A program made the translations under genes and the position numbers. The notes below the pieces were generated by a model. That model had not been told where the DNA came from. It did not search any database and saw nothing but the letters and a program-made list of their open reading frames with translations. From Mesodorylaimus sp. YZB2_4 (lineage: Eukaryota > Nematoda > Enoplea > Dorylaimida > Dorylaimidae): DNA of 64,000 bases. Shown here in pieces: positions 1-64,000 of this stretch. The DNA lies in the NCBI GenBank assembly GCA_030248295.1, contig JASANH010000363.1, positions 38,487-102,486 on the forward strand. Reading direction: 5' to 3'. Every line of letters starts with the position of its first letter. Positions within the stretch are counted from its first letter, which is position 1.

Positions 1-1259
1 CAGTGAAATAAATGCTTGAAAGCAATATGCAGGCACCTCCTCTTTAGTTCTTCTGTTCAGAGCTAGACTCATCCTTTGACGATGCCAATTAGATCGCGGC
101 CACTAATACGTACTGTTCGCATATACCTCACTTTGAGTCGGCCTTTTAAATCAAAATTAACCTCGTAAAAGAATAAAATCAGTTTCCGAAAATGTTTGAA
201 CAACCGGTGCGTCGAGCAGTAGTACCAAGCTTTTCGGCGTAACCTACCTACAGTAGCCTTTAGCATAAGCCAGCGATCAAAATGTATTATTACTGTACAT
301 ACTGCTGGATAAATACGAAGTGTAAATTCACCCTGATAGGATTTCTGTAAGGGTCGACTCATATCTTAACGCCGAGTGAAAATCTTGACCCTATGATTTT
401 TTGTGCTTACTGTTAGCAGTGAGTATACCGTAACTGTTTGGTGATTCAGTAATACAAAACTAGACTAGCCTTGTAGCATTTCTTTTGCTCTACGAGATAG
501 GTTAAGTGTGGCCTCGATAGTCTTGCGATCGAAGTCAAAAGATTGTGAAATAAACTATCTGCGCTTTTTTTTGCGATTTTGACCCTATCATGTGAAGACA
601 AAGTATATAACATACGAATAATTTTGAAAGCAGTTACCAAGGGGCGCATACGGTGAAATCTTGGGCGAGTCGAAAATATCCCCACACTATCTCACTTGAA
701 AAAGGTGCGAAACGCTAGTGGACTTTCTGCGTGGGATAATCGAGCGTGGACCTGCGGCAGATTGTGTGCGGATGCTTGAAGATGTAATTGGTTACGAGCA
801 CAGCTTGATTGTATGAGTTTTTGTCGCCCACCTAGTCGCATTGTAGATATTTCTGATGCACTCCTATTCTTTTTCTGTATTTTTCACCTGGGCATATTTC
901 AGACTTGGTCGGCGATGACTTGCATACTGTAGGACAGGCAAAGTAGGACACAGTTTATGTTTACAAAAGCTCCAAGATGACTTGTGTTGCGTCTCGCAAG
1001 TGTTGTAACGTTTCCCATCTACCTCTGACTCACATCTTTTCCCACTAGCACCTATCACCTGTCCGAACCTTATCTGTTAGTGCCAAGTAAAACTGTAAGT
1101 CAAGCGGTTGCGCCTGACATCCACTGGGCTCCACGCATCATCGGAAATGGGCACTCTTTCCGACAACTTGCAAACAATTTGTTGATTACTTTTAAGCATT
1201 TATTTCACCGAACGCCACATATCGTGGCAATCAGCTAAATATTTGTATCTGATTTCTTG
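1..1259. other. Gene-poor stretch with a dispersed repeat end
   Basis: I see no credible gene here. The only structure I can support is a repeat end at about 330..412. Its core, an ATTTCTGTAAGGGTCGAC block followed by TTGACCCTATGATTTTTT, recurs in the same orientation near 22489..22553 and more loosely near 21936..21995. The short open frames in this stretch lack signal sequences, motifs and splice signals and are probably chance. Confidence 0.5.
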
Positions 1260-1641
1260 CTATGGAGTTTTGCCTGCAATATATCTGACGGCATCAACCG
1301 ACACACTGAGGCCTTTAAAGTCATGTTTCTCCCAGGCGCTGGTTTCCCACTCACATACCATTTGTTTGACATCTCTCACGAAAAGTGGAGATGGCCTCTG
1401 GACATCAATATCAATCACACTGCTTCCTACTGGTTTTTTGACCCACTTGTGATCTTCTCAACGAGCAGGAGTGTAGGTGCCATCAAAAATCCAACGTTCG
1501 TCTTTTTCCCCGATGGCAGCAGCAAGGCGGTAGTCGGCTAACTTGCTCCGTTGATTATTTTTGAACAGCCAGATCGACCAGGGTGCGGTGCTTTGCCCTA
1601 AATCTGCGATATCTTTGGACGCAGCACTGATTGATCTGAAC
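1260..1641 (-). pseudogene. Broken tectonin-type propeller gene fragment
   Basis: Read on the minus strand, this stretch encodes the C-terminal half of a tectonin-like protein related to those at 2765..3508 and 5879..6619. The shared landmarks occur in order: an A-A-S-K-D block, an A-I-G-E-K-D-E-R-W-I blade strand, and an E-D-H-K-W-V-K-K block followed by an I-D-I-D-V segment. A TGA at 1458..1460 replaces the Trp codon of the conserved R-W-E motif. The frame then runs on to a TAG at 1260..1262. Upstream of about 1641 the similarity breaks up, apparently through a frameshift, and no signal peptide is found. I infer a decayed third member of the local cluster. Confidence 0.7.
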
Positions 1642-1687
1642 TGTCCAGTAGAGATTGCGCCACATCTTTAGGTTGCCACAGTGCATT

Positions 1688-2434
1688 GGCTAGGCCCAGT
1701 TTCACCGAGGCGCTTTTAAGTGTTACAAGCGCCACAAGTGACTATTTTACAAGTCTAGGTTTCACCACTAACATACTCACAAGTTATAAATGCCTGGTTA
1801 CAAGGAGCCTGTGAGCCGTCCAGGACGAACACGTTGCGAGCATAGAGAAATACGGGCCACAAGTCACAAGCCCGACGGACGAGCGTTTCACCACGACTTT
1901 TCCAGACCTTTTAAAAACGGGGACTTGTAGAGAGCGACTTGTGAAAGATCGAGGCAGAACTTGTAAAGGAGCTCAAATTCAGAAAGCGGCAGTGCATTGA
2001 TTTTTCGGAGGGTGAGGGGGCAAGGTGCTTTGATAAGTTAGGCCCCTTTTGCTGGACAGACAAATTCAGGTTTCCAGCCATCATGACTGGTCTGCCAAAA
2101 GATGAAAAGTAAGGAATCCATGGCAAAGACTTAGGGCGAATTGATGAAAACCAGCAATGCTACAAGTCCCACGAATCTCGTTCTAATTCGTAGAAAATTC
2201 TCTATAACTTACGAGTCTCCGCTGACTTTTCCTGATAGCTTGTAAGTTTATGAATCCGGATTGCGAGTAGTCGTCCTATGTGCTCTTGTAACAAGTCTCC
2301 TAACTTTAGGAGCTGTCAATAAATTCTTCACTTTGGTGGAACTCGAGTCGCTTGTGGACTTGTAACTTGTGAGCTTCTAACTTGTGAACGTGTGACTTGT
2401 ATTGCTTGTAACTTGGTGAAACCTGGCCCTGGTG
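1688..2434. mobile_element. Non-autonomous element with ACAAGT-rich inverted ends
   Basis: The left end carries GGCCCAGTTTCACC, and the right end carries its imperfect inverse, GGTGAAACCTGGCCC. Between them, both ends are crowded with copies of ACAAGT on the left and its complement ACTTGT on the right. No transposase is present. This is the architecture of a small DNA transposon derivative with subterminal oligomer repeats. The CAGGGCC-like tip resembles hAT-type ends, but no clear 8-bp target duplication is seen. Confidence 0.55.
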
Positions 2435-2711
2435 GGCACACCGGACGAGTTCTCATATGAGTTGATATTCTCAGCAACAAGAGAAAGATGAACTCAGATA
2501 ACTTAAAAGGCAGAATTCCAAAGCTTTTTCTTCTTGTTAGAAATAGGAACAAACCAAAACGATGCGAGTTTTTTGGTTCTTGCAGTCTGTGCAATAGTTA
2601 CGTGTAAGATTCTTGTGTGCTCACCCATCACTAGTTCATTAAGCTGCATCTATTACATTTGCGGGGGAAAGGGGGGATTAAAGACAAAAGTTGAAAAACC
2701 ATTATAATCAT

Positions 2712-2717
2712 ATTTAT
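2712..2717 (-). terminator. Polyadenylation signal of tectonin gene 1
   Basis: TTTATT on the + strand reads AATAAA on the minus strand, about 50 bp beyond the stop codon of the 2765..3508 gene. Confidence 0.5.
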
Positions 2718-2764
2718 TCCTTCAAAACTCTGCCCACCTTATCATCACGCATCCTTATATCTCA

Positions 2765-3508
2765 CTAATAAGGAGTGTAAAAGATTTTCATATCACGAGT
2801 GGTGACATAAATATGGTTTCTATTCACTGATGAGCTTTTTAAAGAGTTCGGTATCTGTAATCTTTCAAAGAACCCATTTTTCCATTTGTAAATGCTTCCT
2901 GCTTTGTTGTTCCTTGCCACTATTCGGCTTGCGTTTTGGATATCAATATGAGTAAGTTGAATATCAGATTTTTGCACCCACTTACTGTTTTCCCAACGGT
3001 AGGGCAAAAAATTATCATGAATAGTCCAAAGTTCGTCACCCTCGCCAACAGCAATGTCCCAGCACATTTCACTTACGGGTACTTGCCCCTCTGTCCAAAC
3101 TTTGTTCTTGTATATCCAACAAGAACCATCATACATAGCTGCAGCATGATCCTTTGAAACAGCCTTTATTCTATCAGAACTGAAAGTGTCTGGTGGTTTG
3201 ACAACATCATCCCACACTTTGGATGAGACATTCCAACGGTAAATGCTCGAATGCGTTGTTACCCAGGCGTATCCGTCCGGACTGGCCGCGATGGCATAAA
3301 TTTCGTAAGGAATGATAACTCCCATCTGCACCCACGCTGTGCGGTTCCAACGATATACAGTACGGTTACTAGCGGTGGAGAGCCACAGTTCGTCGCCTTT
3401 GGCTGATATATAAAAAGCGTTTTCACCTGCTGGAGAGGGCATGTTGGTCCACGTTTGGGCCAGGACCAGACTGGCTGTAAACATCAGCAGAAGAGTAAGA
3501 TGAAGCAT
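2765..3508 (-). CDS. Secreted tectonin-like six-bladed beta-propeller protein 1
   Basis: A single-exon gene for 247 residues. The start is the ATG at 3506..3508, because a hydrophobic signal peptide (residues 1-17, ending V-L-A-Q) follows at once and because this start matches the paralogue at 5879. An in-frame GTG at 3551 lies inside the promoter-proximal leader and is not used here. The mature protein is about six tandem repeats of roughly 36-42 residues, each with a W-x-x-M/V or E-L-W-L strand and a Y-R-W-N or Y-K-W-K strand. This is the tectonin repeat of horseshoe-crab tachylectin-1, a six-repeat lectin that binds bacterial lipopolysaccharide. Several N-x-S/T sites suggest N-glycosylation. 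It lies head-to-head with 5879..6619, with similar promoter DNA. An immune lectin role is inferred from the family only. Confidence 0.85.
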   Translation of the reverse strand: MLHLTLLLMFTASLVLAQTWTNMPSPAGENAFYISAKGDELWLSTASNRTVYRWNRTAWVQMGVIIPYEIYAIAASPDGYAWVTTHSSIYRWNVSSKVWDDVVKPPDTFSSDRIKAVSKDHAAAMYDGSCWIYKNKVWTEGQVPVSEMCWDIAVGEGDELWTIHDNFLPYRWENSKWVQKSDIQLTHIDIQNASRIVARNNKAGSIYKWKNGFFERLQIPNSLKSSSVNRNHIYVTTRDMKIFYTPY

Positions 3509-3555
3509 GGTTTTCAGGTATATAGACGAAATGACTGGAGACAGCGAACCCACTT

Positions 3556-3563
3556 CTTTTATA
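3556..3563 (-). promoter_or_regulatory. TATA box of tectonin gene 1
   Basis: TATAAAAG on the minus strand, about 50 bp before the ATG. The following block, GAAGTGGGTTCGCT, is the same as that of the paralogous gene at 5828..5850. Similarity between the two promoters extends upstream for at least 150 bp, to about 3720 on this side. Confidence 0.75.
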
Positions 3564-3724
3564 CGCCTGTCAGTCGGAGCTGTTTTTGGGCCTGAAGCTG
3601 CGACAGGTTGTGCGTGGATGAGTCGAAGAACAAGGTTGCAGATGTCTTTTAATGATACGGATTATTTTATGTCCAACGATTGTCTGTGTAGGCGAAATTT
3701 TATTTCACTCTCGTCACATATCGT

Positions 3725-5630
3725 CACACAAATTTATGAGGCTTCTTTCGTCGTCAGGCGTTTTATAGTTTCGCAGATTTCTTCTTTTTTTAAAATTTTT
3801 GAATCAGCATCAAAAGCGGTAGAAGCTATTTTTAGGAGAGCTGCAAAGTACGCTTACGCCCGCTCACATTGTCGGAGCCAAGCCAATCAGGGTCTTGTAT
3901 GTACGTGAAGAATACTTAAGAAATCAAGACATTACATCACATTACAGAAATTACAGTGACGATATGCGGTGGTTCAGGCCCAAGGGATTCAAGTTGTCAG
4001 ATAGGAATAAGCATCGTATTGTAATTAAAATTTAAATGTGTACAATGGCATGCTCATTCGCTTTTGCAATAACCTCCCCTGAGACCAATGCACTTTTTTA
4101 AAGGTTGCTGCGACGCTTGCATACCTGCTGAATATCAGTGATTTTTGCTTGTGTTCTTGCAGGATGTGAGCAAGTGTGAGGCAAAAATTTTGCTGCTGCA
4201 ACCCATGTTCAAGGTAACCTACGAACCTTTTGAACTCTCTACCATATGTTTCTCGATTGCCGTGAGACCAAATTTTGGAATGCTCACTTGATGCAGCTAC
4301 AGTTCAAAGCCAAATGAAGAGAGAAAACAAGACGAGAAATGTCGTTATTGGCAGCAGGTTTCCAGTCATATTGGTGGCAGCTTACTTTTATGCTTTTAAG
4401 ACAGTTCACCAGTACCACCAGGAGAAAATGGAGGTGGATATGCTAGCACAATTAATCGAGCTGGCACAGTTAAGTCCAACACAAAAAATTACTTTAAACC
4501 GAAATTTCTTACGACCAAGCTGCTGATCATTTTTTCTGTGAAAAGTTTCTTCATAACTGAACAAGCACATAAAATCTATGAGGGGAACAGCGATTAGTAG
4601 GATGGGGTGCGGTTTGAAGGGTGATTATAATGCACTAAGAACTTGTTCTCAATAGTTTCCTGAAATGCGGAAAAAATCCCGCTCATTGTGGTAGTAGCCG
4701 AAAAGAATTTAGGCATGATGCAGAACTTCGCACTGGTCGGAAAGACATTTCCCTTCAAATGTTTCATAGAAAACGGAAGCAAGCCACATAAGCAAGCCGG
4801 TGAATAATAATATTGTACTTTTTTTGCAACGGACAAGTATAGAAAAATATTTACCACTCTAGGATATCCTTCTTACCGAAGACAAATATCTCTAACTTTT
4901 TCCACTCTTCGTGGATCTATGACCAGTCAGAATTTTCAGGGCCAAGAAAAACATTTGCTCAGAAGGGACTAATGTGCAGGAATCGCCTAATATTTCTGAG
5001 CTGATAACTAAAAAGTCGGCCGCTGCTCTCCTTTTTGACGCCCAAAAAACCGAATCGAACCGAACCGAAGAACTGATTTTAAAAAAACTTCTCCTTGACG
5101 TCAGTGATGGATTGCGCAACACCAGCTAAACTCACAAGTGTAACTAAAAAACTCACTGCGGCAAGGAAGAGTATTTAGAGTTGTAGAGCATTTAGTTATT
5201 TTAAATTGGGAAAGACAATCCCTTAGTTTGTCCAATTTTGGGTCAAAAATATACTGTAGAAGCTCAGACTTGAATTCGGCTTGCCAACATGAAATCCCAT
5301 CTCATTAGAGCAAACACTTCAATACTGTATTTTTGATAAATCATTTATGTTGCTCTGCTCTTTTGATAAAGTTTTTGATACTGTTGTAAGACAGACTCCT
5401 TGCTTATGCATTCGAAGAAGAGAAAAAACATTTTTCTTACCAGAGATTTTTTCAACTCACGATCAGGTGCCTAAAAGCAGCGCATATCGTGACTAATAGC
5501 GAGGCCTGTTGCAGGGATCTCTAAAAAACTGTTTGCAAAGCCTGTTTTCCTAAAGTGTGAGCCGGCTTTACTGCGAAAAGCTTCTCTGCTTTTGCTCCTG
5601 CGACAGACGAGTACGAATCTTAAAAAGAAA
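3725..5630. other. Intergenic DNA between divergent tectonin genes
   Basis: About 1.9 kb of AT-rich sequence between the two head-to-head promoters. I see no convincing coding potential, RNA gene or inverted-repeat element. The short open frames lack recognisable motifs. Confidence 0.4.
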
Positions 5631-5827
5631 AAAAAAATCTGCTAAGCTGATAAACACAAATTTGTGTAGTGAAGGTGTGACAAGGGTGAAATAAAAGTTC
5701 GCCTTCGTAGACAAGGTTCGACATGAAATAATGAGCGTATAATTAAAAGACAGCTGTAGCCTAGTGCTTCCACGCACCACAACGTGGCGCAGTTTCATGA
5801 CCCGACTGGTGCCTATACTGACAGGCC

Positions 5828-5835
5828 TATAAAAG
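5828..5835 (+). promoter_or_regulatory. TATA box of tectonin gene 2
   Basis: TATAAAAG followed by the shared block GAAGTGGGTTCGCT, 44 bp before the ATG at 5879. The DNA from about 5640 aligns by eye with the inverted promoter of the 2765..3508 gene, so promoter and gene were duplicated together. Confidence 0.75.
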
Positions 5836-5878
5836 AAGTGGGTTCGCTTTCTCAGGTCACTTTGTCTATGTAAAAACC

Positions 5879-6619
5879 ATGCTTTATCTCGCTGCTCTTC
5901 TGACTTTCACGTCCAGTCTGGTCCTAGGCCAAACCTGGACTAGCATGCCTGGTCCGGCGGGCGACAGAGCTGATATTATATCCGCGAATGGTAACGAGCT
6001 GTGGCTCTCTTCTGGCAGTGGCCGTGTGTATCGCCGGAATGGCACAGAGTGGGTGCAGATGGGAAACCCTTTTCCGAATCAGATAAATTATATCGGAGCC
6101 AGTCCTGACGGATACACTTGGTTGACAATGAGCGGTGCGCATGACCTGTATCGTTGGAATGTAACAGCAAAGGTGTGGAATACTGTTCCCAAAGCACCGG
6201 ACACTTATGGCTTCATGAAAATAAAGGCTGCTTCAAAGGACTTTGCTGTCGGTATGGCAAATTTTTATTGTTTCATATACAAGAACAAAACTTGGACGAA
6301 AGTGCAAATAGAACAAGCTTGCATGGACATAGCTATAGGCGAAAATGAAGAGCTTTGGGTTTTGAATGGTTTCACGGCTAACCGTTGGGAAAACAACAAG
6401 TGGGTACCAAAATCAAGTGTTAACGTTTCTGACATCAATATCCAAAATGCATGCCGAATAGTGATGAGACACAAATCGGATGGTAAGCTTTACAAATGGA
6501 TTAATGGGTTACTGGAAAACATAGTTCGACCTGGCTTTCTGTGGAGTTTGTCAGTAGATGGAAACTATATTTATGTCACAACTTCGGGCGGGGGCATCTT
6601 TTACACCCCTTTTCTGTGA
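5879..6619 (+). CDS. Secreted tectonin-like six-bladed beta-propeller protein 2
   Basis: A single-exon gene for 246 residues. Residues 1-18 form a signal peptide (L-Y-L-A-A-L-L core, likely cleaved after V-L-G). The mature part is a tectonin propeller of about six blades. Each blade shows a D/N-E-L-W or D-G-Y-T-W strand and a Y-R-W-N, N-R-W-E-N or Y-K-W type strand. The chain ends I-F-Y-T-P-F-L, like the I-F-Y-T-P-Y end of its partner. The blade-by-blade match to 2765..3508 runs over the full length with many substitutions, so the pair is an older inverted duplication and both copies are intact. Lectin activity is inferred from the tachylectin-1/tectonin family. There is no C-terminal anchor, so it should be secreted. 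Confidence 0.87.
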   Translation: MLYLAALLTFTSSLVLGQTWTSMPGPAGDRADIISANGNELWLSSGSGRVYRRNGTEWVQMGNPFPNQINYIGASPDGYTWLTMSGAHDLYRWNVTAKVWNTVPKAPDTYGFMKIKAASKDFAVGMANFYCFIYKNKTWTKVQIEQACMDIAIGENEELWVLNGFTANRWENNKWVPKSSVNVSDINIQNACRIVMRHKSDGKLYKWINGLLENIVRPGFLWSLSVDGNYIYVTTSGGGIFYTPFL

Positions 6620-7429
6620 TAAAAACCTGGTGTCACGATAAGGTGGTCATAAATAAGAAATATGAAGGGTTATGGAAAAAATGGAAGAAATGAAAATGAA
6701 TATTGTATTGTGCTAATTGGTTTGTTTTCACATTTGAGGCGCATCAGACCACAACACAAACTGCCCTTCATAATAATGCAAAGACTGATGTACCAATCGA
6801 AATATTACCGCAAATCGGCTCGCTTGCATCAATTAACGTGACAGACAAAAACAGGTTCAGTCCACCAGCCTTTGTGATGACAGCAGCACTAAACAATTTT
6901 ATAAAAATGGTCCAGCCACTATCAAGCTCCAGACAGCATGGTTTCTTGTTTCGATGGCAATAAGGCTTTTGGGTTCTGCCTTTTGAGTCTCATTGGTTAA
7001 AAATCGATTTAGGGAGGCTTTTTTTTAAACCATGTATTTTCCACGCTCCGTTTCGGGCGTACCTTTTTAGGTTCTGGATGGACGTCAATATTAATATCAC
7101 AACTATTAGGATTATTAGGACATGAGTTTCAGGAATATGCTCACGTAGGACAGGCGTTGGCATTCAGTCAGACCTTTTTGTGTAGTCGAATATGTATGCC
7201 TGTATGTCGGCCAAAAAAACTTGATTAAACGGCTTGTTAGCCGTTCACCATGTGCTGAAAAAACAGTCTGCAAGACATTCACTCCACCAGAAATTTGACG
7301 AAGAGTGAGTCACAATGAGAACAAGAAAAACACCCAGAGAACAGTTAGGTGACTACATTTCTGCATGCATCTTAACTTTGTGACAAGGTTTGTTCATGGG
7401 CCTAAAAGGTGCTAATGCTTGCAGTAATC
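6620..7429. other. Intergenic stretch, nothing recognised
   Basis: This follows tectonin gene 2. An AATAAG near 6652 may serve as its polyadenylation signal. No other gene, RNA or structured repeat is evident. Confidence 0.35.
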
Positions 7430-8182
7430 CAGGGTCGACCGTACCACCGTACCGCCGCACCGGGGAGTGGTACGGCACAGTACGGATACGGCAGTGAAAA
7501 CAGGCCGGTATGGCCGTACCTCCAGGTTATGTCATTTTTAAATTTTCCGCGCTTCAATGATTTGCAGGTGCATGCAGCTTACTTAAAAACAGCTGTTTTT
7601 GAGTATTTGAAAAAGTGTGAAATCAAGAAGACTGCTGCACTGTACCGTAACTTAGGACTTGCTGGTGTGAATTAAATTTAGCAGCTAGTCTGTTGGGGCA
7701 GCCAGTCAGGTCTTATCAGCAAATGTCCTCTAAAGTTTCTGAAGTTTACGATTATTGCGACATCGACGACAACGACGAATTACACGAAATTTGTAAGGTC
7801 TGTAAAGACAAGAGAGGCCGCCCCTCATCTCACTCAGATTTCCAGCAAAGCTCAGAAACCGCATTTTTAGTGGCCAAGATTGTATGAGTGATAACCGTAG
7901 AAGTCTTTTGCCAGAATATACGCGAATGCTTCATTTTTTGAAATGTAATCTGCAAGCAGTTGGATTTAATGCATTTAAATTAGTGTAATGCGGATGTGTG
8001 ACGCCAGATTCAAACAAGCTAATAAAGTACTTTTGCTGAACTGTCCGCTTTTAAAATCAAAGCATAATCAGCTAAGAAAGTTTTTTATTCATATGCAGTT
8101 GAAGTAAAATTTTGAGTGAGATACTGTACGGTGCAGTACGGCACGTCCAGTACGGTACGGTGTCAGGCCCTCAGTACGGGTA
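7430..8182. mobile_element. Non-autonomous element with GTACGG-rich ends
   Basis: The left end begins near CAGGGTCGACCGTACC and carries several copies of GTACC or GTACGG. The right end (8124..8180) carries many GTACGG copies and closes with a GGCCCT tip. The interior (about 7560..8100) is AT-rich and encodes nothing I recognise. The layout matches the ACAAGT element at 1688..2434 but uses a different oligomer. Confidence 0.5.
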
Positions 8183-8198
8183 GAGTCAAAAAACCCGG

Positions 8199-8240
8199 AC
8201 CCCCCCCCCCGGGCCCACCACCCCGCCCTCCCCCCCGCGC
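8199..8240. repeat. C-rich low-complexity tract
   Basis: Runs of C interrupted by GGG or A follow the element directly. On the minus strand this is G-rich and could form a quadruplex. It is simple sequence, and the proline-rich frame through it is an artefact. Confidence 0.6.
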
Positions 8241-9060
8241 CCCCCAATCAATGCGAATAATGAAATTCCGCGACAGTATTTATCGCATTATTAAGGAAAA
8301 TGGAATCTGCAATCGTGATATGGAATATTTTGTAATGCCGCAAGATCGTTGAGAACGCGTTTATAAGGCTGGCTTGTCAGTAGTTTATCTCAAAGATATT
8401 ATGAAGCATTAGAAAAAATAAAAGATTCGCTATAACATGCGACGCTAGAACGAACGCTTACGGTGGTCCCAAAAAAATTTTGTAACTATAATAATATACA
8501 TCAGCATAAGTTTCGAATTTTTGCTAAATTCTTTTTTTACCAGCTCGTAAACAGCGTTGCTTGAATCAAACGTAAGCAAGCAAATTCATTTTTTTACAGT
8601 GTCAAGCCTGCACTCGCCAGTGTCTTATGCAGCCAAACAATGTCATTTCATTCTTCGCGAATCTCGAAAACTCGTAAGCAACTGCCGCTTGAGTTACCTA
8701 CTGTTGAAGGCGATATGACTGGAAGTACATCAAGAGGCTGGGAATGCCTAGGCCGCCGAGCTCCCAAATGTGGACATCCTTTTTGAGCGAGATTGCAGAG
8801 CGAGCCAGATGAAAAGTGGACGGGGGGTTGGAACGCATTTTGAGTGGACCCTTATGTATAGCTCCAAATTTCTCACGGAGAAAATGGGGGCTAGACAGTA
8901 GAGTTCGGGAATGAATCACTCTTTCTAGAATAATTACACTGTCGCTAGCCCTCGTCGTCTGTTGCCTGTTAGAAACCTCGAAAATAAGTGATACGGTACC
9001 AAAGTTACTGACTGACCATACGTAGTATGATAGCGATCCTGGTCAAGCCTTTAGGTCGAA
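8241..9060. other. Intergenic stretch, nothing recognised
   Basis: AT-rich sequence without a supportable gene, RNA gene or clear repeat boundary. Confidence 0.35.
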
Positions 9061-9068
9061 AGATGAAT

Positions 9069-9900
9069 TAATTAAGAGAGGGTTTCTGAGAGACTCGACC
9101 CGGGCCAGTCAAATTTTCTGACCCCCATCATAAACCAACCCGAATTTTCGCACTACAAACCACAGCTATTGTGCACATGGCTGATAACTGCGCCCTATTT
9201 AGGCAATTTTATCTAATCATGATCGATACTCTTAGCTGTCGACTATCTCCCCTGATCGCTGATAACTTATCTTGTAGCCCTTTGAAAGAGCTTTCGAATG
9301 CCTTTTTTCGCGTCAAAACTCCTTAATTTTCACCCGAGATATTGAAGAACACTCAAATTCGGGAAGAGGTGCGTGCAATACGCACTTTTTGATTTTCCCG
9401 CCCGCGTGCCGCTTATGACATAAGAGCGGCTTTGGCTGCTCCCTTAGATATCGCTGGTTGTTCATACCTTTTCTTATTTTTCACGAAAGACAGATACTGC
9501 AGTACGAAATTAGATTGAGACGTAGTGAAAAAGCGAAAAAGCTATATATTTTCTCGCGATTTTCAGAGAAAGCAGCCGAAACAGCTCTTGTTGTCATAAG
9601 CGGCGCGCGGGCGGGAAAAGCAAAAAGTGCGTACTGCGCGCCTTTCTTCCCGAACTTGAGTGTTCTTTAATATCTCTGGTAAAAATGAACGAATTTTGAC
9701 GTGGAAGAAAGCATTCGAAAGCTGTTTTGAAAAGCCACAAGATAGGCTATTAGCGATCAGGGGAAATGATCGACAGCTAGGATGATCGATCATAATTAGA
9801 TAAAATTGCCCAAATGGGGTTCAGTTATCCCAAATGTGCACAATAATCTATGGTCGTGGGGTGAAAATTCGTGTTGTTTTATGATGGTCTGACCATAGGC
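9069..9900. mobile_element. Foldback element with inverted arms of about 300 bp
   Basis: The left arm (about 9110..9440) and right arm (about 9580..9895) are imperfect inverted copies. Matching landmarks are CATCATAAACCA against TTTTATGATGGT, AAATTTTATC-type blocks, CGATCAGGGGA against TCCCCTGATCG, and GGGCGGGAAAA against TTTTCCCGCCC. The interior is only about 140 bp, so it has no coding capacity. A tip motif at 9069 (AGGGTTTCTGAGAGACTCGA) recurs at 28033, and sequence just right of the element (9950..10020) recurs inverted at 28330..28400. This is therefore one of a repeat family with at least two local copies. Confidence 0.65.
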
Positions 9901-10860
9901 TACTATTTCAGAAAAAACAGGGGGTTTCGGCTTTTATAATTTACCCTTAATCGATTATGTGCCTGATCACTGCTGATCACGAATGGTGTTTTTCGAATAT
10001 CTCATGAACAGTTATAGCTAGGCTTTTTTTAAACAAGTTTTAGATTCCTTGGAATATAGCAGTCTTTTTAATTCCTCGAAAATAATGATGAGAAATTTGC
10101 TGTCGAACTGGCAAGGGCATCTTGACTTTGCACGAGCTCAGTTTCTCTCAGCTCAGGCCGCAGCACGTGATATACAACAATACTGCACATATTATCATGG
10201 TGCTATGGCATAAGCAGCGCCCTCCTCAAGGCTTTGCCTTACTGCTCATCATGGATCACTGTACTTTACAAGCTGATAAAGTAAAGTAGATCCAAGCTAC
10301 TCATAAATGACTGATGACAATGTGACAGTCACGAAATTTTCGTACGACAGGACAAAGATACTATCTGTTTTCTGTGGAAATATACGCGCGGCACTATGCG
10401 ACAACGTGGCGGGCGTGTATATTCTCAAGCAACAGGTTATAATATGGACGTGGGCAATCAGAGAGTGGAAGAATACTTGGCAATTAGGCAGATGAAAAGA
10501 ACTTTTGACTGGATATTCTACATCGTTGCCCGCTCAACATTGCGCGTCTGTGTGGCTGGGCTAAACAGGCAGCTACCCCGCCTGTTGGTAAGCGTTTTCA
10601 ATAGCTGATTGCGAATAACACAAATGGAAGTTATGCATCGGTGACTCTGGCTTCTGATTGTTCATCCGCCGATTTTCTGGAAGTACAGTATATATGATAC
10701 ACAATGCGTTTGAAGCAGTCTATTGTGTGCGGTTTATTCTACCGACTGCTTGACAATAGAATTTAGCTGTTTGGAGAGGGTATTTACTATTTTTGCGAGT
10801 GGTAGGTGCGCCCTACAAGAGAAACTGTAGAAACACGACAGTTTCTCAAGCCAAGGCCAC
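9901..10860. other. Intergenic stretch with dispersed repeat traces
   Basis: 9950..10020 matches, inverted, part of 28330..28400. Around 10380..10440 a short GTGTATATTCTCAAG block resembles repeats near 18110..18180. No gene is supported. Confidence 0.35.
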
Positions 10861-11122
10861 TTTCCCTGGCTTATATACCGCCTTGTTTGATGCAAGTACT
10901 GAATTTTCTGAGCCATGCTGCTTTGCTAGCACCATGGTCAGGGTATGTGAGTATCGATGGATTCACACCACCGCGAGGTATGTCCTGTAGACTAAAGCTA
11001 CAGCTAACTTCTTCCCTTATCGAAAGGCCGAACGGGGTTGGAAAAGCTAGTGAAACCTTCTAAGGGGAAACATTGGTGACTGCTGCTCCATTATCGAAGC
11101 ACACTAACTTTTTCTTTTTTAG

Positions 11123-11347
11123 GCATCCGTACAATGAGGCTCCTCATCTTTTTTCTTGACCCGCGTCGTCGCTTCTTTGGTCAATACTTCCGATGAGAAC
11201 ATTGTGACCGACCTTGCAGATCAAAAAACGAGATTTAAGCTGTTGTCTGAATACCAGATATCAATGGACGAAGGGAGGCAGCGCCGCGATAATCGCCTAA
11301 GGAAACGCAGTCCGCTAAACGTAACTTCAGGATACAACACTATATGA
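11123..11347 (+). pseudogene. Frameshifted member of the secreted prepropeptide family (copy H)
   Basis: An exon 2-like unit follows a good acceptor (T-rich tract and AG at 11121..11122). ATGAGG at 11134 opens a hydrophobic start (M-R-L-L-I-F-F-L) that goes out of frame after the T-run. A frame offset by one base then continues through a propeptide-like part containing D-Q-K-T-R-F-K, the landmark that ends in R-F-K-R in the intact gene at 17292. Here the second Arg of the cleavage site is Leu. The stop is at 11345..11347 and no terminal Gly is present. The leader between acceptor and ATG is 11 nt instead of 7. I infer a decayed, older member; a sequencing error in the T-run could explain the frameshift but not the lost cleavage site. 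Confidence 0.55.
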
Positions 11348-13160
11348 TCGTGGGAAAAAATTTTTTAAAACTCTTCCGTTTCTTCCTTGCTTGTTATTTT
11401 CGAAATAAGGTGCAAGGAATGGGATTTTGGCGTTTGAATGAGGCTTGCTTTTGCTTCTTTTTGAAAAAACGGATTGGTGCCAGCTTTTTTGCTCTACTTA
11501 CGATTAGTGAAGGCAGAGTTAGATGAGCTTTTTCACCACGAAAGTGAATTGGACTTATCACGTTGAAAAGACCATGCCGCCATAAATTCTCGACTTGAGC
11601 AGTTCAGATGAAGCAGCTTTGTTGGCTGACGGCACGAGTAGGCTCATGCGGATCCATGTATACTTGTGTGAAAAAAAGGCGCTGCAGCGATTGTGAGACT
11701 TTTTTTTTACCTGGTCGACTCCCCTGCCTCGTAGGGGAATCGACTCACTAAGACATGCGATGTTTCTCAGTTGTGACAATACCCCACTGCGTCGTTTCTT
11801 CCTCCTTAAAGTCTGAGAGATTGCGGCTGTTTAGATTCTGAGCCTTCATGGCTAGGGACAAATTCTTCACGGCTAATCCAACAAAATAAATAAATGCCTA
11901 AAATATTCCGCGATAATTGCGTTATCATTTGACTGCCATGCTCTGATTCCATATGGTGATAGCGACCTTCTGATGCAATTTGCTCTTTTGCAACACGCTC
12001 CTCTGATCCAAGGTCTAAGGTCTCACTATATGTCATCGAACCACGCTCGCCTAGTCAGGACAACTAATAATACCACAAGATGTCAGCGTTTGAATCAGTA
12101 TTAAAATATTGAAATATTCAATGAATCTCCGCGATAACTTTCTGACTGCCCAGACTGTCGATACGCACGAAATACACTTCTGTATACGCATGGAAATACA
12201 CGAGAAAAAATGTCACGAAGTGCCCGCGAACACGTGTATACACGCGTGTAAATCTCGTGTAATCTGAATGTAATTCTCGCATACATGTGTAATACATGTG
12301 TAAAGAAATGTATCCCATGTATTTCTAGTGTCCCATCCAAATCCACTAAAGCTGTATAGTACCCACAAAATTTAACTAATACATTTTTCGATAGTATCAA
12401 GCACGCGTTTTCAACCAGGACACAAAATCAGCATAGCTAATCTTCGATCTAAATTTTAAATCTAATCTAAATCTAACTATCTTCGTCCGCCTATTCAGTA
12501 ATTCCAGTCGGCTCAAGACGGAACTGTTGGCGGTCTAAGCTCTTCATTTTGAAAGAACGAATGCGCCAAGCAGCTTCTGCCTCGGGATTGTACTCGGCTG
12601 GAATTCGCTCTGGTGGTGCTTGACGAATCGCACGAGCGAAAAGACTTTGTTTCCAGTCAGGGGCCTTCCTGAAAAGAGATACGGTACTGACGATGAGAAA
12701 CATATACGCAGCTCAGATATGAGACCTGAGTCCCAGAAAAGTTTTGGAATGAAAAAAAGGAAAGCTGGAGTGAGTAAGACTTTTAAATCCTGAAGGAAGA
12801 TAATCTGGAGAGTTAGAAATCAACGAAAAAACCCCTTCTTCATTTCGTCCTAAATCTGTGGGAAATCTGCTCAACTCTGCCCCATATCGCACCCTATCCA
12901 AAAAACAGTTTCTCACTTTCGAATGTTATTGCCGTATGTGTTGAAGCAATGTCGGAAACTCGTCCAAAACTGCATACGTTCCATTTGTTTTTCGGCTTCG
13001 ACATCAGCGGAAAATTCTGTAGCGACTACAGACGCTTGCAAAGCGCCAATGAAATTTATCAAAAAAGCGATCAGACAAATCTAAAAAAAAAAGGGAGGAT
13101 AATGAGCTGCTCAAGACAGAGTGGTACATCAGCTTGTAAGGGCTAGTTCAATAAACGTTT
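11348..13160. other. Intergenic stretch with a small ACACGTGTA-rich repeat
   Basis: About 12160..12330 is crowded with TACACG, CACGTGTA and ACATGTGTA words on both strands, another example of oligomer-rich repeat DNA. A short hairpin around CGACTCCCCT...AGGGGAATCG lies at 11715..11745. No gene is supported elsewhere in the stretch. Confidence 0.35.
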
Positions 13161-13162
13161 CA

Positions 13163-13535
13163 CTAACGTGTTATATATTCACTGAATTTCATATCCGACG
13201 CGAACAAAACACCCAAATATTTTACCTCGTGGTACCAGGTCAAAGTTTGCCCACACAATTGCAAATTTGGCAGCAGATCGATTTTCGAATGACCATATCG
13301 AAATAAAATCACTTGCGATTTGGCACTGTTAAATGCAAGCCCGGCAGATCCAACCCAGTCCGAGATAAAGTTGATGGCAGGTTGCACTTGACGCTCAGCT
13401 TCTGTAATCGACTTCACAGGCACTAATAGACCAGTCTCATCCGAATACGCCTGGAGCAGGTAATTCGGGAAACTGTCCGAAAACTGACGCAATAACGAGT
13501 CCATGTGCAACACAAAGAGTGTGGGGCCCAATACG
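13163..13535 (-). pseudogene. LINE reverse transcriptase remnant, 3' part
   Basis: The minus strand encodes an L-G-P-x-L-F block, then an A-Y-S-D-E-T block, then D-W-V-G-S-A-G-L-A-F-N, K-S-Q-V-I-L-F and Y-L-G-V-L-F. These are the successive palm and thumb motifs of non-LTR retrotransposon reverse transcriptase. The catalytic box, normally Y/F-A-D-D, reads Y-S-D-E, so the second catalytic Asp is missing and the copy is dead. It ends at a stop at 13163. It is the 3' partner of 15061..15215, from which a 1.5-kb insertion separates it. Confidence 0.75.
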
Positions 13536-15060
13536 GTTGGTAAAAATACTTGATTTGAATGCGTATGCGTATTGCGTAATACGCAAATTGCGTACTCCAC
13601 AAAGTATGCATACAAGTTTGCGTGTTGCGCATTTTTTCGTGGTCGTTTTCTAGCCCCGTACTGTAACTAACCATGCATCCGTCGCTAAAATTATCAGCGA
13701 CCATAGCAGCTGCAGGGCCATTTTGACATGGCAGTACATTTTGCTGCCGCTTATGGCCAGCTTTAAAAGTCCAACCGGAAAAATTCCTGTCAGCTTCGAT
13801 CATGGATTCTTTGCGAGTAATCTCAGCTCCCATCCAATCAATGCCTTAATCGCCATGAATATTTCCAACGCGGTACTTTTTGAAACACTTGTTCAGCACT
13901 GGCGGAACATGCTTTAGCCACGAGGGCACAAGGTGATATTTAGCTATGTATAACACAAAAACCCTAGCGCAGACTTTGGCTTTGAGGCCGCAGACCTGAA
14001 TGACTGATAAGTTTCTTTGACATAACATTCTAGTCCAGCGTTTGGAGGCTTGCAGTGCAGCGGCCACACGCTCACAAAACATTCCTAAGACTCACAAGAA
14101 GAATGCTAAGACTTTCCAGATTTTCTGCACAACATTCGGATAAGAACTCTTACATCAAAAAGGAATTTTTAGGAATGCTTGCCAAAATTCCTAATGGATT
14201 ATAAAAACAAGTATTTTTCCAGCATTCCATATTATATACTGCTCTGTAGAAACGTAGTTCAGTGGCTGCCCGATTGTGTGAAGAAACAGACGCTTCCTAT
14301 TGGCATTTTCCTCATACAGTTTTAGAGGATCTTCATTGAGAAACCTCAGAACTCCTAACAAGTGAATCACGGAGAAGAAACCTCGCAGATTCGAATACAC
14401 ATTCTTTTACCCATTCTTCTTGGTCTCCTACATAATGTACATGAGAAATCCTTACCGAAGGGGCTAAATAAATTAGCGCAGTCACATATCGCCACAAACT
14501 AAGTATCATACTCACTCCTTACCGTGGACCCTGGATAGGGACCACAGCATGCAAAGTTGCACAAAAACCTTCTCTTTATGCTGGGGGCTTTATGAGGCTT
14601 TTATGGGAGCTTGATGGCGATATGCAGAAAAATCATAAAAGTCAAAACAAGAAGTTTAAAAGAGATAGATGTGGTAGAAGGATTCTCTACAGTATGGTAG
14701 CCCTTCCATCTGCGAGCAAGCCAGTTTAAACTTGAAATGAGGCATGACTCAAACACGCAGATGCCTTACAGACAATAACTCTGATCATGAGACAAGAAAT
14801 ATGGATTAATAAGAGGATGTGAGCACATTGTCCCTATCTATCGTGGCCATTGTTTCGAAAAAATGCGCGGCTTTCTATGATTTAGCTCAAGCTGCTTTTA
14901 TCGGCGTACGCATTGTATGTATTGCGTACAAGCCAGTTTGCGTATGCGTACATGCGTACATCGGTTAGAATGCGTATGCGCATGCGTTTGCGTATACGCA
15001 TCCAAATTTCAATGCGTTATACGCAAACTTTGCGTAGGCGTATTTTGTACGCAACTAACT
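13536..15060. mobile_element. Insertion with GCGTA-rich ends, nested in the LINE
   Basis: This 1.5-kb block splits the reverse transcriptase reading and is flanked by a near-perfect 14-bp direct repeat: GTGGGGCCCAATAC at 13522..13535 and GTAGGGCCCAATAC at 15061..15074. Both ends are rich in ATGCGTA, GCGTAC and TACGC words in inverse arrangement. The tips (GGTTGGT at left, ACTAACT at right) are loosely inverse. No transposase is visible inside, so it looks non-autonomous. Interior open frames show no recognised motif. Confidence 0.7.
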
Positions 15061-15215
15061 GTAGGGCCCAATACACTCCCCTGTGGAACGCCGCTTGGAA
15101 CTGGTATCTAACTTGATGAGCAGTCACCGATAACAACTCGCTGAGATCACCCCGATGAATACGATGGCAGCCAACGAATGATCTTCCCTGGGTCACAGAA
15201 TAGGACTAGGGCTGA
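15061..15215 (-). pseudogene. LINE reverse transcriptase remnant, 5' part
   Basis: The minus strand reads K-I-I-R-W-L-P-S-Y, then Q-R-V-V-I, then P-S-G-V-P-Q-G-S-V-L-G-P. The last is the diagnostic reverse transcriptase motif that precedes the catalytic box. Two stop codons lie between these motifs. The frame ends at the duplicated target sequence, and its continuation is at 13535 beyond the insertion. Upstream of 15215 I can no longer follow the protein. Confidence 0.75.
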
Positions 15216-16300
15216 CCAGAGGATGGCTCAAGCCACGGGAAATACCACGTAGTCCACGGATACTTCTCAATACGGTTAACTATCCCACACCAAAAAGGCC
15301 GTGTAGACTCACGATTCGGGGAAGAGCCGCACGTGCCGGCCGTCAAAGGGGTTCTGACGGACCTGAGCCTGGAGTGCTCAGAGCAAGTCCAGACCAGGAA
15401 CTCTTGACCAGCTCTCTACTGATGCTTGCAACCAAACCAGACACTCGACCTCGATCTCACTCTGAGTCTCGTATAGGCCCTGACTTAGGTGAGAGGCACC
15501 AGTTTCCTGAACGTGCACCACTAGGCCGTAGAGCATAGTCCATGCCTATTACGCGAGTAACGACATGAGTAGCCAGCTTCGAAAAACCGTTCTGCCAGGG
15601 CTCCAAAGTGGTTCAGGCTCTTTAACTACAGTCGATTGTACATTTACGGAACGTACATGGACCGCCTACAAAAACAAGATGCGCATAACATATTTTTCAG
15701 AGCGAACTCTTACCCTAAGCTGCGGAACAGCACAGGCACGTAAGCCCCTTACCTCTGCTTTACTCTGCTTTTGCCTCCGCTTCTCTGCCCTACCTCATCT
15801 CCCCTAGGAATGCAATTTCTACTTTTGCTGAAAACTTGCCGGTGTGTGGGGGACGTACACTACTGTATGGACGTATCACTTGCCCGATGTGTGGGACGTA
15901 CAGCACTGTACGTAAGACAACCCTGACTGGACTGACAATTTAGACTGGTTGAGCTATCTACTCAGGGAACCCTCAGTTCGAACATGAACCGACTATTAGA
16001 ACTGGATAACATAAAATAAAATAGATAACATATTTCCCAAAGCGAACTAATAGATACCAAAAATGAGTCAGATGGTCCGCGCAGCCGGGGCTAGGAACGA
16101 AATCGATGTTTTTACCAAGCTAGTAAGGATAATTATCAACGATTCGGAACATTGCTAGGGTTCGCATTACCGTTTCCCAGCTCTGAACATGGGTAGGCTT
16201 CATCAATGGTTATATTTAGCTCACATGGAATACTGGTTGGCGGAGCTTATAAAGAGTCGGCTCCAAATGATGAATGAAAAGCGTAAAAAGCAAAGTTGTG
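15216..16300. other. Intergenic stretch upstream of peptide gene A
   Basis: 15840..15910 is rich in GGACGTAC and GTACAG words, resembling the oligomer-rich elements elsewhere. About 15945..16050 shares a TTCGAACATGAACC block and a TAGATAACATATTTCC block with the regions upstream of the peptide genes at 48.4 and 60.9 kb (near 49473 and 61955). It therefore belongs to the peptide-gene unit. No gene is supported. Confidence 0.4.
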
Positions 16301-16349
16301 CACTGGTTTCTGATTGATCACCCAGTACTGTCTTGGATGGGTATATAAG
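16249..16349 (+). promoter_or_regulatory. Promoter of peptide gene A
   Basis: TATATAAG is at 16342..16349 in the context TCTTGGATGGGTATATAAGG, which is almost the same at 19141, 30115 and 35466. Upstream lies the shared family block AGAGTCGGCTCCAAATGATG (16255 on), then a GTGCACTGG and TGATTGATCACCCAG region. A short non-coding exon (about 16375..16414) ends at AAAG/GTAAGC. Confidence 0.75.
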
Positions 16350-16864
16350 GCCGGGCAAAGTATGCGGCAGGCACCCTCGTTTCACTAAAAGAATACAAGA
16401 TTATTTCGAAAAAGGTAAGCTTGTAGAAACTACTTTTCGTTTTCGTTTTGTATGCTACAATATGTACTCAGGAGGGGTCGCACAACTGGTTGACTTCTTT
16501 CTTAAACAGTGGACAGCCAGTGAACCAAATGGGGTTACCAGTTTTTTTGGGTCTGTGCTTGATCAACTTAAAAACAGTGAAAAGTCTAAACCTTAAATCT
16601 GAGGAAGAAATTGTGAGCTGAACCCCAGAATCAGAGAAACGGCGAGGTCAGTCCAGATAACCTGGGAAAAAGCTCAGAAGTATTTCATGATGGATTGAGT
16701 CTGCCAGTCAGTGGCTTCCAGAAAATACGGAGTTCAAGAATGAGTGCCTTTGCAGTGCTGCGCGGAGGGAAACAGAACCCGCTGGACACCTACTGTAATT
16801 TCTGATTAATCACTCTTCAGCAATTGCTACTATGAAACTGGCAAGTCTCGATAGAAATGCTCGG

Positions 16865-16990
16865 CTTGCCCTTCACTGTGAGCCTGTGCTTGGTGATGAG
16901 ATAAAACATAAACAATGAGGTTCGAACGGGAGTCGAACTTGCACCTATAGGATTACTAGTCCAATGCACCTAACCCGATATTGGCGCGTA
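16865..16990. repeat. SINE tail and tRNA-like segment
   Basis: 16868..16920 resembles the 3' body of the SINE at 47115 (CCCTTCAC, GTGATGAGATAAAACATAAACA). Next to it, 16920..16985 read on the minus strand looks like a decayed tRNA head: an A-box-like region, a loop with a T-A-G-T core, then GTTCGACTCCC. The pairing is too poor for a working tRNA. Confidence 0.4.
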
Positions 16991-17291
16991 GCCGTTTGGT
17001 GTACGGGTTGGAATCAAGGGCTTGAGTCATACATCCCATTGTGACAATTTTCGTTTTTGTTCCTTCCATTCAGGCATTCATACCTCGAATTTTAATTGGA
17101 AGACCTCGCGTTTTGGGGTAAGCCGCGGTGGGGTGACAGTGTAGCCTTGAAAGGATGAGATAGATCCCCCATCGATAATCTCTTAAGCTCAAGTGAATCG
17201 AAAAAGTTAAATTTAGCCTCACCATACGCTAACCATGGGATGGTGTACATAACCGTAACATTTATAGTAGCTATCTTTATTTAGGTCAACA

Positions 17292-17504
17292 ATGAGGACT
17301 TCAATCGCCTTAATTTTTTTGATCTGCGTCGGTAGTTTGTTCAATATCGCAGATGGAAAAAGTCTGGCCGCCGTTGAAGGTCAGAAAACCAGATTCAAGC
17401 GCTGGAATCTGCATGAAGCGCTGTCAGTCGATGACGCGAAGGAGTTAAGCTGGAAAGATTTGAAGGAAAAGAATATATTTCAAAGAGCCGGCAGATTTGG
17501 ATAA
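17292..17504 (+). CDS. Secreted prepropeptide, family copy A (R-F-Gly end)
   Basis: 70 residues, all in exon 2, which begins at 17285 after TTTAG with a 7-nt leader. Residues 1-22 are a signal peptide (hydrophobic I-A-L-I-F-L-I-C-V core, A-D-G before the likely cut). Residues 23-37 are a propeptide ending R-F-K-R, a furin-type site. The 33-residue mature part is charged and ends A-G-R-F-G before TAA. A C-terminal Gly is the usual amide donor, so processing would give an R-F-amide end. The promoter at 16342 and a non-coding exon 1 (to 16414) lie upstream across an 870-bp intron. I do not recognise the family. Neuropeptide-like, antimicrobial or venom-type roles are all possible. The gene structure and the intact frame shared with paralogues support a real gene. 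Confidence 0.8.
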   Translation: MRTSIALIFLICVGSLFNIADGKSLAAVEGQKTRFKRWNLHEALSVDDAKELSWKDLKEKNIFQRAGRFG

Positions 17505-18640
17505 ATTGGTTGAGACGCACGGTAACAACTACAATGTCAAAAATGTCTCGAATCGATGTTTTGCTTGTTTGATGATTAACTTGGAAGAAAGCATAAAAAC
17601 TGAAGCTTACATTTTTTAAATTGGTAAGGAAGGAATTGCAGATATCTTATCTCTAATCTTTTAATTTTCTTGACTGCTTAGGAGAAATGGCACAAGTAGA
17701 ACTAAATTTACGATTTGGGGTTTGAAACTGCTGTTGCGTTTGTTGGTTATCAAAATAAAAATGGGCTGGGCTTGTTTTCTGTTACTCTTATGATACTCCC
17801 GGAATTAAAGCATAATCAACACCCTTCGACTAACAGGCGGACTGGATCGGTCCGATACAAAACATCACCATCCAAAAATTTGGATTGGAATATTTGATCT
17901 AAACTATCCGATCCGATCCGATCTGGAATTCTAAGCCAATGATTAGATCAATATTCTGCATTGATGCTTCCTTTGTCCCCTCATAATTGAAGATACAAGT
18001 CATCTTGTCATTACTATGATTTGAGACCCAAATAAACACGGATGACTCAGATTGCACATAAAGTAGTTTGGAGTACGACGACAAAAATATTATGACCTGT
18101 TTTCTTTGAGAATATACACACCCTTCACGTTTCCGCATAGGCCGCGTGTACATTCCCAAAGAAAACAGATAATAGTGATGAGTAAAAACGAGGTGGAAAA
18201 TTCCTTTTGTATAAAAAATTTTAAAGTTGTAGTTTCAGTCATTTTTGAGCAACATATATCTTCTTTACTTTATCAGACTCTAAAGTAGGTACAGCACGAG
18301 GGACGTTCGTAAAGTTCAGAATGTCTTTATAAAAACAATGAGTCAGAAGTCAACCAGACAGACAAAGGGAGTGGTTTTGGGGAAATAAGCCCCAAAACCA
18401 CTCCCTTTGTAAGTAGAAACAATTTGAAAAAGAGCATGGCCCATCGTCGATTAGGTTGTCCCATATTTCCATTCCAAGGGTGCCTAAACAGGCCGAGCAG
18501 CTCCAAGAGAGCAGATCGACCGTCACTCCATTCAGAGGTTACAATTGATCCAGAGTTCCAATGAGGCAGAATATTGAGTTTTCTGACTAGTTCTGACTAG
18601 TTGATGTAAAAGTGTCCACGTACAGTATGTACATGCTGTA
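17505..18640. other. Intergenic stretch with repeats
   Basis: 17835..17935 contains tandem-like GATCCG/GGATCGGTCCGAT words typical of the oligomer-rich elements. 18105..18180 carries a GCCGCGTGTACATTCCCAAA block that recurs at 46028 and 50609. A perfect hairpin is annotated separately. No gene is supported. Confidence 0.4.
18366..18410. repeat. Perfect 20-bp hairpin
   Basis: AAAGGGAGTGGTTTTGGGG is followed by a short AAATAAG-type loop and then its exact inverse, CCCCAAAACCACTCCCTTT. No gene ends nearby, so it is unlikely to be a terminator. It may be a remnant of a palindromic element. Confidence 0.75.
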
Positions 18641-19058
18641 TTTTACGCTACTGCCGGTATTTCTACTTCGAAGAGGGAGTGCCAACTTCTATACGCAGGT
18701 TCCATGGAATTATATTTTGGATGATGATCGATAGTGCTTCCACAGAACGGCCTCTGCAGAGGCATACAGGATACAGGATACATGAACCCATTATTCGACT
18801 TGGTAAAAACAAGAACATATAATGTAGATAACGTTTTTCGCTGCGGACTCATACCCTCGTGGAGGCAAACAACAGAGCAGCCAGGTCTAGTTCTGATACG
18901 GGGTCTATTTCGGAGCAATTACTGATAGTTATCGGGACTCAATAACATCAAGTGCGGTATAGCGGTTCGCCATTCTATTTTCCATTTCTGATCATGGTTC
19001 AGATTTTGCCAAATGGTTATATTTAGCTCATACGGACCCCTGGTTTGAAAGGTTGTCG

Positions 19059-19156
19059 AGAGCCGACTCTGAATGATGGATGGAAAGAAAGTATAGCGAA
19101 GCTACGCATTAGTGACTGATAAATTACCCAGTCCCATCTTGGATGGGTATATAAGG
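19059..19156 (+). promoter_or_regulatory. Family-type promoter upstream of peptide gene B
   Basis: TATATAAGG at 19148..19156 follows the family block AGAGCCGACTCTGAATGATG (19059 on), a GCGAAGCTACGCAT block and TCTTGGATGGG. A non-coding exon 1 ends at 19211 (AAAG/GTAAGC). It may serve the intact exon at 21042 through a 1.8-kb intron, or the degenerate exon at 19318. Upstream, 18640..18690 and 18760..18850 share blocks with the region upstream of the 26.3-kb gene. Confidence 0.65.
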
Positions 19157-19317
19157 TTGGGCAGAGCATCAGACTGCCAGCCTCGAACCATCGAACATTA
19201 TTCCGAGAAAGGTAAGCCTATGAGAGAATGTTAGCTTGCTTGTGCTTGTTGTACTGTAATGCTATTTGCTGTTTACTATGCCAATGGCACCATTTCCTGC
19301 GTCTGCCTTTCATACAG

Positions 19318-19548
19318 GAATATCATTGGCTTTGGTTTGCTTTCTAATTCTCCAATTAGATGCTGGGTATGTTTGGGTCGTGTCAGAGGTGGTATTCTCA
19401 GTCTCCTTGAATCTTTTTAATCGCGGTTCAGCAAACGAAAGGAAGAAGTAAACAAGCCAAATGATCCGGGCAACTTTAATTATTGGGGTAGCCAAAATTC
19501 TGGACCTCCAGCACCAAAAATTTTTGATACTCTCCATGAACACGTGGA
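19318..19548 (+). pseudogene. Possible degenerate peptide-family exon
   Basis: An AG at 19316..19317 is followed by 7 nt and then ATT where the family has ATG. A hydrophobic stretch (L-A-L-V-C-F-L-I-L then D-A-G) comes next and, in another frame, a R-F-S-K-R-K-like dibasic site with a Pro/Gly/Asn-rich tail. It lies only 106 bp beyond the exon 1 donor at 19211, a typical spacing for this family. I infer a decayed member with a lost start and at least one frameshift; chance resemblance is quite possible. Confidence 0.3.
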
Positions 19549-19639
19549 TAATCTCGTTCTAATATCATATTCTTTTTTTAATATTCCGACATCGATTCTA
19601 TGGTGTACTTTCTCTTTAAAACGATTCTTTGCATCGTGC

Positions 19640-20500
19640 ACCTAAAATTGCCTCTTGGCACCATATCGGAGACATAATTTGAATTTGGCCAACCAGAGGC
19701 TAGGACGCTTAGGGCCTCCACAGTGTGGGTGGTGGGACGGAGGGACGGGGGGAGTAGGAGCCCCAGTTCCCTCGCAGGGTTTCCAACTTGTTTTGCCTAC
19801 ACTGTATACGAGCAGCAGTCATGACATGACAAGCTTGACTGTGCGAGGACAAGCGCACACAGCAGCGCCCCTCTGAAATGACCACTCCACTATGAGCATC
19901 TCTGCATGAGGTTGTGGCCACAGTGGTGCAGCTATTGGGCATTCGTCTTTCTGGTCAATGAAGACGGTGACCAGTCCAGGATGCACCCGTGCGGAGGTGC
20001 TCCTCCTAGTGGGGACACGTATATAGAGGGACGCTGCTGAGTGCGCTGGTCCCCGCCATCCTTGCTTACAAGTGTAACCTGCAGCCCTGGCGGCTAGGAG
20101 TAGTCGATACGCTCCCCTGGCTGGGACGTCAACCTCTCCGGTTTATGTTTCTGGGGCAGGTATATTCGCGAGACTTGCCTACTTACAGTAGGAGATTGTC
20201 GCTCAGAGATTTCGGTCTCGACTATCTCCCGCCGCCTGGATGCGCTGGTTACACAAGGTGTGACTGCTGGCAGGCTAGTGGTGAAACGGCCTTCTATCAA
20301 GAAGAAATTAAAAAACCTCCACTCGAGGGTATTCAGACACCAACTTCGTAAGACGATAGTGAGCGAGTTTGAACCCCTGCGGCGTTCGACTGCCGAGACT
20401 GTCTCCTCGTTTAGCTTCTGTCTCTACACTCGGAGCACGTCGCTGGTACTGGTTGAGTCACCCACGGCCTGGCATAAAACATGATCAGTGAGGGTTTATG
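19640..20500. other. GC-richer block of unknown origin
   Basis: This block is visibly richer in G and C than its surroundings. It sits inside what would be the intron of peptide gene B and has no intact open frame with a motif I know. It looks like an inserted element remnant, but I cannot name its class. Confidence 0.3.
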
Positions 20501-20561
20501 GTTCGCAAACCATACCTATGAATTTAAACCTGGATCAAGGTCTGACATTGGGCGCTCAATT

Positions 20562-20862
20562 CTTACCCGACACTGAAAACCCGACCTAAAAGTCGAGTTA
20601 GAGTCAGGTCGGGTTTTGATTCTGGAACCCGAAAGTGTTTGTAGCCCCCTCTTTGCGCGTAACTTGTATAAAAAGCCTTAATTAGAATCAAAATACAGAA
20701 GATATGTACCTATATCTTCAGCTTTAGAAATACATATCTGAGTAAAAATAACAGAAAAAAGTCGGGTCGGGTCAAGTCGGGTACACTTTCCAAACTTGAT
20801 GTGCGACCTGGCCCTGGGTAGCCCAAGCTATTCGCTCCCAAACATAACAGGGAGAACCGATG
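20562..20862. mobile_element. Non-autonomous element with GGGTCGGGTC-type ends
   Basis: The left side has ACCCGAC, CCCGACC and GTCGGGTTTT words. The right side has GTCGGGTCGGGTCAAGTCGG and closes with GCGACCTGGCCCTGG, a CAGGGCC-type tip on the other strand. Related words occur at 27540..27610 and 34820..34870, the outer edges of the inverted duplication. No coding capacity. Confidence 0.5.
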
Positions 20863-21048
20863 CGAGCACGTCGTCGAGGGAAGCTTGGTTGCACTGCTAC
20901 TTAAAAAAGTCAAAATTAAAAAATATTCGGCACAGGTCATTTAAAATTTTTCTGGCGAACGGCTTCCGCATATCGGCAGACCTTGATACCTAGAAATTTG
21001 TCATCGTCTGGTCGCCCTGTTAGTTACAGTGCCTTTTTCAGGTCAAAG

Positions 21049-21270
21049 ATGAGAGCCTCCACTGCATTAATTTTTATAATCTGCATCGGCACTTTGCTCA
21101 GTATCGCCGACGGAAGAAGCGTGGCCGTCACTAATGATGAAGAAACCAGATTGAAGCGCTCGAAGTCGCAGGAAGAAACTCTTTCATTGGAGGAGCAATT
21201 ACGCGATAGCGCTTTAGCGAAGGATGTGTATAATATGAGGCCTGGAGCTCACCCTCGACATAGAGGCTAA
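21049..21270 (+). CDS. Secreted prepropeptide, family copy B (H-R-Gly end)
   Basis: 73 residues. I choose the ATG at 21049, not the in-frame upstream codon at 20983, because a good acceptor (CTTTTTCAG at 21033..21041) leaves the same 7-nt leader seen in the paralogues and because a signal peptide starts here. Residues 1-22 are hydrophobic, ending I-A-D-G. Residues 34-37 are R-L-K-R. The mature part (36 residues) is acidic at first (E-E-T-L-S-L-E-E) and ends P-R-H-R-G, which suggests C-terminal amidation. No promoter is visible close upstream. The nearest family promoter is at 19148, and the long intron would contain at least one inserted element. The function is unknown. Confidence 0.72.
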   Translation: MRASTALIFIICIGTLLSIADGRSVAVTNDEETRLKRSKSQEETLSLEEQLRDSALAKDVYNMRPGAHPRHRG

Positions 21271-23040
21271 CTACCTGAAACATTGTGCTGGGTGATGAGT
21301 TTTTAAAAGGCTTGAAAAAATTTTGCGAATTCAAAGGGTTTTATGGTTTATCTGAAAAAAACACGTGAACTTCTTCTCGAATCATAGCTAGCATTTACCG
21401 GGGTACTATATTTGTCCGTTTCTAGCTGTTTGTGGTGAATTGAAAAAGCAGTAATCCATATGGTCACTTTTAAGGTTTTTGGTTCAGTTGTTAAATAAAA
21501 GGATGATTGGGAAAACAATCGCTGTTTTTACCCTGAAGCGCGATCCCGCTGTGATCAAAGCATAATCCTGATACTGAACAGCGCACAGACTAGTCTGTCT
21601 GGGCGGATTGTAAATAATACAACACTTTCGAGTGAACACAAGGGATTCTGTTTTGTGTATGAAAACAGTTCCACTGCTTTCTAGCGCAGAATATGGCTCT
21701 TGTTATTGCGTGGGGCGAAGAACGTTCAATACCCTCTGAAGTAACAAGATTCGATACCTGTTCTACTGTCATCTCTGTTTTTTTGCCTACGTCGCAGGAT
21801 CTGAGGAATTTTAAATCGTAGGGTACTAATTTTTATCGAAACCGTCTTTCCGTAGCCAGGAAAATGGGGGGAAGTTTTCTTGGACAAACACACCAGAAAT
21901 TTTTTAACCACCCAGAAACGGTTCTTTTGAAGACAGGGTTTCTGTGAGGGTGGACCTGCCAAGTGAAAATTTTGACCTGATAATCTTGTGTTCATACCCA
22001 ATAATCTTCACAGGCCGATACCGCCTTTGCGGTTTCCCATGGGAGAAGTGTCTATTGCTGGGCCGTTGATGGACAATTAGCACGTCTAGCAGTAGAAGGA
22101 GTTCGGGCATGACTCTACATAGTTCCATACCTGTCGTGTTGTATAAGGCTAGCATGATTTCGATGACCTGACACGATCATGTATGGAAATCCCATGTCAT
22201 CTTCCGCGCAAGCTGTCAGCAAAAGTGTCTAAGCTGTGCCTCGCAGACAGTTGCTGCCGAAGTGGTTCCTTTACGTCTTTATCGCGACTGATTGTTAAAA
22301 TATTTTGGTGCACTTTTTTAGCAGTGAGAAGGGTTTTACTCTGGTTGTACAAAACACAGAAAAAAGTCCTCGCAGCCAAGTTTCTGGCAAGAAGTCGGAG
22401 CCATTACAGTTTTGCTCTACCTTGCACATGTCTTGATTTTGTATTCAGTGAAAATTGCTTGTACGCAGAATCATATATCCTTAAGACAGGGTTTCTGTTA
22501 GGGTCGACCAAGACCCTGCCACGTGACAATTTTGACCCTATGATTTTTTGTGCGAAGTAGTGCGTACCCCATGAGTGTATGGTGATGCAAAAGTAAAAAA
22601 TGTTTTTCATCCCTTCCCTATGGAAATTCACGTAAAAACGTGATGCTTCGGCGATATCGCCTAAATCTCCCCAATCTTCGGTCCTATAATGATATAAGAC
22701 ATACCAGAATTATCGCAAGATGATGAGCTGTCGAATAGTTTTTCTAAATTTATCCTGGGTCACACCGTTCGGGAGACATTCCCGCCAAAAGTCAGAATTC
22801 AAAATTTTCCTGACATGAGCGAATGACTCGAAACAAAAAAAGGAATCCCCTGAAAAGTACTAGTACTAGAGTGACATAGCATAACAGATCGTAAGGACAA
22901 GTACGCTACAGTGACAGAGCATAACGTGGCAACCTTGTTTGTACGAAATTTGCGTCAGCTCAGGAGGAACAAGAAGACAAATTTCTTCTATCTATTCTGC
23001 ATTCCTACTCCAAATGTGGGTGCGAAAAAGTACTGTATTT
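21271..23040. other. Intergenic stretch with two repeat ends
   Basis: 21929..22000 and 22482..22560 carry the repeated block ACAGGGTTTCTG, GGGTCGACC/GGGTGGACC and TTTTGACC, shared with 330..412. They may be the ends of related elements. No gene is supported between them. Confidence 0.4.
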
Positions 23041-23802
23041 CTAGAAAATCTGTTATCAGACAACAAAAAGGTTAGCCCAGCCACCCAACTCTAACCAAAT
23101 GCAAGGCGAGACGAGGCTGGCTGGGCTCCTTCGGCGGAATTTGTAGAAAAATTGTGATCAAACAGAATTGCTAGACTGTAACTAATAAAAAGTGTAACAG
23201 GGCGTCCCCTACCTCAGCCACTTCATTCAGGCAATAGAGAGATGACAACACAAGGGCCGATGGTCGTTTGTTCTATTGCAGGAGGGTGGACGCCCGAATC
23301 TATCAGCATGCTGGCTGCACACGAGCTAAACTTGCTGTTCTAGTGTCACTGGGTATGTGTTACACATCCAGGACTCGTGCCCTGTCACGACGATGCAACC
23401 TTATTGCAGCAAGTCCTCACTGTTTCCCGAGTAACTAGGTAACAAAAGAGAATCGTATTCCAGAACTCTAAACTTCCAGACTTACTCTAAAATACGAATA
23501 AGTATATTCAGGAGGGTATTAGCCTCTGGTGAAAAATAGAAAACATAAAATCCCGCAGGGAATCGACTCCACGATGCGCAGAGTACATCAGAGAGGCATG
23601 CGTTATGGGTGAGTGTGGGATTACGATTGTTAGGCTTTCCTGAATGTAACATGAACGTTGATATATCACGTCCACACAAGTATAACCCACTCAAGCATGT
23701 GCAGCCGAGACTGCCCAGCCAACCTCGTATCGCCTTGCATTTTGTTAGAATTGGGTGGCTGGGCTAACCTTTTCGTTGTCTGATAATAGATTTCTTTAGA
23801 AC
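23041..23802. mobile_element. Element with terminal inverted repeats of about 85 bp
   Basis: The left end at 23053..23130 (TTATCAGACAAC, GGTTAGCCCAGCCACCCAA, GCAAGGCGA, GGCTGGCTGGGC) is mirrored at 23715..23790 with few mismatches. The interior of about 600 bp has no transposase. It is a MITE-like insertion; I could not identify a target-site duplication with confidence. Confidence 0.75.
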
Positions 23803-24004
23803 TAGTACAGTACAGTAGGACGGTGTACAGATTGTAGAAACACGTACCAGATATTTACAATATCTGTCTATCTGAAAGACAGTTGGCAAGCGGGATTACT
23901 TGCATTAATCACTTAAACATGGTGGAAAATTATGTTTTATTTGTCCACGTGCAATATCTTTGCCAGTTGGCAGAAACAGTCAACTCGTCATTTCACCCGT
24001 TCCT

Positions 24005-24995
24005 TCAAAACATCGGATAAAAAGTAGTATAATAAGCCTGACCAGTGTCCTTCTTCACGGCATATATATAGTTGCTGCCGACTGCAACATTCGAAGCTGG
24101 CCCGAGGAAAGCAACTTGGATCCATCTATCCATATTCCATGCGAAAATATCACCCGCCGCATTTAGCATGACCGCACGCGTCGGACTAGCCATATCGATT
24201 TGAGTGGCGTTCACCCCTGGCGCTTGAGCCCATTCTCGATACAAAGATCCCGTTACAGTTAGATACCATTCTATTTGATACAATTTTTTATCAATTCCGA
24301 TCATCCATCCGTATCCATCAAGGAAAGTGGCAGAAAGCGCGCTGATTTGATACGCAATACGCCAACCACCAGTCGATGGAACGTACTCGTAGACCTTGTT
24401 TGTTATACCGACACCTGTCACGTAATCTTTACTTTTGGCGCTGATGCTTACAATGATGTCGGAACTCGGATGGGATATTTTCCCCCAGCCCGAACTATTT
24501 GTACGACGCCAAATGAAGTACTCGATGCAACAGTCCTGGAAGATATAAAAAGTCTTCTCCGCTAAAGCACACTGGGTCGCAACTCAAGCCTCGTGGTCGT
24601 AGGATCCCGAAATATCGACACGCATTCTGTGGAGCGGCGGCCAGCTAATGCTGAACACTACGCTTACGCTCACGCTACGGCTTCTCCGCGACCCAAGCAC
24701 ATATTGAAACGAGGAAAACATAATGCAAGCTACTTACAAGGGCTTGAGGTGTGTGTTTTGAGAGTGCCCATACTGATCCATCCTGACTTGGGGACACTTG
24801 ATATCCCCATCCAGACCAGCTTTTAGTGAAGTTTGAGCCGTCCCATTGGGCAAAGAAACCAGATGCATCCGTGATCCATACAGCCTGGCCAACAGACGAA
24901 ATGGACTGAATGCCTCCCGGCCCAGGGAAGAGTCCCCATTGCTGGGCCACCGATGGGACGATGAACGCAATGAGCAATGGAAGAAAGGCTAGCAT
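24005..24995 (-). CDS. Secreted tectonin-like propeller protein 3, two exons
   Basis: Exon 1 is 24738..24995 and exon 2 is 24005..24535. The 202-bp intron has a GTAAGT donor (reading down from 24737) and a TTCCAG acceptor and is in phase 0. The spliced product is 262 residues. Residues 1-17 form a signal peptide (A-F-L-P-L-L-I-A, cut near S-V-A-Q). The mature chain then shows tectonin strands: F-P-G-P-G-G, A-V-W-I-T-D, F-A-Q-W-D-G and S-P-S-Q-D-G-S-V-W in exon 1, and several W-x-x-A, Y-x-Y-V and F-A-W-N-M-D-R-W strands in exon 2. The length equals the other tectonins of this window, but the sequence is far more diverged and the intron is private. A TATA-like CTATAAG lies near 25050. A lectin-type role is inferred. 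Confidence 0.8.
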
Positions 24996-25047
24996 GACTG
25001 CTCTTCAATCGGCCGATACTTGGATTTAGTGGGTACGACTTCTGTTA

Positions 25048-25056
25048 CTTATAGGA
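25048..25056 (-). promoter_or_regulatory. TATA-like box of tectonin gene 3
   Basis: CTATAAGTA on the minus strand, about 55 bp before the ATG at 24995, the same spacing as in the other two tectonin genes. Confidence 0.5.
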
Positions 25057-25274
25057 TCGGCTGGGCTACGAGCATTTACTGGCTTGAAATCAGCCTTGGT
25101 TTTTTCGATTCCACAAGGCTAACTAAAATATACTTCTAAAGATCCACGCGCGCTGCCGCCAACACTGTCGATTGTCCCACCTATCAGCTGTTACATAGCA
25201 CTCCCTTTTTATGACTAGGGTTAATGTTTTCGTACTCCAATTTCTTATAATAAAAATAATTTGCTTACACCCCT

Positions 25275-25795
25275 TCACATATGGACACTTCGTTTAGAAC
25301 GACTATCTCGGTGTTCTTTTCGAGCTATATCACGCGCAAAAAAGCGAATTCGATGAAGCTTTGTACAGCTGTCATGATCGAGAAGGTGTTTGCTTCCTGT
25401 CGAAATACAGCAACTATTCAACACTTCGGAGGCGCTAAATTGTTTAGGAAAACTCCCTGAGGCAAAAATGTTTTTGTATTGAGCTAATAAGCAAACAAGT
25501 TTGCAAAAATTTATATTTGTGTTTCCGCTTTTGGCTGATTTCATGCTGTACTTATTCAGCGAGCGCAGCTGTGGTGAAGTTGGTTTTCGTTGATGGCCCA
25601 CCTGTTTAGGGTGGGATTGCTGACAACTACACCACACCAATCACTGCTTACCCAAAGTACGGCGATGGTAAGGCGTAAATCGGCGATACGAGTTTAGAAA
25701 AGCAAGGCGAGCCATCAGTGACTTTTAATTTCACAATGTAGAACGTCCGACTCGCAAGAGAATACACGCCTTTATATACCCTCAGAAAATGCACC
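25275..25795 (-). pseudogene. Possible second TATA-driven gene of the left arm, interrupted
   Basis: A TATATA box (minus strand, near 25775) precedes a short exon with an ATG (near 25729), R-rich start M-A-R-L-A-F-L, and a GTAAGC donor. A following exon begins after AAACAG. In the spliced frame of the right-arm copy this exon reads on, but here a GAA codon is followed by TAA, so the frame stops. A different frame runs to 25275 and ends R-S-K-R-S-V-H-M. I do not recognise the protein; it may be a decayed gene or a non-coding transcript. Confidence 0.3.
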
Positions 25796-26287
25796 TAGCC
25801 TAGCCAGAAAACAGGTATGTCCAATAATTTCGACATATGCAAAACAGGCAAATGCACAAAACCTAGCCCGAGAACAGGTGCGTCAGATAATTTAGAGATA
25901 TGCAAACCAGGAAAAAGTACGGGACCTGGAGAAGGCAACCTGCTCTAACAGAATACAAGAGGATCCAAACTAGTCTTACGTGCCTGGGACTCTCCAAGAC
26001 ATATTGAAAGGTCAGTCCAGAACTAGAACTATATCACTGCTATCAGTCTTGACCAGTTAAAATCTTACGTGAGTCGATAATTATTTTTAGGATAAGAAAG
26101 ATTGCCGCATCTGAGTTTTTCGCGCGACAACAAACAAAAAACACAGAAATATCAAATTATGCTTTTTATAAGCACTCCCCAGCAATGAAAGAAAAAAGCA
26201 GCGATGCCGTTCAAACCCGTCGCACTCCTTATAACTCTACGTACGCGAAAAAAGCAAACCTAACTTCGAGCGAGTCTGATGGTAACA

Positions 26288-26488
26288 TCACTTCCCTCTC
26301 CATCTTCGCCTGGCAGTTCCTGTACTTGTCACATCTTCTCCTTCCCATTTCAGCAACGGCTCAGTTAAGATATCCCCTCTCTTTATTCTCGTATTTCGAT
26401 CGCTCAATGTGGCCGTACTCTTTGCACCAGCGATGCTGATCAAGGTGCCAACGCAAACCAATAAAGTCAGTACGAAGAGTGATTTCAT
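26288..26488 (-). CDS. Secreted prepropeptide, family copy D (R-W-R-Gly-Lys end)
   Basis: 66 residues. Exon 2 begins at 26495 after TTTTTCAG, with the family's 7-nt leader. Residues 1-22 form the signal peptide (L-F-V-L-T-L-L-V-C-V core, A-G-A before the cut). R-I-K-R is at 34-37. The 29-residue mature part begins G-D-I-L-T-E-P-L-L, like other members, and ends R-R-R-W-R-G-K. Removal of Lys and amidation on Gly would leave a cationic R-W-R amide, typical of membrane-active or receptor peptides. Exon 1 (ending 26820, GTATGC donor) and the TATA box at 26904 lie upstream across a 323-bp intron. An otherwise nearly identical copy in the right arm (35897..36096) has lost one T. Confidence 0.8.
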   Translation of the reverse strand: MKSLFVLTLLVCVGTLISIAGAKSTATLSDRNTRIKRGDILTEPLLKWEGEDVTSTGTARRRWRGK

Positions 26489-26903
26489 AGTTCGCCTGAA
26501 AAAAATGTTTTCTTACAAAGTCACTCACACCACTTTTTACAGCGCCTCTAAATTTTTTCGGTAATGCAGTATATTGTCAGTGGCAACAAGCGGGATAAGC
26601 TAAAATAAGTCTAATTTATTCTTTTAGCGTTTACAACCGCTTACATTTTGCTAGTCGTTAGCCCTAAGAGAGATATAAGGGCAGAGAAGTTGCCATTTTC
26701 TCGAGGCTCTCGTGGTTGATCGCGAGAGTGGTGGCTGTTCGGCAGAGCTCATACAGCCAAATGCAGTTCTCGAAAACAATGCACTTGGAACTCAATTGCT
26801 CCTGCAGAAAAGGGCATACCTTTCTTCGAAACAACAAGGATATCTTCTTGTCATGGAATATTATCAATTAAATGAGGATACTTGGACTATGCTCTGTCTC
26901 AAG

Positions 26904-27000
26904 CCTTATATACCCATCCACGACAGTGAAGGGTGATCAGTCAGAAAGAGAAGCTACTGATGCACAACTCTCCTCATTTATCAGTAGTGGTCCACTGTCG
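26904..27000 (-). promoter_or_regulatory. Promoter of peptide gene D
   Basis: TATATAAGG (minus strand, 26904..26912) is preceded by GTCGTGGATGGG and a GACTGATCACCC block, then GCATCAGTAGCTTCTC. On the other side, at 27327..27400, the block AGAGCCGACTCCGAATGATT and GCAGCTATGCATCAGTGACT faces the opposite way. The region therefore looks like a divergent double promoter whose second TATA box is lost. Confidence 0.7.
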
Positions 27001-27574
27001 GTATTTTTCCTTCGAAGAGGGAGTGTTAGCTGCAACGACCATCGCTCGGCTGTTATCATGCAATTACAGTATATTATGAAATGGCCACAAGTATAAAGAA
27101 TCCTAATACAGATAAGCAAAAGCGTTTCCACAGAGCAGCCTCTATAGAAGCACATACGACAGTGCAGGATACATGAACCCGAGTTCGACTCGGTAAACCG
27201 AGAGCATTGTAATGCACAGCAGATAACGGTTTTCGCAGCGAACTCATACTCATATGCGGGTGAACAATGGAGCAGCTAGATCTAGTCCTAAAACGAGCGC
27301 ATACGAAGCCCTGGTTGGAAGGGACATAAAGAGCCGACTCCGAATGATTGACGAAAGAAGAGAAGAGCGCAGCTATGCATCAGTGACTGGATAATTATGT
27401 TAATTATTATTAAGGAAATGTTTTTGCATCATAAACGGGTACAATACGTGTGCACCCTTTTGGAGATAAGTAGGGGCAGTTTACACCAATATTCTTGTGT
27501 ATGCTGTGAACGCGTCTGATACCCACGGGTTTTGGTCGGGTAAAGGTTCGGATGGGTCGGGCCTAATTTTCTGA

Positions 27575-29990
27575 AGGATCAAATCGGGTTGGGTCTACTT
27601 TTCAGGCCTGTGTCCGGCCCGGAACTCCTTCAATCACGATATAACTGCGGTTCGACCTCAAGGAAAGAAGGTACTGTAAATGAAGTAGACGATATGGGTT
27701 TTGTTCAATTTGCTGTCGCGATGATACAGCCTTAAAAAAATGTCCAGGAAGCTTTATTTTTCCCATATACAGGACAAGAATTTAATTTCGCCGAGGTAGA
27801 TAGGACTTTCTCGAGACCCTGAAAGGTGTGGGAGGGTCAGAAGAAGGGAAGTAATATAGAACGTATAGGTCGATTCAGATCCTGTGCACTTTTGAAATTT
27901 CTCATTCATCAATACTCAATATCACACTGAGTAGGATTTTAATGATCGATGCATTCTGCCAGCCTTTGCTGTGTGAAAAAGTACGAACTGTGAGATTATA
28001 TCAAGAAGAGGGTCTAAAGCAGAACAGTTTTTCAGAGAGGGTTTCTGAGAGACTCGACCTATACAGATTTTGCTGGGCAAGTCGAATTTTTTCACCCTTT
28101 TTTTATGTGCTCTATCGAAAGTGCTCACAAAACTGATTGTCGAGGAGAAAGCAAACTTTTCAATGCCTATTTATTGAAAAATAGCACATTATATTATATA
28201 TTTAAAAGTGGTCACTTTTGATCAAAAATCATAACTTGCCCACTTTTATGTCGAAAACATTTTTTAAATACATGACCACTACAATCCGAGGAGTCTTAAA
28301 CTGTTAATTACTAAAAAAACTACTCTCGCTTCAACTGTTCATGAGATATTCAACAAAAAACGTCTGTGATCAGCCGTAATGAGTCACATATTCGATTATG
28401 GACAAATTAGGTAGAATTTGTTTAACTGCGCTAAGGATAAGTGTCCTGTGAGGGGGGAAATGGGTTTTTGCTACACATTGCAACTGGCCGACGCAACACG
28501 TGGAAGATTTTGTAGTCGGCTGCTTTTCTTCCCGTTTGTCGAATAAATCAAGAAAGGCTGCCATTTTTCCACATTTAGATAGCGACTATTCTATTTTATG
28601 TACTGTCTATTATTATATCTCCTCTCCTCTTATATGCGCTCTTCCGTATCGGTTCTGCTATTCACCCATTGGCTGCCCTCTACAGAAACAGGCTAGCCGA
28701 ACGAGAGGGTAGACACCTACATCTAGCTGTTCTATCATTGGCTCTTTCTACATGTGGCTTCTGCGGCACTAACAGGGGTAAAGGTAGCGCTATCTCTCCT
28801 TCAGGTAGGTCTATCTTTGCCAAAAGATACCCCAACCCGCTTCCTGTGGTATAACCTATGTGAGAAGCAGACGCACAACACACAGGCCACAGGCCAGGTC
28901 AATTTCGATATCTAATTCATACTTTTGCGCAAGATAAATATTTAATCTAGCCTTCAGCAGGATTAAGTCCCGTCTTACTCTGGTTTTAGCAGCTTCATTA
29001 TTGTCCTTGCTTTTCCACTCACCCGGGGCTGGAACCTATGATTGCACTAGGGCTAGAACACCGGGGTTGAGGATGGCTTAGTATCATTCGTCCAAACAGT
29101 ATTTGGCAAGAGTCTCCCTCTAGACTTACCTTCTCCAAAATATCGTTGTATCCTCTTCTGAGTATGCACTATGCACACGCATGCATGCAGAATGTCCCAA
29201 TAATGATTTAGGCACGCGGTCGTTTTTCAGGATGGAATGTTTTGCTGACTGCCATGATGGACTTCTGTCAGGTAATTTAAAAATAGCTGAGTAATCGCCT
29301 TGAGCTAGCCAAATAGAGTCTAGTTGGCCGCGCTCGCACTTTTTCATCAAACAGCAAACAAATATTGAGCAATCCCAGCCATGAAGAAACTTGTAAAATC
29401 CCTTGTCAACGTTCAGTTCAGCACGCATTCTTCAGGATAAACAGCATCGCACCTTCGTGAAACCAGTGACATTCTGTAAGGCGTGTTTAGAGTTTCAGTT
29501 TGCACTTATCATGTGCGCATTCCTCTTTACCGGCTATTAGGAGCACCGCGTCTTATCAACCTTGGCCCGCTAAAAAAATCCTGTGTTGATATCAAGAGTC
29601 AGCCAGCACTCCACGCTCATTCGAGAAAAGCCAGGAAGACCAGCTTCAGTCATAGGGGCGCTATTTTTCTAGAGGAGCATACTGTACGCGATATCCAATT
29701 TCGAATTTACGGCTGCATTACTCAGGAGAGCAATACGCAGCTGACTCGACTTCTAGTTCGATCGAGTCCACGAGTCAAGCTTGAATTGACGTTCCGAGCT
29801 AGCGAACGAATTCAAAGCTAATTAATTGTTCCGCCGAGCCAGCGAGGAGCACTGCTGAGCACATTATCTAGTCTGGCCTATCCTATCATAAAGATCATTA
29901 GCGAAGACCGAGTACCGTTCAGGCGAGGCTGCCTTTCTGCTTTCCAGTGTGCATTATGACTCACGTCCGGTCGCGTAGAACATACAGTAT
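27575..29990. other. Spacer inside the inverted duplication, repeats only
   Basis: 28022..28100 carries the AGGGTTTCTGAGAGACTCGA repeat end shared with 9069, and 28330..28400 matches 9950..10020 inverted. 29740..29815 is rich in CGAGT and GACTCG words. I see no supportable gene. Confidence 0.4.
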
Positions 29991-30022
29991 TCCAGCTGAT
30001 ACTCTCTCTCCAAACGAGATTT

Positions 30023-30133
30023 ACCAAGAGTCGACTACTATTGACGAATGTGCAGAGGGGAAAGCGGACTTATGCATCAGTAGCTTCTAGTTTTGATTGA
30101 TCTGCCGCCAGCGTCTTGGATAGGTATATAAGG
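30023..30133 (+). promoter_or_regulatory. Promoter of peptide gene C
   Basis: TATATAAGG at 30125..30133 follows GCGTCTTGGATAGG. Upstream are the family blocks AGAGTCGACTACTATTGACG and GGAAAGCGGACTTATGCATC. Non-coding exon 1 ends at 30212 with a GTATGC donor; the intron is 257 bp. Confidence 0.75.
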
Positions 30134-30476
30134 TTGAGAACCAGGAATAGTCCACGTAGCCTCATTTTACTGATATTCTCTGACAAGGAGGTCTCCACTT
30201 TGATTTGAAAAGGTATGCTCTTTTCTGTAGGGATTATATGCGGTAAGTAAGTACAGGTTTGCCCTGCCGAATCGCACCATAAAAGAGTGTTTTATCAATG
30301 TTTGACCCCGGTTTCAGACCCATTCCAAGAAAGCAGGTGAAAAATGCAGGTGTATGGCTAACTTTAATCTGAACCTTCATCAAGCTGCCAACAAAACCGA
30401 AAACCGAACAGGAAATTAGGAGACGCATATTGTAGAATAAGGCACCGCGGTCACCGCTTTTGTTTTCAGGCTAAGA

Positions 30477-30776
30477 ATGAGATCACTTATCGTACTGACT
30501 TTCGTCATCTTTGCTGGCACCATGTTTATCATCGCTGAAGGGAGGAGTGTCGCCGCTGTGGACGACCAAAATTCGAGAATGAAGCGTTGGAACTTGTTGG
30601 AAGAGCCGCTTTCAATCGCCCAGGCGAAAGAGTTCCGTGATAACAAGTTACATAGGGACGCTAATGGTAGACGCTCAGAGAAGGGAGGAGGGGGAACGCC
30701 AACAAGAGGAGGGGGAGGGAGAGGAAGAGGGGGAGGGCGAGGGGGAGGAGGGCGTGGGAGAGGAAAAGGGAAATAG
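30477..30776 (+). CDS. Secreted prepropeptide, family copy C with Gly/Arg-rich tail
   Basis: 99 residues, the longest member. The acceptor TTTTCAG (to 30469) and 7-nt leader place the start at 30477. Residues 1-22 are the signal peptide; R-M-K-R is at 34-37. The mature part opens W-N-L-L-E-E-P-L-S-I, clearly like copies A and D. After about residue 68 it becomes a tail of Gly and Arg runs ending G-K-G-K. The DNA there (about 30685..30772) is almost pure purine on this strand, so the tail probably arose by expansion of a GGA/GGG repeat. A cationic Gly/Arg tail is common in antimicrobial peptides, but that role is only an inference. The C-terminal G-K again fits processing to an amide. Confidence 0.8.
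   Translation: MRSLIVLTFVIFAGTMFIIAEGRSVAAVDDQNSRMKRWNLLEEPLSIAQAKEFRDNKLHRDANGRRSEKGGGGTPTRGGGGRGRGGGRGGGGRGRGKGK
30685..30772 (+). repeat. Polypurine GGA/GGG tract inside peptide gene C
   Basis: A nearly uninterrupted purine run of about 90 bases with many GGGGG blocks. It encodes the Gly/Arg tail of copy C and could form quadruplex or triplex DNA. Repeat-length variation would change the peptide directly. Confidence 0.8.
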
Positions 30777-31077
30777 TGGTCGGAATATTATTTGAAAGTA
30801 ATTTTTTTTTGGTTTTCCATGGGTGGGAGAATTAGTGTGAAAAAAAGTGAGAGGGCTGGTCGTTTTATCGTGCGCTATGGTTTCTTATTTTAAGTGTCGA
30901 TTAGAGGATATAGGAGCCAGCATAGTCATAATTTGATTTTTTTAATGTTCTGGCTTCGGTTTTAATTATTTGTGAGAAAAAAGTAGATTGGGCGATTCTT
31001 ACTTAGCTGACCGTATCCCTTTCTTTTGACAAATTTTTTCAACAGCAGGACAGCCATAAGTGTTGAATAGGAAACAA

Positions 31078-31600
31078 AGTCTGTTATGACAGACTCAAAA
31101 CTTGTAGACCAGCAAATGCACACTGTGGAACCCGGGCTTAGGATAGCTAGTCTACTCGGCCACGAAAAAGAGAGGTGGCCCGACATGCTGCTCACTGCAC
31201 AGTGTATGCTGCGCGCTCGCACACGCTTGCCGATCGCAGAATCAAATCCTAGATGCTTCTGTTCTGTGCACCGCTGCTGCTCTGTGCTGCTGTCAGACAA
31301 GCCCCCAGAAGGCAGCTGTGCTGTTCCACACGAGCAACCTAAATATGCTAGAGCTTTAGCGCTGCGAGTAAAGTGATATCGCTTATCGTTTGATGCCTAC
31401 ACCTCGAGGGACACTGAAAAATCCCCCCTTTCTTCCAACTTTATGTTCATGCTTATGGTTCATCATATCAGTAATGACCCACTCAAGGATGAAAGGGCAC
31501 ATGACACAGAATGATTTACCTGGCCGGGAGTCGAACACTCCCAAGTAACGATAAGAGCAAGCGCTACTACGTATAGCCCCTACGAATGCGAACAGCATCG
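31078..31600 (-). mobile_element. Long tRNA-derived SINE, copy 1
   Basis: On the minus strand the element begins with a tRNA-like head (about 31590 down to 31510). The T-arm GGGAG/TGTTCGA/CTCCC is fully paired. A body with CCTTTCATCC and AACATAAAG follows, and the 3' part ends at GTCTGTCATAACAGACT (31078..31094). The same order is found at 51811..52320. No protein is encoded; its antisense open frames are artefacts. Confidence 0.65.
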
Positions 31601-32775
31601 TGCTTTGTGAATTTAATATCGGCTCGGAAAGGTCACAATCCTCAATTTGACTTTTTTGAAAAAGTACCCAAACTTTTTGTCTTAAAAAACCTTGATCCGA
31701 ATAACACTTTTGGTGCCACATGCACAAACTGGGGATATTCCCGGCATTTCATTCAAATCCTTTGTTAACGCGCTCTCGCGGAATTGGTCCCCCAACGAAA
31801 ACTGTTCCTCAAGGGAGCTCCAATTCTTCAAACTTAGTTTTCCAGCTGCAGAGGCGGCTGCACTTTTTCCGTCCGCTTTTTCGTTTTTTTAGAGCGCTTC
31901 AGTCATTCCGTGAATTGCGGTGAGCCAATAAAGAGCTGCTTTTAATCGAGTAGAGCCCCCTTTGTAGTAACCCACCCACGCTCTTCAGCGCGATTTTCGA
32001 CTTTGTAGAAGGAAGAGCTACTGCTCAGTATAATTTATTTTTGTACCTTTTTTTTTACTGCACGTTTTCGTTATCGGGAGTACGAGTCAAATTATGTTAG
32101 AAGAAGTAGTCGAATGACTTCACCAAGTTCACCATAGAATTTTCTCGCAGTAGGTTGGAAGTTTGCAGCAAAATGCAATAAGTTACAGCTAATTTACTTG
32201 GTCTCATTAGTTCTCGATTCGGATTTCTTACATACACATACATTAAGGAGGGACGAAAGAGTTGTGCGTTTCCTCAAAGTGATTGACCTTGACATGACTG
32301 CGCAGGATTCTCAATGAAGATCCTTCCAAAGCGTGCCCGCGCGCATGCAGGATATGAGGAAAACGCCAAAAAATACGATACTCCAAAGAAAAAACGGCTC
32401 AGCGAGGAATAAGAGAAGCAAGTTTATCATCAACGAGCAGCTGTGTTCTTTTATTGCAGCGCTTTGAATTGCTGACAGTTCGACAATGACTTTGGTCAAG
32501 ACGCTCATCCAAAAAACCCAGGTGTCGATAGATTTTTCAGTGGAATCCCTGGATGCGGAGTGAATAAATTTAATGGTCCTCCAAAACTCCAATAACAGAC
32601 TGTTCTCTTCTGGCTTGGTTTCGGCTCATGAGCCCTTAAACTACGTAGAGACTGCTGCCCAGCTGTACTAGCGACACTGTACTTGTGGTATGCGATTCTG
32701 CACTATGACTTTACTTTGCTGTACTGTAAATTTTGTTCATTCATTCATATTTTAGTCAGGCACCCAAGCACACAC
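31601..32775. other. AT-rich stretch with one hydrophobic open frame
   Basis: A minus-strand frame at 32311..32592 encodes a strongly hydrophobic segment (L-L-L-L-F-L-A-E-P-F-F-L-W) and ends T-L-W-K-D-L-H. It could be a further exon of the gene at 32776..33536, but I found no convincing splice path in phase. Nothing else is recognised. Confidence 0.3.
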
Positions 32776-33536
32776 CTGCAATCTGAGGGGCACAAGACAG
32801 TGAGCCCGCAACTAAGGCAACACAAGTGAGGTCTGACAGTGAAACTAACACCAACAGGAACTTTAGAGTTCATTGATTGAGTTCTGACATCAAAATGCTT
32901 GGTTTCTGTGTTGCTTGTGTCCAGAGCTTCTACCAGTACACTGTTCGCGTTCTCCTTTCGAAAATGCCTGAAACAAGAAGCGGCTCTGCGTTCTAATGTA
33001 GGCATACTGAAAGATTCTGCGAGCGAACTCGTACATAGCTGAGGCTCACACACATGTATGCAGACTGCTCAATAGATTTAGAAACTCACTTACTCTTCTG
33101 ATAGCACCAATAATGCATTGAAGTAATTCGTCTCACCAACGCGCTGCGTCACGAACTTCGCTCAAATATCTGCACCGCTCGATATTCTTACAGTGATCAT
33201 TGGCCAGTTCCATGTCCAAAACGTTGTTGTGCCTGGCAAAAATATTTCGTATTTTCACTGTGCTGCCACATAATTGCACAAATATAAATGCATTGCAGAA
33301 GCGGTGAGGTGAATTTTAGACTTTGAATTAAAGTCGCAAACGAGGCCAGCAACCCCGAGTGGATTAGTTCACCATTAAAAAACCCATACGTACAGTATGC
33401 AAAAAAGGTTTACACAATGACTATGAGTTTAAACTTACATCGAGCATCGCCAGCAGCGATGATCTGAGGGCGGGTCGAAATCGAAGCCCTGTGTCAGCGA
33501 GTTCGCTGCTAGCACAGGATTTTCATCCTCGTCCAT
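32776..33536 (-). CDS. Unrecognised spliced gene, at least three exons
   Basis: I join 33439..33536, 33137..33262 and 32967 downward, the last perhaps to 32776. The donor at 33439 is GTAAGT and the acceptor before 33262 is TGGCAG. The next donor is GTGAGA at 33137, and the acceptor before 32967 is TTTCAG. The phases agree at both junctions. The product starts M-D-E-D-E-N-P-V-L-A-A-N, continues through D-P-P-S-D-H-R-C-W-R-C and C-K-N-I-E-R-C-R-Y-L-S-E-V, and then W-H-F-R-K-E-N-A-N-S-V-L-V-E-A-L-D. It is soluble-looking and acidic at the start, with a few cysteines. The start could lie further upstream and the 3' end is unknown. I do not recognise the family. Two in-phase junctions with good splice sites are the main evidence. 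Confidence 0.45.
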
Positions 33537-33736
33537 GAAACCTTCGGCCGCATCCTCCGAGTCCCATCCATTCTTTCGTGATCATAATTCCCATAGTCTT
33601 CATCCATTCGTTTTAAAGGGATGCAATATCACCATGCTAACTTTCAGGATTTTACAAAATATTTGACCGCACTATATCCATACATACATGTTTTTTACAT
33701 ATGGATCCTCAACTGCATATTTCAGAATCACGGACA

Positions 33737-33755
33737 ATTCCCCCCCCCCCCCCAC
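33737..33755 (+). repeat. Poly-C tract
   Basis: An uninterrupted run of C residues; simple sequence. Confidence 0.8.
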
Positions 33756-33839
33756 GCGCAGAATGCAAATTTTGCGAACATGCAACTGGCAGCTATGAAC
33801 AGGGAAACAGGCGCACCTGCGGCGCGGTGCTATTGCCGC

Positions 33840-34500
33840 CGCCCGAAGAAATTTACGCTAAGCCTAAGCCTGAACCATTTTGGAGCCAAAAATTCACCAA
33901 AGCCTAAGCCTCAAATCAGTCGCAAAGACTCTTTTCGTGTAAGCCACAAGTTTGCCAGCATCTGCAACTAGCGCATTATCAGTTTGATGCATTTCAAGCG
34001 CAACACCTGAGGTAGACTAAGCCAATGGTAACCCTTAGGCCCAAATTTGGGACTGCAAGTAGAACCATGGATAATCACCTGACCAACGGCGCTGCTAGTG
34101 CTCAGTGCCTTGTTTTACGCATTCACCCACATTATTACTCCGCCCACAAACAACGAGCCTCAAAATATATGTACTTTATGCATATCGACTTCTTACTAGT
34201 CATGCCGAAAATTTAAAAAATGACATAAATCAACTTGCCCCTCACCATGCCCATTAACTTCGCCACCTCAACTAATCAACTTAGGTACCAAGCACCTCGA
34301 CCGAAATACCGACGTACAACAGGCCTGTCGCGACCGCTCTTATCCGCCGCTATCAGACATCTCTGAGTACCTGCGGTCAGTGTTGCGAGGGGGCCATTGT
34401 CCGCGTCCCATATTCGGCGCTATGACTTTCACCGCAGGACAGTTTAGCGCAGACGTTTGGACGACGACATTTCAACGCAAAGACCTTCCAACGCGAGACG
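33840..34500. other. Repeat-like stretch with CCTAAGCC and CAACGC words
   Basis: 33850..33910 repeats GCCTAAGCCT. 34445..34515 repeats GACG and TTCAACGC words. Both resemble the oligomer-rich ends seen elsewhere. No gene is supported. Confidence 0.35.
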
Positions 34501-34582
34501 ATTCAACGCTGACGTTTTCATCCGCTAATAAAACTAAATATTTTCAAGTCTGGAACATAAATACATAGGTAGTAAAGCTTAC

Positions 34583-34784
34583 CCATAAGATCGACATCGT
34601 CCTCATACTCGTGAATCAAAATATCCAATGAGGCCTCGACGTCTTGCACTGGAACCTTAGCTAATGCAGTGATCATCTTCACCTTGATTCGAAACTGCGC
34701 CTCAGTCTTGTATCGATCTTGGTGGCCCAAAGCCTGTACATGGCGCCATACGATTTGCGTCAGATGAAAAAAACAGCCGTGCAT
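34583..34784 (-). pseudogene. MULE-type transposase exon fragment
   Basis: The minus strand encodes H-G-C-F-F-H-L-T-Q, then W-R-H-V-Q-A-L-G and A-L-A-K-V-P. These motifs match the C-terminal part of MULE-type transposase domains, where G-C-x-F-H-L-x-Q is diagnostic. The exon is bounded by a plausible acceptor (CGCTCAG before 34784) and a GTAAGC donor after 34583. Upstream exons should lie to the right, but the inverted duplication arm begins at 34819, so the gene appears cut off by that rearrangement. No catalytic DDE part is present. Confidence 0.6.
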
Positions 34785-35475
34785 CTGAGCGTTTGGGAAT
34801 CGAGCTAAATTAATAAGAAAATTAGGCCCGACCCATCCGAACCTTTACCCGACCAAAACCCGTGAGTATCAGACGCGTTCACAGCATACACAAGAATATT
34901 GGTGTAAACTGCCCCTACTTATCTCCAAAAGAGTGCACACGTATTGTACCCGTTTATGATGCAAAAAAATTTCCTTAATAATAATTAACATAATTATCCA
35001 GTCACTGATGCATAGCTGCGCTCTTCTCTTCTTTCGTCAATCATTCGGAGTCGGCTCTTTATGTCCCTTCCAACCAGGGCTTCGTATGCGCTCGTTTTAG
35101 GACTAGATCTAGCTGCTCCATTGTTCACCCGCATATGAGTATGAGTTCGCTGCGAAAACCGTTATCTGCTGTGCATTACAATGCTCTCGGTTTACCGAGT
35201 CGAACTCGGGTTCATGTATCCTGCACTGTCGTATGTGCTTCTATAGAGGCTGCTCTGTGGAAACGCTTTTGCTTATCTGTATTAGGATTCTTTATACTTG
35301 TGGCCATTTCATAATATACTGTAATTGCATGGTAACAGCCGAGCGATGGCCGTTGCAGCTAAAACTCCCTCTTCGAAGGAAAAATACCGACAGTGGACCA
35401 CTACTGATAAATGAGGATAGTTGTGCATCAGTAGCTTCTCTTTCTGACTGATCACCCTTCACTGTCGTGGATGGG

Positions 35476-35568
35476 TATATAAGGCTTGAGACAGAGCATA
35501 GTCCAAGTATCCTCATTTAATTGATAATATTCCATGACAAGAAGATATCCTTGTTGTTTCGAAGAAAG
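35476..35568 (+). promoter_or_regulatory. Promoter and exon 1 of peptide copy D'
   Basis: TATATAAGG at 35476..35484 after GTCGTGGATGGG, as in the left arm. Exon 1 ends at 35568 (GAAAG/GTATGC). These parts look fully functional although the coding exon is frameshifted. Confidence 0.7.
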
Positions 35569-35896
35569 GTATGCCCTTTTCTGCAGGAGCAATTGAGTTC
35601 CAAGTGCATTGTTTTCGAGAACTGCATTTGGCTGTATGAGCTCTGCCGAACAGCCACCACTCTCGCGATCAACCACGAGGGCCTCGAGAAAATGGCAACT
35701 TCTCTGCCCTTATATCTCTTTCAGGGCTAACGACTAGCAAAATGTAAGCGGTTGTAAACGCTAAAAGAATAAATTAGACTTATTTCAGCTTATCCTGCTT
35801 GTTGCCATTGACAATATACTGCATTACCAAAAAATTTGAAGTCGCTGTAAAAAGTGGAGTGAGTGACTTTCAAAGAAAAATTTTTTTAGGCGAACT

Positions 35897-36096
35897 ATGA
35901 AATCACTCTTCGTACTGACTTATTGGTTTGCGTTGGCACCTTGATCAGCATCGCTGGTGCAAAGAGTACGGCCACATTGAGCGATCGAAATACGAGAATA
36001 AAGAGAGGGGATATCTTAACTGAGCCGTTGCTGAAATGGGAAGGAGAAGATGTGACAAGTACAGGAACTGCCAGGCGAAGATGGAGAGGGAAGTGA
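35897..36096 (+). pseudogene. Frameshifted prepropeptide copy D'
   Basis: This matches the intact copy at 26288..26488 base for base almost throughout. The run GACTTTATTGG of the left arm is GACTTATTGG here: one T is missing at codon 9 of the signal peptide, and the shifted frame stops at a TGA a few codons on. The ATG, 7-nt leader, acceptor, R-I-K-R codons and stop are all still present. The loss must be recent; an assembly or sequencing error in the T-run is the alternative. Confidence 0.75.
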
Positions 36097-36616
36097 TGTT
36101 ACCATCAGACTCGCTCGAAGTTAGGTTTGCTTTTTTCACGTACGTAGACTTATAAGGAGTGCGACGGGTTTGAACGGCATCGCTGCTTTTTTCTTTCATT
36201 GCTGGGTAGTGCTGGGTAGTGGGTAGTAATAAAAAGCATAATTTGATATTTCTGTGTTTTTTGTTTGTTGTCGCGAGAAAAACTCAGATACGGCAATCTT
36301 TGTTATCTTAAAAATAATTATCGACTTACGTAAGATTTTCACTGGTCAAGACTGATAGCAGTGATATAGTTCTTGTTCCGGACTGACCTTTTAATATGTC
36401 TTGGAGAGTCCCAGCCACGTAAGACTATGTAGTTTGGATCCTTTTCTATTCTGATAGAAGGGGTCGCCTTCTCCTGTACTTTTTCCTGGTTTGCATATCT
36501 CTATATTATCCAACGCACCTGTTCTCGGGCTAGGTTTTGTGCATTTGCCTGTTTTGCATACGTCCAAATTATCGGACATACCTGTTTTCTGGCTAGGCTA
36601 GGTGCATTTTCTGAGA

Positions 36617-37119
36617 GTATATAAGGGTGTATTCTCTTGTGAGTCGGACGTTCTTCTTTGGGAAATTAAAAATCACTCATTGCTCATCTTCCTTCCCGAA
36701 ACTCGTATCGCCGATCCACGCCTTACCATTGCCGTACTTTGGGTAAGCAGTAATTGGTGTGGTGTAGTGGTCAGCAGTCTTACTCTAGACAGGTGGGCCA
36801 TCCACAAAAACCAACTTCATGGCAGCTGCGCTCGCTGAAAAAGTACAGCATGAAATCAGCCAAGAGCTGGAACACAAATTAAAATTTTTTGATACTGCTT
36901 CGCTTATTAGCCCAATACAAAAATATTTTTTCCTCAGGGAGTTTTTCTAAACATTTCAGCGGCTTCAAAGTGTTGCATAGTTGCTGTATTTCGACAGAAA
37001 GCAAACACCTCTTTGATCATGACAGCTGTACAAAGCTTCATCAAATTCGCTTTTTTGCGCGTCATATAGCTCGACAAGAACATCAATATGGTCGTTCTAA
37101 ACGAAGTGTCAATATGTAA
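36617..37119 (+). other. Second TATA-driven unit of the right arm
   Basis: TATATAAGG at 36618..36626, exon 1 to the GTAAGC donor near 36740, then a 3' exon from about 36791. In the phase set by exon 1, the exon reads G-G-P-S-T-K-T-N-F-M-A-A-A-L-A-E-K-V and on for about 45 codons before TAA. The exon 1 ATG of the left copy is ATT here. Each arm thus has a different lesion. Whether this was ever a protein gene is unclear. Confidence 0.3.
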
Positions 37120-37260
37120 AGGCGTGTAAGCATATTATTTTTATGAGTAGAAGCTGAAGTGCGAAAACATAAATCCCAGACATAAGAAGGGAGTGCTTTG
37201 TAACAGCTGATAGGTGGGACAATCGACAGTGTTGGCGGCAGCGCGCGTGGATCTTTAAAG

Positions 37261-38470
37261 ACGAAGTAGCAGCTAAAGTTAAGCTGGGTTGCAACTTTGG
37301 GTTGCTTAATTAAAAGAGTATTTGGTGAAGAAGGTGTTTGGAATCAGCCTCTAAAGCTCCGCGATCAGCAAGCTGGTACTCACCTATATCACCCTATACA
37401 GGTCACTGATACACACCGATTAGGCGGGACAGTCAGCGATCAGCTATATCAAGCCAGGCGGAGCAGCACAGAAACATACTGTCGGTGTTTTTTAAAAAGA
37501 AGTTTAGCGGTTTTTGTTGTCAAACCTAATTTTACTGATTTGGTGTTTGATTGGTGTTTTGGACCGATTTGGAAATCAAGAGATTTGGAGATCTTGACAC
37601 TGCGACACCTTGTACAATTTATTTCCAAGCAACCTTGTCTGTCATCTCAGGGAGTCAAAAAATTTTGCAAGGCAAGCAAGGCGACAAAGTATGAGATTAT
37701 CGCATAAAAAAGCTGAAGCCAATTCTGTAATTCAAGATATCGTTTTTTTGGAAGACAGTCATGCACGTTTTATTCTGTTTGTTAGTACTTGTCGCAGTGC
37801 TATCTGTGTTAGCTTCCCTTAGTTAACTGGTTCTAAGCCAGTTGGCTAAGGTGTTCGTCCTACATTGGCACCTGCCGGAAGGCCTCACTTCTATTCCAAC
37901 TGAGGCAGGCAGGATCGTAAGCCTGCCGCTGGCCATGCATACTCATACAGTATCATCCCGGTCAGCGGCCAATTTCTGGTCAGCGATCATGCGTGACCAG
38001 ACATTGGCAAAACGGGTTGAAACTCCCTTGAGAGAACTAGTGGCCAACCGAAAAAAATTAATAAATGTAAGATTTGAATTCGAAATGACCACACAGCATG
38101 TTTACTTTTTGGCAGATATGCGAGACGGAAACACAATCTACTTCTTACTCTTTTCTGACTGGGAAGCATACATGGTGAAAAGATTTTTTACAAAACGTCT
38201 TTCAGGGTTCAATATTGTACATCACCTAATTGGAGGTTCATTGCTTGTCTTTCTTGCAGTCTTGCTGCGTGATTCACACAGCTTGGCGTCACACACCATT
38301 ACTAAGTTCAAAATGGTAGTAAACGCCCACACCTGCCTGCGACATCTTGGTGAGTCTGAGTGAGAAGCGACATAACTACGTCTTGGCGGCTGGTCGATCG
38401 GGTAAGATTTATGTGCAGTGACAATGGCCAGTGGGCTCAAATGCAAGAAAGAGCGGCCCCCATTGATTCG
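37261..38470. other. Stretch with one long but unrecognised open frame
   Basis: A + strand frame at 37842..38363 (173 codons, beginning at a TTG) has no motif, signal or splice context that I can identify. The longest free frame in otherwise non-coding sequence may be chance. No other feature is evident. Confidence 0.3.
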
Positions 38471-38476
38471 ATCAAA

Positions 38477-38680
38477 CCAAAACTATGGACCTAGCGCCCA
38501 ACCCAAGAATCCACTGGGTCTGAGTACATAGGTTTGGGTTTTGCGGTCAACGCTAACCCAGGTCCTGCAATTGGTCCCAAACACAAACCTACTCAGGCTT
38601 AGTGGGTTCTTGCGTTGGATTGAGTACTAGGTCCATGGTTTGGATTTGGGACCAATTGCAGGTCCGTTAACGTTGCTGTG
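38477..38680. repeat. Small palindromic element
   Basis: ATGGACCTAG near 38486 is mirrored by CTAGGTCCAT near 38628, and CCTGCAATTGGTCCC (38574) is mirrored by GGGACCAATTGCAGG (38648). The nested inverted repeats make the whole block fold on itself, typical of a small foldback or MITE relic. Confidence 0.6.
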
Positions 38681-38739
38681 GACAGTTTGCAGTGTGTACG
38701 TACGGGCGGCAATATGACCCTAGAATGCCGGGCAAAAAA

Positions 38740-38757
38740 AACCCCCCCCTCCCCCGT
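38740..38757 (+). repeat. C-rich tract
   Basis: A run of A then C (AAAAAAACCCCCCCCTCCCCC); simple sequence, G-rich on the minus strand. Confidence 0.7.
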
Positions 38758-38759
38758 CG

Positions 38760-41740
38760 TACGAAACCGTTTTTTAGGCGAGCCTCTCCCCCTGGCGTAC
38801 GTCGTCGTATTTGTACGGTTCCTAATCGCGTGAAAATTGAGTTAGCACAAATAAGCACTGTTGCATCACTGTGACCACTCTTAGGTGCACCCAGGTCACA
38901 CATAAAAAAGGGGCCAAAGATTACAGCTTGACCACCCCGGGTCGACCCTTACAGAAAGCCTGCCTTGATTCCTCTGAAGCAAAAGGAGTCAAAACTGAAA
39001 GAGCTGGGGCTGCTATCTTATCCAATAATCCGATCATGCAGTGCACTATGCTTGGTTAGACACTGGGTGTTCACTTCTTGAAAACATAGCGCACCGCCTA
39101 TTTTTATTGACACAACGGCGTGGTGTGAGTCCAGACGTCTGTTCATAAGGTAGGGTATAGGTGGCCAGGCGGCTGGTTGTTGTCTCTTCGCCGCGTTCCA
39201 TCCTCCATGTTGATTTTGAGCGAGTGGAAAATTGACGAGGAGCACAATGTACATAACGGGTATACAAAAATAGATTGTGCATTGGATCATCATATCCCCT
39301 CTCGTCCTACCTCTCCTCTTTCACTCACTCAGTCAACTACTCATTCGATGCATTGTCGACTGGCACTGCCATTCGGTGCAACCGCAGTGGCATTCTTTCA
39401 TTTCATCCGCCAACAACACAATTGTTGGGTCATAACGTGTTCATCAACCGCGACCACGGTCGAGGCCAAACAAAAGCGTCTCGTGCCCGCCATTGAAGAT
39501 TGCCAAAAAAATTTTGGTCACGGGTTAAGACGTGGCCTGTCCTTTTTGAATGTGAGTGAATAAACCGAGTTTCCACAGCCAGTCACCAGACTTATTACGT
39601 AAGGCATCCCATCGTCAGCTGTTGAGGCTGAAGGGCAAAAGTGTGTTTTTGAAAAATATTTTTCCCCCTGCTACTACACTAAACCTAGACTTATAGATAA
39701 AGCCCTTCCGACTAGGCGCCCGGCTGGCAGAAGCGGGACGAGACTGGATTTTGTCATCGTACCAACCAGTCTGTGGCCTGCCTCGTCGTTTGGCTATTAT
39801 TATAAGAAAAATTCGAGTATCCCAAGGTTTTCTTTTCTTCCTCCAAAGTCAAGTCGGATTTGACGAGAGCAGAGGAAAAGGAGACTTTCTGACTTACTTT
39901 TTTAGTCACTGCCGTTCTGGTGCAATTGGGGAGCCCGCGCGAAGAAATAATCATAAATTATGTTTAGATTTGTCATTTCTTCTTTAAAGATTAATTTATG
40001 AAACGCAACCCCGTTCTCGATTCAAGACAACACGCAGTCCAGGCCAGCGAACTGACTCCGTTTCAACCCTTATCGAGAACAGCGTGCGAAAAAGACATTT
40101 TCGCACAGACATAGAGTGCATTAGAGTGACCAGTGTCCACTCGGAGAATCATCTCGTGACTGTGCTACTTTTCGGAAAAAGGGCAACGATTCTACTGAAG
40201 ACTGAACTCAATTAAACTGGACCAGTATCAGAATTTGGAAAAGATAAAGGCGATTGGATAATTTTTATTGGATTCGATTTTGGATTTGAGAGAGTAAGTG
40301 TTTTTTTAGAATCATTGTAAAGGGGAGTGTAAAACTGATGAATTGTAGGTCTAGGTGGAAGAACTTCTTTAATAGATCCAGAAACAACATAAAAAGCGTT
40401 TTTGCTGGGCGTTTTTCTTCGTTTTGAAATGTCATTTTGCTTTAAGTTCACTCAAGTGCATGCGTATGAATTATCTCACGATTTGCTTGAATGAACTATC
40501 CGCCTGTTGTAGGCCGCGCTAAGCCTAAGCAGAAAGTGCCTAACCAAAAGGACCTGGATTATTGTGTCAATTTCGCCAGGTATTTTTACAGTTTCAAATG
40601 TCCATTTACGAAAAAGTTGGCGCAGCTAGACTGACTTGAATGTTGACAGATGCTTGAGCAAACGCGTGTTTCCAACAAAGTCTATTCATCCAAGTGTAAA
40701 CAAGATGGTGACTAGCCCAGGTGTGTTAACACACCTGCAAGCAGTGACACATTGTCTTCGCGAGGATGACTGAAGGTGGTGATCATGTCAACGCAGTGAT
40801 GATCAGATGTAACTGTGACTGGAAAGCAAACTAGTTTGGGTGGAGCAAAATTTACAGCCTGTATAAAATTAGTTATAGCAAAATTTGTATTTTAAGAAAA
40901 TTTACTTCAAGCTGAAATAATTTATTTTGACGTGCAACTAAAGCAAAACGACCTTCCGAATTTAGGACAGAAATATAAGTAGTTTGACACAATTCCACTT
41001 TGAAACGCTCGCAGGAACTGGACTGGCTGAATGCACAAGCATAGCTTTCTATGCGGTAAAAGTACTAGATTGCTCTAACTTCTTTCACTCATGCACTTTT
41101 GTTAGCATAATCTTTCGTACACGCACGAGCAAGAATCTTCCTTTTGCAAAGTCTGCGGTAGTAAAATCCGGGTCTGCCTGCCCAGAGACAGCCCCATCCT
41201 CAAACCTGCCTCAAAAATTCCTTGCTCTTTAGTCTCGTCTTCACATCTTGACGAGTCGACCCAACTTTCTTGAGTTTACGATAGTTTTTTTATTGCTATG
41301 CTTCGAAAAGCAACAAGGCACGTAAGCTGGTTAGTCATTTCCCGAGTCCCAATTTTTTATGGGACTAGCGAAAGTCGCGACTAATATTTAAAAATAAGGT
41401 AATAAAAAGTGCAGCTTTCCAGAGCGTTCATGAATTTGTTGAAAAGTATGCGGGGTTTTTGATGAATTAAGGTTGATGCCAGTTGTGCGTAATTTTTTCC
41501 AGTTAGTTGATGAGTAAGGCATAAACTATTTTTCGCGCGGAGGACCAATTGTAATATTTTTTGCCAATTTTTTAAAGCGTTTTGAACCTTTTTTTTATTT
41601 TCTGACTTCTGAAAAGCTTGCAAATTTAAAATTAGCTCGAATACACAAAAAATTCTTTGATTGGCGAACAAATTTGAACAGCTTTGTTCCAGAAATCAAA
41701 CAAATTAAGCATAAAGTTGTTTTTTAAGGAGACAACACGA
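38760..41740. other. Intergenic DNA upstream of the F-box gene
   Basis: A minus-strand frame at 40212..40451 (S-K-R-R-K-T-P-S-K, then P-P-R-P-T-I-H-Q-F-Y) has a protein-like composition but begins after a stop with no ATG and no clear acceptor; it could be a lone exon. Another minus frame at 41381..41671 is AT-rich and unconvincing. No RNA gene or mobile element is evident. Confidence 0.3.
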
Positions 41741-41742
41741 AA

Positions 41743-43958
41743 ATGCTCAAACCAGAACTTCAAGATCCAAATCATCAGAAAAACTTATTTCTCGAAACTG
41801 ACTTGGCCCTACACGAACATTGTCAGAACTGTGTCATCCTCTCCATTCCAGCCCTCTGCGACCGATATGGATGCAAGGTGATCACGTGTCCTCACGAATG
41901 CGGTCGTCGATTCCACAGCTGCAAAACTGAAGAGCACTTGCTGTTGTGCCCGTTGGTCAAGTCGCCTTGTATAAACGCCTCGTACGGATGTCCATTGTGG
42001 ATGCTTCGTCGTGACTTGGGTAAACACTTGAGCACGTGTCCAGCCAGCATCGTCTATTGTAATATGGAAAGGAATCGAAAACCATTGAAAGAATTTGGCA
42101 AAAAATTGAAAAAGAAAGAAGGTCGTGTGGGCGAGGAAAAATTTATTGCTGATCCAAAATTAGAAAAAGATCTTGACGATAACGGAGAAAATATTGATCA
42201 GCCGGAACAAATCGCTTTGGATTTGGCCTTGGCTTACAGTGATCAAAGTCAAATCAATAATTTATATCATCTACCAAAATCACAACGAAAATTGGCTACA
42301 AATTTTTTTAATAAACGTCATCCAGCTTTACCACTGTTACCAAAAAATAAGTTATTGATTGATCAGGCCAATCAAGTTGATGAGTCGATCGATAATGCTC
42401 GATATCGCGACGATGAAGGCGATAGTTCGGAAGACGAGGCGGCCGCCAGACGACGCGCCTCGATTATGTCGCCAGTAGCTCGTGAATGTATTTTATGCAA
42501 AATCGATCCAAGTAGTCAACATTTGCATCAACTTCGAGGCACCACTTTGACCAATGTGGATCAAGATGGAATGACTTTCATGGACTTAGAAAACATAGAA
42601 TTAGATGAAAATGCAAACGAATCTTTGTTGGATGGGAAGTCGAAACCGTGGACCGTCTCTACCACAAAGGGAACATCATTTTACGCTGATCGTCAATTAT
42701 TAATTGATTTGAGTGCTGATTTTCTCCCTTCTCACTATCCCAAATGCGGGTCTTACTACACCATAGTTTGCGATCAATCGGTTAGAAGAGACGAATATGG
42801 TAAGTCGTGCATCTGCGCCAGAAGGCTAACTCATTTTAAACGAAGCGGAATTTAAAACTCCCGCGCTGACTGTTGGCTACTAATAACATTTTAAAATGAG
42901 ACGCTTTAAACTCGCTATGCGGGTATAAAAATCGTTTTCAGTGACGATTTGCCTTGCATGCATGAAATTCGAAGTAAATGATCAGACTAAAATCTTGTCT
43001 CATCGCAAGTAAGTGCATTACCCTTTACGCCTGACAGGGTGATTTTCTCGGCAGAGAAGGCGATTTGCAGCAGTAAAATGTCTCTGCGGAAAAATCGATA
43101 GAAATGCGTGGTCGGAAAGACAGGTTGGCAAGGGGCAGCTGAATTGAAAAATTTTTAGGAAACATCCATCAGTATTTTTGCTGCTGCGATTATGAACTCT
43201 GATTTTCAGGTCACCACTTCGCAAATGTTCACAATGACATAATCGATGGCCTTGACGGATGGGCATTGATCAGATGCCCCTTATGGCGTTATGGTTGTGG
43301 ATGTTTCGCCACTCGAATGGAACCTGCGGATGGCAATCGACGAATCGTCTACAATCGATATCGAGATGCATTTGCTATTCAATTTCTTGGTTACAATTAT
43401 CGATCTGATCAATCACCAAAAATCGATAATCAATCAATAAATACAGAGTCTATGGAAGATTCGTGCGCTTTCTTGGCTTTACCCTACGATATCATCTGCG
43501 ATATATGCACGATGCTGGATTCGAGCAGTCTCTTCTGTCTGGCTGCTACCTGCCGATCAATGAATGACTTTGTTCGATTCTCCTTGTTACCCACTCGAGG
43601 GCTGGTCGAGAGAGCTTGGCTGAAAATAGACGCAAAAACTGTTGGCGGACGGTCGCGATGGATTCAAGGAGTGAAAAAATGGAAACTAAGCAAAAGTTTT
43701 GAGCCAATTCATTCCTGGCGTATGAAGTCGAATGGTCGATTTGTGGATCATATCCAAAAATGTCCATATTACGAGCCATTAGTGCATAAGGAAGAACGAA
43801 TACCAGTGCTCACATTTGCTAAATCATTCGTACATCGCCCAAGTCGACGTGACATGTACCGAGCTGTGCCCATGGCCTTGGAGTACTTGCATAACAGAGA
43901 GGGTAGCGACAGCGAGCAAAGTGAGGAGGAGGGGGAGAATTTGGTGTTTGGACTTTAG
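41743..43958 (+). CDS. F-box only protein 30/40-like (TRAF-type zinc finger plus F-box)
   Basis: Exons 41743..42799 and 43210..43958 are joined by a GTAAGT/TTTTCAG intron of 410 bp. The split Gly codon confirms the phase, and the product is 601 residues. An in-frame stop (TAA, 24 nt upstream) supports this ATG, though a TTTTTTAAG just before could be an acceptor for a 5' UTR exon. Residues about 27-105 form the Cys/His-rich TRAF-like finger (H-C-x-x-C, F-H-S-C-K, H-L-L-L-C-P, C-P-A-S-I-V-Y-C). A long acidic linker follows. Across the junction H-H-F-A-N-V-H-N-D-I and C-P-L-W-R-Y-G-C-G-C match the pre-F-box region of FBXO30/FBXO40. An F-box (L-P-Y-D-I-I-C-D-I-C) lies around residues 430-475, and an acidic E-E-E-G-E tail ends the chain. 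These proteins are SCF ubiquitin-ligase receptors. Confidence 0.88.
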
Positions 43959-44755
43959 AACTGTAAAATCTGAAATATTGTGCAATACCGCACTTTTGTG
44001 CCTCAATCACAGATTCTTGATTCTGCTGATCCAAGTGCAATGTTTCGTTGTAGGACTTCTCCACGGACTTGTAGACTGGGATTTTTGGCTATACTTTATC
44101 CTGTACATCCATCTATTGTCGTTTGTACTACAGGCGCACAAATAAAAATTATTTGTAAAAAAGTGCGCGAGCCCCATAATGCTAGTGCTATGATGAATAT
44201 ACGCGTCAGCAAGGAGCTGCTGGATGGAAGAAAGAAATAATAGGGTAGGTTTTTGCAATGATTAGGTTCGGAATGCAGCAGAGATTGCCCCAGCGACAAT
44301 GATCAGGCTGTTATCCACATACGGAATGGGTAATAAGTTGCCGCCTCTTATTTACGCGGCTCGCTAAATATGTTGACTCCAGGTGATGTGGAGTGGAGGA
44401 TACAATTCGATTCTGCGTCTTTTTCACTACCAGGTCGAGGTATCCAACATGTCCTCGCCCCTCTCTGAAGGTGACTAAAGTGAACAAGAATAGAAGGCAC
44501 GTTATTATCATTCTGCACCAAAAATGATACAGCGCGGGATGCGATATAACGATGTACACTAATTCTCAGTGACCTTCAAAAGACCCTCAAGAATTAGTCG
44601 GCTGGTAGCCATCTGTCAGCCTCCATGATGAACAGGAACACCATCGAGGAGCGAATTCAGCAAGATGCACTGCGATTAATGTGATCAATGGCCCACTCGG
44701 AATCAGTGACTTATGAGTTAGAAAAAATGGTCAAGGACGAGCTAGGATATTATGA
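43760..44755 (+). repeat. F-box gene tail and downstream DNA, source of duplications
   Basis: From the last coding segment through the 3' UTR to about 44755 this DNA is repeated at 49588..50500. Its first part, to about 44160, is also repeated at 62068..62497. The copies carry the stop codon and polyadenylation signal but not the F-box. Confidence 0.8.
44141..44146 (+). terminator. Polyadenylation signal of the F-box gene
   Basis: AATAAA 183 bp after the stop codon; conserved in both downstream copies (near 49980 and 62466). Confidence 0.65.
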
Positions 44756-45189
44756 CTGCAGGACTGAGACAGCTCATCCTCTAAACATCGAACAGAGGCA
44801 ATCTGACAGAAAAAAAATCACATTAATTGCGTTGCCTTGCCGATAGACACCGGATCAGGTCAGGTGAACTAAAACCGACATAACCCGACCCGCAAAATCC
44901 TTGAACCAAAATGTTAGCGGCAGCTGAAGCTCCTTGAGATAGAAAATTCGCCAAATTCCTTCAAACATGTCGTGACTTCGGTGCAAATGTGATTGTGCGG
45001 AAATATTTCGATGAAGACACCTTATTTTGCGAGCCTGAATTTTCATTTTTTGTTATTCTTAACTAATCCTTTCATGAAACAGCACTTCTTGGTTTTTCTG
45101 GCAATAGAGGCCAAAGAATTAAAAACCTCAAATGTGTCCGAAAGCGACAAGGATCTTTACGCTAGTCTTAAAGATATCGTTTCAAGTGT

Positions 45190-45800
45190 AAGGCTAGGAG
45201 CTAGATTTTGGCCAAACTGACTTCAAAAATTGCACAACGGGTCTGAAGAAGGGCTAAAAAATATTTTCCGACTTGGTCACTCGCTCAGGTGACCAGCGCT
45301 TATTCTTTTTGATAGCAATGATCGGACTTATTACTAGCGAAGAATGGATATAATTGCCAGGCGTGCGCGCTCGAGCGATGAACACCTCAACAGGTGTTCA
45401 GTGAATCTCCGGGAATGGACTCAGATATAGCATGCACATGCCCACCATGTATGTTATCATTTTGCGTTCTACTAAACATATCGTGTCACCTCGCCGCAGC
45501 ACGCAGCCAACCATGAAATAAGCAACTCACCTCCGCTGTTCAGCAAGTTGCCTTGTCTTTCTTCTAACAACTCTCGCAGGTCGCTCGAGCGCGCACACCT
45601 GGCAATTATATCCATTCCATACTTAAGTTATATATGAGTCCGTATAAGTCCATTACTATAAGTCCAATCATTGCTATCAAAAAGAATGGCCGATGGTCAC
45701 CTGGGCGAGTGACCGAATCAGAAAATATTTTTTTAGCCTTTATTTGAACCCATTGTAATATTTTTGAATTCAGTTTGGCCAAAATCCAACTCCTAGCGTC
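45190..45800. mobile_element. Foldback element with arms of about 200 bp
   Basis: The left arm (45190..45385) and right arm (45579..45800) are imperfect inverted copies. GGCTAGGAGCTAGATTTTGG is mirrored by CCAAAATCCAACTCCTAG, TTTTTGATAGCAATGAT by ATCATTGCTATCAAAA-type sequence, and GGATATAATTGCCAGG by CCTGGCAATTATATCC. The centre is about 190 bp and non-coding. The duplicated copy of this region near 50497 lacks the element, which marks it as an insertion or part of a larger insert. Confidence 0.75.
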
Positions 45801-45924
45801 ACAGTTTAAACGATAGGAGCAGACCTAATCATGCCAGTCAATAGAGACTACTTGCATAACTTTTTTAGTCAGAGACAGGCCATGCTGATTAACCCAGTTG
45901 CTGATTAACCCTGATCAACCCGGG

Positions 45925-46345
45925 CTATGCTGAGTATGAATCTTGTCTTCACACAAGATATCGCTTACATATTATTGTGCTGGAGCCTATAACCTTTTCA
46001 AAATATTCACGCCGTCCGCGTTCTGCATAGTGCCGCGTGTACATTCCCAAAAAAAACAGATAGTTGCTCCTATCAGGACCTTTGTCACCTATGTCTTTCG
46101 ATCACAATAAACTGGTCTGCAATACAACACAGATCAGTTTAAAGGGAGTTATTAGTGCACGGAATACATGCTGGGGTTTTCCAGCCAGTTGCTTTCAACA
46201 ACTTATGTCCATATTCAGGGATCAAATGTGAGGCTATATTCCTGAGAAGACCTGTTAGAACTTTTCAAGTAATACGCATACTATGGCTGGTCCTACCCAT
46301 GCATCAGAGTTGCAAAGAAAGTCAATGAGAACTTACTCATTGTCA
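45925..46345 (+). repeat. Segment duplicated at 50505..50940
   Basis: Shared landmarks in order are GAGCCTATAACCTT, ATTCACGCCGTCCGCGTTCT, AAACTGGTCTGCAATA and CTATATTCCTGAGAAGACCT. It continues the F-box tail duplication after a 1.17-kb interruption that contains the foldback element. No gene is evident. Confidence 0.75.
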
Positions 46346-47110
46346 GATAAACCCTTTCGCAGGAATGACTCAGATAAATTGGCTATACTCGCATCTTCTC
46401 TACAAGTACTCTAACATTCTTAGAAATCACGCAGAACTAAAACGACGGCTTTATGCTCGCGAAGCAAGTTCTGCGACTCCTGTAGCTTTCGTCAGAGCAC
46501 ATATAAAAAGGTTTCTGCCGCTGCTAATAGTCGCAAATTTGCAGCATTTTTGGCCCCTTTGACCTCATCCTTAAAAGGTTACCCGATCCAAAAGCACCTA
46601 ACCCGATCCGGGGTCTGCGTGCCGCTGTTGGCCATCACAATCATGAGCAAGCTTGGTATTCAGCCAGGGCACTAATACTGATCAGCTGCTCGCAGCTAGG
46701 ATTGGCTATGTTTGACCAATCAGTCGCTGACTGTCGACGCAAAGTGCTGTATGCCACGCTACAGCTCTGTAAAGAATCAACAGGTGCACTCAAGCGAAGT
46801 TTAAGAATCCAAAGCGTAGCTAATCAAACTAGGAATTGTAGCTGGTTGCAGATGTCTGAGAGTTCACGATATAGTAAGATGCAGCTGACATTAAGACTGT
46901 TGAATTTTAATTTATTTGAGGGCAAAAAAGAAGAAAAGTATAATATATTTTGAATTTATTACAAATCGAGAATTCACTTTGCTGAAATGCTGTACGAGTT
47001 GAACCCGAAATATGAGCATAACCTAAGTTCTGCTTTGCTTTGCATTACATATATTCCCTAGCAAAGCAATGATATGTGACTGATAGAAAAACAGGGGTTA
47101 CTGGTCGTAG
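46346..47110. other. Intergenic stretch with a dispersed repeat
   Basis: 46350..46565 (AAACCCTTTCGCAGGAAT, TTTGCAGCATTTTTGGC) resembles 63640..63850 in the same orientation. Nothing else is recognised. Confidence 0.4.
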
Positions 47111-47114
47111 TGTT

Positions 47115-47310
47115 AGACGTCTAACTCACCGACCTCGTGGCCTGGTGGGTTAGGCCTCTGCCTCTCACGCCAGGTGCGCAGTTACGTGCGAGTGTTCGAC
47201 TCGCGGGCCGGGAAATCATTTCGTGTAAAATGTGTCCCTTCACCCTCGAGTGCGCATAAGCGTTTAGTGATGTGGTAAAACATGAACATAAATGAACATG
47301 AAGTGGTGCA
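47115..47310 (+). mobile_element. tRNA-derived SINE, copy 2
   Basis: The head has an A-box-like TGGCCTGGTGGGTTAGG and a B-box-like GTGTTCGACTCGCGGG at the spacing of a tRNA promoter. A body follows with TGTGTCCCTTCACCCTCGAG and AACATAAATGAACATGAAG, shared with the copies at 31.5 and 52.2 kb. The long 3' part is missing here. Confidence 0.65.
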
Positions 47311-48212
47311 CAACTCCGCTTTCCTCCCTCATTTAACAGAAGCAGTCGACTGTCACTTAACTTTATGAAAGGGGTACTATGTCTGAAATGCTGCGTTGAA
47401 CAGCCGATGTGACCCATGTACTGTTAAGGCTGGAAAACAGAAACTCTAACTTCGTCGACTTAATGCTTTATGCTCTCTGCTGGTGATCATCTTGTTTGTA
47501 CGTAGGTTTAATACAGAATGCTATGTTTGGAACCTGTTTCTGACCCAGCACCCTTATCAGGAAAAATACATGAATGCACTGACGTGGGCTAGTTGAAAAT
47601 GTCATTTTGTGTACCCACGATCAGATTGTGGGCTCAACTAAAGTCAAACTGCCACGAGTGAGATCGAACGAATGGGGCAGACCTCGGTGCTTTGCGCTGG
47701 GCTTCAGGCTGATAGGTTCATTATAGAGTGCTGGACCCAGCAGTGCCTGTGTTCCGCTCGCTAAAAGTGAGACTTGAGCTGTTTTCAGGGCGGCTGGTAC
47801 CAGGTGTCAGGCAAGTGGATGGGCTAGTGTATTGGGCGAAACTCCTGTGTGTGCATTAACGACCTGACTTCTAATCAAACATGAAAAACAGATAGGCGTA
47901 CAAGCTGCGCTTGAAATTTTCGCGAATCATGTTTTGATGAGTTTATAACCGGCTCGAGGCTTGGGCTGTTGGTACTCTAAATGTTAAGGTGCGGCTTACA
48001 AACACAGAAAAACTCTGTGTATGCATCCACTAATTCCTTCTTGCCTCTCGACGGTCATGATCGATCTATCCTTAGATTTTGTGTTGCCTGAGAAAAGTCG
48101 CCCTGCGACATTTGATGAGCCATAGGCCGTTATGCCCATTGCTTGTGATTCTGGTTCTCATATTAAAAATTTTTCAGTTGGGATCGAACCAAAACTAACA
48201 TCGAAACAACGC
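47311..48212. other. Intergenic stretch, nothing recognised
   Basis: No supportable gene, RNA or repeat boundary. The duplicated peptide unit E begins at its right edge (CAACATCTCATCG). Confidence 0.35.
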
Positions 48213-48397
48213 AACATCTCATCGATAAGTGATCAGCTTTTCATTATCAAGTGCATGAAAAAGCCCGCTTTGAAATCCAATCTTTATTTTTTATAGATAA
48301 AAACAGAGATGAAGCAGCTATACGGATTTGTAGATTGACCCGCAACCTATTCGCCCACGTACGAACACACACTTTGACTTGATAACCAGAATGATCA

Positions 48398-48610
48398 CTA
48401 ACCTCCGTAGGGGATCTGAGACCATATCCCGCTCCCACCATATGTCGGCCCCGAATATTTTGCTTTCTCCTTCACCAACGGCTTTTGCAACACATTGCCT
48501 CTCTTCAGTCTCATATGCTGCTCATTGTCGGCGTCCACACTTTTTCCATCAGCGATATTGAGCATAGTGCCGACAAAAATCAGGAGAGCCAATACGATCA
48601 GGGATCTCAT
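48398..48610 (-). CDS. Secreted prepropeptide, family copy E (P-Y-Gly-Gly end)
   Basis: 70 residues. The start is the ATG at 48608..48610, 7 nt after the acceptor (exon 2 begins 48617). The in-frame ATG two codons upstream lies in the intron. Residues 1-22 form the signal peptide (L-I-V-L-A-L-L-I-F-V core, A-D-G end). R-L-K-R is at 34-37. The mature part starts G-N-V-L-Q-K-P-L-V-K-E-K, as in copies F and G, and then departs completely: G-P-T-Y-G-G-S-G-I-W-S-Q-I-P-Y-G-G. The Gly end fits amidation. Exon 1 ends at 48907 (GTAGGC donor); the intron is 289 bp. The surrounding DNA is nearly the same as at copy G, so this C-terminal difference is concentrated in the coding part. Confidence 0.82.
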   Translation of the reverse strand: MRSLIVLALLIFVGTMLNIADGKSVDADNEQHMRLKRGNVLQKPLVKEKAKYSGPTYGGSGIWSQIPYGG

Positions 48611-49000
48611 TGCCAACCTAGAGAAGTAACTTGCGACTCCTGTCTCTCTTTTTAGTTCTTATAATATCTATCTATTTGTTCTGACAAGTCCATTGCAGGA
48701 TCAAGGTTCATATCATGATCAGCCACCTTATATCCCCTAGACCTGTCCTTCTGCTCTGTTCAAAATTAATCCCAGGGTTAAGTGGTCGAGCGGAAACAGT
48801 TCTATAAATGAGCTGTCAATGACCACTTAGCATGATAGCGATTAGAGAAAAAGAGAATCTAGATGAGACAAAAACCCCAGAATTGTTTTATCTGGATGAA
48901 GCCTACCTTTATTAAAAATCACGCAATTGGGTTCGCTGGAAAAAAACAGTTCGAGTAATACCCGAAATATGAGTCTGCCCGAGTTCGGCTTTGCTCTTCC

Positions 49001-49110
49001 TTTTATACTCCTGCGAGGCAATTGTGCGTGAACAATCAGAAACAGGGGCAACTGATGCATAACTCCGCTTTCCCCTTCTCTCATTCATCACTGTTCGACT
49101 GTGGGCAAAC
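49001..49110 (-). promoter_or_regulatory. Promoter of peptide gene E
   Basis: TATAAAA (complement of 49001..49007) is preceded by GATTGTTCACGCAC and GGAAAGCGGAGTTATGCATC, the family block. A second, opposite-facing half lies at 49346..49465 (AGTCGGCTCCAAATGATG, GGAAAGCGAAGTTACGCATC, then CCATATATACG), giving a divergent pair. Confidence 0.7.
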
Positions 49111-49587
49111 TTCTTTTGTGGAGGCTGTTGAAGCTGAATCGTTGTCCGAAGCGAACTCATACCCTCATTTAGGATAAAAGTAGAGCGGCCAGGTCTGGTT
49201 CCAAAACGGGGTCTGTTTTAAAGTTATCACGGATAATTTATTGATGCTCCATAACATCGGCACAGCGATTTGCCTTTTCATTTTCCAGTTCCTATCAGGA
49301 CTCTGCATACGTTTATATTTAGCTTATGCGCATCCCTGTTTGAGAGAAGTCGGCTCCAAATGATGAATTAGAGAAGAGGAAAGCGAAGTTACGCATCGAG
49401 CTCCGATTATTTGCCCACCCACTGCTTCAAACTAGAAATTATTTAGCCATATATACGCAGGAGACTATCACTTCGAACATGAACCAACTGTTATTGCTCG
49501 AAAATATAAACTGAAGTAGATAGCATATTTCCAAAGGAAAACCAACGAGCCATGCGGTCGGTACAACCAGGCCTGGTTTAGAAATTG

Positions 49588-49797
49588 ACTATATTATGAA
49601 GCCCATATTACGAGTTATTGGTGCACAAAGAAGAACGAATACTAGTGCTCACATTTGCTTAACCATTCGTACATCGCCCAAGTCGACGTGACATGTACCG
49701 AGCTGTGCCCATGCCCTTGGAGTACTTGCATAACAGAGAGGGTAGCGACAGCGAGCAAAGTGAGGAGGAGGGGGAGAATTTGGTGTTTAGACTTTAG
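49588..49797 (+). pseudogene. Duplicated F-box gene tail, interrupted
   Basis: A copy of the last about 68 codons of the F-box gene. Relative to 43755..43958 it has several substitutions and a stop: the Lys codon of F-A-K-S is TAA at 49660..49662. The acidic E-E-E-G-E end and the terminal TAG remain. There is no start, F-box or promoter of its own, so it is a passenger fragment. Confidence 0.8.
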
Positions 49798-50018
49798 AAC
49801 TGTAAAATCTAAAATATTGTGCAATACCGCGCTTTTGTGCCTCAATCACAGACTCTTGATTTTGCTAATCCAAGTGCGATGTTTCGTTGTAGGACTTCTC
49901 CACGAACTTGAAGACTGGGATTTTTGGGAGTACTTTATCCTTTACATTCATCTTTTTTCGTTTGCACTATACGCGCACGAATAAAAATTGCTTGTTAAAA
50001 AGTGGGCGAGCCCCCGAA

Positions 50019-50940
50019 TGCAATGCTGTGATAAATATACGCGGCCGGCAGGAGCTGCTGGACGAAGGAAAGAAATAACAGGCTAGCTTTCTGCAATGAT
50101 TAGGTTCGAAATGCAGCAGAGATTGCTCAGCGACAATGATCAGGTCTTTATCCGCATACAGAGAGCGTGATACGTCACCGCTTTTTTTTACACGGCCCGC
50201 TCAATATGTTGACTCTACGTGATGTAAATGATACAATTTTAATATTGATACACGTTATTATTATCCTGTACCGACAGTGATACAGCGCGGGATTCGATAT
50301 AACGATGTACAATATTGCTTAGTGACCACCCAAGAATTAGTCGGCTGGCAGCCATTTGTCAGCCACCTTGATGAACATGAACACAATCGAGAAGCGAATT
50401 CAGCAAGATTTACTGCGAATAATGTGATCCATGGCTCACTTGGAATAAGTGATTTATCGGTGAGAAAAAATGGGCAAGGATGAGCTAGGATATTTGATGC
50501 TAAGAATGCATCTTGCCTTCACAAAATATATCGCTCACAAATTCATATTATCGTGCTAGAGCCTATAACCTTATTAAAATATTCACGCCGTCCGCGTTCT
50601 GCATAGTGCTGCGTGTACATCCCCAAAGAGAACAGATAGTTGCTTCCATGCCTCTTTCGCAACTGACAGAGGAATGCAAGGTCACCTATGTCTTCGGATC
50701 ACGATAAACTGGTCTGCAATATAACGCAGATCAGTTTCAAGGGAGTTATTGGTGCACAAAATACATGCTATGGTTTTTTCAGCAAGTTGCACTTAAGAAC
50801 TTACGTTCATATTCAGGAATCGAATGTGAGACTATATTCCTGAGAAGACCTGTTAGTAATGTTCAAGTCATACGCAGACTATGGCTGGTCCCACCCATGC
50901 ATCAGAGTTGCAAGAAAAGTCAATGAGAACTTACTATTAT
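50019..50940. repeat. Copy of DNA downstream of the F-box gene
   Basis: Follows 44160..44755 and then, without interruption, 45925..46340. The junction near 50497..50505 lies where the original has 1.17 kb of extra sequence with the foldback element. No gene is evident. Confidence 0.7.
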
Positions 50941-50945
50941 TATTC

Positions 50946-51310
50946 CCAAAAAAAGTCTGTTATGACAGGCTTAAAACTTTTAGACCAGCCAATGCACACA
51001 GTGGAATCCAGGCTTAGGATAGCTGGTCAACTCGGCCACAAAAAAAAAGTGGCCCGACATGCTGCTCACTACACAGTATGCCGATAACAGAATCAAATCT
51101 AACATGCTTCTGTGCTGTGTTGCTGCTGCTCAGACAGGCTCCTGGAAGGCAGCTGGGCTGCTTCACTCGAGCAACCTGGATATGCTAAAGCTGTAGCGCT
51201 AAGAGAAAACAATACAGCTTTTTGACACATGCCCTAAATCTTGATTGCCACTTTCAACAATTTTCCCTTCCTTCTTCCAGCTTCATGTTCACACATGATT
51301 TATCATATCA
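50946..51310 (-). repeat. 365-bp direct repeat, copy 1 (SINE 3' part)
   Basis: By eye this is the same, base for base, as 51811..52175. On the minus strand it is the 3' half of the SINE and ends, like the fragment at 52430..52515, in CTTTTTTTGGGAATAATA. It lacks the tRNA head. Confidence 0.8.
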
Positions 51311-51810
51311 CATGATATTAGGCTTCAGCCGGCCTTCGCCTGGGAATTAAACGGCAAAAGCACTGAAAGCAGATAGTCTCATGTAAATAAATAATACAAG
51401 ACAAGGACAGGACAAGATACAGGACAAGATAAAAGTAATTTCGAGCTTTTTCTAGGTGGGATGAGGTAAAAAAGTGAGAGAAAGGGGGTTCGTGGCGAGA
51501 CGCGATGTAGGTAGCCGTGCGTGTTTGTTATAGGCAGCCGCGTTGCGGTTCGTTATGCAATTCATCGAAAGCGCGAGTTAGCTTAGGGAATAGAGATTAG
51601 CGCCATAGGCGAGGGGAGGGGGCGTATGTTTTGCGTGTGTGGGCTGTGGGAAGTACAGTGGGGGATTTTTGGCACGGTCGGTGGGCATCTGGGATGGCAC
51701 AACTCGGACATATTTTCGACCAGAAGCCGAGACTTGATGTCGTCGTGATTCTTAGCAGTGAAATTTATTTATTCACTTAACTAGTGTCGTTAATTCGGTC
51801 GACAAATCAT
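51311..51810. mobile_element. 500-bp insert between the 365-bp repeats
   Basis: 51313..51395 matches 57292..57375, and 51396..51810 matches 57800..58194. It is therefore a shortened copy of the 57.3-58.2 kb repeat with about 430 bp missing inside. Landmarks include GTTATAGGCAGCCGCGTTGC. No protein is encoded. Confidence 0.7.
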
Positions 51811-52320
51811 CCAAAAAAAGTCTGTTATGACAGGCTTAAAACTTTTAGACCAGCCAATGCACACAGTGGAATCCAGGCTTAGGATAGCTGGTCAACTCGG
51901 CCACAAAAAAAAAGTGGCCCGACATGCTGCTCACTACACAGTATGCCGATAACAGAATCAAATCTAACATGCTTCTGTGCTGTGTTGCTGCTGCTCAGAC
52001 AGGCTCCTGGAAGGCAGCTGGGCTGCTTCACTCGAGCAACCTGGATATGCTAAAGCTGTAGCGCTAAGAGAAAACAATACAGCTTTTTGACACATGCCCT
52101 AAATCTTGATTGCCACTTTCAACAATTTTCCCTTCCTTCTTCCAGCTTCATGTTCACACATGATTTATCATATCAGTAATGACATGCTCGAGGATGAAGG
52201 GACACATGACACAAAATGAGCCTAGCCGCGGCTTGAACATTACCTACTATGAGCATGTGCGAACATAGACTGAGAGTTAGACACTGCTAGCCTACTAGTA
52301 GACCACGAGCACCGGATTAC
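51811..52320 (-). mobile_element. Long tRNA-derived SINE, copy 3
   Basis: The head (about 52315 down to 52220) has A-box-like GTGGTCTACTAGTAGG and a weak B box. The body with TGTCCCTTCATCCTCGAG runs into the 365-bp 3' part, and the layout matches 31078..31600. Its 3' end abuts the 500-bp insert exactly at CCAAAAAAAG. Confidence 0.65.
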
Positions 52321-52429
52321 ATGATCCTATGCTTGCTGCCAAGATCAGTCGTCCAGTTGATATTCATGAAGAAAAAGCAGCTCCTGCTCAGACATTTTTC
52401 TAGACCGTGATTGCGTTTAGCAGTGGCCG

Positions 52430-52515
52430 AGTAGACCAGCCATCCTAAGCCCTGATTCCACTGTGTGCATTGGCTGGTCTAAAAATTTCGAGTTTGTCAT
52501 AACAAAATTCTTTGG
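52430..52515 (+). repeat. SINE 3' fragment, opposite orientation
   Basis: CAGCCATCCTAAGC through TGTCATAACA and TTTGGGAATAATAAG is the inverse of 50938..51015. It shows the natural 3' end of the SINE. Confidence 0.65.
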
Positions 52516-52978
52516 GAATAATAAGACCGTTTTTCGTTTTTTGCTAAGAACTAGTTTGGCTTCAAAAACTTGCTCCTACAATTGAAAGAATTAGGTGCAT
52601 TGACGCCTTTTTCCAAAGCTACGAAAAACAGAATCGTAAGACGGGACGTGAACCCGCGCCCATACAATATTTCATGTGTGACGACCGCCTACAGATCGAC
52701 CTATTCATAGTCAGAAACTCTCACCGCACGTTCCTGCTCATTGAATGCGCAGATTTTTTGAACATGTACTTATATAAACAGACGGCAGGAAAAACAACAA
52801 AAATACTTTTTCAATGCCTCAATTAAACCCGATACCACCTTTGAGTCGGAAACAAAGTCTAATCGTATGACTGCCCATATTTTTTTTTTCAAACAAAGAT
52901 AAAGCAGCTAAACGGCTTCGTAGATTGACCCGCTCCTTTCTGCCCACGAACACTTTGACTTGATAACAAAAATTATTA

Positions 52979-53188
52979 CTAACCTACGTAGGGGGAAGTT
53001 TTTTCCCCGCTCACAGGAGTTGGATTATACGAATATTTTGCTTTCTCCTTCACCAACGGCTCTTGCAAAACATGGCCTCTCTTCAGTCTTATGTGCTGCT
53101 CATTGTCGGCGTCCACACTCTTTCCAGCAGCGATGTTGAGCATTGTGCCAACAAAAATCAGGAGAGCCAATACGATCAGGGATCTCAT
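52979..53188 (-). CDS. Secreted prepropeptide, family copy F (P-Y-V-Gly end)
   Basis: 69 residues. The start at 53186..53188 is 7 nt after the acceptor (exon 2 begins 53195). The signal peptide is almost the same as in copy E (A-A-G before the cut). R-L-K-R is at 34-37. The mature part begins G-H-V-L-Q-E-P-L-V-K-E-K, continues Y-S-Y-N-P-T-P-V-S, and ends S-P-Y-V-G, giving a predicted P-Y-V amide. Exon 1 ends at 53484 (GTAAGC donor) and the TATA box lies at 53575. The left flank (52805..52890) matches the right flank of unit G (62505..62590), so these units were probably once adjacent in a tandem array. The function is unknown. Confidence 0.82.
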   Translation of the reverse strand: MRSLIVLALLIFVGTMLNIAAGKSVDADNEQHIRLKRGHVLQEPLVKEKAKYSYNPTPVSGEKTSPYVG

Positions 53189-53574
53189 TGTCAACCTAAA
53201 AAAGTAACTTGCGACACCTGTCTCTTTTTTCAGTTTTTGACATATTTATTTATTTGTTCTAACAACTTCACTGCAAGATCAAGGTTCATATCATGATCAG
53301 TTGCCTCATATCTCCTAGACCTGTCCTTCTGCTCTGTTCACAGATGATCCCGGGGTTAAGTGGTCGGGCGAAAACAGTTCTATGAATGAGCTGTCAATGA
53401 CCACTTAGCATGATAGCGATTAAAAAAAAACGAATCTAGCTGAGAAGAAAACCCTAAAATTGTTTTATCTGGATAAAGCTTACCTTTTTTAAAAATCACA
53501 AAATTGGGTTCGCTGAGAAAGACAGTACGAGTAATACCCGAAATATGAGTCTGCCTGAGTTCTGCTTTGGTTTG

Positions 53575-53670
53575 CCTTATATACCCTAGTAAAGCAATGG
53601 TGGGTGGCGAATCAGAAACAGGGGTCTGATGCATAACTTTGCTTTCTCCTCTTCTCATTCATCACTGGTC
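53575..53670 (-). promoter_or_regulatory. Promoter of peptide gene F
   Basis: TATATAAGG (complement of 53575..53583) with the family upstream blocks. An opposite-facing half follows at about 53930..54040 (GAAAGCGAAGCTACGCATTG). Confidence 0.7.
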
Positions 53671-54134
53671 GACTGTCGGCGAACCCGTTTTGAAGAGGTT
53701 ATTGAAGCTGAATCGTTGTCGGAAGCGAACTCATACCCTCATTCAGGCTAAAAGTAGAGCGGCCAGGTCTGGTTCTGAAACGGGGTCTGTTTTGAAGTTA
53801 TCATGGATAATTTATTGATGCTCTACAACATCGGCACAGCGATTTGCCTTTTCATTCTCTAGCTCCGATCATGACTCTGCAAATGTTTATATTTAGCTTA
53901 TGCGCATACCTGTTTGAGAGAAGTCTTTGAAAACTGATGTAAAGGAGAAGATGAAAGCGAAGCTACGCATTGACCTCCGATTATTTGCTCACCTACTGCT
54001 TCTAATTTGAAACTGGTTGAGCCATGTACAGTAAACGCAGGAGACCAACTTCGAACTTGAACCAACTGTTTCTGCTCGATAACATAACTTAAACTAGGAT
54101 AGCATAGTGTGGCAACCTGTGCAAGTCCGTGCAA

Positions 54135-54425
54135 ATGGCGGCTGTATAGCACGCGGGGGTATATACGTACGTGTTGGAGGAAAGGCGGCGGGTGGCAGCG
54201 AGGTAATGCTATGATCAGTGATTTCTCGAAATTTTTAGTGACGACATAGGTATTTTATGGATGTAGTGTGTGGAGAATTTCGCGCCGGAAAAGATACAAG
54301 TATTTTTGGGTTTATTCTCGATGGTTTGAGGTAAAAAAGTCAGAGGAAGGGGATCGTGGCGAGACGCGATGTACGGGGCCGTGCGTGTTTGTTATAGGCA
54401 GCCGCGTTGCGGTGCGTTGTGCAAT
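54135..54425. repeat. Copy of the 57.7-kb dispersed repeat
   Basis: Matches 57665..57935: GGGTGGCAGCGAGGT, TATGATCAGTG, GAGGTAAAAAAGT and TTATAGGCAGCCGCGTTGCG. More diverged than the 51.3-kb copy. Non-coding. Confidence 0.65.
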
Positions 54426-55195
54426 AGACCAGTTCATGGCCTTTTGATGTTCAGGTTCATTGGCTGCCTATGACATTTTTTCTGGACTCGCTTTCCGTCA
54501 CACCTAGCAAGTGTGCGCGGTCTCCCAGTGTTCTTGTGCGGCGCTTTCGCGTGCGGTCGGCGAATGAGAACAAAAATTTGACGTTTTCGAGCAAAAGGAT
54601 TGAACTTGTCTTTAAGGAATTTTGTTTCTTGCGATGAAAATCAGGTAAGATTGGTCTATTTCAGGGTTATTTTTTCTATGCTTGGGTGATTCCGTAAATT
54701 TAATTATGTTTGTTCCGTTCATGCGGAACGTAAAACGAGGATTCTTCAAGGCCCAAAAGGGGGAACGGCATGAATATTCTCAGTGTTTTTAAAGTCTCCG
54801 ATTTTTATCATACACATGTGTATAACCACTTGAACTTTTGAGCTTTGCATCTATGTCAATCTTGTTCTTTTGTCGTTTCAGGAAATCAAAAATTTTTGGA
54901 AACGTGATTTGGAAATGGAGCCAGGTATAAACTTGTGTGATTGTAATCAGATCGGTATACTAGTATTTTTTTGCATGTCTTATGAATCGTGCGTGCGTAC
55001 AGCAATACTTGCTGCTTTTTTAATACGAATAAATTTTATTCTGGTCGATACCATGCCAAGCGAGAACATCTTTATTAGCTTCTCGTTATGAGTATATACA
55101 CTGAACAATAAGCAGAAATGTGCGTGCCGAAAGTTTGAGCAACTAACGAAAATTGGGATTTTCGCATCACATTCAGAAAGTTTTTTTTCGGAAAA
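54426..55195. other. Possible small exons, otherwise nothing recognised
   Basis: An ATG near 54634 leads in 11 nt to a GTAAGA donor, and a TCGTTTCAG acceptor near 54880 opens a short segment ending at CCAG/GTATAA. In phase these give a 17- to 18-residue basic and aromatic start (M-K-I-R-K-S-K-I-F-G-N-V). No further exon could be followed, so I do not call a gene. Confidence 0.25.
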
Positions 55196-55204
55196 TCCAA
55201 TTAT

Positions 55205-55852
55205 TTATCCAAAAATACCAAACAAGCTGCTAAAGCTTTTAACACCGACACGATACGACCAAGCAATGGTTTGGAATGAGTCCCCAGTGGCCAAAAATCG
55301 TAACGTTATTGAAAGGCGTTTTTTAGGCTCAATAGGTTCTCGTGGAGATTTCTTCGCGAGCCAAGGAGTTAACTTTTCAGCCAGTCGCCCAAAAATGACC
55401 TGACATCCGATGATATCTAGAAAGACTTAAATGCCCGAGGGTTATTGCTGGTTATGGCTGCCCCATCGTTATTAACGCAAGGCCCAAATTCTCAGCTAAT
55501 GAGGATTAGGGCCGAGAAGTCATTTGCCTCACACACGTTTTCCTAAGGATAGAGGGATTAGATGCGCCCCATGACGCAGAACTGCTTAAATTGACATGAA
55601 CTACTGGGTGTATGGAACAGATACTGTGATTATGGAATAACTGTACGTATAGAGAGCTTACAGCCGAAAATGGATGGGCCTTTCCAAACGTAGCTCATTG
55701 ACAAAACGATGATATTCACCAAACTCTTTCCGTCGACGCAAGATTGGATGAACCCAAAATTTGCGGCGCTGTTGATGCAACAGAACGGTTCCAGCCATTA
55801 GTAGAAAGATGTTAGAACAAGCAAAAATAAAATCTTCGTCGTCGTTGTCCAT
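55205..55852 (-). pseudogene. PIF/Harbinger transposase remnant
   Basis: Exon 1 (55662..55852) encodes F-W-V-H-P-I-L and G-E-Y-H-R-F-V-N-E-L-R-L, the conserved start of Harbinger (HARBI1-like) transposases. It ends at a GTAAGC donor. The next exon begins at 55416 after CTTTCTAG and continues in phase with Y-H-R-M-S. A frameshift with missing residues follows, then R-L-A-E-K-L, R-E-P-I, R-L-S-I-T-L-R-F-L-A-T-G-D-S-F and Y-R-V-G-V. The frame stops at 55205. The DDE catalytic half is absent. It is a dead copy. Confidence 0.75.
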
Positions 55853-55984
55853 CTATAACAATATGATGATAATTCATAATAATATGGACACACGATATTT
55901 TTATGAAACAACACCTAACAAACGCTAAAAAACGTACCAAACATCAATATTTTACTAGCAAGAATAATACTTCGAAAAAGTATC

Positions 55985-56270
55985 GAGTTCCCTGCAGCAC
56001 CCAAAATCGAGCAAATGCCGCTGCTCGGTTGGAGAAGTTGAAAATTCTCAACTTCGACCGAGCCGAGCAAACCGAGCGAAACGCACTGGACGCAAGTCAA
56101 TGTGAATAGAGCATCGGCTGGCCGCTCCAGACGCACTGGACGCAAGACGCATCAGACGCGAGACGTAAGAGACGCAGGACGCAATGTCAATGTGAATACT
56201 ACCTCGGATGGTCGGCTCGGTTGCTCGGCTCGGTCGGATGGTGCGTCTCCAATGTGAATTCGCCTTTATT
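55985..56270. repeat. GACGCA-rich repeat end beside the Harbinger remnant
   Basis: Many GACGCA/GACGCG words, three TCAATGTGAAT copies and CGGCTCGGT words close with GTGAATTCGCC near 56256. This looks like the terminal and subterminal region of the element whose transposase lies to the left. The other end was not found. Confidence 0.5.
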
Positions 56271-57165
56271 CCCTAACTTCACACCTTCCGCTCATATCGC
56301 ATTGATTGTTTAGGCAACGATCACTTTTCCAGCCAAGACGAGCACACGATTTGCATAGAAAATGTGAGCTTTCTCGTTCCTTCCCCCGAAAAATTTTCAT
56401 TTCCTAAAACGAAAAAAACAACATCAACGTACAGCTAGAGTTTAAAAAAATTAATGGGGTTTTAAATATGATAGATACCAAAGACTTTGAAAACCTAATG
56501 ATAATTTTCTATGCCAGTTCCCTCTTGAGGCAAAATATTTTTGAGACTCCTCTTATGACACGAACAAAACGTCAAAATTTTAAATTTTTCTTTCGGATTA
56601 TCTGAAACACTGAATTGAGGAAACCAAAAATCTAGAAAAAGGATCTTACCTGAATCTATTCGCCATCTTAACGAGCGAAATAAATAAATAAAAAATGAGT
56701 CTGTTCCGATTAAAAAAACTTTTGGAAGGCTATTATCCACTCCACTCGCCATTCGCCTAAGCGACGGGGGGGGGGCGCGCACACTTGCCAGGTGTGACGG
56801 AGAGCTAGTCCAGAATAACTGTCGTAAGCAAATAAACGGCGCGAAATTCAACTGGATACTGTGGCTTGAACTGGCCTATTCGTTTCACGTCGGGCGAACG
56901 TTTTCGAAGGAGGCACGCGCTTCGATGTCGTCGTGACTGTTTGTGGCGAGATCCGTTTACATGGTTCCCATCACCCTCTAAAACCTCAGAAACCTCAGAA
57001 AACTCCTTAAATTTCAAGGTGCTCCTCAAAATCCTAAAAACCTACTCAAATTACAAAAAATTTCTTGAATCGCCTCAAAAATCAGAAAGTGTGATTGCTG
57101 GAAAGCTGACCGCATGAGGTGCCAATGGCCCAACACTTAAAAGCAAGGCACTTTTGCTGTTTGGT
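56271..57165. other. Intergenic stretch with one possible gene start
   Basis: On the minus strand an ATG (56664..56666) is followed by 14 nt and a GTAAGA donor at 56649, reading M-A-N-R-F-R. This could be a first coding exon, but no partner exon was found. A poly-G tract is at 56765..56774. Confidence 0.25.
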
Positions 57166-57169
57166 CCCC

Positions 57170-58195
57170 AACATACAGTAGGTTAGCTGGCCAGATTAGC
57201 TTAGGCTGGTGCTAGGCTTAGCCTTAAGCTTTAGCTGGCATATGACACCAGGCTGAGGCTTAGTCTGGTATAAGACTTAAGCTTGAGGTGATATTAGGCT
57301 TCAGCCGGCCTTCGCCTGGGAATTAAACGGCAAAAGCACTGAAAGCAGATAGTCTCATATAAATAAATAATAATAATAACAGATAGTGGGCATATAAACC
57401 CAGTCAGGAGTCCAATAGCTCCACGATATCCTTCTTATGGCAAAGCGCTGTCTTTGAAATCGAGAGCGATTAAATAGAACTTTGTAATTCCATTGTCAAG
57501 CAGCATTACTGACTATTGTAAGCGCGATAGCGCTTACCTTGGGGATAGAGTATAAAAGTATGGGCGGAGGGGGGGGGGGGGTGCGTATGGTTTGTGTGTG
57601 GGCCCTGTGGAAAACATTGAGCAGGTAAGGTGTACCGGGCTGGGTGCAAAGTTAGGCTAAAGCACGGGGGTATATATACCAACGTGTTGAAGGCGAGGCT
57701 GCGGGTGGCAGCGAGGTGATGTTATGATCAGTGTTTTCTCGAAATTTTCAGTGATGACATGGGTATTTTATGAATGAAGTGTGTGGAGAATTTTGCGCTG
57801 GACAAGATAAAAGTAATTTCGAGCTTTTTCTAGGTGGGATGAGGTAAAAAAGTGAGAGAAAGGGGGTTCGTGGCGAGACGCGATGTAGGTAGCCGTGCGT
57901 GTTTGTTATAGGCAGCCGCGTTGCGGTTCGTTATGCAATTCATCGTAAGCGCGGGTTAGCTTAGGGAATAGAGATTAGCGCCATAGGCGAGGGGAGGGGG
58001 CGTATGTTTTGCGTGTGTGGGCTGTGGGAAGTACAGTGGGGGATTTTTGGCACGGTCGGTGGGCATCTGGGATGGCACAACTCGGACATATTTTCGACCA
58101 GAAGCCGAGACTTGATGTCGTCGTGATTCTTAGCAGTGAAATTTATTTATTCACTTAACTAGTGTCGTTAATTCGGTCGACAAATCATCCACAGC
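57170..58195. mobile_element. Fullest copy of the dispersed repeat
   Basis: Starts with an AGGCTTA/TTAGGCTT-rich region (57180..57320), includes a poly-G run (57568..57581), and ends at CGGTCGACAAATCATCCA, the same end as the 51.3-kb copy. Partial copies are at 51311..51810 and 54135..54425. No protein is encoded; the class is unknown. Confidence 0.6.
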
Positions 58196-58236
58196 GCCAA
58201 TCATGCCATATACTTTTACTGGCAACCTGCCAGTAA

Positions 58237-58880
58237 GCGAGACCCCCACTAAAACACAACCCCTAGGTGCTTAGGAATAGAGAACACAAACCTGCCACCA
58301 AAAAACCGTGCGAAAAATTTCCCCTCTCCACGCGCTTCTCTATTCCCAAGCCCTGACAAATGATACCGTTGTGCGTTGCTGAAGCGCTGAAGCTTCATTG
58401 CATGCGGTCACTACACTCACGTTCTATGTATAACGTGAAATAAACATTGCACAGGAAGCTTGCTCTTTGACACAATGAGTAACCGACACAGCCATTATAT
58501 CCGCACACTTGGCATTCTATTAATTGACCTACAGCTTGCAATCGTAACATGCCTACAGTTATAGTGACATAACGCACTGTACATTTACAAAATGCATAGT
58601 TTACTTGAAAAACTAAACGAATCACTGCACCGAGCCCATAACAGCAAAATCTCATGCCTCCAACCATGCAAGCAATGCAGCAAATGCTTCTATGCATTAT
58701 GACTCGGCATGCAATGTATTCTCCACGCTATACCTAACGCAAGCGTATATCAGGGCTTAGGAATAGAGAAGCGCGTGGAGAGGGGAAATTTTTCGCACGG
58801 TTTTTTGGTGGCAGGTTTGTGTTCTCTATTCCTAAGCACCTAGGGGTTGGTCCATTTCATGGACCTTTTTTAGTGGGGTT
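58237..58880. mobile_element. Foldback element with inverted ends of about 120 bp
   Basis: 58245..58357 (CCACTAAAA, CCCCTAGGTGCTTAGGAATA, GAAAAATTTCCCCTCTCC, CTATTCC) is mirrored almost perfectly at 58745..58875. The right arm has an extra GGTCCATTTCATGGACC palindrome. The interior of about 390 bp is non-coding. Confidence 0.8.
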
Positions 58881-59340
58881 CTTGCAGTAGGTGTAGCGAT
58901 GTTTCCCTGCAGAAGAGAACACAGCTAAGTCTCGTCAGTCTTTTACAGCACACTGAAATATCATCCTACAGCTAATAGGCACAGAATAGCTCAAGAGAGT
59001 CGAATGTGGATAGGGAAAGAAATCTGTTTGGGTAAGAAGCAGAGAGCGCGCCAGAATGTACATGTGGGAAACTGGATTGTTTCAGGAAGAGCCGTGAGGA
59101 GGTTACTGTGTTGAACAGTGATGTGATGATTTGATGAGAAGAAGGAAAGGTCATTATCGCGAGAGTCGCGACACTCCCGCGAAAGGAAAAGAATGGAAAT
59201 GATGGGATGCAGTGAAGCGGTGGGAGGAAAGGATAAAAGGTGAGTGCGGATAAGTACATATGTATATGTTCACTGGATAAACATGTTCACTGATCCTCCT
59301 TCATGGCCTCCATCAGAGCCCGTATTGGCGAGCTCATCGG
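58881..59340. other. Intergenic stretch, nothing recognised
   Basis: Between the foldback element and the envelope-like remnant. No supportable feature. Confidence 0.35.
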
Positions 59341-59341
59341 T

Positions 59342-60708
59342 TCAGGCTGCTGGGCTTGGCTGGGTTAATTGACTGGGCCCTTCATTGGGCAGGGCTCTTC
59401 TTGACTCATAGGGGGTGGATGATGCAGTATAGGTTCCGTGTCGTGACCTTTGAGGATTTTCAGCAGAAGCCATTTGATAACGTTCGAGAAGAGTTTGGCT
59501 TTGATATACGCACAACATAGTTGCACCCAGATCCAATGGGGTTTGCCTGTAAACTGATCGAGTAGTCCCATTGGCGTATATCTGCTGGCTGCGTCCAAAA
59601 TAGCATTCGCTTTTGGACCAGCTGGTTGTCCAACGACTTAGCTCAACTCCCGTAGTGTAATGGCGTGTTCTTCAACTAAGGCGAAAAAGTCATTCAGGCT
59701 GATCTGCCCTAGCAGTTCGTCCCTTGTACATCAGAAGCGGCTTGTGGATAACAGGTTTTAAGTCGCCATAGGCTGATAGCGTTGTCGTGAACATAGCGTG
59801 GTCAGCTAATGGTCCGTCGTATGGGCGCAGTTCTCCTGAGTGAGCAGAATAAAGAAGAATCTTTCCACTTGCATCTTGAAGAAATGTTTCCTGCACTAAA
59901 TCGCATTCTGTGGGCGCAGAGTGGGCGTAAATGATTCTAGTTTTCGGTTCCATTAATCCCGTTGTGGCCTGCCTGCCGTTGTGGTGGCCACCGTGTAATT
60001 TAATGGGACCCATTCTGTACATTTCTTGCCCATGCTGAGAAATGTGTAGCTTTCGACTTGGTTGCATGGCCAGATTTCTAAGATTGTCCCATAAAAACGA
60101 CCCATGACGTTGCTGTCGTTGGAAAGGTGGGTCCTGGCGATGAGGGTGGGCTCAGAGTGAGCCAGTAGCATGCTGATCTGTTGAAGTTCATGGATGGATC
60201 GACAAACCGAATAGAAGGCGTGATTCAAGAGCACTTTGAATAAGTACTCTAACCGAGATTCCAGTGCTTGCAGTCGTGGGGTCACAATGTAACTCTCTCC
60301 ATTGTCTTCTGCTTGACGTTTAGATCTCCGTAGATCACTCGGCGCGATGACTGAGCCCATTGTGATGACAATAGAGACTCCTTGATCCGTCATTGTAGCT
60401 TCTGAGCTGTCGCAAACCGTGACCTTCCCTCGACCATTATTCCAGAATGCCAGTTAATAGTCGTCACTTAGGAATTGATTGTCCAAAAGTTTTCCATCGA
60501 TTGACTTCCAGAACACGTATTTACACTTGGCCGTTTTGTTTATCTTCCATACTGGGGCGCTTTGATCATGTAATGTGCAGGCCTCCTTCTCGTAGTCGCA
60601 GTGCGCGACGTTGGCCAAGTTCGATTCCTTGTGGCCATGGTATAATTGGTAGACTTTGCTTTTGATCAGAAAACAATTAGTAGTCTCTCTGGCATCATCT
60701 GGCAACAT
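59342..60708 (-). pseudogene. Degraded envelope-glycoprotein-like remnant
   Basis: Minus-strand frames at 60454..60708, 59953..60393, 59690..60067 and 59365..59598 look like consecutive pieces of one membrane glycoprotein: a Cys-rich outer part, a dibasic R-S-K-R site, a long helical middle part, a W-P-C then K-C-T-E-W region, and a hydrophobic Trp-rich segment near the end. This resembles envelope proteins that some LTR retroelements of invertebrates acquired from RNA viruses (class not settled). The first two frames are separated by one stop codon; the later pieces are in other frames, so at least two frameshifts exist. No pol, gag or LTR is visible, and unit G abuts it at 60703. The copy is non-functional. 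Confidence 0.45.
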
Positions 60709-60885
60709 CTCATCGATAAGTGATCAGCTTTTCATTATCAAGTGCATGAAAAAGCTCGCTTTGAAATAAAATCATGACTTTTTATAGATAAAAACAAAGA
60801 TAAAGCAGCTGAACGGCTCTGTAGATTGACCCGCACCTTTTTGCCCACAAACACAAACACTTTGACTCGATAACCAAAATTATCA

Positions 60886-61095
60886 CTAACCTATGTAGGG
60901 GAAAATGTTTCCCTCACTCACAGGAGTTGGATTAAACGAATATTTTTCTTTCTCCTTCACCAACACTTTTTGCAACACATTGCCTCTCTTCAGTCTCATA
61001 TGCTGCTCATTGTCGGCGTCCACGGTCTTTCCATAAGCGATATTGAGCATAGTGCCAACAAAAATCAGGAGAGCCAATACGATCAGAAATCTCAT
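60886..61095 (-). CDS. Secreted prepropeptide, family copy G (P-Y-I-Gly end)
   Basis: 69 residues. I start at 61093..61095, 7 nt after the acceptor (exon 2 begins 61102); a longer in-frame reading upstream lies in the intron. Residues 1-22 form the signal peptide (F-L-I-V-L-A-L-L-I-F-V core, A-Y-G end). R-L-K-R is at 34-37. The mature part begins G-N-V-L-Q-K-V-L-V-K-E-K, continues Y-S-F-N-P-T-P-V-S-E and ends F-P-Y-I-G, giving a predicted P-Y-I amide. Exon 1 ends at 61396 (GTAAGC donor) and the TATA box is at 61489. Its flanks nearly equal those of copy E, yet its C-terminal peptide is closer to copy F. Confidence 0.82.
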   Translation of the reverse strand: MRFLIVLALLIFVGTMLNIAYGKTVDADNEQHMRLKRGNVLQKVLVKEKEKYSFNPTPVSEGNIFPYIG

Positions 61096-61488
61096 TGTCA
61101 ACCTAAAAAAGTAACTTGCGACACCTGTCTCGCTTTTTTGTTTTAACATACTGTATTTATCTATTTGTTCTAACAACTCCACTGCAAGATCAAGGTTCAT
61201 ATCATGATCAGCTACCTTATATCTCCTAGACCTGTCCTCCTGCTCTGTTCACAGATAATCCCGGGGTCGAGTGGTCGGGCGAATACAGTTTTATGAATGA
61301 GCTGTCAATGACCACTTAGCATGATAGCGATTAGAGAAAAAGAGAATCGAACTGAGAAAAAAACCCCAAAATTGTTTTATCTGGATGAAGCTTACCTTTA
61401 TTAAAAATCACAAAATTGGGTTCGCTGAAAAAAACAGTACGAGTAATACCCGAAATATGAGTCTGCCCGAGTTCGGCTTTGCTCTTCC

Positions 61489-61600
61489 TTTTATACTCCT
61501 GTGGGGCAATTGTGCGTGAACAATCAGAAACAGGGGCAACTGATGCATAACTCCGCTTTCCCCTTCTCTCATTCATCACTGTTCGACTGTGGGCAAACTT
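61489..61600 (-). promoter_or_regulatory. Promoter of peptide gene G
   Basis: TATAAAA (complement of 61489..61495) with family blocks upstream, nearly the same as in gene E. An opposite-facing half lies at 61835..61940 (AGTCGGCTCCAAATGATG). Confidence 0.7.
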
Positions 61601-62067
61601 CTTTTGTGGAGGCTGTTGAAGCTGAATCGTTGTCCGAAGCGAACTCATACCCTCATTTAGGATAAAAGTAGAGCGGCCAGGTCTGGTTCCAAAACGGAGT
61701 CTGTTTTAAAGTTATCACGGATAATTTATTGATGCTCCATAACATCGGCACAGCGATTTGCCTTTTCATTTTCCAGTTCCGATCATGACTCTGCATACGT
61801 TTATATTTAGCTTATGCGCATCCCTGTTTGAGAGAAGTCGGCTCCAAATGATGAATAAGAGGAGAGGAAAGCGAAGCTACGCATCGAGCTTCGATTATTC
61901 GCACACTTACTGCTTCAAATTTTGTTGTGCCATGTAAACGCAGGAGACCATCACTTCGAACATAAACCAACTGTCATTGCTCGAAAATATAAACTGATGT
62001 AGATAGCATATTTCAAAAGGGAAACCAACGAGCCAGGCGGTCGGTACAACCAGGCCTGGTTTAGACA

Positions 62068-62280
62068 TTGACTATTCTATGAAGCCCATATTACGAGCAA
62101 TTGGTGCACAAAGAAGAACGAATACTAGTGCTCACATTTGCTAAATCATCCGTACATCGCCCGAGTCGACGTGACATGTACCGAGCTGTGCCCATGGCCT
62201 TGAAGGACTTGCATAACAGAGAGGGTAGCGACAGCGAGCAAAGTGAGGAGGAGGGGGAGAATTTGGTGTTTGAACTATAG
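62068..62280 (+). pseudogene. Duplicated F-box gene tail, open but headless
   Basis: Copy of the last about 68 codons of the F-box gene, with the frame open to TAG at 62278..62280 and several substitutions. It has no F-box, no TRAF finger and no start of its own. The 3' UTR and AATAAA follow. It could only be expressed if spliced to an upstream exon. Confidence 0.8.
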
Positions 62281-62497
62281 AACTGTGAAATCTGAAATAT
62301 TGTGCAATACCGCACTCCTGTGCCTCAATCACAGATTCTTGATTTTTTGCTGATCCAAGTGCAATGCTTCGTTGTCGGACTTTTCCACGGATATGCAGAC
62401 TGGAAATTCTGGGGGTACTTCATCCTGTGCATTCATCTATTGTAGTTTGTACTACAGGCGCACGAATAAAAATTGTTTGTTTAAAAGTGAGTGAGCC

Positions 62498-64000
62498 CCC
62501 CAAAAATACTTCTTCAATGCCTTTATTAAACCTGATACAATCTTAAAGTCGGCAAAAAGTTTTATCGTACGACTGCTCATATTCCTTGTTCACAAAACAT
62601 GCTCTATGGCATAAAAATATGCTGACATTAGTGACATTACGAGTCTGACATCACGAGAAGGGAAGCAGACGCAGCGATCACATAGAACTAGAAGTGACAT
62701 CATATCAGAGCTGAAGCCAGCCTAAGGCGAACTAGATCATTCTCAGGTGGTCTCGATTTTTTTATCCGCAGAGCATTCGATCAGAAGCTGAAACAGAACA
62801 CGTAGGATTCCCAAGTTCTATCAGGATATTATTAGCTTCAATTTTCGTCAACAATATTATTTCACAACAAATAAAACATGTGCTGCTCATCGAAACCCCT
62901 GTCCACATTATTTATATTTGTTCACACATTCTGAATTTATTATCGGCAAATTTATATGTGTCCACCAAACCCATCTGCGTGAGAGCGCGCTGAGCCTAGC
63001 CAATTAATGGCGCTCGCACCTCAACCCGTTCAGTTGATGCTTCTTAACTCCGCGCCGAAGATGAAAAATCAGAAACACCAGCGCCAGCGAAACTTGCTAG
63101 TCGATAACCCAAGAATGACTAAACTAAGAAAGTTAATTTTTCGCAAGCTTCGCAAGATAGGTCAGATCTGCAACCATGTCGACTTTTATCGAAATCCGTC
63201 CTGTATTTGACGAGCGATAGATTAGAAAAGGCAAAAAAATGACAAGACCTTTTTTAGGAATACTGTAACTTTTTAGAAATGAACGCTTTCGGAAATTTTG
63301 TGTGAAAAGGTAGATTCTAAAGGTTCAAGCTTTCCAAAACCAGCTTGCAACTGCTGTACGATGTCCGGTTGTTGATCTAGGTTGATCTTTATCGTACTTC
63401 CGCTCCTCCTCGTCTTCTCCCTCTTGAACAAGGAATCGCGTATTCTGAAACTCAACGACGGCTGAACAGATTTTAATCAAAATCGACACGATTGCAGACT
63501 TTGTCGATTCTGAACTGTGCGCGGGAAAATTTAAAAAATTCCGTGAAACCGTTCTTGAGTTATTTGCCGGCGAAAATCGTCCTTTAGCATTAGGCGTCTG
63601 GTTGGCTGGTCTAAGCAGGCACTACCGTGCCTACTGATAAACCCTTCCGCAGGAATATTCGCAGGATATAAACCCTTTCGCAGAAATATTCGCAGGATAA
63701 ATTGGTCGTACTCACATCTTCTCAACAAGTAGTCTAGTATTCTTGAAACTTGGCACGATTAAACGTGGGAATGCAAGGTTTAATGCATTCCAAGCAAATT
63801 CTGCGAGTCCTAAAGCTTTTTTGAATTTGCAGCATTTTTGACTCGTTTGACCGCAGCCCATTGACCTGAGTACGGTACATGGCGTTCGTCGATGCGTTGA
63901 TAGACATTGAGAGATCGATTGCGCCGCCCCCCAAATTTGCGAAGCCGCCTACAAGTCAGTTAACGACAAATTCACAAAATCTCCAGGGACTAAGGTCAAG
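62498..64000. other. Right end of the window: repeats and one doubtful exon
   Basis: 62505..62590 matches the left flank of unit F (52805..52890). 63640..63850 resembles 46350..46565. Minus-strand frames around 63273..63470 have protein-like composition after a TTTCAG, but two frames look equally plausible, so I do not call a gene. Nothing else is recognised. Confidence 0.35.

Follow-up and report, generated by a model that had tools for sequence, protein, structure and literature searches.

A clustered gene family with a conserved leader and divergent C-terminal tails in the nematode Mesodorylaimus sp. YZB2_4

A family of small, largely clustered genes in the dorylaimid nematode Mesodorylaimus sp. 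YZB2_4 combines a leader under purifying selection with a C-terminal tail that, in several pairs of copies, has diverged more than the non-coding DNA beside it. The window (the whole stretch analyzed, 64,000 nucleotides of contig JASANH010000363.1) contains a tandem cluster spanning 44 kb, made up of seven intact copies and one broken copy. A genome search with five seeds yielded 14 distinct loci, plus the broken inverted duplicate, W36, and an overlap copy of W61 on contig C492; two of the seeds recover the full set of 14, and each of the others misses no more than one or two. Judged from the sequence, there is about an even chance that these genes form a lineage-restricted nematode family encoding small, secreted, processed, cysteine-poor peptides with a constant precursor and diversified tails, most likely peptides of defence or interaction. 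By analogy with other systems, such peptides would face outward: antimicrobial or other defence is the most likely role, and parasitism effectors or kin-recognition peptides are less likely.

The family and its conserved leader

The original prediction described seven intact genes built on a rigid plan, and all seven open reading frames are in place, each with a 22-residue leader and an R-x-K-R motif beginning at residue 34 (Table 1). The predicted mature part of about 29-62 residues also agrees with what is found, as 29 to 62 residues follow the motif in all seven. The listed reading frame of W61 extends in frame to 61200, and the family ATG lies at 61095; this stretch is found again where the end of contig C492 overlaps (99.7% over 4.28 kb). 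The eighth copy, W36, is the counterpart of W26 in a 2.45-kb inverted duplication. It carries a 1-base deletion in the part encoding the signal peptide, and its remaining frame is that of W26.

Table 1. Family members and variable tails in the window
Feature	Position	Strand	Length (aa)	Motif at 34-37	C-terminal end	Remarks
W17	17292-17504	+	70	R-F-K-R	R-F-G	intact; leader 1-22; C-terminal part 33 aa
W21	21049-21270	+	73	R-L-K-R	H-R-G	intact
W26	26288-26488	-	66	R-I-K-R	R-G-K	intact
W30	30477-30776	+	99	R-M-K-R	K-G-K	intact
W36	~35897-36096	+				broken eighth copy; start inferred from alignment
W48	48398-48610	-	70	R-L-K-R	Y-G-G	intact
W48 variable tail	48398-48454	-				codon 53 to stop
W53	52979-53188	-	69	R-L-K-R	Y-V-G	intact
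W61	60886-61095	-	69	R-L-K-R	Y-I-G	intact
W61 variable tail	60886-60939	-				codon 53 to stop

The R-x-K-R motif is present in all 14 distinct loci, at position 34 in 12 of them and at positions 33 and 36 in the other two; each locus thus has the R-x-K/R-R sequence of a convertase substrate in a conserved place downstream of its signal peptide. Residues A20, R34, K36, and R37 are invariant across 13 aligned rows, 12 of which come from distinct loci and one from the overlap copy. The leader is conserved and hydrophobic. Summed over the 10 pairs of five related copies, pN/pS rises from 0.14 over residues 1-22 to 0.20 over residues 23-37; residues 38-52 are loosely constrained, with a value of 0.62. 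An acceptor-like AG lies 9-12 nt 5' of the ATG in 13 of the 14 copies (at -9 in 11, and at -10 and -12 in two), the C174 copy having no such AG close before its ATG. Taken together, the low leader pN/pS and the acceptor-like AG suggest that the copies look like real genes. The original prediction had been staked on selection acting on the frames, and in the five copies measured the leader frame is indeed under purifying selection (pN/pS 0.14-0.20). This selection on the shared part, together with the 14 related loci in the genome, places the shared plan beyond chance.

From these features a pathway can be proposed. In most copies the message would begin at the splice acceptor found some 9 nt 5' of the ATG, through either trans-splicing or an intron in the 5' UTR. 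The 22-residue signal peptide would then direct the precursor to the secretory path and be removed after Ala-x-Gly at residues 20-22, and a convertase of the furin/Kex2 type would cut after R-x-K-R at residue 37. The released product would be a linear and almost always cysteine-free peptide, semi-conserved over residues 38-52 and diversified thereafter; ends in Gly or Gly-Lys may be converted to amides by PHM/PAL. Secretion and cleavage are here read from motifs. In this scheme the tail would be the target of diversification, replaced or rewritten in several pairs faster than the adjacent non-coding DNA while the leader is kept.

As to the start of the message, an element common upstream of several copies was considered as a first exon and rejected: it runs in the sense of some genes and against others, and is consequently taken for a dispersed repeat. 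The exact 22-base SL1 sequence was not found in the assembly, and the Rfam SL1 search of the assembly gave no match, in a run in which there was no control match either. The same assembly contains 133 cuticle-collagen matches, which mark it as that of a nematode.

Divergence of the tail

Two observations are new in this analysis: the divergence of the tail and a sharply bounded block within W48 and W61. Between these two copies, 24 of 54 aligned sites differ in the tail, versus 27 of the 336 sites upstream and 20 of the 147 downstream; over the 60 nt that precede the ATG, divergence is likewise fairly high (11/60). The tail (codon 53 to stop) was compared with the 150 nt after the stop by a one-sided Fisher test in 15 pairs, which are not independent of one another, and an excess in the tail was found at p < 0.02 in seven, the lowest values being those of W48-W61 (p = 8e-6) and W61-C492_9.6 (p = 3.6e-5). 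In the other eight pairs the tail is not significantly above the downstream flank by this test. Five of these involve C530_39, in which the downstream flank as well as the tail has diverged almost as far as unrelated sequence would. W53-W61 is also among the eight (tail 8/54 versus flank 46/150); its tail changes, seven non-synonymous and one synonymous, are too few for a selection test of their own. The tails have no common composition, have no motifs common beyond close pairs, and reach the C-terminus. Thus, a conserved leader with a variable product, as originally proposed, is borne out: the hydrophobic leader is kept and the tails are diverse.

It could be argued that the coding exon ends with the conserved part and that the ORF finder ran on from there into an intron or untranslated sequence, which would then make up the tail, the true C-terminus lying in a later exon. 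In W48, W53, and W61 the final Gly codon and stop double as G/GTTAGT, a splice-donor-like site, donor-like GT sites occur in some other copies, and the similarity of distant copies drops soon after residue 50. However, in seven of the 14 distinct copies a simple score, set at 4 or more of 7 consensus positions, finds no donor-like site from codon 34 to just past the stop, and W21 and C492_27 are still alike past residue 52. Furthermore, an ordinary intron is unlikely because, in the seven pairs noted above, the tail has diverged further than the sequence directly downstream. This explanation is therefore considered unlikely; splicing at the stop, or ahead of it, may occur in some copies.

If the tail is coding, as we favor, its divergence may also bear on mechanism. 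It is quite unlikely, but worth stating, that a locus-directed process, rather than selection on point mutations alone, changes the tail. This reading draws on the W48/W61 pair, in which a block of about 35-38 nt is swapped with its borders almost unchanged and the frame kept, and on a conflict of groupings: the tail pairs W53 with W61 (17 sites to 1), whereas the 3' flank pairs W48 with W61 (54 to 14; p = 1e-8). A search of 215 kb of contig for donor cassettes of the tails found none beyond close pairs; it returned two matches of 14 bases and one of 21 bases, the latter in sequence that corresponds to 3' flank in relatives. If true, this nematode would diversify the peptide products of a gene cluster in a cassette-like manner, with an effect comparable to that of 'HVD editing' in HYP genes but in an unrelated gene family.

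C-terminal glycine and amidation

The original prediction held that every product ends in Gly or Gly-Lys and is probably amidated. Such an end is found in eight of 13 intact copies versus 2.0 expected (p = 1.5e-4). This count takes in the window, where the rule was first seen; counted independently, the intact copies outside the window give one of six (0.85 expected, p = 0.60). The rule thus stands for the window (7/7) but fails beyond it, and as a result amidation is plausible for some copies only. The genome encodes a PHM-type domain.

These ends also raise the question of whether the genes encode ordinary amidated neuropeptides, for example of the FLP type. The R-x-K-R motif, the Gly or Gly-Lys ends, and the R-F-G terminus of one copy (W17) are what such precursors would offer. 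FLP precursors give RFamide products, usually several from each, between basic sites, but W17 is the only one of the 13 intact copies with this end, and no repeated product is found in the sequences. In addition, neuropeptide precursors usually conserve the peptide and vary the remainder, whereas this family holds its leader constant and varies the product, and an amidation signal is missing from five of the 13 intact copies. A neuropeptide family is thus very unlikely.

Comparison with known families

No named family was found, in agreement with the original prediction. At the sensitivity used, a search of 5.8 billion proteins gave no relative, either with an alignment query (7989 candidates scored) or with C530_39, the central member, as query (1 candidate). 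For the seven window members, all Pfam matches fell below the curated cut-offs, and PDB gave no relative. The protein database does contain some animal sequence, since a control, the first exon of a TRAF-finger/F-box neighbour, matched two proteins at 47-48% and a fish protein at 34%. Viral and prokaryote contigs gave no match, as expected for an animal gene. A description of the family was not found among the literature matches listed, as judged by title and start of abstract.

The overall layout is familiar. Precursors of the conotoxin and frog-skin types have a conserved signal/pro region and a diversified mature region, as here. Unlike conotoxin-type venom peptides, however, the family has no cysteine framework, Cys being absent after residue 22 in 13 of the 14 distinct loci. 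Peptides of the nlp-29/cnc type, in turn, carry Gly/Tyr-rich repeats; by inspection of the tails, only that of W30, a long one with a net charge of +9 after the cleavage motif, is Gly/Arg-rich, and there is no common repeat. The family does resemble this type in its tandem cluster and fast product change; it differs, by description rather than by comparison with NLP sequences, in the fixed R-x-K-R before the variable part. In Caenorhabditis, the nlp-29 antimicrobial genes are small peptide genes in one tandem cluster, with adaptive change concentrated in neighbouring copies (PMC2453101).

The layout is also reminiscent of nematode effectors, and the peptides could be parasitism effectors, released into a host and diversified through host recognition. 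The HYP effectors of potato cyst nematodes show allelic variation at single loci, with short motifs between conserved parts of 410 bp (5') and 94 bp (3') (PMC11228951). Like the peptides described here, which are predicted to be secreted, they are nematode secreted products with conserved parts, a hypervariable coding block, no Pfam domain, and no known homologues (PMC11228951). Here, however, the variation seen is among paralogues, and the block, which in the clearest pair spans about 35-40 nt, lies near the C-terminus and has no motif repeats; no tail consists of reordered short motifs between two conserved coding blocks. GH12 is found in some plant-parasitic dorylaimids, and the lack of a GH12 match in this genome counts weakly against an effector role, which is regarded as unlikely.

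Alternatively, the tail may be an identity tag in kin or species recognition. In Pristionchus, SELF-1 is described as a small kin-recognition peptide with a hypervariable C-terminus, a variable copy number, and a paralogue that is alike outside that domain (PMC10721034). The present peptides are likewise small with a hypervariable C-terminus, a likeness drawn from description, not sequence. However, no link to predation or recognition is seen here, and the 18S of the assembly, which we take to be unlike the Rhabditina type, appears unlike that of the Pristionchus group. A role like that of SELF-1 is thus distinctly improbable.

Significance

Gene families that pair a fixed leader with a rapidly changing product occur where animals meet microbes, hosts, and rivals. 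The present one is cysteine-poor, has a fixed R-x-K-R, and has a tail that outruns adjacent non-coding DNA in several pairs, in a nematode in which no exact SL1 was found. It offers a compact cluster in which to ask if such diversity arises by selection alone or by a mutational process directed at the tail.

Family size and search for described relatives

The seven intact ORFs of the original prediction (W17, W21, W26, W30, W48, W53 and W61, named by kb position in the window) are all present; in the ORF listing, W61 is extended in frame upstream of the family ATG. As predicted, R-x-K-R starts at residue 34 in all seven, and the 29-62 residues that follow end in Gly or Gly-Lys. A broken eighth copy, W36, lies with W26 in an inverted duplication (Table), and the ORF parts of the two are identical apart from a single deletion.

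Searches of the genome (145 Mb, 1067 contigs) returned 16 family rows with W48 and with W26 as seed, 15 with W17, 15 with C492_27 and 14 with C51, the latter two being copies on other contigs. The W48 and W26 rows are the same: 14 distinct loci, W36, and a copy at 46548 of contig C492, which was treated as one locus with W61 because it sits in the overlap between the ends of C492 and the window's contig, C303. C51 is absent from the W17-seed rows, C530_42 and W36 from the C492_27-seed rows, and W17 and W21 from the C51-seed rows. The sole additional row, C303:70213, was weak (C492_27 seed, E 0.32) and was left out of the family. The 14 loci are divided among the window (seven), C530 (three), C492 (two), C51 and C174 (one each). 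Given the near-identity of the overlapping ends, C492 is probably a continuation of the window's cluster. Compared with its closest relatives, C530_42 carries a frameshift and ends early; consequently, 13 of the 14 loci are intact.

The original prediction named no family with this combination of features, and none was found at the sensitivity used. The seven window members gave nothing above family cut-off in Pfam, and no relative was found in PDB or in viral and prokaryote contigs. Among 5.8 billion proteins, none was found with the family alignment as query or with the central member, which gave one candidate only. A control protein from the window retrieved relatives from this protein database, which is thus not empty of animals, but a word-based search overlooks distant short proteins, and the database may cover this nematode's kin poorly. 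The literature, judged mostly by titles and the starts of abstracts, yielded no report of such a family.

A conserved leader

A20, R34, K36 and R37 are invariant across 13 aligned rows (the overlap copy plus 12 of the distinct loci, with C51 and C174 left out and the W61 row lacking its first Met). Selection on the frames, which the original prediction implied, is seen as purifying selection on the leader: when five related copies are compared in their 10 pairs, pN/pS comes to 0.14 in residues 1-22 and 0.20 in residues 23-37, and to 0.62 in residues 38-52. Every copy has a strongly hydrophobic stretch at residues 4-19 (mean Kyte-Doolittle 2.2-2.8), and A-x-G at the expected cut in 13/14 (A-G-A in W26) would fit a signal-peptidase site.

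In raw counts, 11 of the 14 copies have an AG that starts 9 nt ahead of the ATG, and in two it starts 10 and 12 nt ahead; it is absent in C174. T- and C-rich stretches lie upstream of the AG, which would fit a splice acceptor, used either in trans-splicing or at the end of a 5' UTR intron. A search of the assembly for the exact SL1 leader found no match, and Rfam SL1 matched neither the genome nor any control. The nematode cuticle-collagen N-terminal domain, which is not known from outside nematodes, has 133 matches in the genome, which is therefore that of a nematode; none of 14 control genomes matched, but these are apparently microbial. The 5' end of the 18S gene is presumably of the ancestral rather than the Rhabditina type; two variant copies may be divergent rDNA copies or pseudogenes.

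Tail divergence and block change

Between W48 and W61, differences number 27/336 at -400 to -60, 11/60 at -60 to -1, 11/156 in codons 1-52, 24/54 in the tail (codon 53 to stop) and 20/147 in the next 150 nt. In their alignment, similarity is low across some 35-38 nt, a block whose borders, including the last codons before the stop, are nearly identical. Six related copies were compared in all 15 possible pairs, which have common members and so are not independent. In one-sided Fisher tests, tail divergence is greater than that of the 150 nt that follow (p < 0.02) in seven: W48-W61 (8e-6), W61-C492_9.6 (3.6e-5), W61-C530_42 (5.1e-4), W48-C492_9.6 (1.1e-3), W53-C492_9.6 (6.3e-3), W48-C530_42 (0.013) and W53-C530_42 (0.019). 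The other eight show no such excess. Five involve C530_39, with tail and downstream flank each almost as diverged as unrelated sequence and only 4 aligned tail sites in one pair; the remainder are W48-W53 (p 0.30), C492_9.6-C530_42 (0.11) and W53-W61 (8/54 vs 46/150). Random alignment itself yields near-50% identity.

In a three-way comparison, the tail groups W53 with W61 (17 sites to 1), whereas the 3' flank groups W48 with W61 (54 to 14; conflict p = 1e-8). The corresponding counts are 27 to 32 in the 5' flank and 2 to 8 in codons 1-52. Such a conflict needs no exchange between copies if sequence was replaced in one lineage at a time (the tail in W48, the 3' flank in W53). The claim made here is therefore one of block change, with conversion unproven.

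An intron in the tail is not a general explanation, since 7/14 copies have no donor-like site between codon 34 and just beyond the stop, on a simple score that requires at least 4 of 7 positions. G|GTTAGT does span Gly-stop in W48, W53 and W61, and an additional exon is possible in this clade.

C-terminal glycine and possible amidation

Gly or Gly-Lys ends occur in 8/13 intact copies, a count that includes the window copies where the rule was first noticed, versus 2.0 expected when the residues from 38 onward are shuffled (p = 1.5e-4). Keeping one member of the W48/W53/W61 clade leaves 6/11 (p = 0.0025; 0.010 when shuffling is confined to the residues from 53 onward). Among the six intact copies beyond the window, the rule holds in one, which is chance level (0.85 expected, p = 0.60). 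The ending noted for every window copy describes the window but not the family. The five other copies end in V-R-V-N, H-G-M, T-P-Y, W-R-D and G-D-S; the frame of C492_9.6 runs beyond the stop position of its relatives. The genome encodes PHM-type copper monooxygenase domains, so amidation, predicted as probable, is possible; we propose it for only part of the family.

Neighboring genes

A cluster of secreted tectonin-like genes adjoins the peptide cluster. Two of them (5822-6619 and 24005-24995) have weak, below-cut-off matches to PF19193. In tblastn, the former matches the gene at 2765-3661 (54%), a piece at window 1374-1649 (34%) and two more copies just upstream of the window on the same contig (37%). 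The closest relatives of the FBXO30/40-like gene are two unnamed proteins (47-48%).

Features of the window and of other contigs
Feature	Location	Strand	Details
Broken copy W36	window ~35897-36096	+	one base absent from signal-peptide part
Inverted duplication, 2.45 kb	window 25137-27572 and 34816-37257		93.6% identical; holds W26 and W36
Contig-end overlap	C303:98210-102486 and C492:43643-47919		99.7% over 4.28 kb
18S, complete copy	L033:936-2741
18S, variant copies	L034:50-2107 and L035:936-2143		one with long insertion, one without most of 3' part
Secreted tectonin-like gene	window 2765-3661	-
Secreted tectonin-like gene	window 5822-6619	+
Secreted tectonin-like gene	window 24005-24995	-
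FBXO30/40-like gene	window 41743-43958	+	TRAF-type zinc finger and F-box; PF15965, PF15966; at least two exons
Broken frames	window 59690-60708	-	by eye like a virus-type retroelement glycoprotein; a piece matches PF06208 below significance (E 0.08)
ORF	window 13163-13666	-	by eye resembles a non-LTR reverse transcriptase fragment

Possible role

Taken together, purifying selection on the leader, the fixed position of the dibasic site and, in several pairs, faster change in the product than in its non-coding neighbors would be the mark of outward-facing peptides. We would rank defence or antimicrobial peptides first: the genes are clustered, the products are linear and poor in cysteine, and the Caenorhabditis nlp-29 cluster of antimicrobial peptides offers a precedent [PMC2453101]. 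Parasitism effectors may come next, followed by kin recognition of the type of the Pristionchus peptide SELF-1 [PMC10721034].
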